Below are positions 1-64,000 of a stretch of DNA of 64,000 bases, piece after piece. The stretch spans positions 92,605 to 156,604 of the forward strand of contig JBBELK010001393.1 in NCBI GenBank assembly GCA_037783545.1, read 5' to 3'. Each line of letters starts with the position of its first letter. Positions within the stretch are counted from its first letter, which is position 1. The translations under genes and the position numbers were made by a program. Source of the stretch: Henricia sp. BOLD:AAB3569 (Eukaryota; Echinodermata; Asteroidea; Spinulosida; Echinasteridae). The notes beneath the pieces were generated by a model. It was not told the origin of the DNA. It searched no databases and worked only from the letters and a program-made list of their open reading frames with translations.

Positions 1-756
1 TAACTTTTCCCGAGTCCAGCGGTTACTTTTCCTGGCCAACTGCTGCCCAGAAAAATTGACCAGGTAACTTTTCCCGAGACAATAAATTTAATGCGGACAT
101 ATCGAGTCGGTAAAAGCGCTCTGGAAGCATACATGTACATGTACATCCGGGCCGTGAACTAAGGTCATACTGCATGCTCTTCCACAGTCTCGGTAAAATG
201 TTCCCGTGTCGAGAACGTACGATACCGCGCGAGACCACTGTTATTTCCGGGCACAAGACCCTATCTCTTCAACGCACGTCGCGAGCGAAATTCTTTGATT
301 ATTTTGTATACGCAGGTTTTTGAAAACGCGTATCCCTAAATACAATCTTGCATTTCAATTGATGAAGTGGGGTATATAATAAATAATAAGCAATCAAAAT
401 GTAAAAATTAACGATCTTTTCTGAGTCGACAAGTCAATCTTTGAAGATCGTAAACTACATGCAGCAAAAGATATGCAACACGCACAGCAGCCGACGTACA
501 GTGTACATATATACAGACCTCGCTAGCGATAGGTGAAACACCATCTACCAAAAGTAGAGCTCGCAGACTTTTTTTTAGAGTGCCCAAGTTCGAAGCATTC
601 ATTTTCACATAAATCCACACTTGGGTCATCCATTCCAAATTGGATGAAGAATATGCTAGCAGCAGCTAGCAGGGAAATTTATTCAGGTCACGAAATTTTT
701 ATAAATTTTTATCGTTTTTAGAGATAATTATGTATTGTAAAAAAACATTTTAGTTA
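1..756. other. Non-coding, putative CADPS intron 1
   Basis: AT-rich sequence with no recognisable exon. The 14-base string at 1-14 recurs at 65-78, a short direct repeat with a 64-bp offset. Around 130-146 there are overlapping TACATGTA palindromes. It lies downstream of CADPS exon 1 in the minus orientation and would therefore be intron 1 if the next exon is outside the window, as expected from the very long first introns of CADPS genes. Confidence 0.5.
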
Positions 757-1460
757 CCCGAATCACTTTCGGGTCGGTTGTATACTTAAGATTGGACAGA
801 CAAATTTATACAAAAAACAAAATCTCGCCCGTGTTATAGGAATAGGCGTTTTAGTCGTGTTGTGCCCGGAAGCTCAGATTTGACCTTTGCCGAGAGACTT
901 ACATCTAGTCTATTGTCAAGGTCGTTTGTAGTGTAAATGCTACCCGATTCTTGGGGCGGGTGTGGTAGGTTTAAACGACAAATCCACGCATCCGCTGTGG
1001 TCACAAATACAGATACTGTAGCAGTGATTTCTGCAGTTTGTAAACAGTGGTGAAGGCGAATTGAAAGCGAAGTGTAAACGCGACAAATGTTCAGATTTGC
1101 AGTCGCAATAAAAATGCCCGAATCACTTTCGGGTCGGTTGTATACTTAAGATTGGACAGACAAATTTATACAAAAAACAAAATCTCGCCCGTGTTATAGG
1201 AATAGGCGTTTTAGTCGTGTTGTGCCCGGAAGCTCAGATTTGACCTTTGCCGCGAGACTTACATCTAGTCTATTGTCAAGGTCGTTTGTAGTGTAAATGC
1301 TACCCGATTCTTGGGGCGGGTATGGTAGGTTTAAACGACAAATCCACGCATCCGCTGCGGTTACAAATACACATACTGTAGCAATGATTTCTGCTGTTTG
1401 TAAACAGTGGTGAAGGCAAATTGAAAGCCGAATCGAGGTGTAGTGTAAACGCGGCAAATG
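757..1460. repeat. Tandem duplication, 360-bp period
   Basis: Copy 1 (757 to about 1090) and copy 2 (1117 to about 1460) start with the same string CCCGAATCACTTTCGGG and stay nearly identical for over 300 bp. They differ by scattered substitutions and by a short insertion near 1430-1440 in copy 2. Each copy begins with a small inverted repeat (CCCGA...TCGGG). No conserved open frame is shared by the two copies, so this looks like a segmental tandem duplication in the intron. Confidence 0.85.
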
Positions 1461-2314
1461 TTTTTTTTTCTTTAAATAAATTCAACGTTTTCTTGGGTGT
1501 CAGTTTGTGGAAACTAAAACGTGCATTTTGAGTCCAGTGTCCGGAGTGCACACTCGGATGTCAGCTCGTGAAAACTTGTGTCGCCCACTGTCACTGTGCG
1601 GTTTTCACGAACTGTAACAGAAGTGCACTTGGGTGTCACGAATTATAGAGCTGTCATCGATAGTACACGCACACTGCCATTGGCTATTCGATTAAATCAG
1701 CGTGTTGTCATAGCAACAAAAGCATGACTTTCAGTAGTCAGTTGCCGCAGAAACTGCGGCAGCGAGGAAAATATACCCTGTGGGTACCGGTACATCCTCA
1801 CCAGTTGAGACTCAATGCAATAGATCTATGGAGCTTAACAAAACAATTCTAAGTGTTTTCACTGCTAAATTCATGTTTTCTCGAAATTTTTACACTTTCT
1901 GGGGTGTTACAATGTATGTCATATTATGAAGAATTAGTAGCGAGGGTGTATGGTACCGTATTTATACCGACGGTGACACAGCACAGCGCTACACAATACA
2001 CCCATTAGACTCTGTCAGTGTTTTAAATTGTCGCGTATGCGAACTGTTGGATTGCATTTGACTGAGTTTGGGGAGGAAATTATTCCTCTTTTTCCAAGGA
2101 CGTTGTCATATATGTGTACCAGTTATACGAACCTGTAAGCCTAATGTGATAAAAGTGAATAAAGGCATGTGTTTCGCTTCGTGAAGAGACCGTTTGATGT
2201 CTGTTACGGCACTAGTGTGTGTGTAAGGTTTCCACGCTTTGCCCACTGTGCTTATGTGATGAGGAGCCAGTGTCTGGTATTAATTAGCCAATCAGCAATA
2301 AGCCTACACAACTA
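1461..2314. other. Non-coding, one hairpin, no gene seen
   Basis: The only structure I can support is a perfect 10-bp inverted repeat, TCGTGAAAAC at 1566-1575 against GTTTTCACGA at 1601-1610, with a 25-base loop. The rest is AT-rich and carries no frame resembling a known protein. Confidence 0.5.
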
Positions 2315-2749
2315 CAGGGGTTGAAATTAACCTGAATTTCATGCTGGTCAGAGGGACCAATAGATTAGAGAACTCTACTGGTCCTGCTGAAAATTTGGTC
2401 CACTGGTGCTTTTCAAAATGGCACCGAGATACTCTGAAACACTTTCTGGTTTAAGGTAATTGAGTGCATGATGGATGGGATTGCTTTTTGATCCAACACT
2501 AGGGCATGTCTGGAGAGATCAGAGAAAGAAATGAAGTTATCTGAAAATGATTAAAGCGATCATGAATTGTTTGTGGTAACAAGGAATTTTTCGCATTGAG
2601 CATGTTGAGTAAGAAATGTTTACTGTGGATTAGGCATCAGGAAATGTTTTCACTGGTCCATCGGACCAGCATTTTTGACAGATCTGTAGTGGTCCTTCTG
2701 ATTTTTTACTGGTCTCAGACCACAGGACCAGTGCTAATTTCGACCCCTG
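2315..2749. mobile_element. MITE-like element with CAGGGG terminal inverted repeats
   Basis: The left end reads CAGGGGTTGAAATTAAC (2315 on). The right end is its inverse, GCTAATTTCGACCCCTG, ending at 2749. The hexamer CAACTA directly flanks both ends (2309-2314 and 2750-2755), consistent with a target-site duplication. The interior repeats a 'ctggtcc / ggaccag' motif in both orientations. CAGGGG termini are typical of hAT elements, whose duplications are normally 8 bp, so the 6-bp flank leaves the family open. At 435 bp with no transposase frame it is non-autonomous. Confidence 0.75.
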
Positions 2750-3366
2750 CAACTACCGTACATGTAGTATCAACACCTGTTGGGCGAGCATCCCCATCAA
2801 ATCTGGGTACAAGACAAGACAACTAGACCCAAAAGTGCCCAGGAATAAGCCATATTGTTCATTTGAAAATTCATAAGACACAACCTTTTGGTAATTTTCT
2901 CCAGCAATTTCTGCACATAGTCAATAGTGAACCATTAGCAGGACCAACTGCAAAACAAACATTTGCTGGTACTGTAGACACAGTTTGAAGAACTACTGGT
3001 ATGCACAGGGTACCCATGTGTAACTTATGATAGTAATAAATGTTTACTTCTCCCCTTGCATACAATTTACAAATTTTTTATAGATTGTAACTCAACTGGA
3101 TCCACATTTCAAAATTTTACAATGCAATCTGAACACATTAAATGCCCTGCAGGTACATGTACGGTACATGTATACTTTATACACGTACGTTATTACTTGA
3201 AAATGGTTTTAGCTACAGGCCACACGAATGTCAGAACTGATCTCAAGTGACAAAAAAGAGGGTAGGGCATTACACAGTACTTGTCATCAAATGCTTTTGA
3301 TATATTTAGAGCAATGTCCACACAGCAGCAAAACTGGGTCATGTTTTTGTGTACACACTGGTGAAT
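2750..3366. other. Non-coding spacer
   Basis: No gene or element recognised. Positions 3150-3190 are rich in overlapping ACATGTA palindromes. Short open frames here show no recognisable domain. Confidence 0.4.
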
Positions 3367-3377
3367 CCAAAAAGTGT

Positions 3378-4248
3378 CGGGTCCAAAAGGGTTTCAAGTC
3401 AACTCGGTCCCGAGTCAACGCGGTCCCAGGTCAACGCGGTCCCAACGAACTAAGGCCCAGGACAACTCAACCGCACTTAAAAAATGTACAATATTTCCAA
3501 GCAGCCGATCTTTTCCGATTCATTTGACGCAATATGCCAATTTAATTTCACTATCTGATTGTGAATGGCAATTTGACGTTACAGAGCGGCTTTCTTTTTC
3601 GCCTTACAAAAAAACAAAGTGTAGCTACTGTACTTTAGAGCTTGTGCGAAAGCTCGCCGGGCGGTCACACTCGTTTCCTTCCTCCATGTTTTTACTCAAG
3701 GTTTGTGCGATACGCCAAATGCGAGGGCTTGCGAAAGCGAAATTGACGCGAATTTGACAATTTGCGCCACAAATTCGCTCAAGTTCAACTAATTTGGCGA
3801 ATGTTCACCGAATGTTTGACGTCAGATTTACGTTTGCGTTTTGTGTCTGATATGGATTACGTTCACTTTCCTTCGCGTGTCACGGCGGGAAATGGCACAA
3901 CCAAGTCAGTTGCACATTGCGGGAATGCGGAAATTTGCGCTCGCTCCTTCGTCACAGGGCGGATTGCATTAAACGGTAAACAAATTGTGGGATGTACTCT
4001 CGTTTTAAGTATGAACCACGCCGCAAACCTTGATATTTTCTTGGGCCCGATGTCGTGTGGTGTTACTTCTATTGGCGACTACGCCGACTATGATCTTCAA
4101 ACTTTTCTGCACGAAGCATACATTTATTTGCCAATGACGGTCGAATTGGGGGCTTAGTTCGTTGGGACCGAGTTGACTCGTGACCGAGTTGACCTGGGAC
4201 CGAGTTGACCCGGGCCGAGTTGACTGGGACCGAGTTGACCTGCACCCG
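3378..4248. mobile_element. Foldback element with minisatellite-type TIRs
   Basis: The left arm (about 3391-3445) and right arm (about 4151-4243) are inverted copies of a ~15-bp unit, GTCAACTCGGTCCCA, repeated about three times on the left and five on the right. Both outer ends carry CGGGT/ACCCG. The flanks CCAAAAAGTGT (3367-3377) and CCAAAAGTGT (4249-4258) are direct repeats differing by one A, consistent with a ~10-bp target-site duplication. The 0.7-kb interior holds open frames up to about 130 codons but no recognisable domain. A ~10-bp duplication would fit Mutator-like or foldback elements; assignment is tentative. Confidence 0.75.
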
Positions 4249-4258
4249 CCAAAAGTGT

Positions 4259-4546
4259 GACATGCTTTTGAAGACTTTCAAGTATTTTTAGTGGTTGACA
4301 TTGATTTACTAATAGAAAATATTCATTTTTATTTCCATAAACTCCACTTAAATTTAATTTTCATTGATGTATGTACGGTAATACACAACACCAAATTCAT
4401 ATTTAATATCATGGAACAACTTGTGTTACATTTCAGGCTGTCCCGGTTATGAGCGTATATTGGAAATTTGTACATACCGGAAGGGTTTTTCTTTTAGAAA
4501 GGCATGTTGTCACACTATTTGTAACCCTTTTGGGGCCTAAGACCCG
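4259..4546. other. Non-coding spacer between elements
   Basis: AT-rich, with no frame or repeat I can assign. Confidence 0.4.
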
Positions 4547-4903
4547 CTTCAAACGTCGCACTTATGCCGTGTCGAATTAAATTCAACTTGGCACGACGTT
4601 GGCACGATGTTAGCACGGCAGTGGTTTCAAACGTCAAACTTAATTGAAAACTCCCAGTCGAGCTTAAATACATCCAACATGGCGGATGAGTATTGTGCAC
4701 GTCATGGACATTGTACACGTGTGTTTCCATTCTGTCCATTGTACGTCGCCATTTTATTATTTCGATGCACTTGTTTGTTGGTTATTTCTTTACTCACATA
4801 CATGTACGCGCTGCGAGCATGCGCATTCCTAGTTGTGAACAAAATTGCGGACCAACTTCGAACTGGAATTAAATTCGACACGGCAGAAGCACGACATTTG
4901 AAG
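4547..4903. mobile_element. 357-bp MITE with ~38-bp TIRs
   Basis: The left end, starting CTTCAAACGTCGCAC (4547), is inverted at the right end, finishing GTGCGA-like ...CATTTGAAG at 4903. About 38 bp per arm match with a few mismatches and include the string TGCCGTGTCGAATT. The motif AGCACGGCA recurs inside and just beyond the right end, at 4935 and 4970 (inverted), so the true element may extend to about 4981. No clear target-site duplication is seen. The internal AACATGGCGGA string (about 4678) resembles a YY1 site but has no gene context. Confidence 0.65.
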
Positions 4904-6012
4904 CCAAGCCGTGCTTGTGCCGCACTAAATAGAGTTAGCACGGCAGACCCTGTCGAGCTAAAATCTTCTGCCGTGTCGAACTCATTTTGCATGTACTGTA
5001 CCGGTACTTTCTAAAAATGCATGAAAAACAGGAGGAAAAACAAAACACGTCAAAAATACTGCTGTGTGGAATAATACCATTTTGGAAGGAGGGGTGACCG
5101 TACTGTTTCCGAGGTACATCTGTTTAATGTCCTTGTTGTTTTTGTTTCATATACTGGCGGGAAATAAATTTGAATAAATGTTAGTGTCCCATTTAATTAA
5201 ACGGTTTATTTGCGTTCATACTCATTTCATTGGGGTACTAAAAAATAAACTCCTACGCAATCAATGAAACTACCCCTTAATGCTTAATGGTATCTTCTGA
5301 AAGCAAGATGGTCGCCAAGCCCGCTGGTTTACACTAGTTTTGTGTACTCGTCTATGGAAAGCCGAGTACCGGTTGTTGACTGGTTTCAGTACTTTTGAGC
5401 ACGCGTCTATGGAAAGCCGGGTACCTGTTGTTGGCCAACGTTGCATGCCGGAGATGTTTTCGCGCCGTGGCTGCATGATATGCATTCGTGATCGATCGTA
5501 TGCGTACGTACGCCCGTCGTCCGGACAGCTCCGGTTGAATTTTTTGAACGGGAAGCACCATCTCCAGCGGCGCCTTTGCCGGGCGTTCGCTTTCGATATT
5601 CATTTTTGCCGTGTACATTTATATTTTTTATACATATGTCAGTCATATATGTCCGTCAAGATGGTCGTTTTCCAAAGATGGTGCGTCAAAATTTGGTAGT
5701 TTGAAGCGTCATTTGACAAGAATGGTTCGTCACAAAAAGTGACCGAGGTTGCGTCATGTTACCCAAAAAGATGATGCTCCTGTGGACATTGACGCATTGG
5801 TGCATAACGTCCCAATGTAAAACGTCAGAAAAACACTTAGCCTTCTAAATCGAGTACCAAGTATTAAAGTCTCCATGAAAAAAAAACACCATATTGTAGG
5901 CGTCCAAGTTACTCGGACTACCTCAACCTGTAATAATGTACACAAAGAATAAAAAAGAACATCCTCGAGAATCATATATTAAACTTATTTTATTAGGATC
6001 ATGTTGCCTCAC
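4904..6012. other. Non-coding, proximal CADPS intron 1
   Basis: This follows the exon 1 donor on the minus strand. A short tandem duplication with a 55-bp offset occurs at about 5349-5435 (two copies of CGTCTATGGAAAGCCG plus flank). No further CADPS exon is recognisable: I looked for the conserved segment that follows the LLYNACQ motif in known CAPS proteins and did not see it. Confidence 0.5.
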
Positions 6013-6822
6013 CTGACACGCATTGTACAGCAGCTGATGCTCAAATTTCTTGATGCCTAAGATGTTCTGGAACATCTCATACAACTGTTCCTTGCTCAGA
6101 ATGAGCTCGGATGCAGCAGCTGTTGACAACCTCTGCGGCTGTTTCCGAGGGTCCTCCTCCCCTCGATAGATGGCATCAAACTTAGCCATCCACGAGCTGA
6201 GGACAGTTTCCTTGCTCAAACCATCAATTTCAGGCAAGCTTCGAACTCGCTTTTCAACGTTGTTTTTGAACACCTCCCGGAAATCGTGGGAAGAGCAACC
6301 TCCACTCATGACCATCTTCAAGACTCGGTCACTCTTGAGGAATACCTGGAAATAGTTTTGGACGGCGTTACAGAACGCCTCGTCGGCCACAATCTGCGTT
6401 TCTCCGTTGATGAAGGCTTGGAATCGTTCCTTAATCGTGGTCAATTGTTGTTTGGTGACTTTAGTCTGCCGCCTGGCCATGTCAGTTGGCTGCTTGGCAT
6501 TGAACGGATACGCAATACACCGCATCACGAACACGTACAGTTGCAGGCGTTTCTTGTGTTCTTCCTCCTCCCGTTGCAACCTCTCCGTTTCCTCCCGTTC
6601 TTTCTCACTGATCAGGGATGGACTTGGACTAGCTGGCCGTACCACCGATGCCCTATGCCCGCCAGCCCCCGGCACGGGCACGGTGCCCGTTTGGAGGCTG
6701 TCGGTACTCGAAGCGCTGGTCCGTAAGGTTCCGGTCTGGCTGGGCACGGACAGCCCATCTGGTTCGTCCTGATCGTACGCGTCATTTTCCGATTCTTCCT
6801 CGCTCGAAGACGGGTCTAACAT
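6013..6822 (-). CDS. CADPS: CADPS/CAPS N-terminal coding exon (exon 1)
   Basis: This encodes the first 270 residues of calcium-dependent secretion activator (UNC-31 in nematodes), a cytosolic and vesicle-associated factor that primes dense-core vesicles for Ca2+-triggered exocytosis. The start [11 protein letters not shown] matches the characteristic CAPS N-terminus and has A at -3. Residues 1-22 are acidic. Residues 23-70 are a Ser/Thr/Pro/Gly-rich linker with little conservation. Residues 73-94 form a charged helix of Glu/Arg/Lys. From about residue 95 the chain follows vertebrate CAPS closely, including [19 protein letters not shown] (101-119), [20 protein letters not shown] (194-213) and [17 protein letters not shown] (254-270). 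The exon ends in phase 0 at CAG|GTGAGG, with the donor GT at 6012-6011. Frame-open sequence continuing to 5923 is intronic. C2, PH and MUN-domain exons must lie beyond the low-coordinate edge. Identification of the family is secure; CADPS versus CADPS2 cannot be settled, and an invertebrate would normally have a single orthologue. Confidence 0.95.
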
Positions 6823-7000
6823 GGTCCTCCCAGTAATCTACAGTACCCTCACAGTGTACTCAATATCTTGAACTCCTCCCGCGATCCAAATTTTCGCGCT
6901 GTCATGACCGATATCCTGTTAAATTTGGGGTTGTCGACAGACACATCACAGTGCACTTCGCCTAACCGCCATCTTTGACGATGAGATGTTTTCGTTGAAA
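6823..7000 (-). promoter_or_regulatory. CADPS: CADPS 5' leader and putative promoter
   Basis: Upstream of the start codon on the minus strand. AAGATGGCGGTT (6975-6964) matches the YY1 consensus AAnATGGCGGC in its core; such sites commonly sit just downstream of transcription starts. Two short upstream open frames exist if transcription begins before them: 9 codons at 6972-6946 (its ATG lies inside the YY1-like site) and 19 codons at 6905-6849, ending 26 bases before the CADPS start. The transcription start itself cannot be seen, so the promoter call is inference from position and motif. Confidence 0.45.
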
Positions 7001-7527
7001 AAGCGCATGCGCCCGTTTGCTCCTAATCACAGGACAGGTGGGCGTGGCATTATTATGATAAAATCCATAGAGTTACAACTCTATGATAAAATCAGATCAT
7101 ACTGTACACTGTGTTTTAAATATTTAAATATTTTCTTTTCGCAGTATCATTTCCATAACTTTTCATTGTTTTATTTGTTAATTCAAACCGCCCGCGTATG
7201 ATAATTAAAGCGACACAGTCTCGTTTGAAGCACAGAAAATGTCATGAAGGAGGGATATATATATATGGCGTTCGAGTATGCTTACACTTACAGCAAACTG
7301 CAAATTACTCTGGGTTTACTCTTGGAAAGCCTCCAGAAGGTGCAAAACAATCTAGCTCCGAAAAGTAATGCTATTTTACCCAGTGGGAATTTCTCTATAA
7401 TAGACTTTGCTTCGTTTGGCAATTTCACTTAGACTAGCAAGGGTTGGTAATACATTTGTAACGGCCTAATTGAAAGGATTGTTTTGCATTTTGTCCCGAG
7501 CCGCCGGATCATATAACTTAAAGGCAG
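7001..7527. other. Intergenic, small hairpin between direct repeats
   Basis: CATAGAGTTACAACTCTATG (7066-7085) is a 9-bp-stem hairpin flanked by the direct repeat TATGATAAAATC (7054-7065 and 7082-7093, overlapping its end). A short (TA)n run is at about 7257-7265. No gene is seen. Confidence 0.5.
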
Positions 7528-7658
7528 TATACATCATTGGTAATCTCGAAAATCAGAAATGTTCACAGATTTACGCCTAACCTACACAATATAAAAATGA
7601 TGACCGTAGAAAACTTCCCCTGAAATAGTTTTGTCTGAATTATAGTGCTGTAGTCTTT
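7528..7658 (+). repeat. Dispersed repeat, copy 1
   Basis: About 130 bp beginning TATACATCATTGGTAATCTC are repeated in the same orientation at 21531-21656 with roughly 85-90% identity by eye. Both copies sit beside foldback elements. Family unknown; it may be a terminal fragment of a longer element. Confidence 0.75.
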
Positions 7659-7680
7659 GAGAAATGAGTAAAACAATTAG

Positions 7681-7897
7681 TTTTCGTCTCATGAGACGAA
7701 AATTCAATTCGCCCCAAAACCATTTCGCCCAAGTGCCATTTCGCCCCATACCACTTCGCCCGAGTGCCATTTCGCCCAAAATTACTTCGTCCAAACACTA
7801 CATCGCCCAAATACCACTTCGCCCCAAAACCACTTCGTGCACAGGCCGTGGTTCGGGGCGAAATGGTTCAGGGCGAAGTGGTTTTGGGGCGAAATGA
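7681..7897. mobile_element. Foldback repeat of TTCGCCC units
   Basis: It opens with a perfect 22-bp palindrome (7681-7702; half-site TTTTCGTCTCA). From about 7708 a ~15-16-bp unit CATTTCGCCCAAGTGC repeats about eight times to about 7840. The inverse orientation (GGGCGAAATGG) repeats three times at about 7852-7897, so the region can fold back on itself. Its architecture, short tandem units as inverted arms, is like the element at 3378-4248 but the unit differs. No coding capacity. Confidence 0.65.
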
Positions 7898-8226
7898 CTG
7901 CAAACCCTTTTTTGACTGTTTTCTCAAAAGTTAGACGAAGTAGTACGGAGCTGGTTTTTGCTCAGGTTGGTTTTAATCATGCATATCTTCAATCAGTCAG
8001 AGGGATAAAACTATTTGTAACAGTTTACCAATCATGTATACTTTCTTGCATCTATGATTTCTACGAATTTACAGGCGCTCAGTTTGGCGCCCTCTCTTGT
8101 CACAACTCGATGCACGATATTCAACGAAGGAAAAATGCAACAAGTTTATGAGAAACAGCTAGCTCAGCATAGGCGGTTGGGTTGGCTTGTCGGTCCGATC
8201 TTTCCCCGCCTTTGATATGGTGTCCT
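7898..8226. other. Intergenic spacer
   Basis: No gene or repeat recognised before the left terminus of the large element at 8227. Confidence 0.4.
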
Positions 8227-9934
8227 GTAGTCCGGGAGCCCAGCAGGATTTCATCATAATTTTGAGTGCAAAAGGTTTGAAGTGTGGGATTGGTAGAAGT
8301 AGCTGGGACATCTCCCAAACGGGCTTTCTTAAGTGTCCCGGGTGGTGCGCAATTGGGAGGGGGCAGCCCCCTAAAGTCACCCAAAAATTCGGTTTCATCA
8401 TAATTGAGAGTGCAAACCCAATTTTAGCACGGATCGTCAGGCCAACCTACACTGATTGAGAATTCGTTACTTAAGAAAGATAGATTTGGTGCGTTAGCCA
8501 CTTAAGAAAGCGGTTAATTAGCGCTAATTAGACGTTTAATCATAATTCTGAGTGCAAAGACAAAACGTATGTCTATGTGCACCCTACACACGGCTGAACA
8601 CAAAAATGCCACTTAAGAAAATTTATGGTGGTGCGAACCCTACTTAAGAAAGGGTCAAAGGTTAATTAGGTCAAAGGTCACCAATATTCAAAATACGAAG
8701 AGCAAGTTTCTAGCGTGTTTTGATTAAAAGTTTATGACAAATCAATCACTGATTAACCATTTAAGAACAAGATATGTGGTGCTAAGTCTAATTAAGAAGG
8801 CCTTCAATTAGCACTAATTACACCTTTAATCATAATTACGAGTGCATCAATAAAACAAGTGCCAATGTGTTCCTATAACCATACAAAAGCAAAATCACCC
8901 GCTTAAGAAAATGTTTGGTGGTGCGAACCCTGCTTAAGAACGCCTGGAAATCCTGAAGGTCGGGGTCACGTGTAACAGTAAGCCCCGCCCCCTGCGTCTT
9001 CCCATTCCGCCCTGCACCCCGGCGCACTGCATCCCGGGCGCCCTGCACTGCCGACCCCCACCTCCTGGACCGCATGACCCAGGCGCCATGGTCCCCGGTT
9101 CCCTCTCCCGGTCCTGATCCCCACACCAATCCCCTCCCCCCCCCCCCCCCCCCCCCAACCCCTTCCCCAGCCGGTCATGATACCTGCAAGTTACGGATAT
9201 GTGCTGTTGTCAAACACAATTGCCTAATACATATGCCAAATTGAAGAATAATGTCGAGGTGGTTACGATGTAACCTAAGAACAGCATATTACGTGATTTG
9301 TTCATCATCACGAGTACAAAAGGTCTGAGGCGTGGAATCAATAGGTGGGGCAAGTGTGACCTCCGAATGGCATTTCTTAAGTTGCAGATCCTGTACCTAA
9401 GGGAGGGGGGAGGCCCCCTTTTGACTCCAAAATCACTTTTATAAACATTTTCGAGTACATCGATTAAACCTTCACCAAACTATCCTCTGGTGAACCCTAA
9501 TCAATGATCGGCATTTCTTAAGTTGCAAATCCTGTACTTAGTATGCTTAAGAAAGCCCTTAATTAGCAGTAATTAGCGGTTTAATTATCATATCGAGTAC
9601 ATCAACCAAACCAACGGTAATAAATTCTCTGGGGTTTCCTGAGTAATGAATGACCTTTCTTAAGTGTCAAATCCTGTACCAAATCCCCTTAAGAAAAGGT
9701 CAGAGGTCATTCATTAGCAGTACACACAACAGCCGTCGGCAAAAAGCCCATTTGTTTTGAACGGGTAGCGCTATGAGCAAACGGCTGTTTTGTGTTTCAT
9801 CCGCGGTTTAATCTCCGCTCGTTTTATGCGGACTCAGGCGAAGTTATCTGGCACTGGGGTGGTTGAAATAATTCTGCACTGGCCAAAGAAAGACGTTCTT
9901 AGTTCAGCTTCTGTGGCGATTTCACTCGAGAGAA
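8227..9934 (+). repeat. Left inverted arm with ~143-bp sub-repeats
   Basis: The core GAGTGCA/GAGTACA, usually preceded by an ATCATAAT-like string, occurs at 8264, 8408, 8550, 8840, 9312, 9453 and 9595. The spacings are 144, 142, 290 (two units), 472 (interrupted by a GC-rich block), 141 and 142 bp. CTTAAGAAA or its inverse recurs about twice per unit, often beside TTAATTAGC. The arm therefore consists of degenerate ~143-bp tandem units. A 21-base C run is at 9136-9156. A hairpin is formed by ACACAACAGCCGT (about 9723) against ACGGCTGTTTTGTGT (about 9781). Confidence 0.8.
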
Positions 9935-11651
9935 TGTCAGTACCAGGTGAGACTGTATTTTTTAACGCAACCAGTCGAAGGAAAGATTCCGTCTCCGCTA
10001 TGGGTTCCGTAGACACATCGCTTTGATGAATTTACCAGATTCTGTTTAGTGCACGTGTAATCAAATTCAAAATTGACAATTGCAATATTTGTCACCGTCA
10101 AAAGCCGCCGATTACATTATGGAGTGCCGAAGTGTTAGGTGTTGCCACGGTAACTGGCTCCAAACATCATGGCTGTCAGATAAAACACCATTCAAAAGCA
10201 CAGGGAAACGGTTCAGTGATATTTAGCGTATACCAATTCCCAGCATTGCCTTGAGTGACGTATTTTCCTCGGTTTAGCTCAAATGCATCGCAAAGGCGAC
10301 TTTATCACAGGTCAGCAAACAACGGCTAAAGCTGCATGTTTCTTCTTTTTTTTGCCAAATACGTTGTATTAGAGCTAAGCTGTTTCCCCTATATGAAACG
10401 GTCTTAGATGCCCACCGTGCATCCTCAGTCGTTCCGATGTCCGCTTATGCTTTTATAGTTTTATGGTAACACTCCTTATGCGAAATCTGTAGTGTTCTGC
10501 ATGCACAAGACGTGATGTGTATCACCACATGTGCTCACCGGAACATGTGCACACCAAGACATGGTGGCTTATGTTAGAGTTGACATGCACTCTTTTTCTG
10601 CATTCCACTATTTAAAAATGGGCACCCGTCAATTCGTGACAGTATGGATTATTTTTTTTCAAATCTCTGTGCGGGTTTATGCATTTTCTGAAACTTTACA
10701 TACGCACTTTGTTCACCATAATTAGAAACAAGTTTAGTTGCCAAAAAAATGCCACAAATGGCTGTCTCCGTGCACCGTGCAAGTCATAACATATTAAAAT
10801 ACATGCTCTACGTCCTTTATTAATGAATCAAAATTTTAATTATTTCAGAGAAATACTACTAAAGATGTTCAAAGCAATGGTAACAAACACGACATCATAA
10901 TTAGTTATAGCTGTAAGTACTTTTTGGTATCTGATAAAAGTGCGATTATACATTTGCATAGATGGGTACTTTAAAAAGCCATACTGATTATGACCATAAC
11001 ATTTTATTGAGTTACAATGGCCCTTTATAATTCTATAATGACCTCAGTCTGATTTATTCGATAGGTCATTCATCATTCAGGACACCATTTAACTATTTTT
11101 GGTTTGGTTGTCGATTGTAAGACAGTTGTCATTTTGATAAGAATTTCATTTGATTATGGAATTATTGGGGACATGGGTAGTCTTGGGGTACCAAACGACA
11201 GAGTTAGGGAGGAAAGCACATATGTAAACAAATGGTGATGTCATTATGTTTCATGGTCCATTAATTTGGGATTAAAAATCCTGTGTTCACGTCTGGAAAG
11301 CCAAACGGCAGGGAAAACCGTACTTGCACCAACCCGATCGGCGTGATCGAGTGATGACGTTCTGCTGTGTGATGGGCATTTTTTAAAACTATGGACCCGG
11401 CCACCATTGTTACGTCAGTTGTCAGGGTAATTGGGTCTAAACAGTACTAAAGTAATATCGCGTCATTGTTTGTTGCTAAGGTTACTAGGTCAACACTAAA
11501 AAAAATCTGGACTTCTTCCATGGGCTAACTTAATAGCTGGATTCACATGGATTTTTTTCCCCATAGATTTTACGAGCGTCGCTTTCAGGGAAAAGGTCGG
11601 GGAAAAAATAAACCCAGCACGATGTGACAAAGGGATTGCCCCACGTCCTCC
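9935..11651. other. Core of the long-TIR element, left part
   Basis: No frame longer than about 70 codons with recognisable similarity. The sequence is AT-rich, with GC-richer patches near 10120-10180 and 11290-11350. I can assign nothing here. Confidence 0.4.
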
Positions 11652-11800
11652 TATAGACCGTATCGAATAGCCGAATTTTGTGGGGCAGTTTCTTTGTTCC
11701 TTGAGGACATGCATGGTTGCACATATTGTGCTTCCATTGTTGAACGGTTAAAGTAACGAAAGGTGCCCCACGAAATGGCGGCTATTCGATACGGTCTATA
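11652..11800. mobile_element. 149-bp MITE with a perfect 20-bp TIR
   Basis: TATAGACCGTATCGAATAGC at 11652-11671 is perfectly inverted at 11781-11800, and the match continues imperfectly inward (GAATTTTGTGGGGCA against TGCCCCACGAAATGG). The outermost TA on each side could be the TA duplication of a Tc1/mariner-type insertion, leaving TAGACC...GGTCTA ends. It is nested in the core of the long-TIR element. Confidence 0.8.
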
Positions 11801-11986
11801 TATCTCAACACGCTCTTAACAACACGCCCTAAAACCTGAAAGGAGTTCTTTAAATTCCTTGAATATTTCAAAGACAATAGGGGAAATCACAATGGTGGGT
11901 GAGGGTGGGTATATACACTCTGCATAATGAAGGGCCGGTGGATTCACACTGTCGAGGAAAAACGCCAACGCGAAGTGGCTTGAGCA

Positions 11987-12154
11987 CTGCAGCCGATTTC
12001 ACGAAACTTATACGCAGTTGCGTAAGCCCACTTGCACAACATTTTATTGCGTAAGTTGCGCAACATTCTTCCGAAGATAACACACAAGCTATGGGGCTTG
12101 CGCCATTTGTCAAAAGTGCGCAAGTTGCGCAGTGTTTCGTGAAATCGACTGCAG
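11987..12154. mobile_element. 168-bp MITE with CTGCAG termini
   Basis: The left end, CTGCAGCCGATTTCACGAAAC from 11987, is inverted at the right end, finishing GTTTCGTGAAATCGACTGCAG at 12154, with one mismatch in about 21 bp. The inner halves repeat GCAGTTGCGTAAG-like strings in both orientations, giving an almost complete hairpin. No clear target duplication. A non-coding element of unknown superfamily. Confidence 0.75.
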
Positions 12155-13697
12155 GTCATTATCTTTAGGTGTCAGAACCATAAGGCTCGAATTTTGGTCA
12201 CCACAAAGGAGTTATCTTGCCACGAAAGTCACATTTATGGATTTGTTTTGTTTTCATCGGTTTTTGATGTCCTTAAAGTAACGACGGAGTGCTCGACAAA
12301 GCACTTCGCGTTCGCGATTTACGTGCATCTATAAGACCTCCCTATTAGCCTTTTCGCGCGTAAATGCGACGCGCGTCGCTTTGACAAAAAATGTCCTGGT
12401 TGTTGGGTGGGGCGATTTGGAGTGAAACGACGCGTTGAAAACCAAATGTTTCGCGTCACGATCACGTCAAGAGTTTTTTTTAGCCATGCAGAACATACGT
12501 CAAAAACGCTGGCGAAAAAAAGGATCGGCGTTTCGTTAATCATGAATGCACATGGACTTGAAATTTACCATGCGTCGCCTGACATACTGCGCGTACCGTG
12601 CGGATCCGTTCCATACCCAGTGTGGACTACCCAAAATACTATTTTCCCCAAAATACTCTACCCATGGGAATAAAACAATTCCAATCTCCAATTTAGATGT
12701 GGTAGCAAACAATTTTTTTGGTGCAATCATTGTTCATGGAACCAGATAATAATTTACAGAATGTCTTTTTGAACGACAAGGCCTATACGGATTGAGAGCG
12801 CGAAATTTCAGAATGGTAACGAAAAAATTGAGCACCACGCCACCACCACATGTGGCTACTGGCCACGCTGCTGGGTGGAATACCTGGACGGTCACTTATG
12901 AATACACTCAAACTATAACTTGACAATAACTTTAGAATTTAGGAACTAGTAACGTCCCAAAATTAACGTCCTAAAATTAATGTTAATCAAGATTTAATTT
13001 ACTTCGTCTCGCCATGCCAAGGTATTTGGGGATAACTTTTAATTGTGTATATAGTTATCGTATATAGTTATTACAATTTTTATTTTAATTTAAGTGTGAA
13101 TAAGTGATTATTCTTAGGGATTACAAGGGCGTCTGCACAGTGAGCGGAGGGTCCGCGGTTGGAGCCCCGGTGGGGCCGGGTTGCTTTTCGCTGCTTCCGG
13201 ATTTTCCAAACTCATTTGGACACTTGTCAACATTTATTTTAATTTAATTATTAATAAGTTAAATTACCTAGGTCTTCGTGCTTAGCATTTTGGTGTTATT
13301 ATAATTTTATACTAGATTTTCTAATACACTTGTTATTATACTTGGTTTGTTTTTTTTGTTTTTCTTTCCCTGTATATGTTGTGTATTTTATTTCATTATT
13401 GTGCTTAAGTTGGTTTCTAATTGTTTTTATTTTTATACTTATAACCGGTGTTTTATCATAGTTTTATCTTAACCACATTTATACTTAAATTGTTTATCTA
13501 TTGTATCCGTTTTAAACTTATTTTTAGGATGCAGGGCCCGAATGGAAACCAGCATTTATGCTGTTTCGGCATACCCTGGGTAAAGAAAGGAATAATAATA
13601 ATAATAAAAATGCAACGTGTCTATACAGAATCCGTGGCGGAAATTTGCTTTGACTGCTTGCGTTGTCCATAGTCTCATCTGGTAGGCCTATACTGAA
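12155..13697. other. Core of the long-TIR element, right part
   Basis: No gene recognised. Positions 13130-13190 are GC-rich and faintly tRNA-like: CTGCACAGTGAGCGG resembles an A box and GGTTGGAGCCC resembles a B box, spaced closer than in a real tRNA, so a SINE fragment is possible but weak. A short (AAT)n run lies at about 13590. Confidence 0.4.
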
Positions 13698-14345
13698 ATT
13701 TTCTCGATTGAATTCGCTACAGAAGTTGAACTAAGAACGTCTTTCTTTGGCCAGTTTACTCTACAGAATTATTTCAACCACCCCAGTGTCAGAGAACTTC
13801 GCTTAAGTCCGCATACAACAAGAGGAGATTAAACCGCGGATGAAACACAAAACAGCCGTTTGCTATAAGCGCTAGCCGTTCAAAACAAATGGGCCTTTTG
13901 CCGACGGCTGTTGTGTGTACTGCTAATGAATGACCTTTGACCTTTTCTTAAGGGGATTTGGTACAGGATTTGACACTTAAGAAAGGTCATTCATTACTAA
14001 GGAAACCCCAGAGAAATTATTAACGTTGGTTTGGTTGATGTACTCGATATGATAATTAAACCGCTAATTACTGCTAATTAAGGGCTTTCTTAAGCATACT
14101 AAGTACAGGATTTGCAACTTAAGAAATGCCGATCATTGATTAGGGTTCACCAGAGGATAGTTTGGTGAAGGTTTGATCGATGTACTCGAAAATGTTTATA
14201 AAAGGGATTTTGGGGTCAAAAGGGGGCCTCCTCCCTCCCTTAGGTACAGGATCTGCAACTTAAGAAATGCCATTCAGAGGTCACACTTGCCCCACCTATT
14301 GATTCCACGCCTCAGACCCTTTGTACTCGTGATGATGAACAAATC
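13698..14345 (-). repeat. Right inverted arm, inner part
   Basis: Inverse copy of about 9290-9934. It includes the ACGGCTGTTTTGTGT hairpin (here in reverse at about 13845-13930), the CTTAAG-rich units, and the CGAGTACA cores inverted at about 14038, 14180 and 14325. It stops at GAACAAATC (14345). In the left arm the sequence continues past the equivalent point, showing that an insertion interrupts the arm here. Confidence 0.8.
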
Positions 14346-15182
14346 GGTCTGGGCTCCCAGACTATGTATAGTGCGTTAGACAACTTATTTAGCCAATTTA
14401 TTGGTATCAATTAGAGTAATGCGCGCCAACAAGTTCAACACTTGATTCACAAACAAGCTAATGAACCAAATTTCACAAATTACATGTAGGAAGAATTATT
14501 CCCGGTGACGGATCTAGCCTCATTAAAATACAGGAATACGATGGATTTCAGGGGGTTATTTCCGTCCGTTTTGTGTTTAGGAACTGGTTAAAGATCGTTA
14601 ATATTAGCCACCTTTGGTAATGGAGTGCGAATGTTTATGTTTGTGTTGATTTTGGTTAACCTATCCGGACCGGAACTACAAGTCAGACCACATACTGCGA
14701 GCTTCCAGCCTAACCCTCCGACGACTCCAGATCTCTAGCACCCGGTCACACCGAGCTGCCCTAAAAAAAGAGAGAGATAGCCATGCTTCTGACACTATCC
14801 GCCACTTTTCCAGGATCCAAGCCCTCACCAAGTCATTTAGTAACCACGCCTTGGACCAACCGCCGGCCGTATAAACAGATTAGGACATTTCACAAAATGA
14901 CTCGTACCCACGCGCCCGAGTCCGCCCTAGGCCTAAGCCGGACAATAGAACTGATTTATATCTTAACGTCCGTACAATACCAAGCCCTTCAGGTCCCAGC
15001 CAGCCTTGATTAGCCAAACCGTGGTCAACCTCAGCCTGCAGCGACCGCTCTCACGCACAGAAACCAAAGTTCTGTCCCTCGGCATGAACTTTGCCATCCC
15101 GGTCGAGGACATCATTCAGTCAACAGAACTGGCCTTACAACACCTCAGCAAGACGACCGTAGATGATGATGATAATGGCATA

Positions 15183-15797
15183 TTATGTGTTAGTGGCCTT
15201 GCCACAGGGTGATGTGAAGTGTCTAGTGCAGTAGTGTTGTTGTATATAGTATTGCACACCCCGCTTTCTACCATCAGCTGCTGCCGCTGGCTAGCCTCAC
15301 TCAGGGCGAAAAGGGAGCCGAGCGTGTAAGTCTCCCCTGCCAGTACATAGCCTCTCCACCACCAAGACTCCTGCAGTGCCTCCTCGTGGCAACACACGGT
15401 AACTGGGGACCTTGCGGCCTCAGGCTGAATCTGTAGGGGATCTCGGAGCAGCAGTGGGCCCCAGAGACATGGTGTGCAGGCCCACCGGCCGACGTGTGGA
15501 TACGTCCTGGTACCATGTCAACCACCGCCCCAGCTATGGGTCAAATAGCTCCACTGCCTTGTGGATGTCTTGGGAAAGTCATAGGCTAAGGGAGTAAACT
15601 CCAACAGCAAATCGGGAGTGGAGCCCCCAAGGCGGTTGTATGGCATACTTGTCACCTTCCGGCAACTCCTGCATCCCGGTCCGCCCCCAGCAGTCTCGAC
15701 TTTGTCTTGCAACTGGACCCGGCGTATCATGAGGACGAGAGAGTGAGGCCGATGCAGCGCAAGTCTCCCTCACTTTAATCCAAGTCACGCGCATGTC
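15183..15797. other. Interior of the nested element, unassigned
   Basis: GC-richer than its surroundings. Short open frames occur on both strands but none has recognisable domains. It may be the 5' continuation of the LINE fragment that follows, but I cannot show this. Confidence 0.35.
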
Positions 15798-16215
15798 TTG
15801 ACATCACCATCAGTCAATCTTCAAGTCCTGTGGCGATGGGGAAACGGCGAAGCAGTAGGTGTGGATACACTGGGAGCTGTAGTCGCGAACCTGCACACAG
15901 GCGGCTCAGGACATGTGGTCGTTCTTCACTGGACCGAGGCAGCAGTGGAGTCCGGCAGCCTTCTGGGTGACCGAGCAGCCCAGAGAGCGGAGGAGCGCCG
16001 TTCCCAGCATGCCGAGCAGAAACGCCAGATGCGCAAAGCCAGAGTCACCGGCTCCAAAAGCACAGCGCCTACCCACTTCTGCCCCACCTGTGGGAGAGGT
16101 TTCCTTGCCCGGATTGGCCTCACCAGCCATCTCCGGACTCATCGCAACAGCTCACCATCCAACTGATGCCATGGTCATCTTCGATTTCGAAGGACGGACA
16201 ACAACAACAACATAT
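15798..16215 (+). pseudogene. 3'-terminal fragment of a non-LTR retrotransposon
   Basis: A 122-codon frame (15798-16166) ends in a basic segment and one C2H2 finger, CPTC-x12-HLRTH, with C95, C98, H111 and H115 (16080-16142). An ARIGL-type finger just before the stop is typical of the extreme C-terminus of reverse-transcriptase polyproteins in many marine-invertebrate LINEs. The stop is followed by ATGGTCATCTTCGA and then an (ACA)n tail at about 16199-16213, as at the 3' end of such elements. Reverse transcriptase and endonuclease domains are absent. It sits inside the nested TIR element and was probably inserted there or captured. This is not a host zinc-finger gene. Confidence 0.65.
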
Positions 16216-16404
16216 AGCGCACATATCTATCCTGCAAGATACTCATGGCGCTTTACACATTATGTCCGACTCCAAATCAACCAAGTACTCAAGCAAGCCA
16301 AGCAAACCAGACCTAACTACTCAAGGCAAGAACTGTCAGCACTCCAAGCCCTACGCCAAGACCGATCCATATATACCCATCCTTCCCGTAGACATGGACA
16401 AAGC

Positions 16405-16548
16405 AGACTACGATTACTGCCATCTTGTCCTGGCTGGTGGAGAGTCGGCAATTGCCTGGACATATTGCGTTCTGTGGCTGGTGTGGGGTCCTTCCAGAGA
16501 GAGTGGTATACTAGGTGGGGGTGGACAAGATGGCAGTAATCTTAGTCT
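16405..16548. repeat. 26-bp inverted repeat inside the nested element
   Basis: GATTACTGCCATCTTGTCC (16412-16430) is exactly inverted at 16523-16541, and the match extends to 26 bp with one mismatch (16405-16430 against 16523-16548). The 92-bp loop is GC-rich. It lies directly inside the right TIR and forms a further hairpin. Confidence 0.85.
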
Positions 16549-17351
16549 ATATAAGATGCCATTATCATCATCATCTATATACAGTCGTCTTGCTGAAGTG
16601 TTGTAAGGCCAGTTCTGTCGACTGAATGATGTCCTCGACCAGGATTGTCTTAAGCGGGATGGCAAAGTTCATGCCGAGGGACAGAACTTTGGTTTATGTG
16701 CGTGAGAGCGGTCGCTGCAGGCTGAGGTTGACCACGGTTTGACTAATCAAGGCTGGCTGGGACCTAAAGGGCTTGGTATTGTACGGACGTTAGGATATAG
16801 ATCAGTCCTATTGTCCGGCTCAGGGCGGAGGGCGCGCGGGTATGAGTGATTTTGTGGAATTTCCTGATCTGTTTACGGCCGGCGGGTGGTCCTAGGCGTG
16901 GTTACTAGATGACTTGGTGAGGGCTTGGATCATGGAAAAGTCCTTGGGGAGGACCGCATCTCTTTTTATTAGAGCAGCTCGGTGTGACCGGGTGCTAGAG
17001 ATCTGGAGTCGTCGGAGGGCTAGGCTGGAAGCTCGCAGTATGTGGTCTGACTTGGTTCCGGTCCGGATAGGTTAACCAAAATCAACACAAACATAAAAAA
17101 TCGCACTCCATTACCAAAGGTGGCTATTATATTACCGATAGTTCCTGAACACAAAACGGACGGAAATAACCCCCTGAAATCCATCGTATTCCTGTATTTT
17201 AATGAGGCTGGATCCGCCCCTGGGAATATTTCTTCTTAATTTGTGGAATTCTGTTCATTAGCTTATTTGTGAATCAAGTGTTGAACTTGTGGGCATTACT
17301 CTAATTGATACTAATAAATTGGCTAAATAAGTTATCCTTACGCACTTAATA

Positions 17352-18447
17352 CACGTGATATGCTGTGGATTTTCATGAAAGTGGAACTTCAACTCCTGAC
17401 AAGCCCAGATCGTCGGGTTGGGTGATCGGTCTGATGTAGCTCAGCGGGAAAGGGGGAGGGAGCGCAATCGTGTTTGACAACAGCACATATCCGCAACTTG
17501 CAGGTATCATGACCGGCTGGGGGAGAAGGGGGTGGGGTGATTGGTGCGGGGATCAGGACCGGGAGAGGGAACCGGGGGCCATGGCGCCTGGGTCATGCGG
17601 TCCGGGAGGTGGGGGTCGGCAGTGCAGGGCACCCGGGATGCAGTGCGCCGGGGTGCAGGGCGGGAATGGGAAGACGCAGGGGGCGGGGCTTACTGTTACA
17701 CGTGACCCTAGGCTTTAGGATTTCCAGGCGTTCTTAAGCAGGGTTCGCACCACCAAACATTTTCTTAAGCGGGTGATTTTGCTTTTGTATGGTTATAGGA
17801 ACACATTGGCACTTGTTTTATTGATGCACTCGTAATTATGATTAAAAGTGTAATTAGTGCTACATGTAATTGAAGGCCTTCTTAATTAGACTTAGCACCA
17901 CATATATTGTTCTTAAATGGTTAATCAGTGATTGATTTGTCATAAACTTTCAATCCAAACACGCCAGAAACTTGCTCTTCGTATTTTGAATATTGGTGAC
18001 CTTTGACCTAATTAACCTTTGACCCTTTCTTAAGTAGGGTTCGCACCACCATAAATTTTCTTAAGTGGCATTTTTGTGTTCAGCCGTGTGTAAGGTGCAC
18101 ATAGACATACGTTTTGTCTTTGCACTCAGAATTATGATTAAACGTCTAATTAGCGCTAATTAACCGCTTTCTTAAGTGGCTAACGCACCAAATCTATCTT
18201 TCTTAAGTAACGAATTCTCAATCAGTGTAGGTTGGCCTTACGATCCGTGCTAAAATTGGGTTTGCACTCTCAATTATGATGAAACCGAATTTTTGGGTGA
18301 CTTTAGGGGGCTGCCCCCTCCCAACGCACCACCCGGGACACTTAAGAAAGCCCGTTTGGGAGATGTCCCAGCTACTTCTACCAATCCCACACTTCAAACC
18401 TTTTGCACTCAAAATTATGATAAAATCCTGCTGGGCTCCCGGACTAC
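17352..18447 (-). repeat. Right inverted arm, outer part
   Basis: Inverse of 8227 to about 9300. It resumes at CACGTGATATGCTG (left counterpart CAGCATATTACGTG, about 9283-9296), passes through the GC-rich block at 17515-17720 and the CTTAAG-rich ~143-bp units, and ends at 18447. The C/G homopolymer of the left arm is much shorter here (about 17518-17537), showing independent slippage. A left-arm stretch of about 60 bp (9224-9283) has no clear counterpart here. Confidence 0.8.
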
Positions 18448-18744
18448 TGGGTTTGCAACCCCAACTGGACCGCCTGGGTAGGTATCCCCCAGGAGATGTC
18501 TCTAGGGGATTTCCCCACTTCTAAAACTGCACCTCTTTCCTCGTCATCTCAACTAGGCCCTATATTAAAATACCAAACAAAAGCATAAAGGGGTTTGTTG
18601 CCGAAGATGCCGTAAAATTAATAACAAAATTAATAGCGAGCTAAGCGTGGTTTTCAGCACGTCATCAGGGACGCGAGAAACGGCTGCTATGGAGGGAAAT
18701 TGAGCAGGGCCGACAGGGGGGTTTTCAGATAGTCATTTGCACAG
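18448..18744. other. Spacer right of the long-TIR element
   Basis: No gene or repeat family recognised. Confidence 0.4.
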
Positions 18745-19400
18745 GAATTCTGCCAAATTTGCAAGACAAGAGTTGCGTAAGTGGGATATAGTTTCGGCAG
18801 GCAACGTTTGAAGTTTGTCGGGAAATTCCCTGCCTTCTAAAATCACGAGCATATGGGACGACACCTTCGCCATAATAGGACCACGTTTCCTCCAAGCTGG
18901 AGCACGCCTATAATATATTAAAGGACCATACCAGACACTAGAGTACCCGAAGGCCTGGCAAGACCCACGATTATAGTCTGGCCGAGCGATTTGTCTACTT
19001 TAATCTTTAATATTTTAATTTGGTCGGAATTTCGCTTGTGAGATTAAGTTTCGTTTGGACGTGGGCAAATATTGACGTTCGTCGGGAAATTCCTTGACTT
19101 CCTTGACTTGACAGTGAGCAAATCCGACACAATTAAACTAGCCCGCGAGGCCTGAGCGGCCGCTCATGCGGTAGGCTAGGCCTATACTATTATTGTTGAG
19201 CAGACTGGCAGAAAAGGTTTGGCTGATTCAAAGTCATAAATATCTCGGCGGCTTTGGTTGGGAATTTGACCAAATTTGCCCGAACAGGGAGGGATCTATG
19301 ATTTCGTTTTGGCAAACGAAATTGGAAGGTGTTCGGGAATTTCCTTAGCTTCGAAAATGGCGAGCAGAGACTCAAAGTATGAAAACGCGTGGACGTTTTC
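18745..19400 (+). repeat. Three diverged relatives of the 273-bp satellite
   Basis: Three stretches align with the middle of the satellite monomer in the same orientation. Unit 1 (about 18757-18870) shares TTTGCA-GACAAG, then TTTGAAGTT-GT-GG-AAATTCC, then GCAT-TGGGAC-ACAC. Unit 2 (about 19052-19103) reads GTTTGGACGTGGGCAAAT...GTTCGTCGGGAAATTCC, about 80% identical to the monomer over about 50 bp. Unit 3 (about 19309-19366) is weaker. The shared GAAATTCC/GAATTTCC point falls at 18822, 19086 and 19337, i.e. 264 and 251 bp apart, close to the 273-bp monomer. I infer a decayed relic of an older array. Percentages are by eye. Confidence 0.6.
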
Positions 19401-19661
19401 AGCACGATCGACCAGAACGTTTGCAGATTGCTTGGGGTTCGCAATATTAAGACCTGCACCACACCATTTCACCCACAATCGGATGGAATGGTGGAGTGGC
19501 TTAACCGCACAGCAACCCAATGTAAAGCTTGTTCGTCGGTAGGACGAGCATCTCCCACGTGAGGATGGCATATCGTTTATCCCGGTGGTAGGCTACCGAA
19601 GGACGATCAAGACACGACGATCATGATATGACGTGTTAATTGTGACTTTACTAACTGGGTA
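19401..19661. other. Spacer
   Basis: No gene recognised. The sequence runs up to the left terminus of the next foldback element. Confidence 0.4.
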
Positions 19662-21488
19662 TTAGCCTTGTCCAAGGCTATGAAATTGTGTGAATTCGTA
19701 TAGAATTTGCCTGTATGCTATGCAGCGAAAGTGCGCCATCGCGCGGTGAATTGTAGCCAACTGCAAAATAGTCTGGTTACCAAAATATCTTGATCGAAAT
19801 CCTGACTTCTCGGGCGCGAGGCTGTATCATAGCCTTGTTCTTTCTGTATTCGATGTGTTTTATGGGCGGGGACTCTTTGTGCAAATTTTTCGAACAGAGC
19901 ACCGAGACGCGAAAGCTCATTGGCTAACGGTTGTTTGGACAGAACAATACGGTGCCGTTTGAAAAATAGCAGATTTTCCGTACGTATAGCCTATACCCAG
20001 TTGGTAAGTTCACAAACACGTCATACCTTTACAGAAAATATGTGAGGGATATCTTCTGGTCTTCGTGAAAGTCATCAATTTGCAATTTGTAGGCTGCATA
20101 ATTCAAACTACCGTTGATTTCTTCAGTTGTAACACTACGTGTGATGTCGCCATAATTGCATCAGACAGGCCTACATATACACTACACATAATGGCACACA
20201 GGGCACTACGTTTGCCATACGTGCCATAATTAACGTACTACAACAACAACAACACTACACATGTACGACGTACGTTTATGCTTGCAAACCGGTCACAACG
20301 AACCATTTGACCCGAGTAATGAGCTCTGATTGGATGTTATGTAAGATATGAATATTTATAAGCACTCGGGTTTCGCATAAGTAATTGCGTCGGATTTCGA
20401 ACGCAGATATAAAGAAACACATAACAAATCGAATACAGAAAGAACAAGGCTATGATACAGCCTCGCCCGAGAAGTCCGGATTCAGACCAAGATATTTTGG
20501 TAACCAGACTATTTTGCAGTTGGCTACAATTCACCGCGCGATGGCGCACTTTCGCTGCATAGCATACAGGCAAATAGACTGGTTCCCGTGACACATATTC
20601 CACACAGGAGAATATAAGGACAGGTAAAGGGCGCTTCATATTGATCTGTAATTGGTCGTCTTTGCGCGTGCGCATTGTGTTTTTTATATTTAAAAATTGG
20701 CCAAGTCCTTTGCTTTAGGCAATGTACTTTATTTACATAATTGGATATGTTGGACACGCACGGCCAAGTTACAAATGTCAATTCAAAATCTGCGCACTTA
20801 CTAAAAATATAAAAATAATAATAACCACGTGAAGGGCAGAATTCTCCCCGTAATGGCTGCCCTTTACCGATCCCTATATTTTCGCAATAAGCGAACCAAT
20901 ATATAGGGATCGGGAACCAATCTAACAGGCAAATTCTTCACGGATTCACACAATTTCATACATAGCCTTAGATTGGTTCCCGATCCCTATAGATTGGTTC
21001 GCTTATTGCGAAAATATAGGGATCGGTAAAGGGCGGCCATGACGGGCAGAATTCTGCCCGTCACGTGGTTATTATTATAAGTGCGCAGATTTTGCGTTGA
21101 CATTTGTAACTTGGCCGTGCGTGTCGAACATATCCAATTATGTAAATAAAGTACATTGCCTAAAGCAAAGGGCTTGGCCAATTTTTAAATATAAAAAACA
21201 CAATGCGCACGCGCAAAGACGACCAATTACAGATCAAGATGAAGCGCCCTTTACCTGTCCTTATATTCTCCTGTGTGGAATATGTGGACGGGAACCAGTC
21301 TAACATAGCCTTGGACAAGGCTATAGCCTCGCCCGAGAAGTCAGGATTCAGACCAAGATATTTTGGTAACCAGACTATTTTGCAGTTGGCTACAATTCAC
21401 CGCGCGATGGCGCACTTTCGCTGCATAGCATACAGGCAAATTCTTCACGGATTCACACAATTTCATACATAGCCTTGTCCAAGGCTAA
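19662..21488. mobile_element. Complex nested foldback element
   Basis: Both outer ends carry TTAGCCTTGTCCAAGGCTA and its inverse, itself nearly palindromic. A ~190-bp end repeat occurs three times: 19662 to about 19860 (copy A), about 20410-20577 (copy B, inverted relative to A) and about 21303-21488 (copy C, inverted relative to A). Between B and C lies a separate palindrome, described next. The 3' part of copy B is displaced to 20926-20969, inside that palindrome, so one element has inserted into another. No coding frame with a recognisable domain. No clear target duplication. Confidence 0.7.
20577..21300. repeat. Long palindrome (~340-bp arms, 46-bp loop)
   Basis: 20577-20923 is the inverse of 20970-21300 with only scattered differences. 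The arms start GACTGGTTCCCG and meet around a short spacer that matches the end repeat of the surrounding element. Within the right arm, 21041-21062 is itself a perfect 22-bp palindrome (half-site GACGGGCAGAA); the left-arm equivalent has mutated. A transcript across it would fold into a long hairpin. Confidence 0.85.
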
Positions 21489-21865
21489 TGTGCATATAAA
21501 AACCATCAGAGCTTTACTTGCCTTGACAAATATACATCATTGGTAATCTCAAAAATTACAAATGTTCACAGATTTACGCATAATTTACACAATAAAAACA
21601 TGATGGCCGTAGAATACTTCCCCTGAAATGGTTTTGTCTGAAGTGCTATAGTCTTCGTCATGGGTTTTCGATTGGATAACGAGAAAATTGGCTCCGAAAC
21701 CAAAACGACAGCAAATATCTTAAAAAAATGTTATCCACGTTTAAACACTATCCTTGAATTTGATATTCCACAACAGACCAGACAGTTTCTGCTGTTTTTC
21801 ATTTTTCAGATTGCCCGAGAGCGATAAGCTCTGCGCATGCGCCACGGTGATAGCAGTGTCATATG
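21489..21865. other. Spacer with dispersed repeat copy 2
   Basis: 21531-21656 repeats 7528-7658 in the same orientation. The remainder up to the LINE tail has no recognised feature. Confidence 0.6.
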
Positions 21866-22439
21866 TTTCATTTCATTTCATTTATTATTTCTCAGGGCAA
21901 ACATGAAAGGTACAGTACACACAGATGAATATTGACATAAAACAAAACATTACATGGTAACACCCCTGAAGGATTGCCAAATGTGAACTAAATCACAATC
22001 GAGTGGCTCTTCAAATGCCGCCATGCCAACACTTAAAATACACATGTACACAATTTAAAAAAATAATACTAGGTAATTATAGGCGTTTTAAATAAATAAA
22101 TAAATACATTCTTGTACAGTTATATATGTTGAAGTATGGTTAAGTTACAAATATATTTGCTTACAGTAAAGGGGCTATGCAGGAGAGGAAGTATAAATTA
22201 ATAAATATGTAGACGGAATTCAAGTACATTTATGAAAAATCTCCTTCTTAAAAAAAACAAAAAACAAACAAACAAACAAACAAAACCAACAACCCAAAAA
22301 ACAAACAACCCAACAAACAAACAAACCCCTTTTCACTTTTTATCAGAACCTTTATTCTGAGAACAAGGATTTACAGTAAAAACATAATTACAAAATCACG
22401 ATGAAAATGCGTTTAAATTAAAATGGAGCATAAAAGTAA
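21866..22439 (-). other. LINE 3' untranslated region and tail
   Basis: Downstream of the LINE coding remnant on the minus strand. There is an AATAAA at 22356-22351. A low-complexity stretch (AAAC/AAACA on the plus strand) runs from 22252 to 22327. At 21888-21866 the minus strand reads AATAAATGAAATGAAATGAA, a pentanucleotide tail of the kind that ends many invertebrate LINEs. I take the true 3' end as about 21866. If the GTTT-type repeat is instead the tail, the element ends at about 22327 and 21866-22250 belongs to another LINE fragment. Confidence 0.5.
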
Positions 22440-25123
22440 TTAAATAAACCAAACTATCTCATCTTCGATAATCGTAAACAAAGCGTCATTATGGCTCCAT
22501 TTGTGAACAAAAGCGGTGTCATTACCTTTGAGTTTGTAGTAGTAGTGATCTATGAGAATTTTGCTTTTGATTCTGTGTGTCCACACGGTAAGTACATTCG
22601 AGAAAGTAGAACGACAGTAAAGAAAATATATGGTTGCTTTGAGGCTAATAATCAGATAATTAGCAAGGTGCACCGCCTCCTTCGCCCAAGGTTTTTCCAT
22701 CGGAAGAAGTGACCAGTAGACATCAAAGTTCTGTTTTAGTTCTGGAAGTAATCGTCGCAGTAGAGTTGTCAGCAGTCGAAGTGCGGGCTGAATGGCAGGA
22801 CATTGGACAAACAGGTGGAGAGTTGTACCTTTCGATCCACACCATCCACATTGTGGGGATATTAGGGGGTTAATGTGATGCAATACAGTACAGTTTGGCA
22901 GGATGTTATGTAACAAGCGGAACTGAATGTGTCCCTCCCTCTTGGAGGTAGGCAGACTGTAGATCGCCTTCCAAGGTATTTTCCTGTCCAGGGGGATGAC
23001 TCCTTCTTTATGCCAGTGGGTGAGAACTGAGGACTGAAGAGAGTTTAACTGATCATTGATGATTTTATACAAGGTCTTGGATGGCGCACTGGTCACGTTA
23101 ATATCGGGAGGAACATGAATTTCCAGAGGGAGATCGGAGAGTGGAGGCAGAGGTTGTAGATGCAATGGTGACAGTTTGTATCCGGTAATGCCGAAGAGGT
23201 CAGGGAAGATGAGGCTGATGGCACTCTGCACTCTTTGTAAGTCAGCCTGGATCAATCTTGTCGATATTCGGTGAAGCGTGTTGTCCTTAGTCAGGCTCTC
23301 TGCGCAGTTCCATTGTCCTGTGTCGGCATTGATGAGATGGGCAATAGTTCTTATTCCACAGGAAGTGAGGCGGGAAGAGAGAAGGCGGTCTGCACCGTTT
23401 GCTTTAAGGTAAGCAGATTTAAGCGGCAAATTAAGAATAAAATGGTAGGAGTTTGACGGTACCGCAATTTAAGCTCCCGAAATGATCCAAGCACGTGCAA
23501 TACTAGCATAAGAAGCAGGGAGGTGAACCATCGATTTTAGGTCTGGTTCCAAAAGGAAAAACTGATCGTCAAAGTTCAAGTTTTGGTATGAACGGAGGAA
23601 ATATCTGAGTAAATCAAAGTATCTATGGGGGGAGCTCATGAGAAATCTCTGGATGGTGGAGAAACGGTAAGTTAAAGCACGTGCATGGAGACAGGTAAGG
23701 CCTATACCACCTCTTTCAAGAGGTTGAAAAAGAATATCTTGTCTGAGCCAGTGTCTTCCATTGGACCATACAAAATTAGTAAGTTTCTTCTGGAGCTCAT
23801 CGAGAGTGTTTCCTGGAGGGTTTAGTACTGCAAGAATGTGAAGTATTTTCGATGTCGCAAGCTGATTAGCAACCATGTGCCTTTCCTCTGTAGGAGAGGA
23901 ACTTTGACAGTCCAATCCAGCGTGAAAGAACTTTGTCAAGTTTATCTTTGCATTCATTCCAATTTCTGTGCAAAAAACTTAGATTGTTACCAAGATAAAC
24001 TCCGAGAAACATGAGGCCTTGATTATTCCACTCAAAGGGGAGGGGCTTGTCGTCTCTATTAGTCCAAGCTCCGACCCATAGTCCTTGGGATTTAACTTCG
24101 TTAATACAAGCTGCGGAACAATCAGAATATGATTTAAGTATCGTCTCAACTGTTTTAAAACCGGTGTTATTTGAAAAGAAAATGGTGATATCGTCTGCAT
24201 AGGCAGACGTAACAACTGGAACGTTAAAAGTAGGTAACTTTAGGGCAGCAGTAGAAAGTTTGTTTCTGAGAGTGTGTAACAGAGGCAATAGCAATACAAT
24301 ACAATAATCCAGATAGAGGGCATCCTTGCCGTATTCCTTTTTGAAAGGAAAATGGAGCAGTAACTGAACCACAAACTTTAATTAAACTTTGATTATCAGT
24401 GTAAAGAAGTTTAACATAATCTATAAATTTATCACCAAAGTTCATTTTTTTTAGGACTTTAAAAAGATAGTTATGGTCGACATTATCAAATGCCTTTTTC
24501 TGATCCAGATTTATAATGGCCAAAGGCTCGTCAGCAATGTTAGCATACATTATGGAATCCTTAATTAAATTAACATTGTCATGAATAGACCGACCAGGAA
24601 TATTATAACTTTGGTCGTGATGAATTACGTCACCTATTACATGTTTAAGTCTGTTAGCCATGACTTTAGCAATAATTTTATAGTCCACATTGAGCAAGGA
24701 AATAGGACGCCAGTTGCCTATTTCAAGTAAGTCACCTTTTTTGGGTAGTAGGGTAATGACACCCCTTCGACATGAAAAGGGAAGAGAATGGTTAAGAACA
24801 GAAAAATGAAAAACAGAAAGTATGTCATCTTTGAGAATATCCCAGAAGGTCTGGAAAAATTCCGCTGTTAGCCCATCAAGGCCTGGAGACTTATCTTTAT
24901 TCAATTGTTTCACAACCAGGTCAAGTTCATCAAAGGTGATCTGTTCGTCACAAGAGCGAGCATCATCCGAAGTAAGAGTAGGAAGATCTTCTGATAGAAA
25001 ATCAAAAGATGCATCATTGGTTTGGGCTTGACTGTATAAATTCTTGTAAAAGTTACGGATGTGATTTTTTATTTCCGTAGGATTTTCAGTTAAGACACCC
25101 GAAGAAAGTCGTATTTTGTGACA
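22440..25123 (-). pseudogene. Tx1/L1-clade LINE reverse transcriptase, 5'-truncated and broken
   Basis: Remnant of the large ORF of a non-LTR retrotransposon. Reading from 25120 down, the finger/palm region shows SPGLDGLTAEF, LLPKKGDLLEIGNWRPISLL, the first catalytic Asp in INLDQKKAFD, and GIRQGCPLS. The catalytic YADD box is at 24201-24190. Then come the thumb and a long C-terminal region with a Cys-His knuckle, CGWCG...LHLFVQC (about 22850-22790). The upstream endonuclease domain is missing: sequence changes to satellite at 25123/25124. The frame is broken three times, by a shift near 24265-24300 (before YADD), a second shift near 23880-23915, and an in-frame TAA at 23471-23469. It cannot encode an active enzyme. 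The order of motifs and the C-terminal knuckle indicate the L1/Tx1 group. Confidence 0.9.
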
Positions 25124-25672
25124 GTAACCACGTAGCCGAGCTCCGTTTTCCATAAACTCTGAAATTTCTCGGCCATTTCCCAGCGAAAATCTGTCCATTT
25201 TGCATGACAAGTGCGGAATATATACAGTTTGGAGCATGCAAAATTTGAAGTTCGTTGGAAAATTCCTTGATTTCCAAACTTGCCGGCATTTGGGACACAC
25301 TTTGACCAAATTCCCGTCACAATCTGGGGTGATTCAACGGCCGTACAAATGTACACCAGCGCAGCGCAGGGTGTCCCAACAGCCACGGTTAGGAGAGTAA
25401 CCACGTAGCCGAGCTCCGTTTTCCCTACATCCTTAAATTTCTCTGCCATTTCCAAGCGAAAATCTGTCAATTTTGCATGACAAGTGCGGAATATATACAG
25501 TTTGGAGCATGCAAAATTTGAAGTTCGTTGGAAAATTCCTTGATTTCCAAATTTGCCGGCATTTGGGACACACTTTGACCAAATTCCCGTCACAATCTGG
25601 GGCGAGTCAACGGCCGTCCAAAGGTACACCTGGGCAGCGCAGGGTGTCCCAACAGCCACGGTTAGGGGAGTA

Positions 25673-27308
25673 ACCACGTAGCCGAGCTCCGTATTCCCTA
25701 CATCCTTAAATTTCTCCACCATTTCCCAGCGAAAATCTGTCAATCTTGCATGACAAGTGCAGAATATATACAGTTTGGAGCATGCAAAATTTGAAGTTCG
25801 TTCGAAAATTCCTTGATTTCCAAATTTGCCGGCATTTGGGACACACTTTGACCAAATTCCCGTCACAATCTGGGGCGAGTCAACGGCCGTCCAAAGGTAC
25901 ACCTGCGCAGCGCAGGGTGTCCCAACAGCCACGGTTAGGGGAGTAACCACGTAGCCGAGCTCCGTTTTCCCTACATCCTTAAATTTCTCTGCCATTTCCC
26001 AGCGAAAATCTGTCAATTTTGCATGACAAGTGCGGAATATATACAGTTTGGAGCATGCAAAATTTGAAGTTCGTTGGAAAATTCCTTGATTTCCAAATTT
26101 GCCGGCATTTGAGACACACTTTGACCAAATTCCCGTCACAACCTGGGGCGAGTCAACGGCCGTCCAAAGGTACACCTGCGCAGCGCAGGGTGTCCCAACA
26201 GCCACGGTTAGGGGAGTAACCACGTAGCCGAGCTCCGTTTTCCCTACATCCTTAAATTTATCTGCCATTTCCCAGCGAAAATCTGTCAATTTTGCATGAC
26301 AAGTGCGGAATATATACAGTTTGGAGCATGCACAATTTGCAGTTCGTTGGAAAATTCCTTGATTTCCAAATTTGCCGGCATTTGGGACACACTTTGACCA
26401 AATTCCCGTCACAATCTGGGGCGAGTCAACGGCCGTCCAAAGGTACACCTGGGCAGCGCAGGGTGTCCCAACAGCCACGGTTAGGGGAGTAACCACGTAG
26501 CCGAGCTCCGTTTTCCCTACATCCTTAAATTTCTCTGCCATTTCCCAGCGAAAATCTGTCAATTTTGCATGACAAGTGCAGAATATATACAGTTTGGAGC
26601 ATGCAAAATTTGAAGTTCGTTCGAAAATTCCTTGATTTCCAAATTTGCCGGCATTTGGGACACACTTTGACCAAATTCCCGTCACAATCTGGGGCGAGTC
26701 AACGGCCGTCCAAAGGTACACCTGCGCAGCGCAGGGTGTCCCAACAGCCACGGTTAGGGGAGTAACACGTAGCCGAGCTCCGTTTTCCCTACATCCTTAA
26801 ATTTCTCTGCCATTTCCCAGCGAAAATCTGTCAATTTTGCATGACAAGTGTGGAATATATACAGTTTGGAGCATGCAAAATTTGAAGTTCGTTGGAAAAT
26901 TCCTTGATTTCCAAATTTGCCGGCATTTGAGACACACTTTGACCAAATTCCCGTCACAACCTGGGGCGAGTCAACGGCCGTCCAAAGGTACACCTGCGCA
27001 GCGCAGGGTGTCCCAACAGCCACGGTTAGGGGAGTAACCACGTAGCCGAGCTCCGTTTTCCCTACATCCTTAAATTTCTCTGCCATTTCCCAGCGAAAAT
27101 CTGTCAATTTTGCATGACAAGTGCGGAATATATACAGTTTGGAGCATGCACAATTTGCAGTTCGTTGGAAAATTCCTTGATTTCCAAATTTGCCGGCATT
27201 TGGGACACACTTTGACCAAATTCCCGTCACAATCTGGGGTGAGTCAACGGCCGTCCAAAGGTACTCCTGCGCAGCGCAGGGTGTCCCAACAGCCACGGTT
27301 AGGGGTGT
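25673..27308 (-). repeat. Trimeric higher-order repeat (819 bp), two copies
   Basis: Monomer variants recur with a three-monomer offset. The GTGCAGAATATA plus TTCGTTCGAAAATT variant is at about 25757 and 26576. The GCATTTGAGACACAC variant is at about 26105 and 26924. The CATGCACAATTTGCAG variant is at about 26328 and 27146. The second copy is one base shorter because of AGTAACACG at about 26760, which closes the long frame there. Confidence 0.75.
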
Positions 27309-28202
27309 AACCACGTAGCCGAGCTCCGTTTTCCCTACATCCTTAAATTTCTCTGCCATTTCCTAGCGAAAATCTGTCAATTTTGCATGACAAGTGCGGA
27401 ATATATACAGTTTGGAGCATGCAAAATTTGAAGTTCGTTGGAAAAATTCCTTGATTTCCAAATTTGCCGGCATTTGGGAAACACTTTGACCACATTCCCG
27501 TCACAATCTGGGGCGAGTCAACGGCCGTCCAAAGGTACACCTGCGCAGCGCAGGGTGTCCCAACAGCCACGGTTAGGGGAGTAACCACGTAGCCGAGCTC
27601 CGTTTTCCCTAAACTCTGAAATTTCTCGGCCATTTCCAAGCGAAAATCTGTCAATTTTGCATGACAAGTGCGGAATATATACAGTTTGGAGCATGCAAAA
27701 TTTGACGTTCGTTGGAAAATTCCTTGATTTCCAAATTTGCCGGCATTTGGGTCACACTTTGACCAAATTCCCGTCACAATCTGGGGCGAGTCAACGGCCG
27801 TACAAATGTACACCAGCGCAGCGCAGGGTGTCCCAACAGCCACGGTTAGGGGAGTAACCACGTAGCCGAGCTCCGTTTTCCCTAAACTCTGACATTTCTC
27901 GGCCATTTCCCAGCGAAAATCTGTCAATTTTGCATGACAAGTGCGGAATATATACAGTTTGGAGCATGCAAAATTTGAAGTTCGTTGGAAAATTCCTTGA
28001 TTTCCAAATTTGCCGGCATTTGGGACACACTTTGACCAAATTCCCGTCACAATCTGGGGCGAGTCAACGGCCGTCCAAAGGTACACCTGCGCAGCGCAGG
28101 GTGTCCCAACAGCCACGGTTAGGGGAGTAACCACGTAGCCGAGCTCCGTTTTCCCTACATCCTTACATTTCTCTGCCATTTCCCAGCGAAAATCTGTCAA
28201 TT

Positions 28203-29840
28203 TTGCATGACAAGTGCGGAATATATACAGTTTGGAGCATGCAAAATTTGAAGTTCGTTGGAAAATTCCTTGATTTCCAAATTTGCCGGCATTTGGGACA
28301 CACTTTGACCAAATTCCCGTCACAATCTGGGGCGAGTCAACGGCCGTCCAAAGGTACACCTGCGCAGCGCAGGGTGTCCCAACAGCCACGGTTAGGGGAG
28401 TAACCACGTAGCCGAGCTCCGTTTTCCCTACATCCTTAAATTTCTCTGCCATTTCACAGCGAAAATCTGTCAATTTTGCATGACAAGTGCGGAATATATA
28501 CAGTTTGGAGCTTTCCAAATTTGAAGTTCGTTGGAAAATTCCTTGATTTCCAAATTTGCCGGCATTTGGGTCACACTTTGACCAAATTCCCGTCACAATC
28601 TGGGGCGAGTCAACGGCCGTACAAATGTACACCAGCGCAGCGCAGGGTGTCCCAACAGCCACGGTTAGGGGAGTAACCACGTAGCCGAGCTCCGTTTTCC
28701 CTAAACTCTGAAATTTCTCGGCCATTTCCCAGCGAAAATCTGTCAATTTTGCATGACAAGTGCGGAATATATACAGTTTGGAGCATGCACAATTTGAAGT
28801 TCGTTGGAAAATTCCTTGATTTCTAAATTTGCCTGCATTTGGGACACACTTTGACCAAATTCCCGTCACAATCTGGGGTGAGTCAACGGCCGTACAAATG
28901 TACACCAGCGCAGCGCAGGGTGTCCCAACAGCCACGGTTAGGGAGTAACCACGTAGCCGAGCTCCGTTTTCCCTAAACTCTGACATTTCTCGGCCATTTC
29001 CCAGCGAAAATCTGTCAATTTTGCATGACAAGTGCGGAATATATACAGTTTGGAGCATGCAAAATTTGAAGTTCGTTGGAAAATTCCTTGATTTCTAAAT
29101 TTGCCTGCATTTGGGACACACTTTGACCAAATTCCCGTCACAATCTGGGGTGAGTCAACGGCCGTACAAATGTACACCAGCGCAGCGCAGGGTGTCCCAA
29201 CAGCCACGGTTAGGGGAGTAACCACGTAGCCGAGCTCCGTTTTCCCTAAACTCTGAAATTTCTCGGCCATTTCCCAGCGAAAATCTGTCAATTTTGCATG
29301 ACAAGTGCGGAATATATACAGTTTGGAGCATGCAAAATTTGAAGTTCGTTGGAAAATTCCTTGATTTCCAAATTTGCCGGCATTTGGGACACACTTTGAC
29401 CAAATTCCCGTCACAATCTGGGGCGAGTCAACGGCCGTCCAAAGGTACACCTGCGCAGCGCAGGGTGTCCCAACAGCCACGGTTAGGGGAGTAACCACGT
29501 AGCCGAGCTCCGTTTTCCCTACATCCTTAAATTTCTCTGCCATTTCACAGCGAAAATCTGTCAATTTTGCATGACAAGTGCGGAATATATACAGTTTGGA
29601 GCTTTCCAAATTTGAAGTTCGTTGGAAAATTCCTTGATTTCCAAATTTGCCGGCATTTGGGTCACACTTTGACCAAATTCCCGTCACAATCTGGGGCGAG
29701 TCAACGGCCGTACAAATGTACACCAGCGCAGCGCAGGGTGTCCCAACAGCCACGGTTAGGGGAGTAACCACGTAGCCGAGCTCCGTTTTCCCTAAACTCT
29801 GAAATTTCTCGGCCATTTCCCAGCGAAAATCTGTCAATTT
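28203..29840 (-). repeat. Tetramer-offset duplication (1,091 bp)
   Basis: A rare monomer with GAGCTTTCCAAATTTG (in place of GAGCATGCAAAATTTG) occurs at about 28509 and 29600, each preceded by matching neighbours. The offset is four monomers minus one base; the missing base is the TAGGGAGTAACC deletion near 28940. Confidence 0.6.
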
Positions 29841-32800
29841 TGCATGACAAGTGCGGAATATATACAGTTTGGAGCATGCAAAATTTGAAGTTCGTTGGAA
29901 AATTCCTTGATTTCCAAATTTGCCGGCATTTGGGACACACTTTGACCAAATTCCCGTCACAATCTGGGGTGAGTCAACGGCCGTCCAAATGTACACCTGC
30001 GCAGCGCAGGGTGTCCCAACAGCCACGGTTAGGGGAGTAACCACGTAGCCGAGCTCCGTTTTCCCTACATCCTTAAATTTCTCTGCCATTTCGCAGTGAA
30101 AATCTGTCAATTTTGCATGACAAGTGCGGAATATATACAGTTTGGAGCATGCAAAATTTGACGTTCGTTGGAAAATTCCTTGATTTCCAAATTTGCCGGC
30201 ATTTGGGTCACACTTTGACCAAATTCCCGTCACAATCTGGGGCGAGTCAACGGCCGTACAAATGTACACCAGCGCAGCGCAGGGTGTCCCAACAGCCACG
30301 GTTAGGGGAGTAACCACGTAGCCGAGCTCCGTTTTCCCTAAACTCTGACATTTCTCGGCCATTTCCCAGCGAAAATCTGTCAATTTTGCATGACAAGTGC
30401 GGAATATATACAGTTTGGAGCATGCAAAATTTGAAATTCGTTGGAAAATTCCTTGATTTCCAAATTTGCCTGCATTTGGGACACACTTTGACCAAATTCC
30501 CGTCACAATCTGGGGTGAGTCAACGGCCGTACAAATGTACACCAGCGCAGCGAAGGGTGTCCCAACAGCCACGGTTAGGGGAGTAACCACGTAGCCGAGC
30601 TCCGTTTTCCCTAAACTCTGACATTTCTCGGCCATTTCCCAGCGAAAATCTGTCAATTTTGCATGACAAGTGCGGAATATATACAGTTTGGAGCATGCAA
30701 AATTTGAAGTTCGTTGGAAAATTCCTTGATTTCCAAATTTGCCGGCATTTGGGACACACTTTGACCAAATTCCCGTCACAATCTGGGACGAGTCAACGGC
30801 CGTCCAAAGGTACACCTGCGCAGCGCAGGGTGTCCCAACAGCCACGGTTAGGGGAGTAACCACATAGCCGAGCCCCGTTTTCCCTACATCCTTAAATTTC
30901 TCTGCCATTTCCCAGCGAAAATCTGTCAATTTTGCATGACAAGTGCGGAATATATACAGTTTGGAGCATGCAAAATTTGAAGTTCGTTGGAAAATTCCTT
31001 GATTTCCAAATTTGCCGGCATTTGGGTCACACTTTGACCAAATTCCCGTCACAATCTGGGGCGAGTCAACGGCCGTACAAATGTACACTAGTGCAGCGCA
31101 GGGTGTCCCAACAGCCACGGTTAGGGGAGTAACCACGTAGCCGAGCTCCGTTTTCCCTAAACTCTGAAATTTCTCGGCCATTTCCCAGCGAAAATCTGTC
31201 AATTTTGCATGACAAGTGCGGAATATATACAGTTTATTAGAGCATGCAAAATTTGAAGTCCGTTGGAAAATTCGTTGATTTCAAAATTTGCCGGCAATTG
31301 GGACACACTTTGACCAAATTCCCGTCACAATCTGGGGCGAGTCAACGGCCGTCCAAAGGTACACTTGCGCAGCGCAGGGTGTCCCAACAGCCACGGTTAG
31401 GGGAGTAACCACATAGCCGAGCTCCGTTTTCCCTACATCCTTACATTTCTCTGCCATTTCCCAGCGAAAATCTGTCAATTTTGCATGACAAGTGCGGAAT
31501 ATATACAGTTTGGAGCATGCAAAATTTGAAGTCCATTGGAAAATTCGTTGATTTCCAAATTTGCCGGCATTTGGGACACACTTTGACCAAATTCCCGTCA
31601 CAATCTGGGGCGAGTCAACGGCCGTCCAAAGGTACACTTGCGCAGCGCAGGGTGTCCCAACAGCCACGGTTAGGGGAGTAACCACGTAGCCGAGCTCCGT
31701 TTTCCCTAAACTCTGAAATTTCTCGGCCATTTCCCAGCGAAAATCTGTCAATTTTGCATGACAAGTGCGGAATATATACAGTTTGGAGCATGCAAAATTT
31801 GAAGTCCATTGGAAAATTCGTTGATTTCCAAATTTGCCGGCATTTGGGACACACTTTGACCAAATTCCCGTCACAATCTGGGGCGAGTCAACGGCCGTCC
31901 AAAGGTACACTTGCGCAGCGCAGGGTGTCCCAACAGCCACGGTTAGGGGAGTAACCACGTAGCCGAGCTCCGTTTTCCCTACATCCTTACATTTCTCTGC
32001 CATTTCCCAGCGAAAATCTGTCAATTTTGCATGACAAGTGCGGAATATATACAGTTTGGAGCATGCAAAATTTGAAGTTCGTTGGAAAATTCCTTGATTT
32101 CCAAATTTGCCGGCATTTGGGACACACTTTGACCAAATTCCCGTCACAATCTGGGGTGAGTCAACGGCCGTCCAAATGTACACCTGCGCAGCGCAGGGTG
32201 TCCCAACAGCCACGGTTAGGGGAGTAACCACGTAGCCGAGCTCCGTTTTCCCTACATCCTTAAATTTATCTACCATTTCCCAGCGAAAATCTGTCAATTT
32301 TGCATGACAAGTGCTGAATATATACAGTTTGGAGCATGCAAGATTTGCAGTTCGTTGGAAAATTCCTTGATTTCCAAATTTGCCGGCATTTGGGACACAC
32401 TTTGACCAAATTCCCGTCACAATCTGGGGCGAGTCAACGGCCGTACAAATGTACACCAGCGCAGCGCAGGGTGTCCCAACAGCCACGGTTAGGGAAGTAA
32501 CCACGTAGCCGAGCTCCGTTTTCCCTAAACTCTGAAATTTCTCGGCCATTTCCCAGCGAAAATCTGTCAATTTTGCATGACAAGTGCGGAATATATACAG
32601 TTTAGAGCATGCAAAATTTGAAGTCCGTTGGAAAATTCGCTGATTTCCAAATTTGCCGGCATTTGGGACACACTTTGACCAAATTCCCGTCACAATCTGG
32701 GGCGAGTCAACGGCCGTCCAAAGGTACACTTGCGCAGCGCAGGGTGTCCCAACAGCCACGGTTAGGGGAGTAACCACGTAGCCGAGCTCCGTTTTCCCTA

Positions 32801-33159
32801 CATCCTTACATTTCTCTGCCATTTCCCAGCGAAAATCTGTCAATTTTGCATGACAAGTGCGGAATATATACAGTTTAGAGCATGCAAAATTTGAAGTTCG
32901 TTGGAAAATTCCTTGATTTCCAAATTTGCCGGCATTTGGGACACACTTTGACCAAATTCCCGTCACAATCTGGGGTGAGTCAACGGCCGTCCAAATGTAC
33001 ACCTGCGCAGCGCAGGGTGTCCCAACAGCCACGGTTAGGGGAGTAACCACGTAGCCGAGCTCCGTTTTCCCTACATCCTTAAATTTCTCTGCCATTTCGC
33101 AGCGAAAATCTGTCAATTTTGCATGACAAGTGCGGAATATATACAGTTTGGAGCATGCA

Positions 33160-33190
33160 AAATTTGAAGTCCGGCATTTGGGTCACACTT
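33160..33190. other. 31-bp deletion inside one monomer
   Basis: AATTTGAAGT is followed directly by CCGGCATTTGGG, removing the 31 bases that contain TTCGTTGGAAAATTCC. The neighbouring GCATGACA anchors are 242 bp apart instead of 273. It is the only partial monomer of this size I noticed in the A block. Confidence 0.8.
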
Positions 33191-35544
33191 TGACCAAATT
33201 CCCGTCACAATCTGGGGCGAGTCAACGGCCGTACAAATGTACACCAGCGCAGCGCAGGGTGTCCCAACAGCCACGGTTAGGGAAGTAACCACGTAGCCGA
33301 GCTCCGTTTTCCCTAAACTCTGAAATTTCTCGGCCATTTCCCAGCGAAAATCTGTCAATTTTGCATGACAAGTGCGGAATATATACAGTTTGGAGCATGC
33401 AAAATTTGAAGTTCGTTTGAAAATTCCTTGATTTCCAAATTTGCCGGCATTTGGGACACACTTTGACCAAATTCCCGTCACAATCTGGGGCGAGTCAACG
33501 GCCGTCCAAAGGTACACCTGCGCAGCGCAGGGTGTCCCAACAGCCACGGTTATGGGAGTAACCACGTAGCCGAGCTCCGTTTTCCCTACATCCTTAAATT
33601 TCTCTGCCATTTCCCAGCGAAAATCTGTCAATTTTACATGACAAGTGCGGAATATATACAGTTAGGAGCATGCAAAATTTGAAGTTCGTTGGAAAATTCC
33701 TTGATTTCCAAATTTGCCGGCATTTGGGACACACTTTGACCAAATTCCCGTCACAATCTGGGGTGAGTCAACGGCCGTCCAAATGTACACCTGCGCAGCG
33801 CAGGGTGTCCCAACAGCCACGATTAGGGGAGTAACCACGTAGCCGAGCTCCGTTTTCCCTACATCCTTAAATTTATCTACCATTTCCCAGCGAAAATCTG
33901 TCAATTTTGCATGACAAGTGCTGAATATATACAGTTTGGAGCATGCAAGATTTGCAGTTCGTTGGAAGATTCCTTGATTTCCAAATTTGCCGGCATTTGG
34001 GACACACTTTGACCAAATTCCCGTCACAATCTGGGGCGAGTCAACGGCCGTACAAATGTACACCAGCGCAGCGCAGGGTGTCCCAACAGCCACGGTTAGG
34101 GGAGTAACCACGTAGCCGAGCTCCGTTTTCCCTAAACTCTGAAATTTCTCGGCCATTTCCCAGCGAAAATCTGTCAATTTTGCATGACAAGTGCGGAATA
34201 TATACAGTTTGGAGCATGCAAAATTTGAAGTTCGTTGGAAAATTCCTTGATTTCCAAATTTGCTGGCATTTGGGACACACTTTGACCAAATTCCCGTCAC
34301 AATCTGGGGCGAGTCAACGGCCGTCCAAAGGTACACTTGCGCAGCGCAGGGTGTCCCAACAGCCACGGTTAGGGGAGTAACCACGTAGCCGAGCTCCGTT
34401 TTCTCTACATCCTTACATTTCTCTGCCATTTCCCAGCGAAAATCTGTCAATTTTGCATGACAAGTGCGGAATATATACAGTTTGGAGCATGCAAAATTTG
34501 AAGTCCGTTGGAAAATTCCTTGATTTCCAAATTTGCTGGCATTTGGGACACACTTTGACCAAATTCCCGTCACAATCTGGGGCGAGTCAACGGCCGTCCA
34601 AAGGTACACTTGCGCAGCGCAGGGTGTCCCAACAGCCACGGTTAAGGGAGTAACCACGTAGCCGAGCTCCGTTTTCTCTACATCCTTACATTTTTCTGCC
34701 ATTTCCCAGCGAAAATCTGTCAATTTTGCATGACAAGTGCGGAATATATACAGTTAGGAGCATGCAAAATTTGAAGTTCGTTGGAAAATTCCTTGATTTC
34801 CAAATTTGCCGGCATTTGGGACACACTTTGACCAAATTCCCGTCACAATCTGGGGTGAGTCAACGGCCGTCCAAATGTACACCTGCGCAGCGCAGGGTGT
34901 CCCAACAGCCACGGTTAGGGGAGTAACCACGTAGCCGAGCTCCGTTTTCCCTACATCCTTAAATTTATCTACCATTTCCCAGCGAAAATCTGTCAATTTT
35001 GCATGACAAGTGCTGAATATATACAGTTTGGAGCATGCAAGATTTGCAGTTCGTTGGAAAATTCCTTGATTTCCAAATTTGCCGGCATTTGGGACACACT
35101 TTGACCAAATTCCCGTCACAATCTGGGGCGAGTCAACGGCCGTACAAATGTACACCAGCGCAGCGCAGGGTGTCCCAACAGCCACGGTTAGGGGAGTAAC
35201 CACGTAGCCGAGCTCCGTTTTCCCTAAACTCTGAAATTTCTCGGCCATTTCCCAGCGAAAATCTGTCAATTTTGCATGACAAGTGCGGAATATATACAGT
35301 TTGGAGCATGCAAAATTTGAAGTCCGTTGGAAAATTCCTTGATTTCCAAATTTGCCGGCATTTGGGACACACTTTGACCAAATTCCCGTCACAATCTGGG
35401 GTGAGTCAACGGCCGTCCAAATGTACACCTGCGCAGCGCAGGGTGTCCCAACAGCCACGGTTAGGGGAGTAACCACGTAGCCGAGCTCCGTTTTCTCTAC
35501 ATCCTTACATTTCTCTGCCATTTCCCAGCGAAAATCTGTCAATT

Positions 35545-38500
35545 TTGCATGACAAGTGCGGAATATATACAGTTAGGAGCATGCAAAATTTGAAGTTCGT
35601 TGGAAAATTCCTTGATTTCCAAATTTGCCGGCATTTGGGACACACTTTGACCAAATTCCCGTCACAATCTGGGGCGAGTCAACGGCCGTCCAAATGTACA
35701 CCTGCGCAGCGCAGGGTGTCCCAACAGCCACGGTTAGGGGAGTAACCCCGTAGCCGAGCTCCGTTTTCCCTACATCCTTAAATTTCTCTGCCATTTCGCA
35801 GCGAAAATCTGTCAATTTTGCATGACAAGTGCGGAATATATACAGTTTGGAACATGCAAAATTTGAAGTTCGTTGGAAAATTCCTTGATTTCCAAATTTG
35901 CCGGCATTTGGGACACACTTTGACCAAATTCCCGTCACAATCTGGGGCGAGTCAACGGCCGTCCAATAGGTACACCTGCGCAGCGCAGGGTGTCCCAACA
36001 GCCACGGTTAGGGGAGTAACCACGTAGCCGAGCTCCGTTTTCCCTACATCCTTAAATTTCTCTGCCATTTCCCAGCGAAAATCTGTCAATTTTGCATGAC
36101 AAGTGCGGAATATATACAGTTTGGAGCATGCAAGATTTGCAGTTCGTTGGAAGATTCCTTGATTTCCAAATTTGTCGGCATTTGGGACGCACTTTGACCA
36201 AATTCCCGTCACAATCTGGGGCGAGTCAACGGCCGTCCAAAGGTAAACCTGCGCAGCGCAGGGTGTCCCAACAGCCACGGTTAGGGGAGTAACCACATAG
36301 CCGAGCTCCGTTTTCCCTACATCCTTAAATTTCTCTGCCATTTCCCGGCGAAAATCTGTCAATTTTGCATGACAAGTGCGGAATATATACAGTTAGGAGC
36401 ATGCAAAATTTGAAGTTCGTTGGAAAATTCCTTGATTTCCAAATTTGCTGGCATTTGGGACACACTTTGACCAAATTCCCGTCACAATCTGGGGCGAGTC
36501 AACGGCCGTCCAAAGGTACACTTGCGCAGCGCAGGGTGTCCCAACAGCCACGGTTAGGGGAGTAACCACGTAGCCGAGCTCCGTTTTCTCTACATCCTTA
36601 CATTTCTCTGCCATTTCCCAGCGAAAATCTGTCAATTTTGCATGACAAGTGCGGAATATATACAGTTAGGAGCATGCAAAATTTGAAGTTCGTTGGAAAA
36701 TTCCTTGATTTCCAAATTTGCCGGCATTTGGGACACACTTTGACCAAATTCCCGTCACAATCTGGGGTGAGTCAACGGCCGTCCAAATGTACACCTGCGC
36801 AGCGCAGGGTGTCCCAACAGCCACGGTTAGGGGAGTAACCCCGTAGCCGAGCTCCGTTTTCCCTACATCCTTAAATTTCTCTGCCATTTCGCAGCGAAAA
36901 TCTGTCAATTTTGCATGACAAGTGCGGAATATATACAGTTTGGAACATGCAAAATTTGAAGTTCGTTGGAAAATTCCTTGATTTCCAAATTTGCCGGCAT
37001 TTGGGACACACTTTGACCAAATTCCCGTCACAATCTGGGGCGAGTCAACGGCCGTCCAATAGGTACACCTGCGCAGCGCAGGGTGTCCCAACAGCCACGG
37101 TTAGGGGAGTAACCACGTAGCCCAGCTCCGTTTTCCCTACATCCTTAAATTTCTCTGCCATTTCCCAGCGAAAATCTGTCAATTTTGCATGACAAGTGCG
37201 GAATATATACAGTTTGGAGCATGCAAGATTTGCAGTTCGTTGGAAAATTCCTTGATTTCCAAATTTGCCGGCATTTGGGACGCACTTTGACCAAATTCCC
37301 GTCACAATCTGGGGCGAGTCAACGGCCGTCCAAAGGTAAACCTGCGCAGCGCAGGGTGTCCCAACAGCCAAGGTTAGGGGAGTAACCACATAGCCGAGCT
37401 CCGTTTTCCCTACATCCTTAAATTTCTCTGCCATTTCCCGGCGAAAATCTGTCAATTTTGCATGACAAGTGCGGAATATATACAGTTAGGAGCATGCAAA
37501 ATTTGAAGTTCGTTGGAAAATTCCTTGATTTCCAAATTTGCTGGCATTTGGGACACACTTTGACCAAATTCCCGTCACAATCTGGGGCGAGTCAACGGCC
37601 GTCCAAAGGTACACTTGCGCAGCGCAGGGTGTCCCAACAGCCACGGTTAGGGGAGTAACCACGTAGCCGAGCTCCGTTTTCTCTACATCCTTACATTTCT
37701 CTGCCATTTCCCAGCGAAAATCTGTCAATTTTGCATGACAAGTGCGGAATATATACAGTTAGGAGCATGCAAAATTTGAAGTTCGTTGGAAAATTCCTTG
37801 ATTTCCAAATTTGCCGGCATTTGGGACACACTTTGACCAAATTCCCGTCACAATCTGGGGTGAGTCAACGGCCGTCCAAATGTACACCTGCGCAGCGCAG
37901 GGTGTCCCAACAGCCACGGTTAGGGGAGTAACCACGTAGCCGAGCTCCGTTTTCTCTACATCCTTACATTTCTCTGCCATTTCCCAGCGAAAATCTGTCA
38001 ATTTTGCATGACAAGTGCGGATTATATACAGTTTGGAGCATGCAAAATTTGAAGTCCGTTGGAAAATTCCTTGATTTCCAAATTTGCTGGCATTTGGGAC
38101 ACACTTTGACCAAATTCCCGTCACAATCTGGGGCGAGTCAACGGCCGTCCAAAGGTACACTTGCGCAGCGCAGGGTGTCCCAACAGCCACGGTTAGGGGA
38201 GTAACCACGTAGCCGAGCTCCGTTTTCTCTACATCCTTACATTTTTCTGCCATTTCCCAGCGAAAATCTGTCAATTTTGCATGACAAGTGCGGAATATAT
38301 ACAGTTTGGAGCATGCAAGATTTGCAGTTCGTTGGAAAATTCCTTGATTTCCAAATTTGCCGGCATTTGGGACGCACTTTGACCAAATTCCCGTCACAAT
38401 CTGGGGCGAGTCAACGGCCGTCCAAAGGTAAACCTGCGCAGCGCAGGGTGTCCCAACAGCCAAGGTTAGGGGAGTAACCACATAGCCGAGCTCCGTTTTC

Positions 38501-41010
38501 CCTACATCCTTAAATTTCTCTGCCATTTCCCGGCGAAAATCTGTCAATTTTGCATGACAAGTGCGGAATATATACAGTTAGGAGCATGCAAAATTTGAAG
38601 TTCGTTGGAAAATTCCTTGATTTCCAAATTTGCCGGCATTTGGGACACACTTTGACCAAATTCCCGTCACAATCTGGGGTGAGTCAACGGCCGTCCAAAT
38701 GTACACCTGCGCAGCGCAGGGTGTCCCAACAGCCACGGTTAGGGGAGTAACCACGTAGCCGAGCTCCGTTTTCTCTACATCCTTACATTTCTCTGCCATT
38801 TCCCAGCGAAAATCTGTCAATTTTGCATGACAACTGCGGAATATATACAGTTAGGAGCATGCAAAATTTGAAGTTCGTTGGAAAATTCCTTGATTTCCAA
38901 ATTTGCCGGCATTTGGGACACACTTTGACCAAATTCCCGTCACAATCTGGGGCGAGTCAACGGCCGTCCAAATGTACACCTGCGCAGCGCAGGGTGTCCC
39001 AACAGCCACGGTTAGGGGAGTAACCCCGTAGCCGAGCTCCGTTTTCCCTACATCCTTAAATTTCTCTGCCATTTCGCAGCGAAAATCTGTCAATTTTGCA
39101 TGACAAGTGCGGAATATATACAGTTTGGAACATGCAAAATTTGAAGTTCGTTGGAAAATTCCTTGATTTCCAAATTTGCCGGCATTTGGGACACACTTTG
39201 ACCAAATTCCCGTCACAATCTGGGGCGAGTCAACGGCCGTCCAATAGGTACACCTGCGCAGCGCAGGGTGTCCCAACAGCCACGGTTAGGGGAGTAACCA
39301 CGTAGCCGAGCTCCGTTTTCCCTACATCCTTAAATTTCTCTGCCATTTCCCAGCGAAAATCTGTCAATTTTGCATGACAAGTGCGGAATATATACAGTTT
39401 GGAGCATGCAAGATTTGCAGTTCGTTGGAAGATTCCTTGATTTCCAAATTTGTCGGCATTTGGGACGCACTTTGACCAAATTCCCGTCACAATCTGGGGC
39501 GAGTCAACGGCCGTCCAAAGGTACACTTGCGCAGCGCAGGGTGTCCCAACAGCCACGGTTAGGGGAGTAACCACGTAGCCGAGCTCCGTTTTCTCTACAT
39601 CCTTACATTTCTCTGCCATTTCCCAGCGAAAATCTGTCAATTTTGCATGACAAGTGCGGAATATATACAGTTAGGAGCATGCAAAATTTGAAGTTCGTTG
39701 GAAAATTCCTTGATTTCCAAATTTGCCGGCATTTGGGACACACTTTGACCAAATTCCCGTCACAATCTGGGGTGAGTCAACGGCCGTCCAAATGTACACC
39801 TGCGCAGCGCAGGGTGTCCCAACAGCCACGGTTAGGGGAGTAACCCCGTAGCCGAGCTCCGTTTTCCCTACATCCTTAAATTTCTCTGCCATTTCGCAGC
39901 GAAAATCTGTCAATTTTGCATGACAAGTGCGGAATATATACAGTTTGGAACATGCAAAATTTGAAGTTCGTTGGAAAATTCCTTGATTTCCAAATTTGCC
40001 GGCATTTGGGACACACTTTGACCAAATTCCCGTCACAATCTGGGGCGAGTCAACGGCCGTCCAATAGGTACACCTGCGCAGCGCAGGGTGTCCCAACAGC
40101 CACGGTTAGGGGAGTAACCACGTAGCCCAGCTCCGTTTTCCCTACATCCTTAAATTTCTCTGCCATTTCCCAGCGAAAATCTGTCAATTTTGCATGACAA
40201 GTGCGGAATATATACAGTTTGGAGCATGCAAGATTTGCAGTTCGTTGGAAAATTCCTTGATTTCCAAATTTGCCGGCATTTGGGACGCACTTTGACCAAA
40301 TTCCCGTCACAATCTGGGGCGAGTCAACGGCCGTCCAAAGGTAAACCTGCGCAGCGCAGGGTGTCCCAACAGCCAAGGTTAGGGGAGTAACCACATAGCC
40401 GAGCTCCGTTTTCCCTACATCCTTAAATTTCTCTGCCATTTCCCGGCGAAAATCTGTCAATTTTGCATGACAAGTGCGGAATATATACAGTTAGGAGCAT
40501 GCAAAATTTGAAGTTCGTTGGAAAATTCCTTGATTTCCAAATTTGCTGGCATTTGGGACACACTTTGACCAAATTCCCGTCACAATCTGGGGCGAGTCAA
40601 CGGCCGTCCAAAGGTACACTTGCGCAGCGCAGGGTGTCCCAACAGCCACGGTTAGGGGAGTAACCACGTAGCCGAGCTCCGTTTTCTCTACATCCTTACA
40701 TTTCTCTGCCATTTCCCAGCGAAAATCTGTCAATTTTGCATGACAAGTGCGGAATATATACAGTTAGGAGCATGCAAAATTTGAAGTTCGTTGGAAAATT
40801 CCTTGATTTCCAAATTTGCCGGCATTTGGGACACACTTTGACCAAATTCCCGTCACAATCTGGGGTGAGTCAACGGCCGTCCAAATGTACACCTGCGCAG
40901 CGCAGGGTGTCCCAACAGCCACGGTTAGGGGAGTAACCACGTAGCCGAGCTCCGTTTTCTCTACATCCTTACATTTCTCTGCCATTTCCCAGCGAAAATC
41001 TGTCAATTTT
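35545..41010 (-). repeat. Higher-order repeats of ~1,093 and 820 bp
   Basis: A diagnostic one-base insertion, GTCCAATAGGTAC (normally GTCCAAAGGTAC or GTCCAAATGTAC), is at 35961, 37054, 39239 and 40059. The offsets are 1093, 2185 (1092+1093) and 820 bp, i.e. four, eight and three monomers plus the extra base. Flanking variants (CATGCAAGATTTGC with GACGCACTTTG, GTTAGGAGC, GTAACCCCGTAG) move with it, showing duplication of multi-monomer blocks. Confidence 0.8.
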
Positions 41011-42373
41011 GCATGACAAGTGCGGATTATATACAGTTTGGAGCATGCAAAATTTGAAGTCCGTTGGAAAATTCCTTGATTTCCAAATTTGCTGGCATTT
41101 GGGACACACTTTGACCAAATTCCCGTCACAATCTGGGGCGAGTCAACGGCCGTCCAAAGGTACACTTGCGCAGCGCAGGGTGTCCCAACAGCCACGGTTA
41201 GGGGAGTAACCACGTAGCCGAGCTCCGTTTTCTCTACATCCTTACATTTCTCTGCCATTTCCCAGCGAAAATCTGTCAATTTTGCATGACAAGTGCGGAA
41301 TATATACAGTTAGGAGCATGCAAAATTTGAAGTTCGTTGGAAAATTCCTTGATTTCCAAATTTGCCGGCATTTGGGACACACTTTGACCAAATTCCCGTC
41401 ACAATCTGGGGTGAGTCAACGGCCGTCCAAATGTACACCTGCGCAGCGCAGGGTGTCCCAACAGCCACGGTTAGGGGAGTAACCACGTAGCCGAGCTCCG
41501 TTTTCCCTAAACTCTGAAATTTCTCGGCCATTTCCCAGCGAAAATCTGTCAATTTTGCATGACAAGTGCGGAATATATACAGTTTGGAGCATGCAAAATT
41601 TGAATTCCGTTGGAAAATTCCTTGATTTCCAAATTTGCTGGCATTTGGGACACACTTTGACCAAATTCCCGTCACAATCTGGGGCGAGTCAACGGCCGTC
41701 CAAAGGTACACTTGCGCAGCGCAGGGTGTCCCAACAGCCACGGTTAGGGGAGTAACCACGTAGCCGAGCTCCGTTTTCTCTACATCCTTACATTTCTCTG
41801 CCATTTCCCAGCGAAAATCTGTCAATTTTGCATGACAAGTGCGGAATATATACAGTTAGGAGCATGCAAAATTTGAAGTTCGTTGGAAAATTCCTTGATT
41901 TCCAAATTTGCCGGCATTTGGGACACACTTTGACCAAATTCCCGTCACAATCTGGGGTGAGTCAACGGCCGTCCAAATGTACACCTGCGCAGCGCAGGGT
42001 GTCCCAACAGCCACGGTTAGGGGAGTAACCCCGTAGCCGAGCTCCGTTTTCCCTACATCCTTAAATTTCTCTGTCATTTCGCAGCGAAAATCTGTCAATT
42101 TTGCATGACAAGTGCGGAATATATACAGTTTGGAACATGCAAAATTTGAAGTTCGTTGGAAAATTCCTTGATTTCCAAATTTGCCGGCATTTGGGACACA
42201 CTTTGACCAAATTCCCGTCACAATCTGGGGCGAGTCAACGGCCGTCCAAAGGTACACCTGCGCAGCGCAGGGTGTCCCAACAGCCACGGTTAGGGGAGTA
42301 ACCACGTAGCCGAGCTCCGTTTTCCCTACATCCTTAAATTTCTCTGCCATTTCCCAGCGAAAATCTGTCAATT

Positions 42374-45104
42374 TTGCATGACAAGTGCGGAATATATACA
42401 GTTTGGAGCATGCAAGATTTGCAGTTCGTTGGAAAATTCCTTGATTTCCAAATTGCCGGCATTTGGGGACGCACTTTGACCAAATTCCCGTCACAATCTG
42501 GGGCGAGTCAACGGCCGTCCAAAGGTAAACCTGCGCAGCGCAGGGTGTCCCAACAGCCACGGTTAGGGGAGTAACCACATAGCCGAGCTCCGTTTTCCCT
42601 ACATCCTTAAATTTCTCTGCCATTTCCCGGCGAAAATCTGTCAATTTTGCATGACAAGTGCGGAATATATACAGTTTGGAGCATGCAAAATTTGAAGTTC
42701 GTTGGAAAATTCCTTGATTTCCAAATTTGCCGGCATTTGGGACACACTTTGACCAAATTCCCGTCACAATCTGGGGTGAGTCAACGGCCGTACAAATGTA
42801 CACCAGCGCAGCGCAGGGTGTCCCAACAGCCACAGTTAGGGGAGTAACCACGTAGCCGAGCTCCGTTTTTCCTAAACTCTGAAATTTCTCGGCCATTTCC
42901 CAGCGAAAATCTGTCAATTTTGCATGACAAGTGCGGAATATATACAGTTTGGAGCATGCAAAATTTGAAGTTCGTTGGAAAATTCCTTGATTTCCAAATT
43001 TGCCGGCATTTGGGACACACTTTGACCAAATTCCCGTCACAATCTGGGGCGAGTCAACTGCCGTCCAAAGGTACACCTGCGCAGCGCAGGGTGTCCCAAC
43101 AGCCACGGTTAGGGGAGTAACCACATAGCCGAGCTCCGTTTTCCCTACATCCTTACATTTCTCTGCCATTTCCAGGCGAAAATCTGTCAATTTTGAATGA
43201 CAAGTGCGGAATATATACAGTTTGGAGCATGCAAAATTTGAAGTTCGTTGGAAAATTCCTTGATTTCCAAATTTGCCGGCATTTGGGACACACTTTGACC
43301 AAATTCCCGTCACAATCTGGGGTGAGTCAACGGCCGTCCAAATGTACACCTGCGCAGCGCAGGGTGTCCCAACAGCCACGGTTAGGGGAGTAACCCCGTA
43401 GCCGAGCTCCGTTTTCCCTACATCCTTAAATTTCTCTGTCATTTCGCAGCGAAAATCTGTCAATTTTGCATGACAAGTGCGGAATATATACAGTTTGGAA
43501 CATGCAAAATTTGAAGTTCGTTGGAAAATTCCTTGATTTCAAAATTTGCCGGCATTTGGGACACACTTTGACCAAATTCCCGTCACAATCTGGGGAGAGT
43601 CAACGGCCGTCCAAAGGTACACCTGCGCAGCGCAGGGTGTCCCCAACAGCCACGGTTAGGGAGTAACCACGTAGCCGAGCTTCCGTTTTCCCTACATCCT
43701 TAAATTTCTCTGCCATTTCCCAGCGAAAATCTGTCAATTTTGCATGACAAGTGCGGAATATATACAGTTTGGAGCATGCAAGATTTGCAGTTCGTTGGAA
43801 AATTCCTTGATTTCCAAATTTGCCGGCATTTGGGACACACTTTGACCAAATTCCCGTCACAATCTGGGGCGAGTCAACGGCCGTCCAAAGGTACACCTGC
43901 GCAGCGCAGGGTGTCCCAACAGCCACGGTTAGGGGAGTAACCACGTAGCCGAGCTCCGTTTTCCCTACATCCTTAAATTTCTCTGCCATTTCCCAGCGAA
44001 AATCTGTCAATTTTGCATGACAAGTGCGGAATATATACAGTTTGGAGCATGCAAGATTTGCAGTTCGTTGGAAAATTCCTTGATTTCCAAATTTGCCGGC
44101 ATTTGGGACGCACTTTGACCAAATTCCCGTCACAATCTGGGGCGAGTCAACGGCCGTCCAAAGGTAAACCTGCGCAGCGCAGGGTGTCCCAACAGCCACG
44201 GTTAGGGGAGTAACCACATAGCCGAGCTCCGTTTTCCTTACATCCTTAAATTTCTCTGCCATTTCCCGGCGAAAATCTGTCAATTTTGCATGACAAGTGC
44301 GGAATACATACAGTTTGGAGCATGCAAAATTTGAAGTTCGTTGGAAAATTCCTTGATTTCCAAATTTGCCGGCATTTGGGACACACTTTGACCAAATTCC
44401 CGTCACAATCTGGGGTGAGTCAACGGCCGTACAAATGTACACCAGCGCAGCGCAGGGTGTCCCAACAGCCACAGTTAGGGGAGTAACCACGTAGCCGAGC
44501 TCCGTTTTTCCTAAACTCTGAAATTTCTCGGCCATTTCCCAGCGAAAATCTGTCAATTTTGCATGACAAGTGCGGAATATATACAGTTTGGAGCATGCAA
44601 AATTTGAAGTTCGTTGGAAAATTCCTTGATTTCCAAATTTGCCGGCATTTGGGACACACTTTGACCAAATTCCCGTCACAATCTGGGGCGAGTCAACTGC
44701 CGTCCAAAGGTACACCTGCGCAGCGCAGGGTGTCCCAACAGCCACGGTTAGGGGAGTAACCACATAGCCGAGCTCCGTTTTCCCTACATCCTTACATTTC
44801 TCTGCCATTTCCAGGCGAAAATCTGTCAATTTTGAATGACAAGTGCGGAATATATACAGTTTGGAGCATGCAAATTTGAAGTTCGTTGGAAAATTCCTTG
44901 ATTTCCAAATTTGCCGGCATTTGGGACACACTTTGACCAAATTCCCGTCACAATCTGGGGTGAGTCAACGGCCGTCCAAATGTACACCTGCGCAGCGCAG
45001 GGTGTCCCAACAGCCACGGTTAGGGGAGTAACCCCGTAGCCGAGCTCCGTTTTCCCTACATCCTTAAATTTCTCTGTCATTTCGCAGCGAAAATCTGTCA
45101 ATTT
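42374..45104 (-). repeat. Hexameric higher-order repeat (1,639 bp)
   Basis: Variant monomers at about 42374, 42647, 42920 and 43193 recur at 44013, 44286, 44559 and about 44832. Markers include GACGCACTTTG, CCACAGTTAGG with TTTTTCCTAAAC, GAGTCAACTGCC, and TTTTGAATGACAAG. The unit is six monomers plus one base, the extra base coming from indels near 43640-43690. Confidence 0.8.
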
Positions 45105-46084
45105 TGCATGACAAGTGCGGAATATATACAGTTTGGAACATGCAAAATTTGAAGTTCGTTGGAAAATTCCTTGATTTCAAAATTTGCCGGCATTTGGGAC
45201 ACACTTTGACCAAATTCCCGTCACAATCTGGGGCGAGTCAACGGCCGTCCAAAGGTACACCTGCGCAGCGCAGGGTGTCCCAACAGCCACGGTTAGAGGA
45301 GTAACCACGTAGCCGAGCTCCGTTTTTCCTAAACTCTGAAATTTCTCGGCCATTTCCCAGCGAAAATCTGTCAATTTTGCATGACAAGTGCGGAATATAT
45401 ACAGTTTGGAGCATGCAAAATTTGAAGTTCGTTGGAAAATTCCTTGATTTCCAAATTTGCCGGCATTTGGGACACACTTTGACCAAATTCCCGTCACAAT
45501 CTGGGGCGAGTCAACTGCCGTCCAAAGGTACACCTGCGCAGCGCAGGGTGTCCCAACAGCCACGGTTAGGGGAGTAACCACGTAGCCGAGCTCCGTTTTC
45601 CCTACATCCTTAAATTTCTCTGCCATTTCCCAGCGAAAATCTGTCAATTTTGCATGACAAGTGCGGAATATATACAGTTTGGAGCATGCAAGATTTGCAG
45701 TTCGTTGGAAAATTCCTTGATTTCCAAATTTGCCGGCATTTGGGACACACTTTGACCAAATTCCCGTCACAATCTGGGGCGAGTCAACTGCCGTCCAAAG
45801 GTACACCTGCGCAGCGCAGGGTGTCCCAACAGCCACGGTTACGGGAGTAACCACATAGCCGAGCTCCGTTTTCCCTACATCCTTAAATTTCTCTGCCATT
45901 TCCCGCGAAAATCTGTCAATTTTGCATGACAAGTGCGGAATATATACAGTTTGGAGCATGCAAGATTTGCAGTTCGTTCGAAAATTCCTTGATTTCCTAA
46001 TTTGCCGGCATTTGGGACACACTTTGACCAAATTCCCGTCACAATCTGGGGTGAGTCAACGGCCGTACAAATGTACACCAGCGC

Positions 46085-47430
46085 GGCGCATGCGCAGGGT
46101 GTCCCAACAGCCACGATTAGGGGAATAACCACGCAGCCGAGCTCCGTTTTCCCCTAAACTCTGAAATTTCTCCGTCATTTCCCAGCGAAAATCTGTCAAT
46201 TTTGCATGACAAGTGCGGAATATATACAGTTTTGGAGCATGCAAAATTTGAAGTTGGTTGGAAAATTCCTTGATTTCCAAATTTGCCGGCATTTGGGACA
46301 CACTTTGACCTAATTCCCGTCACAATCTGGGGTGAGTCAACGGCCGTACAAATGTACACCAGCGCGGCGCAGGGTGTCCCAACAGCCACGGTTAGGGGAA
46401 TAACCACGCAGCCGAGCTCCGTTTTCCCTAAACTCTGAAATTTCTCCGTCATTTACCAGCGAAAATCTGTCAATTTTGCATGACAAGTGCGGAATATATA
46501 CAGTTTGGAGCATGCAAAATTTGAAGTTGCGTTGGAAAATTCCATGATTTCCAAATTTGCCGGCATTTGGGACACACTTTGACCTAATTCCCGTCACAAT
46601 CTGGGGTGAGTCAACGGCCGTACAAATGTACACCAGCGCGGCGCAGGGTGTCCCAACAGCCACGGTTAGGGGAATAACCACGCAGCCGAGCTCCGTTTTC
46701 CCCTAAACTCTGAAATTTCTCCGTCATTTCTCAGCGAAAATCTGTCAATTTTGCATGACAAGTGCGGAATATATACAGTTTGGAGCATGCAAAATTTGAA
46801 GTTGGTTGGAAAATTCCTTGATTTCCAAATTTGCCGGCATTTGGGACACACTTTGACCTAATTCCCGTCACAATCTGGGGTGAGTCAACGGCCGTACAAA
46901 TGTACACCAGCGCGGCGCAGGGTGTCCCAACAGCCACGGTTAGGGGAATAACCACGCAGCCGAGCTCCGTTTTCCCTAAACTCTGAAATTTCTCCGTCAT
47001 TTCCCAGCGAAAATCTGTCAATTTTGCATGACAAGTGCGGAATATATACAGTTTGGAGCATGCAAAATTTGAAGTTGGTTGGAAAATTCCTTGATTTCCA
47101 AATTTGCCGGCATTTGGGACACACTTTGACCTAATTCCCGTCACAATCTGGGGTGAGTCAACGGCCGTACAAATGTACACCAGCGCGGCGCATGCGCAGG
47201 GTGTCCCAACAGCCACGGTTAGGGGGAATAACCACGCAGCCGAGCTCCGTTTTCCCTAAACTCTGAAATTTCTCCGTCATTTCCCAGCGAAAATCTGTCA
47301 ATTTTGCATGACAAGTGCGGATACATACAGTTTGGAGCATGCAAAATTTGAAGTTGGTTGAAAAATCCTTGATTTCCAAATTTGCCGGCATTTGGACACA
47401 CTTTGACCTAATTCCCGTCACAATCTGGGG
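46085..47430 (-). repeat. Satellite block 2, first subfamily B segment
   Basis: Subfamily B diagnostics begin abruptly: GTTGGTTGG for GTTCGTTGG, CCTAATTCCCG for CCAAATTCCCG, CTCCGTCATT for CTCTGCCATT, GAATAACCACGCAGCC for GAGTAACCACGTAGCC, and GCGCGGCGC for GCGCAGCGC. Single-base indels are frequent here, for example at about 46150, 46231, 46529, 46700, 47225 and 47360. Confidence 0.85.
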
Positions 47431-48270
47431 CGAGTCAACGGCCGTCCAAAGGTACACCTGCGCAGCGCAGGGTGTCCCAACAGCCACGGTTAGAGGAGTA
47501 ACCACGTAGCCGAGCTCCGTTTTTCCTAAACTCTGAAATTTCTCGGCCATTTCCCAGCGAAAATCTGTCAATTTTGCATGACAAGTGCGGAATATATACA
47601 GTTTGGAGCATGCAAAATTTGAAGTTCGTTGGAAAATTCCTTGATTTCCAAATTTGCCGGCATTTGGGACACACTTTGACCAAATTCCCGTCACAATCTG
47701 GGGCGAGTCAACTGCCGTCCAAAGGTACACCTGCGCAGCGCAGGGTGTCCCAACAGCCACGGTTAGGGGAGTAACCACGTAGCCGAGCTCCGTTTTCCCT
47801 ACATCCTTAAATTTCTCTGCCATTTCCCAGCGAAAATCTGTCAATTTTGCATGACAAGTGCGGAATATATACAGTTTGGAGCATGCAAGATTTGCAGTTC
47901 GTTGGAAAATTCCTTGATTTCCAAATTTGCCGGCATTTGGGACACACTTTGACCAAATTCCCGTCACAATCTGGGGCGAGTCAACTGCCGTCCAAAGGTA
48001 CACCTGCGCAGCGCAGGGTGTCCCAACAGCCACGGTTACGGGAGTAACCACATAGCCGAGCTCCGTTTTCCCTACATCCTTAAATTTCTCTGCCATTTCC
48101 CGGCGAAAATCTGTCAATTTTGCATGACAAGTGCGGAATATATACAGTTTGGAGCATGCAAGATTTGCAGTTCGTTCGAAAATTCCTTGATTTCCTAATT
48201 TGCCGGCATTTGGGACACACTTTGACCAAATTCCCGTCACAATCTGGGGTGAGTCAACGGCCGTACAAAT
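47431..48270 (-). repeat. Subfamily A block embedded in B, first
   Basis: Three A-type monomers with GAGTCAACTGCC, CATGCAAGATTTGC and TTCGTTCGAAAATT. They match 45238-46056 at an offset of about 2,197 bp, so an A-B junction has been duplicated. Confidence 0.8.
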
Positions 48271-51200
48271 GTACACCAGCGCGGCGCATGCGCAGGGTGT
48301 CCCAACAGCCACGATTAGGGGAATAACCACGCAGCCGAGCTCCGTTTTCCCTAAACTCTGAAATTTCTCCGTCATTTCCCAGCGAAAATCTGTCAATTTT
48401 GCATGACAAGTGCGGAATATATACAGTTTGGAGCATGCAAAATTTGAAGTTGGTTGGAAAATTCCTTGATTTCCAAATTGCCGGCATTTGGGACACACTT
48501 TGACCTAATTCCCGTCACAATCTGGGGTGAGTCAACGGCCGTACAAATGTACACCAGCGCGGCGCAGGGTGTCCCAACAGCCACGGTTAGGGGAATAACC
48601 ACGCAGCCGAGCTCCGTTTTCCCTAAACTCTGAAATTTCTCCGTCATTTACCAGCGAAAATCTGTCAATTTTGCATGACAAGTGCGGAATATATACAGTT
48701 TGGAGCATGCAAAATTTGAAGTTGGTTGGAAAATTCCATGATTTCCAAATTTGCCGGCATTTGGGACACACTTTGACCTAATTCCCGTCACAATCTGGGG
48801 TGAGTCAACGGCCGTACAAATGTACACCAGCGCGGCGCAGGGTGTCCCAACAGCCACGGTTAGGGGAATAACCACGCAGCCGAGCTCCGTTTTCCCTAAA
48901 CTCTGAAATTTCTCCGTCATTTCTCAGCGAAAATCTGTCAATTTTGCATGACAAGTAGTGCGGAATATATACAGTTTGGAGCATGCAAAATTTGAAGTTG
49001 GTTGGAAAATTCTTGATTTCCAAATTTGCCGGCATTTGGGACACACTTTGACCTAATTCCCGTCACAATCTGGGGTGAGTCAACGGCCGTACAAATGTAC
49101 ACCAGCGCGGCGCAGGGTGTCCCAACAGCCACGGTTAGGGGAATAACCACGCAGCCGAGCTCCGTTTTCCCTAAACTCTGAAATTCTCCGTCATTTCCAG
49201 CGAAAATCTGTCAATTTTGCATGACAAGTGCGGAATATATACAGTTTGGAGCATGCAAAATTTGAAGTTGGTTGGAAAATTCCTTGATTTCCAAATTTGC
49301 CGGCATTTGGGACACACTTTGACCTAATTCCCGTCACAATCTGGGGTGAGTCAACGGCCGTACAAATGTACACCAGCGCGGCGCATGCGCAGGGTGTCCC
49401 AACAGCCACGGTTAGGGGAATAACCACGCAGCCGAGCTCCGTTTTCCCTAAACTCTGAAATTTCTCCGTCATTTCCCAGCGAAAATCTGTCAATTTTGCA
49501 TGACAAGTGCGGAATACATACAGTTTGGAGCATGCAAAATTTGAAGTTGGTTGAAAAATTCCTTGATTTCCAAATTTGCCGGCATTTGGGACACACTTTG
49601 ACCTAATTCCCGTCACAATCTGGGGTGAGTCAACGGCCGTACAAATGTACACCAGCGCGGCGCAGGGTGTCCCAACAGCCACGGTTAGGGGAATAACCAC
49701 GCAGCCGAGCTCCGTTTTCCCTAAACTCTGAAATTTCTCCGTCATTTCCCAGCGAAAATCTGTCAATTTTGCATGACAAGTGCGGAATATATACAGTTTG
49801 GAGCATGCAAAATTTGAAGTTGGTTGGAAAATTCCTTGATTTCCAAATTTGCCGGCATTTGGGACACACTTTGACCTAATTCCCGTCACAATCTTGGGTG
49901 AGTCAACGGCCGTACAAATGTACACCAGCGCGGCGCAGGGTGTCCCAACAGCCACGGTTAGGGGAATAACCACACAGCCGAGCTCCGTTTTTCCTAAACT
50001 CTGAAATTTCTCCGTCATTTCCCAGCGAAAATCTGTCAATTTTGCATGACAAGTGCGGAATATATACAGTTTGGAGCATGCAAAATTTGAAGTTGGTTGG
50101 AAAATTCCTTGATTTCCAAATTTGCCGGCATTTGGGACACACTTTGACCTAATTCCCGTCACAATCTGGGGTGAGTCAACGGCCGTACAAATGTACACCA
50201 GCGCGGCGCATGCGCAGGGTGTCCCAACAGCCACGGTTAGGGGAATAACCACGCAGCCGAGCTCCGTTTTCCCTAAACTCTGAAATTTCTCCGTCATTTC
50301 CCAGCGAAAATCTGTCAATTTTGCATGACAAGTGCGGAATATATACAGTTTGGAGCATGCACAATTTGAAGTTGGTTGGAAAATTCCTTGATTTCCAAAT
50401 TTGCCGGCATTTGGGACACACTTTGACCTAATTCCCGTCACAATCTGGGGTGAGTCAACGGCCGTACAAATGTACACCAGCGCGGCGCATGCGCAGGGTG
50501 TCCCAACAGCCACGGTTAGGGGAATAACCACGCAGCCGAGCTCCGTTTTCCCTAAACTCTGAAATTTCTCCGTCATTTCCCAGCAAAAATCTGTCAATTT
50601 TGCATGACAAGTGCGGAATATATACAGTTTGGAGCATGCAAAATTTGAAGTTGGTTGGAAAATTCCTTGATTTCCAAATTTGCCGGCATTTGGGACACAC
50701 TTTGACCTAATTCCCGTCACAATCTGGGGTGAGTCAACGGCCGTACAAATGTACACCAGCGCGGCGCATGCGTAGGATGTCCCAACAGCCACGGTTAGGG
50801 GAATAACCACGCAGCCGAGCTCCGTTTTCCCTAAACTCTGAAATTTCTCCGTCATTTCCCAGCGAAAATCTGTCAATTTTGCATGACAAGTGCGGAATAT
50901 ATACAGTTTGGAGCATGCAAAATTTGAAGTTGGTTGGAAAATTCCTTGATTTCCAAATTTGCCGGCATTTGGGACACACTTTGACCTAATTCCCGTCACA
51001 ATCTGGGGTGAGTCAACGGCCGTACAAATGTACACCAGCGCGGCGCATGCGCAGGGTGTCCCAACAGCCACGGTTAGGGGAATAACCACGCAGCCGAGTT
51101 CCGTTTTCCCTAAACTCTGAAATTTCTCCGTCATTTCCCAGCGAAAATCTGTCAATTTTGCATGACAAGTGCGGAATATATACAGTTTGGAGCATGCAAA

Positions 51201-51814
51201 ATTTGAAGTTGGTTGGAAAATTCCTTGATTTCCAAATTTGCCGGCATTTGGGACACACTTTGACCTAATTCCCGTCACAATCTGGGGTGAGTCAACGGCC
51301 GTACAAATGTACACCAGCGCGGCGCATGCGTAGGATGTCCCAACAGCCACGGTTAGGGGAATAACCACGCAGCCGAGCTCCGTTTTCCCTAAACTCTGAA
51401 ATTTCTCCGTCATTTCCCAGCGAAAATCTGTCAATTTTGCATGACAAGTGCGGAATATATACAGTTTGGAGCATGCAAAATTTGAAGTTGGTTGGAAAAT
51501 TCCTTGATTTCCAAATTTGCCGGCATTTGGGACACACTTTGACCTAATTCCCGTCACAATCTGGGGTGAGTCAACGGCCGTACAAATGTACACCAGCGCG
51601 GCGCAGGGTGTCCCAACAGCCACGGTTAGGGGAATAACCACACAGCCGAGCTCCGTTTTCCCTAAACTCTGAAATTTCTCCGTCATTTCCCAGCGAAAAT
51701 CTGTCAATTTTGCATGACAAGTGCGGAATATATACAGTTTGGAGCATGCAAAATTTGAAGTTGGTTGGAAAATTCCTTGATTTCCAAATTTGCCGGCATT
51801 TGGGACACACTTTG
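48271..51814 (-). repeat. Satellite block 3, subfamily B
   Basis: B monomers of both 273 and 279 bp. From about 50150 to 51540 mainly 279-bp units occur, with marked variants GCATGCGTAGGATGTCC (about 50766 and 51324), GAGTTCCG (about 51097) and CAGCAAAAATC (about 50581). Confidence 0.85.
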
Positions 51815-53057
51815 ACCAAATTCCCGTCACAATCTGGGGCGAGTCAACTGCCGTCCAAAGGTACACCTGCGCAGCGCAGGGTGTCCCAACAGCCACGGTT
51901 AGGGGAGTAACCACATAGCCGAGCTCCGTTTTCCCTACATCCTTACATTTCTCTGCCATTTCCAGGCGAAAATCTGTCAATTTTGAATGACAAGTGCGGA
52001 ATATATACAGTTTGGAGCATGCAAAATTTGAAGTTCGTTGGAAAATTCCTTGATTTCCAAATTTGCCGGCATTTGGGACACACTTTGACCAAATTCCCGT
52101 CACAATCTGGGGTGAGTCAACGGCCGTCCAAATGTACACCTGCGCAGCGCAGGGTGTCCCAACAGCCACGGTTAGGGGAGTAACCCCGTAGCCGAGCTCC
52201 GTTTTCCCTACATCCTTAAATTTCTCTGTCATTTCGCAGCGAAAATCTGTCAATTTTGCATGACAAGTGCGGAATATATACAGTTTGGAGCATGCAAGAT
52301 TTGCAGTTCGTTGGAAAATTCCTTGATTTCCAAATTTGCCGGCATTTGGGACACACTTTGACCAAATTCCCGTCACAATCTGGGGCGAGTCAACTGCCGT
52401 CCAAAGGTACACCTGCGCAGCGCAGGGTGTCCCAACAGCCACGGTTACGGGAGTAACCACATAGCCGAGCTCCGTTTTCCCTACATCCTTAAATTTCTCT
52501 GCCATTTCCCGGCGAAAATCTGTCAATTTTGCATGACAAGTGCGGAATATATACAGTTTGGAGCATGCAAGATTTGCAGTTCGTTCGAAAATTCCTTGAT
52601 TTCCTAATTTGCCGGCATTTGGGACACACTTTGACCAAATTCCCGTCACAATCTGGGGTGAGTCAACGGCCGTACAAATGTACACCAGCGCGGCGCATGC
52701 GCAGGGTGTCCCAACAGCCACGATTAGGGGAATAACCACGCAGCCGAGCTCCGTTTTCCCTAAACTCTGAAATTTCTCCGTCATTTCCCAGCGAAAATCT
52801 GTCAATTTTGCATGACAAGTGCGGAATATATACAGTTTGGAGCATGCAAAATTTGAAGTTGGTTGGAAAATTCCTTGATTTCCAAATTTGCCGGCATTTG
52901 GGACACACTTTGACCTAATTCCCGTCACAATCTGGGGTGAGTCAACGGCCGTACAAATGTACACCAGCGCGGCGCAGGGTGTCCCAACAGCCACGGTTAG
53001 GGGAATAACCACGCAGCCGAGCTCCGTTTTCCCTAAACTCTGAAATTTCTCCGTCAT
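49191..53057 (-). other. 1,288-codon open frame across satellite, probably not a gene
   Basis: The longest of a series of minus-strand open frames formed because both monomer lengths are multiples of three and one frame has no stop. The conceptual product is about 14 repeats of 91 or 93 residues with no recognisable domain, signal peptide or membrane segment. The first Met is an ordinary internal codon of the monomer. Neighbouring frames (25090-26751, 28938-31202, 31281-33116, 41856-43463, 55125-56780, 62138-63985) are the same frame interrupted by indels. Differences between subfamilies A and B are mostly amino-acid changing, which argues against selection on a protein. Confidence 0.85.
51815..52660 (-). 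repeat. Subfamily A block embedded in B, second
   Basis: Three monomers with A diagnostics: TTTTGAATGACAAG, GTAACCCCGTAG, CATGCAAGATTTGC and TTCGTTCGAAAATT. The last of these, with its junction back to B, matches the junctions at about 46050 and 48250. Confidence 0.8.
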
Positions 53058-56000
53058 TTACCAGCGAAAATCTGTCAATTTTGCATGACAAGTGCGGAAT
53101 ATATACAGTTTGGAGCATGCAAAATTTGAAGTTGGTTGGAAAATTCCATGATTTCCAAATTTGCCGGCATTTGGGACACACTTTGACCTAATTCCCGTCA
53201 CAATCTGGGGTGAGTCAACGGCCGTACAAATGTACACCAGCGCGGCGCAGGGTGTCCCAACAGCCACGGTTAGGGGAATAACCACGCAGCCGAGCTCCGT
53301 TTTCCCTAAACTCTGAAATTTCTCCGTCATTTCTCAGCGAAAATCTGTCAATTTTGCATGACAAGTGCGGAATATATACAGTTTGGAGCATGCAAAATTT
53401 GAAGTTGGTTGGAAAATTCCTTGATTTCCAAATTTGCCGGCATTTGGGACACACTTTGACCTAATTCCCGTCACAATCTGGGGTGAGTCAACGGCCGTAC
53501 AAATGTACACCAGCGCGGCGCAGGGGTGTCCCAACAGCCACGGTTAGGGGAATAACCACGCAGCCGAGCTCCGTTTTCCCTAAACTCTGAAATTTCTCCG
53601 TCATTTCCCAGCGAAAATCTGTCAATTTTGCATGACAAGTGCGGAATATATACAGTTTGGAGCATGCAAAATTTGAAGTTGGTTGGAAAATTCCTTGATT
53701 TCCAAATTTGCCGGCATTTGGGACACACTTTGACCTAATTCCCGTCACAATCTGGGGTGAGTCAACGGCCGTACAAATGTACACCAGCGCGGCGCATGCG
53801 CAGGGTGTCCAACAGCCACGGTTAGGGGAATAACCACGCAGCCGAGCTCCGTTTTCCCTAAACTCTGAAATTTCTCCGTCATTTCCCAGCGAAAATCTGT
53901 CAATTTTGCATGACAAGTGCGGAATACATACAGTTTGGAGCATGCAAAATTTGAAGTTGGTTGAAAAATTCCTTGATTTCCAAATTTGCCGGCATTTGGG
54001 ACACACTTTGACCTAATTCCCGTCACAATCTGGGGTGAGTCAACGGCCGTACAAATGTACACCAGCGCGGCGCAGGGTGTCCCAACAGCCACGGTTAGGG
54101 GAATAACCACGCAGCCGAGCTCCGTTTTCCCTAAACTCTGAAATTTCTCCGTCATTTCCCAGCGAAATCTGTCAATTTTGCATGACAAGTGCGGAATATA
54201 TACAGTTTGGAGCATGCAAAATTTGAAGTTGGTTGGAAAATTCCTTGATTTCCAAATTTGCCGGCATTTGGGACACACTTTGACCTAATTCCCGTCACAA
54301 TCTTGGGTGAGTCAACGGCCGTACAAATGTACACCAGCGCGGCGCAGGGTGTCCCAACAGCCACGGTTAGGGGAATAACCACACAGCCGAGCTCCGTTTT
54401 CCCTAAACTCTGAAATTTCTCCGTCATTTCCCAGCGAAAATCTGTCAATTTTGCATGACAAGTGCGGAATATATACAGTTTGGAGCATGCAAAATTTGAA
54501 GTTGGTTGGAAAATTCCTTGATTTCCAAATTTGCCGGCATTTGGGACACACTTTGACCTAATTCCCGTCACAATCTGGGTGAGTCAACGGCCGTACAAAT
54601 GTACACCAGCGCGGCGCATGCGCAGGGTGTCCCAACAGCCACGGTTAGGGGAATAACCACGCAGCCGAGCTCCGTTTTCCCTAAACTCTGAAATTTCTCC
54701 GTCATTTCCCAGCGAAAATCTGTCAATTTTGCATGACAAGTGCGGAATATATACAGTTTGGAGCATGCACAATTTGAAGTTGGTTGGAAAATTCCTTGAT
54801 TTCCAAATTTGCCGGCATTTGGGACACACTTTGACCTAATTCCCGTCACAATCTGGGGTGAGTCAACGGCCGTACAAATGTACACCAGCGCGGCGCATGC
54901 GCAGGGTGTCCCAACAGCCACGGTTAGGGGAATAACCACGCAGCCGAGCTCCGTTTTCCCTAAACTCTGAAATTTCTCCGTCATTTCCCAGCGAAAAATC
55001 TGTCAATTTTGCATGACAAGTGCGGAATATATACAGTTTGGAGCATGCAAAATTTGAAGTTGGTTGGAAAATTCCTTGATTTCCAAATTTGCCGGCATTG
55101 GGACACACTTTGACCTAATTCCCGTCACAATCTGGGTGAGTCAACGGCCGTACAAATGTACACCAGCGCGGCGCATGCGCAGGGTGTCCCAACAGCCACG
55201 GTTAGGGGAATAACCACGCAGCCGAGCTCCGTTTTCCCTAAACTCTGAAATTTCTCCGTCATTTCCCAGCGAAAATCTGTCAATTTTGCATGACAAGTGC
55301 GGAATATATACAGTTTGGAGCATGCAAAATTTGAAGTTGGTTGGAAAATTCCTTGATTTCCAAATTTGCCGGCATTTGGGACACACTTTGACCTAATTCC
55401 CGTCACAATCTGGGGTGAGTCAACGGCCGTACAAATGTACACCAGCGCGGCGCATGCGTAGGATGTCCCAACAGCCACGGTTAGGGGAATAACCACGCAG
55501 CCGAGCTCCGTTTTCCCTAAACTCTGAAATTTCTCCGTCATTTCCCAGCGAAAATCTGTCAATTTTGCATGACAAGTGCGGAATATATACAGTTTGGAGC
55601 ATGCAAAATTTGAAGTTGGTTGGAAAATTCCTTGATTTCCAAATTTGCCGGCATTTGGGACACACTTTGACCTAATTCCCGTCACAATCTGGGGTGAGTC
55701 AACGGCCGTACAAATGTACACCAGCGCGGCGCATGCGCAGGGTGTCCCAACAGCCACGGTTAGGGGAATAACCACGCAGCCGAGTTCCGTTTTCCCTAAA
55801 CTCTGAAATTTCTCCGTCATTTCCCAGCGAAAATCTGTCAATTTTGCATGACAAGTGCGGAATATATACAGTTTGGAGCATGCAAAATTTGAAGTTGGTT
55901 GGAAAATTCCTTGATTTCCAAATTTGCCGGCATTTGGGACACACTTTGACCTAATTCCCGTCACAATCTGGGGTGAGTCAACGGCCGTACAAATGTACAC

Positions 56001-59000
56001 CAGCGCGGCGCATGCGTAGGATGTCCCAACAGCCACGGTTAGGGGAATAACCACGCAGCCGAGCTCCGTTTTCCCTAAACTCTGAAATTTCTCCGTCATT
56101 TCCCAGCGAAAATCTGTCAATTTTGCATGACAAGTGCGGAATATATACAGTTTGGAGCATGCAAAATTTGAAGTTGGTTGGAAAATTCCTTGATTTCCAA
56201 ATTTGCCGGCATTTGGGACACACTTTGACCTAATTCCCGTCACAATCTGGGGTGAGTCAACGGCCGTACAAATGTACACCAGCGCGGCGCATGCGCAGGG
56301 TGTCCCAACAGCCACGGTTAGGGGAATAACCACGCAGCCGAGCTCCGTTTTCCCTAAACTCTGAAATTTCTCCGTCATTTCCCAGCGAAAATCTGTCAAT
56401 TTTGCATGACAAGTGCGGAATATATACAGTTTGGAGCATGCACAATTTGAAGTTGGTTGGAAAATTCCTTGATTTCCAAATTTGCCGGCATTTGGGACAC
56501 ACTTTGACCTAATTCCCGTCACAATCTGGGGTGAGTCAACGGCCGTACAAATGTACACCAGCGCGGCGCATGCGCAGGGTGTCCCAACAGCCACGGTTAG
56601 GGGAATAACCACGCAGCCGAGCTCCGTTTTCCCTAAACTCTGAAATTTCTCCGTCATTTCCCAGCAAAAATCTGTCAATTTTGCATGACAAGTGCGGAAT
56701 ATATACAGTTTGGAGCATGCAAAATTTGAAGTTGTTGGAAAATTCCTTGATTTCCAAATTTGCCGGCATTTGGGACACACTTTGACCTAATTCCCGTCAC
56801 AATCTGGGGTGAGTCAACGGCCGTACAAATGTACACCAGCGCGGCGCATGCGCAGGGTGTCCCAACAGCCACGGTTAGGGGAATAACCACGCAGCCGAGC
56901 TCCGTTTTCCCTAAACTCTGAAATTTCTCCGTCATTTCCCAGCGAAAATCTGTCAATTTTGCATGACAAGTGCGGAATATATACAGTTTGGAGCATGCAA
57001 AATTTGAAGTTGGTTGGAAAATTCCTTGATTTCCAAATTTGCCGGCATTTGGGACACACTTTGACCTAATTCCCGTCACAATCTGGGGTGAGTCAACGGC
57101 CGTACAAATGTACACCAGCGCGGCGCATGCGTAGGATGTCCCAACAGCCACGGTTAGGGGAATAACCACGCAGCCGAGCTCCGTTTTCCCTAAACTCTGA
57201 AATTTCTCCGTCATTTCCCAGCGAAAATCTGTCAATTTTGCATGACAAGTGCGGAATATATACAGTTTGGAGCATGCAAAATTTGAAGTTGGTTGGAAAA
57301 TTCCTTGATTTCCAAATTTGCCGGCATTTGGGACACACTTTGACCTAATTCCCGTCACAATCTGGGGTGAGTCAACGGCCGTACAAATGTACACCAGCGC
57401 GGCGCATGCGCAGGGTGTCCCAACAGCCACGGTTAGGGAATAACCACGCAGCCGAGTTCCGTTTTCCCTAAACTCTGAAATTTCTCCGTCATTTCCCAGC
57501 GAAAATCTGTCAATTTTGCATGACAAGTGCGGAATATATACAGTTTGGAGCATGCAAAATTTGAAGTTGGTTGGAAAATTCCTTGATTTCCAAATTTGCC
57601 GGCATTTGGGACACACTTTGACCTAATTCCCGTCACAATCTGGGGTGAGTCAACGGCCGTACAAATGTACACCAGCGCGGCGCATGCGTAGGATGTCCCA
57701 ACAGCCACGGTTAGGGGAATAACCACGCAGCCGAGCTCCGTTTTCCCTAAACTCTGAAATTTCTCCGTCATTTCCCAGCGAAAATCTGTCAATTTTGCAT
57801 GACAAGTGCGGAATATATACAGTTTGGAGCATGCAAAATTTGAAGTTGGTTGGAAAATTCCTTGATTTCCAAATTTGCCGGCATTTGGGACACACTTTGA
57901 CCTAATTCCCGTCACAATCTGGGGTGAGTCAACGGCCGTACAAATGTACACCAGCGCGGCGCATGCGTAGGATGTCCCAACAGCCACGGTTAGGGGAATA
58001 ACCACGCAGCCGAGCTCCGTTTTCCCTAAACTCTGAAATTTCTCCGTCATTTCCCAGCGAAAATCTGTCAATTTTGCATGACAAGTGCGGAATATATACA
58101 GTTTGGAGCATGCAAAATTTGAAGTTGGTTGGAAAATTCCTTGATTTCCAAATTTGCCGGCATTTGGGACACACTTTGACCTAATTCCCGTCACAATCTG
58201 GGGTGAGTCAACGGCCGTACAAATGTACACCAGCGCGGCGCATGCGCAGGTGTCCCAACAGCCACGGTTAGGGGAATAACCACGCAGCCGAGTTCCGTTT
58301 TCCCTAAACTCTGAAATTTCTCCGTCATTTCCCAGCGAAAATCTGTCAATTTTGCATGACAAGTGCGGAATATATACAGTTTGGAGCATGCAAAATTTGA
58401 AGTTGGTTGGAAAATTCCTTGATTTCCAAATTTGCCGGCATTTGGGACACACTTTGACCTAATTCCCGTCACAATCTGGGGTGAGTCAACGGCCGTACAA
58501 ATGTACACCAGCGCGGCGCATGCGTAGGGTGTCCCAACAGCCACGGTTAGGGGAATAACCACGCAGCCGAGCTCCGTTTTCCCTAAACTCTGAAATTTCT
58601 CCGTCATTTCCCAGCGAAAATCTGTCAATTTTGCATGACAAGTGCGGAATATATACAGTTTGGAGCATGCAAAATTTGAAGTTGGTTGGAAAATTCCTTG
58701 ATTTCCAAATTTGCCGGCATTTGGGACACACTTTGACCTAATTCCCGTCACAATCTGGGGTGAGTCAACGGCCGTACAAATGTACACCAGCGCGGCGCAG
58801 GGTGTCCCAACAGCCACGGTTAGGGGAATAACCACGCAGCCGAGCTCCGTTTTCCCTAAACTCTGAAATTTCTCCGTCATTTCCCAGCGAAAATCTGTCA
58901 ATTTTGCATGACAAGTGCGGAATATATACAGTTTGGAGCATGCAAAATTTGAAGTTGCTTGGAAAATTCCTTGATTTCCAAATTTGCCGGCATTTGGGAC

Positions 59001-62000
59001 ACACTTTGACCTAATTCCCGTCACAATCTGGGGTGAGTCAACGGCCGTAAAAATGTACACCAGCGCGGCGCAGGGTGTCCCAACAGCCACGGTTAGGGGA
59101 ATAACCACGCAGCCGAGCTCCGTTTTCCCTAAACTCTGAAATTTCTCCGTCATTTCCCAGCGAAAATCTGTCAATTTTGCATGACAAGTGCGGAATATAT
59201 ACAGTTTGGAGCATGCAAAATTTGAAGTTGGTTGGAAAATTCCTTGATTTCCAAATTTGCCGGCATTTGGGACACACTTTGACCTAATTCCCGTCACAAT
59301 CTGGGGTGAGTGAACGGCCGTACAAATGTACACCAGCGCGCGCGCCGGGTGTCCCAACAGCCACGGTTAGGGGAATAACCACGCAGCCGAGCTCCGTTTT
59401 CCCTAAACTCTGAAATTTCTCCGTCATTTCCCAGCGAAAATCTGTCAATTTTGCATGACAAGTGCGGAATATATACAGTTTGGAGCATGCAAAATTTGAA
59501 GTTGGTTGGAAAATTCCTTGATTTCCAAATTTGCCGGCATTTGGGACACACTTTGACCTAATTCCCGTCACAATCTGGGGTGAGTCAACGGCCGTACAAA
59601 TGTACACCAGCGCGGCGCAGGGTGTCCCAACAGCCACGGTTAGGGGAATAACCACGCAGCCGAGCTCCGTTTTCCCTAAACTCTGAAATTTCTCCGTCAT
59701 TTCCCAGCGAAAATCTGTCAATTTTGCATGACAAGTGCGGAATATATACAGTTTGGAGCATGCAAAATTTGAAGTTGGTTGGAAAATTCCTTGATTTCCA
59801 AATTTGCCGGCATTTGGGACACACTTTGACCTAATTCCCGTCACAATCTGGGGTGAGTCAACGGCCGTACAAATGTACACCAGCGCGGCGCAGGGTGTCC
59901 CAACAGCCACGGTTAGGGGAATAACCACGCAGCCGAGCTCCGTTTTCCCTAAACTCTGAAATTTCTCCGTCATTTCCCAGCGAAAATCTGTCAATTTTGC
60001 ATGACAAGTGCGGAATATATACAGTTTGGAGCATGCAAAATTTGAAGTTGGTTGGAAAATTCCTTGATTTCCAAATTTGCCGGCATTTGGGACACACTTT
60101 GACCTAATTCCCGTCACAATCTGGGGTGAGTGAACGGCCGTACAAATGTACACCAGCGCGGCGCAGGGTGTCCCAACAGCCACGGTTAGGGGAATAACCA
60201 CGCAGCCGAGCTCCGTTTTCCCTAAACTCTGAAATTTCTCCGTCATTTCCCAGCGAAAATCTGTCAATTTTGCATGACAAGTGCGGAATATATACAGTTT
60301 GGAGCATGCAAAATTTGAAGTTGGTTGGAAAATTCCTTGATTTCCAAATTTGCCGGCATTTGGGACACACTTTGACCTAATTCCCGTCACAATCTGGGGT
60401 GAGTCAACGGCCGTACAAATGTACACCAGCGCGGCGCAGGGTGTCCCAACAGCCACGGTTAGGGGAATAACCACGCAGCCGAGCTCCGTTTTCCCTAAAC
60501 TCTGAAATTTCTCCGTCATTTCCCAGCGAAAATCTGTCAATTTTGCATGACAAGTGCGGAATATATACAGTTTGGAGCATGCAAAATTTGAAGTTGGTTG
60601 GAAAATTCCTTGATTTCCAAATTTGCCGGCATTTGGGACACACTTTGACCTAATTCCCGTCACAATCTGGGTGAGTCAACGGCTGTACAAATGTACACCA
60701 GCGCGGCGCATGCGTAGGATGTCCCAACAGCCACGGTTAGGGGAATAACCACGCAGCCGAGCTCCGTTTTCCCTAAACTCTGAAATTTCTCCGTCATTTC
60801 CCAGCGAAAATCTGTCAATTTTGCATGACAAGTGCGGAATATATACAGTTTGGAGCATGCAAAATTTGAAGTTGGTTGGAAAATTCCTTGATTTCCAAAT
60901 TTGCCGGCATTTGGGACACACTTTGACCTAATTCCCGTCACAATCTGGGGTGAGTCAACGGCCGTACAAATGTACACCAGCGCGGTGCAGGGTGTCCCAA
61001 CAGCCACGGTTAGGGGAATAACCACGCAGCCGAGCTCCGTTTTCCCTAAACTCTGAAATTTCTCCGTCATTTCCCAGCGAAAATCTGTCAATTTTGCATG
61101 ACAAGTGCGGAATATATACAGTTTGGAGCATGCAAAATTTGAAGTTGCTTGGAAAATTCCTTGATTTCCAAATTTGCCGGCATTTGGGACACACTTTGAC
61201 CTAATTCCCGTCACAATCTGGGGTGAGTCAACGGCCGTACAAATGTACACCAGCGCGGCGCAGGGTGTCCCAACAGCCACGGTTAGGGGAATAACCACGC
61301 AGCCGAGCTCCGTTTTCCCTAAACTCTGAAATTTCTCCGTCATTTCCCAGCGAAAATCTGTCAATTTTGCATGACAAGTGCGGAATATATACAGTTTGGA
61401 GCATGCAAAATTTGAAGTTGGTTGGAAAATTCCTTGATTTCCAAATTTGCCGGCATTTGGGACACACTTTGACCTAATTCCCGTCACAATCTGGGGTGAG
61501 TGAACGGCCGTACAAATGTACACCAGCGCGGCGCCGGGTGTCCCAACAGCCACGGTTAGGGGAATAACCACGCAGCCGAGCTCCGTTTTCCCTAAACTCT
61601 GAAATTTCTCCGTCATTTCCCAGCGAAAATCTGTCAATTTTGCATGACAAGTGCGGAATATATACAGTTTGGAGCATGCAAAATTTGAAGTTGGTTGGAA
61701 AATTCCTTGATTTCCAAATTTGCCGGCATTTGGGACACACTTTGACCTAATTCCCGTCACAATCTGGGGTGAGTCAACGGCCGTACAAATGTACACCAGC
61801 GCGGCGCAGGGTGTCCCAACAGCCACGGTTAGGGGAATAACCACGCAGCCGAGCTCCGTTTTCCCTAAACTCTGAAATTTCTCCGTCATTTCCCAGCGAA
61901 AATCTGTCAATTTTGCATGACAAGTGCGGAATATATACAGTTTGGAGCATGCAAAATTTAAAGTTGGTTGGAAAATTCCTTGATTTCCAAATTTGCCGGC

Positions 62001-64000
62001 ATTTGGGACACACTTTGACCTAATTCCCGTCACAATCTGGGGTGAGTCAACGGCCGTACAAATGTACACCAGCGCGGCGCAGGGTGTCCCAACAGCCACG
62101 GTTAGGGGAATAACCACGCAGCCGAGCTCCGTTTTCCCTAAACTCTGAATTTATCCGTCATTTCCCAGCGAAAATCTGTCAATTTTGCATGACAAGTGCG
62201 GAATATATACAGTTTGGAGCATGCAAAATTTGAAGTTGGTTGGAAAATTCCTTGATTTCCAAATTTGCCGGCATTTGGGACACACTTTGACCTAATTCCC
62301 GTCACAATCTGGGGTGAGTCGACGGCCGTACAAATGTACACCAGCGCGGCGCAGGGTGTCCCAACAGCCACGGTTAGGGGAATAACCACGCAGCCGAGCT
62401 CCGTTTTCCCTAAACTCTGAAATTTCTCCGTCATTTCCCAGCGAAAATCTGTCAATTTTGCATGACAAGTGCGGAATATATACAGTTTGGAGCATGCAAA
62501 ATTTGAAGTTGGTTGGAAAATTCCTTGATTTCCAAATTTGCCGGCATTTGGGACACACTTTGACCTAATTCCCGTCACAATCTGGGGTGAGTCAACGGCC
62601 GTACAAATGTACACCAGCGCGGCGCAGGGTGTCCCAACAGCCACGGTTAGGGGAATAACCACGCAGCCGAGCTCCGTTTTCCCTAAACTCTGAAATTTCT
62701 GCGTCATTTCCCAGCGAAAATCTGTCAATTTTGCATGACAAGTGCGGAATATATACAGTTTGGAGCATGCAAAATTTGAAGTTGGTTGGAAAATTCCTTG
62801 ATTTCCAAATTTGCCGGCATTTGGGACACACTTTGACCTAATTCCCGTCACAATCTGGGGTGAGTCAACGGCCGTACAAATGTACACCAGCGCGGCGCAG
62901 GGTGTCCCAACAGCCACGGTTAGGGGAATAACCACGCAGCCGAGCTCCGTTTTCCCTAAACTCTGAAATTTCTCCGTCATTTCCCAGCGAAAATCTGTCA
63001 ATTTTGCATGACAAGTGCGGAATATATACAGTTTGGAGCATGCAAAATTTGAAGTTGGTTGGAAAATTCCTTGATTTCCAAATTTGCCGGCATTTGGGAC
63101 ACACTTTGACCTAATTCCCGTCACAATCTGGGGTGAGTCAACGGCCGTACAAATGTACACCAGCGCGGCGCAGGGTGTCCCAACAGCCACGGTTAGGGGA
63201 ATAACCACGCAGCCGAGCTCCGTTTTCCCTAAACTCTGAAATTTCTCCGTCATTTCCCAGCGAAAATCTGTCAATTTTGCATGACAAGTGCGGAATATAT
63301 ACAGTTTGGAGCATGCAAAATTTGAAGTTGGTTGGAAAATTCCTTGATTTCCAAATTTGCCGGCATTTGGGACACACTTTGACCTAATTCCCGTCACAAT
63401 CTGGGGTGAGTCAACGGCCGTACAAATGTACACCAGCGCGGCGCAGGGTGTCCCAACAGCCACGGTTAGGGGAATAACCACGCAGCCGAGCTCCGTTTTC
63501 CCTAAACTCTGAAATTTCTCCGTCATTTCCCAGCGAAAATCTGTCAATTTTGCATGACAAGTGCGGAATATATACAGTTTGGAGCATGCAAAATTTGAAG
63601 TTGGTTGGAAAATTCCTTGATTTCCAAATTTGCCGGCATTTGGGACACACTTTGACCTAATTCCCGTCACAATCTGGGGTGAGTCAACGGCCGTACAAAT
63701 GTACACCAGCGCGGCGCATGCGCAGGGTGTCCCAACAGCCACGGTTAGGGGAATAACCACGCAGCCGAGCTCCGTTTTCCCTAAACTCTGAAATTTCTCC
63801 GTCATTTCCCAGCGAAAATCTGTCAATTTTGCATGACAAGTGCGGAATATATACAGTTTGGAGCATGCAAAATTTGAAGTTGGTTGGAAAATTCCTTGAT
63901 TTCCAAATTTGCCGGCATTTGGGACACACTTTGACCTAATTCCCGTCACAATCTGGGGTGAGTCAACGGCCGTACAAATGTACACCAGCGCGGCAGCAGG
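52661..64000 (-). repeat. Satellite block 4, subfamily B, increasingly uniform
   Basis: From 54600 to about 58500, 279-bp units dominate. From 58760 on, 273-bp units dominate. Monomers between about 62300 and 63650 are almost identical to one another. A variant pair with GTTGCTTGG (about 58955 and 61145) marks a 2,190-bp offset (eight monomers, one of them 279 bp). GAGTGAACGG, which breaks the TGAGTCA motif, is at about 59308, 60128 and 61498. Confidence 0.85.

What the first reader, a model, noticed from the sequence alone, without database searches (positions are those of the whole stretch)
25124..64000. Uninterrupted 39-kb satellite beside a single-copy neuronal gene exon
Seen: about 140 tandem 273/279-bp monomers with no transposon insertion, still running at the window edge, about 18 kb upstream of the CADPS first exon. 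Inference: this may be a pericentromeric, subtelomeric or heterochromatic block, and the CADPS promoter would lie near its border. I do not recognise the monomer.
Basis: partly seen in the sequence, partly recalled or inferred. Interest (0 to 1): 0.7.

Follow-up and report, generated by a model that had tools for sequence, protein, structure and literature searches.

The report
Edge of a major genome-wide satellite
A 39-kb stretch of repeated DNA beside a nerve-cell gene appears to be the edge of a very large non-coding satellite family that fills perhaps a seventh of this animal's assembled genome; it is a new family of a familiar kind.

Summary
142 head-to-tail monomers (273 bp, with 278/279-bp variants) fill 25123-64000 without interruption. 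They start 18.3 kb upstream of a CADPS-like exon that has one match in the assembly. The window ends exactly where its contig ends, so the array probably continues.

The array is not local. In 40 evenly numbered contigs of the same 741-Mb assembly, the superfamily lies at the midpoint of 28 and the start of 30 (0 of 500 shuffled controls). That scales to about 100-130 Mb (13-17%; rough, probably biased upward). Three length classes occur: A 273 bp (window), B about 296 bp, C 205 bp.

Local identity rises from 96% near the gene to 99% at the contig end. Three decayed monomers lie outside the border among transposon remains. Within the array there are multi-monomer duplications and recombination inside monomers.

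The minus-strand open frame shows no selection, no CENP-B box exceeds chance, and nothing indicates origin from the adjoining LINE.

Best reading: the border of a large, probably heterochromatic, satellite block maintained by unequal exchange. Whether it is centromeric, pericentromeric or subtelomeric was not testable. New member of a known kind.

The parts
25123..64000 (+). Satellite array, subfamily A: 142 head-to-tail monomers, mode 273 bp, running to the end of the contig
   Evidence: contig end
25124..45846 (+). Older, more mixed part of the array (monomers 1-76), recombined haplotypes, local identity about 96%
45847..53004 (+). Transition zone (monomers 77-102) where two variant groups alternate; monomers 77, 85 and 101 share one chimeric diagnostic pattern
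53005..64000 (+). Most homogeneous part (monomers 103-142), reaching 99% identity at the contig end
18732..18874 (+). Decayed monomer outside the array, same strand (52.9 bits)
   Evidence: best control 5.9 bits
19053..19132 (+). Decayed monomer, same strand (18.8 bits)
19230..19366 (+). Decayed monomer, same strand (16.6 bits); cores of the three lie 264 and 251 bp apart
22251..25122 (-). 5'-truncated, frame-broken L1-like LINE abutting the array, no target-site duplication found; lower boundary inferred from the (AAAC)n tail
5923..6822 (-). First coding exon of a CADPS-like gene (splice end not determined), transcribed away from the array

Best explanation
This is the outer edge of a very large non-coding satellite block. 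The repeat is subfamily A of a satellite superfamily that forms many long arrays in this genome. Shown here: tandem head-to-tail structure, genome-wide abundance, decayed copies and transposon remains at the border, higher homogeneity away from the border, multi-monomer duplications, recombination within monomers, and no coding constraint. Inferred: the array is maintained by unequal exchange and conversion, which keep the inside uniform and fail at the edge, so old monomers decay and transposons accumulate there. Inferred and untested: the block is constitutive heterochromatin, pericentromeric, centromeric or subtelomeric. No function of its own was demonstrated; its most likely effect is structural.
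For: Abundance: superfamily at 28 of 40 contig midpoints and 30 of 40 starts, 0 of 500 shuffled controls; 8 of the first 20 contigs hit at start, middle and end on one strand. Arrays on C919, C1310 and C1955 run to the first bases of their contigs, as C1393 runs to its last. Gradient: mean local identity 0.962 for monomers 1-76, 0.987 for the last 20. Border: three decayed monomers at 52.9, 18.8 and 16.6 bits, best in 21 control sequences 5.9. Exchange: four gametes at 62 of 105 site pairs, r2 falling from 0.41 within 30 bp to about 0.02 beyond 180 bp; exact repeat of 1782 bp at offset 3005; six-monomer identical run, permuted longest run at most 4 in 200. Local homogenisation: 141 of 141 window monomers have their closest relative on C1393, 55 of 57 on C919. 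Literature: PMC10048060, passages seen, says homogenisation is less efficient at array ends.
Against: The rise in identity is not smooth: it dips to 0.94-0.95 at monomers 72-101 where two variant groups mix, and the correlation with position is modest (r 0.30, reached by 15 of 300 permutations). CpG observed/expected in the array (0.91) equals that of the flank (0.93), so there is no sign of methylation decay. No chromatin, FISH or chromosome-level data were available. Closest relatives on C117, C1310 and C1955 often lie on other contigs, so homogenisation is not purely local everywhere.
Confidence: 0.85

Rival explanations
1. A dispersed euchromatic satellite: thousands of separate arrays along chromosome arms rather than a few heterochromatic blocks, as described for the Pacific oyster.
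For: The array sits 18 kb from a single-copy gene on a 157-kb contig; decayed relatives occur far inside contigs reaching beyond 1 to 2 Mb such as C141, C3, C454, C30 and C917; C117 (717 kb) has internal arrays. The oyster pattern was seen in passages of PMC10048060.
Against: In sampled contigs of 250 kb or more the superfamily lies at 0 of 6 midpoints, against 28 of 34 below 250 kb, so most sampled copies sit in satellite-rich contigs. Arrays read here are tens of kilobases long, not short.
Confidence: 0.2
2. The array codes for a long repetitive protein on the minus strand (open frame of 91 or 93 codons per monomer, up to 1288 residues).
For: 273 and 279 are multiples of three; the longest stop-free stretch is 1288 aa at 49191-53057.
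Against: Among 132 distinct variants, amino-acid changes are 88 against 92.3 expected, silent 38 against 33.5, stops 6 against 6.2: no clear constraint. 838 of 4000 resampled monomers have an open frame by chance. 272, 274 and 278-bp monomers break the frame. One monomer frame gives no Pfam match. The 1288-aa frame had seven Pfam hits, six of them with no stretch passing alone and one (PF25065, E 1.4e-18) with one; since the single monomer does not reproduce it, I read them as artefacts of repetition.
Confidence: 0.02
3. The satellite was born from the adjoining LINE, whose reading frame runs on into the first monomer.
For: One minus frame runs without a stop from the LINE into monomer 1.
Against: Similarity to human L1 ORF2 begins at residue 70, about 25126, at the array edge. 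In the genome the satellite part of a junction query (first 58 bases) matches C117, C278, C180, C62 and C1955 and stops within three bases of 25123 in the rows listed, while the LINE part has one other relative, C297 at 67% (only 40 of 951 candidates were scored).
Confidence: 0.03

Closest known systems
Satellite DNA families with subfamilies and decaying edges (alpha satellite is the recalled model)
   Same: Long head-to-tail arrays, subfamily blocks, local duplications, diverged edge copies, transposons at the border.
   Different: No constant higher-order repeat was found across the array; monomers of 205 to 296 bp; no CENP-B box above chance; no link to a centromere shown.
Pacific oyster satellites (passages of PMC10048060)
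   Same: Abundant tandem repeats, some near genes and transposons.
   Different: Here most sampled copies are in long satellite-rich contigs rather than short dispersed arrays.

Membership tests
Satellite DNA | Long uninterrupted tandem arrays of a non-coding monomer | tested here: met
Satellite DNA | High copy number in the genome | tested here: met
   28 of 40 contig midpoints, 0 of 500 controls
Satellite DNA | Concerted evolution (local homogenisation) | tested here: met
   141 of 141 window monomers nearest to their own contig
Heterochromatic (pericentromeric or subtelomeric) satellite | Location in condensed chromatin blocks | not testable with these tools
   No chromosome-level, Hi-C, histone or FISH data. 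No doubled TTAGGG or its complement in the window.
Centromeric satellite with CENP-B box | 17-bp CENP-B box (consensus recalled) | tested here: not met
   Best match 12 of 17, reached by 600 of 3000 resampled monomers
Higher-order-repeat satellite | A constant multi-monomer period through the array | tested here: not met
   Offsets of 4, 11 and 15 monomers stand out in 39-64 and runs at 8, 16 and 24 in 75-104, but no one offset throughout
LINE-derived satellite | Monomer homologous to part of the LINE | tested here: inconclusive
   No support, but no intact relative of this LINE was available to compare
Coding tandem repeat | Purifying selection on the frame | tested here: not met

The most novel reading that the evidence does not exclude
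A, B, C and the decayed copies are one ancient superfamily kept together by a shared core (common to the alignments: roughly A positions 104-145, which includes TTCGTTGGAA, a ten-base piece of the recalled CENP-B box). The core would be a binding site for a chromatin or centromere protein, so that array length and spacer turn over while the core is retained, and subfamilies A and B would be competing centromere-drive variants.
Probability: 0.12. Interest if true: 0.7.

Novelty: new member of a known kind. Interest (0 to 1): 0.42.

Why it matters
If the estimate holds, one uncharacterised satellite superfamily makes up about 13-17% of this assembly and fills most of its small contigs (28 of the 34 sampled under 250 kb have it at the midpoint). 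It would explain many of the assembly's breaks, give a probe for heterochromatin and perhaps centromeres in this species, and supply a gene-to-satellite border (window 5.9-25 kb) at which spreading of silencing could be tested.

Tried and rejected
Coding frame on the minus strand: no clear selection, open frames common by chance. CENP-B box: at chance; the site inside the shared core scores 11 of 17 by hand count. LINE origin: no support. Target-site duplication at the LINE: longest shared word 7 bases and not adjacent to the tail. DNA secondary structure: z -1.13, 27 of 200 shuffles fold as well. Uneven mutation along the monomer: p 0.08. A special core between A and B at 40-bp scale: not supported, 533 of 2000 permutations reach the best window; the spacers of A and B still align weakly (3 of 500 shuffles reach the score). 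Helical phasing of A/T words: weak, 24, 43 and 452 of 1000 shuffles for three definitions, uncorrected. Rfam and tRNA: nothing. Prokaryote, viral, phage and plasmid collections: no match, as expected for animal DNA. A note of mine called the B pattern in C1310 a dimer and gave C1955 as one continuous array; both are corrected here: B has a 296-bp period and I read its alternating scores as split hits, and C1955:20001-40000 was never fetched. The same note's 'about 25 further contigs' for one search is 27 contigs besides C1393.

The genome-wide copy count by pattern did not complete.

Full report
Observation. The array is as described. TRF gives period 273 from 25123 to the window end; 142 monomers in one orientation, the last cut. 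Lengths are mostly 273, with 279 and 278 in the right half and one 242-bp monomer at 33043. Mean identity is 95.9% to the consensus and 94.1% pairwise. Two monomers, number 30 (short) and 142 (cut), were left out of the variant and identity-bin counts below; the 424-monomer comparison left out number 142 and kept number 30.

Context. The CADPS-like exon lies on the minus strand with its ATG near 6822 and has one match in the assembly. The gene points away from the array. Between them, 8.2-18.45 kb holds three nested or adjacent inverted-repeat pairs (95, 92 and 86% identical arms), 20.6-21.3 kb a fold-back pair (98%), and 22.25-25.12 kb a truncated L1-like LINE on the minus strand. The LINE resembles human L1 ORF2 (E 1.7e-45) more than R2 (4.3e-17). 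No target-site duplication links its ends, so the junction more likely arose by rearrangement than by simple insertion into the array (inference).

Old edge. A profile of the array monomers finds three decayed copies at 18732-18874, 19053-19132 and 19230-19366, same strand as the array, with 52.9, 18.8 and 16.6 bits; the best score in 20 resampled and one reversed copy of the flank is 5.9. Their matching cores are 264 and 251 bp apart. They suggest that satellite stood here before the transposon remains, and make a misassembled junction less likely (inference).

Homogeneity. Within-bin identity is 96-97% for monomers 1-71, drops to 94-95% for 72-101 where two variant groups alternate, and climbs to 97, 98, 98 and 99% in the last four bins. 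Mean local identity is 0.962 in monomers 1-76 and 0.987 in the last 20; the correlation with position over the whole array is only 0.30, reached by 15 of 300 permutations. Monomers 77, 85 and 101 share one chimeric pattern between the two groups. Monomers 43-48 and 54-59 are identical; the longest exact repeat is 1782 bp at offset 3005. In monomers 1-76 (number 30 left out) four gametes occur at 62 of 105 site pairs, and linkage falls within about 100 bp irrespective of monomer boundaries. These are the marks of unequal exchange and conversion (inference from established satellite biology).

Genome. The window is C1393:92605-156604 of a 740,731,340-base assembly in 2104 contigs, and the contig ends at the window end. 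A two-monomer query matched 103 places on five contigs with only 22 of 2564 candidates scored. Arrays on C919, C1310 and C1955 reach the contigs' first bases. A query with the decayed region gave 47 matches, one of them itself, on 27 further contigs.

Survey. I sampled contigs numbered 50 to 2000 in steps of 50, 40 in all: start and middle of all 40, end of the 20 numbered 50, 150 and so on. BLAST against A, B, C and an unrelated 310-bp repeat gave A, B or C at 30 of 40 starts, 28 of 40 middles and 13 of 20 ends, with 0 of 500 shuffled controls. By size: middles hit in 28 of 34 contigs under 250 kb and 0 of 6 larger ones. Counting each contig with a hit middle as satellite throughout gives 127 Mb (bootstrap 91-167); the first 20 alone gave 101 Mb (47-166). 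The sample mean contig (206 kb) is below the true mean (352 kb), so small contigs are over-represented and the figure is probably too high; correcting the size mix by hand gives about 100-127 Mb. It remains a rough figure.

Subfamilies. A is 273 bp (window, and 11 of the 28 middles), B about 296 bp (16 of 28) and C 205 bp (1 of 28). A and B are about 75% identical; A and C align over A 64-155 at 79% under strict scoring and over about 21-188 under looser scoring, far above shuffles (132 against a maximum of 33). On C1310 an A array passes into a B array near 10.5 kb, same strand, so A and B share a block at least there. The decayed copies align at A 51-188, 104-152 and 104-145. A segment near A 104-145 is thus common to the alignments, but a 40-bp test between A and B does not single out any core (533 of 2000 permutations).

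Homogenisation between loci. Of 424 monomers compared, all 141 of the window's have their closest relative on C1393, 55 of 57 of C919's on C919; C117, C1310 and C1955 exchange more.

Function. No clear coding constraint, no Rfam family, no CENP-B box above chance, weak A/T phasing only. I commit to a structural reading: bulk satellite of large blocks, most likely heterochromatin, kept uniform by unequal exchange, with the window at a block border. Heterochromatin and chromosomal place are inferred.

Literature. Nine searches listed no paper recognisable from its listing as describing this satellite; only passages of PMC10048060 were read. The species is unknown to me, and no eukaryotic repeat library was available, so the claim that the family is new is limited to these searches.

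Noticed in passing
window 8224-18450: Three nested or adjacent inverted-repeat pairs: 8224-9223/17464-18450 (95%), 9295-9984/13644-14345 (92%), 14365-15186/16551-17353 (86%), probably nested transposons with long terminal inverted repeats.
   Followed up: partly
window 20592-21286: Fold-back element with 209-bp arms 98% complementary; related inverted copies at 19.66-19.86 and 21.3-21.5 kb.
   Followed up: no
window 757-1428: 1.9 direct copies of a 360-bp unit, 97% matching.
   Followed up: no
window 15747-16166: Open frame ending in a zinc-finger-like motif (CPTCGRGFLARIGLTSHLRTHR), reminiscent from memory of some LINE protein ends.
   Followed up: no
L036 (C250 start), L077 (C350 end), L039 (C550 start): An unrelated AT-rich tandem repeat of about 310 bp at the ends of three larger contigs; longer BLAST segments between them are 79-95% identical.
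   Followed up: partly
L018:5453 and L023:2351 (C1955:55453, C117:112351): On two contigs the satellite stops at nearly the same monomer position against the same element end, on opposite sides of the monomer site; the element's open frames match no convincing Pfam or PHROG family.
   Followed up: partly
C117:77655-108741 (L019-L022): Eight blocks of about 1.1 kb of satellite A with the same boundaries, separated by other sequence and with starts 2.4-6.3 kb apart, suggesting a larger composite repeat.
   Followed up: partly
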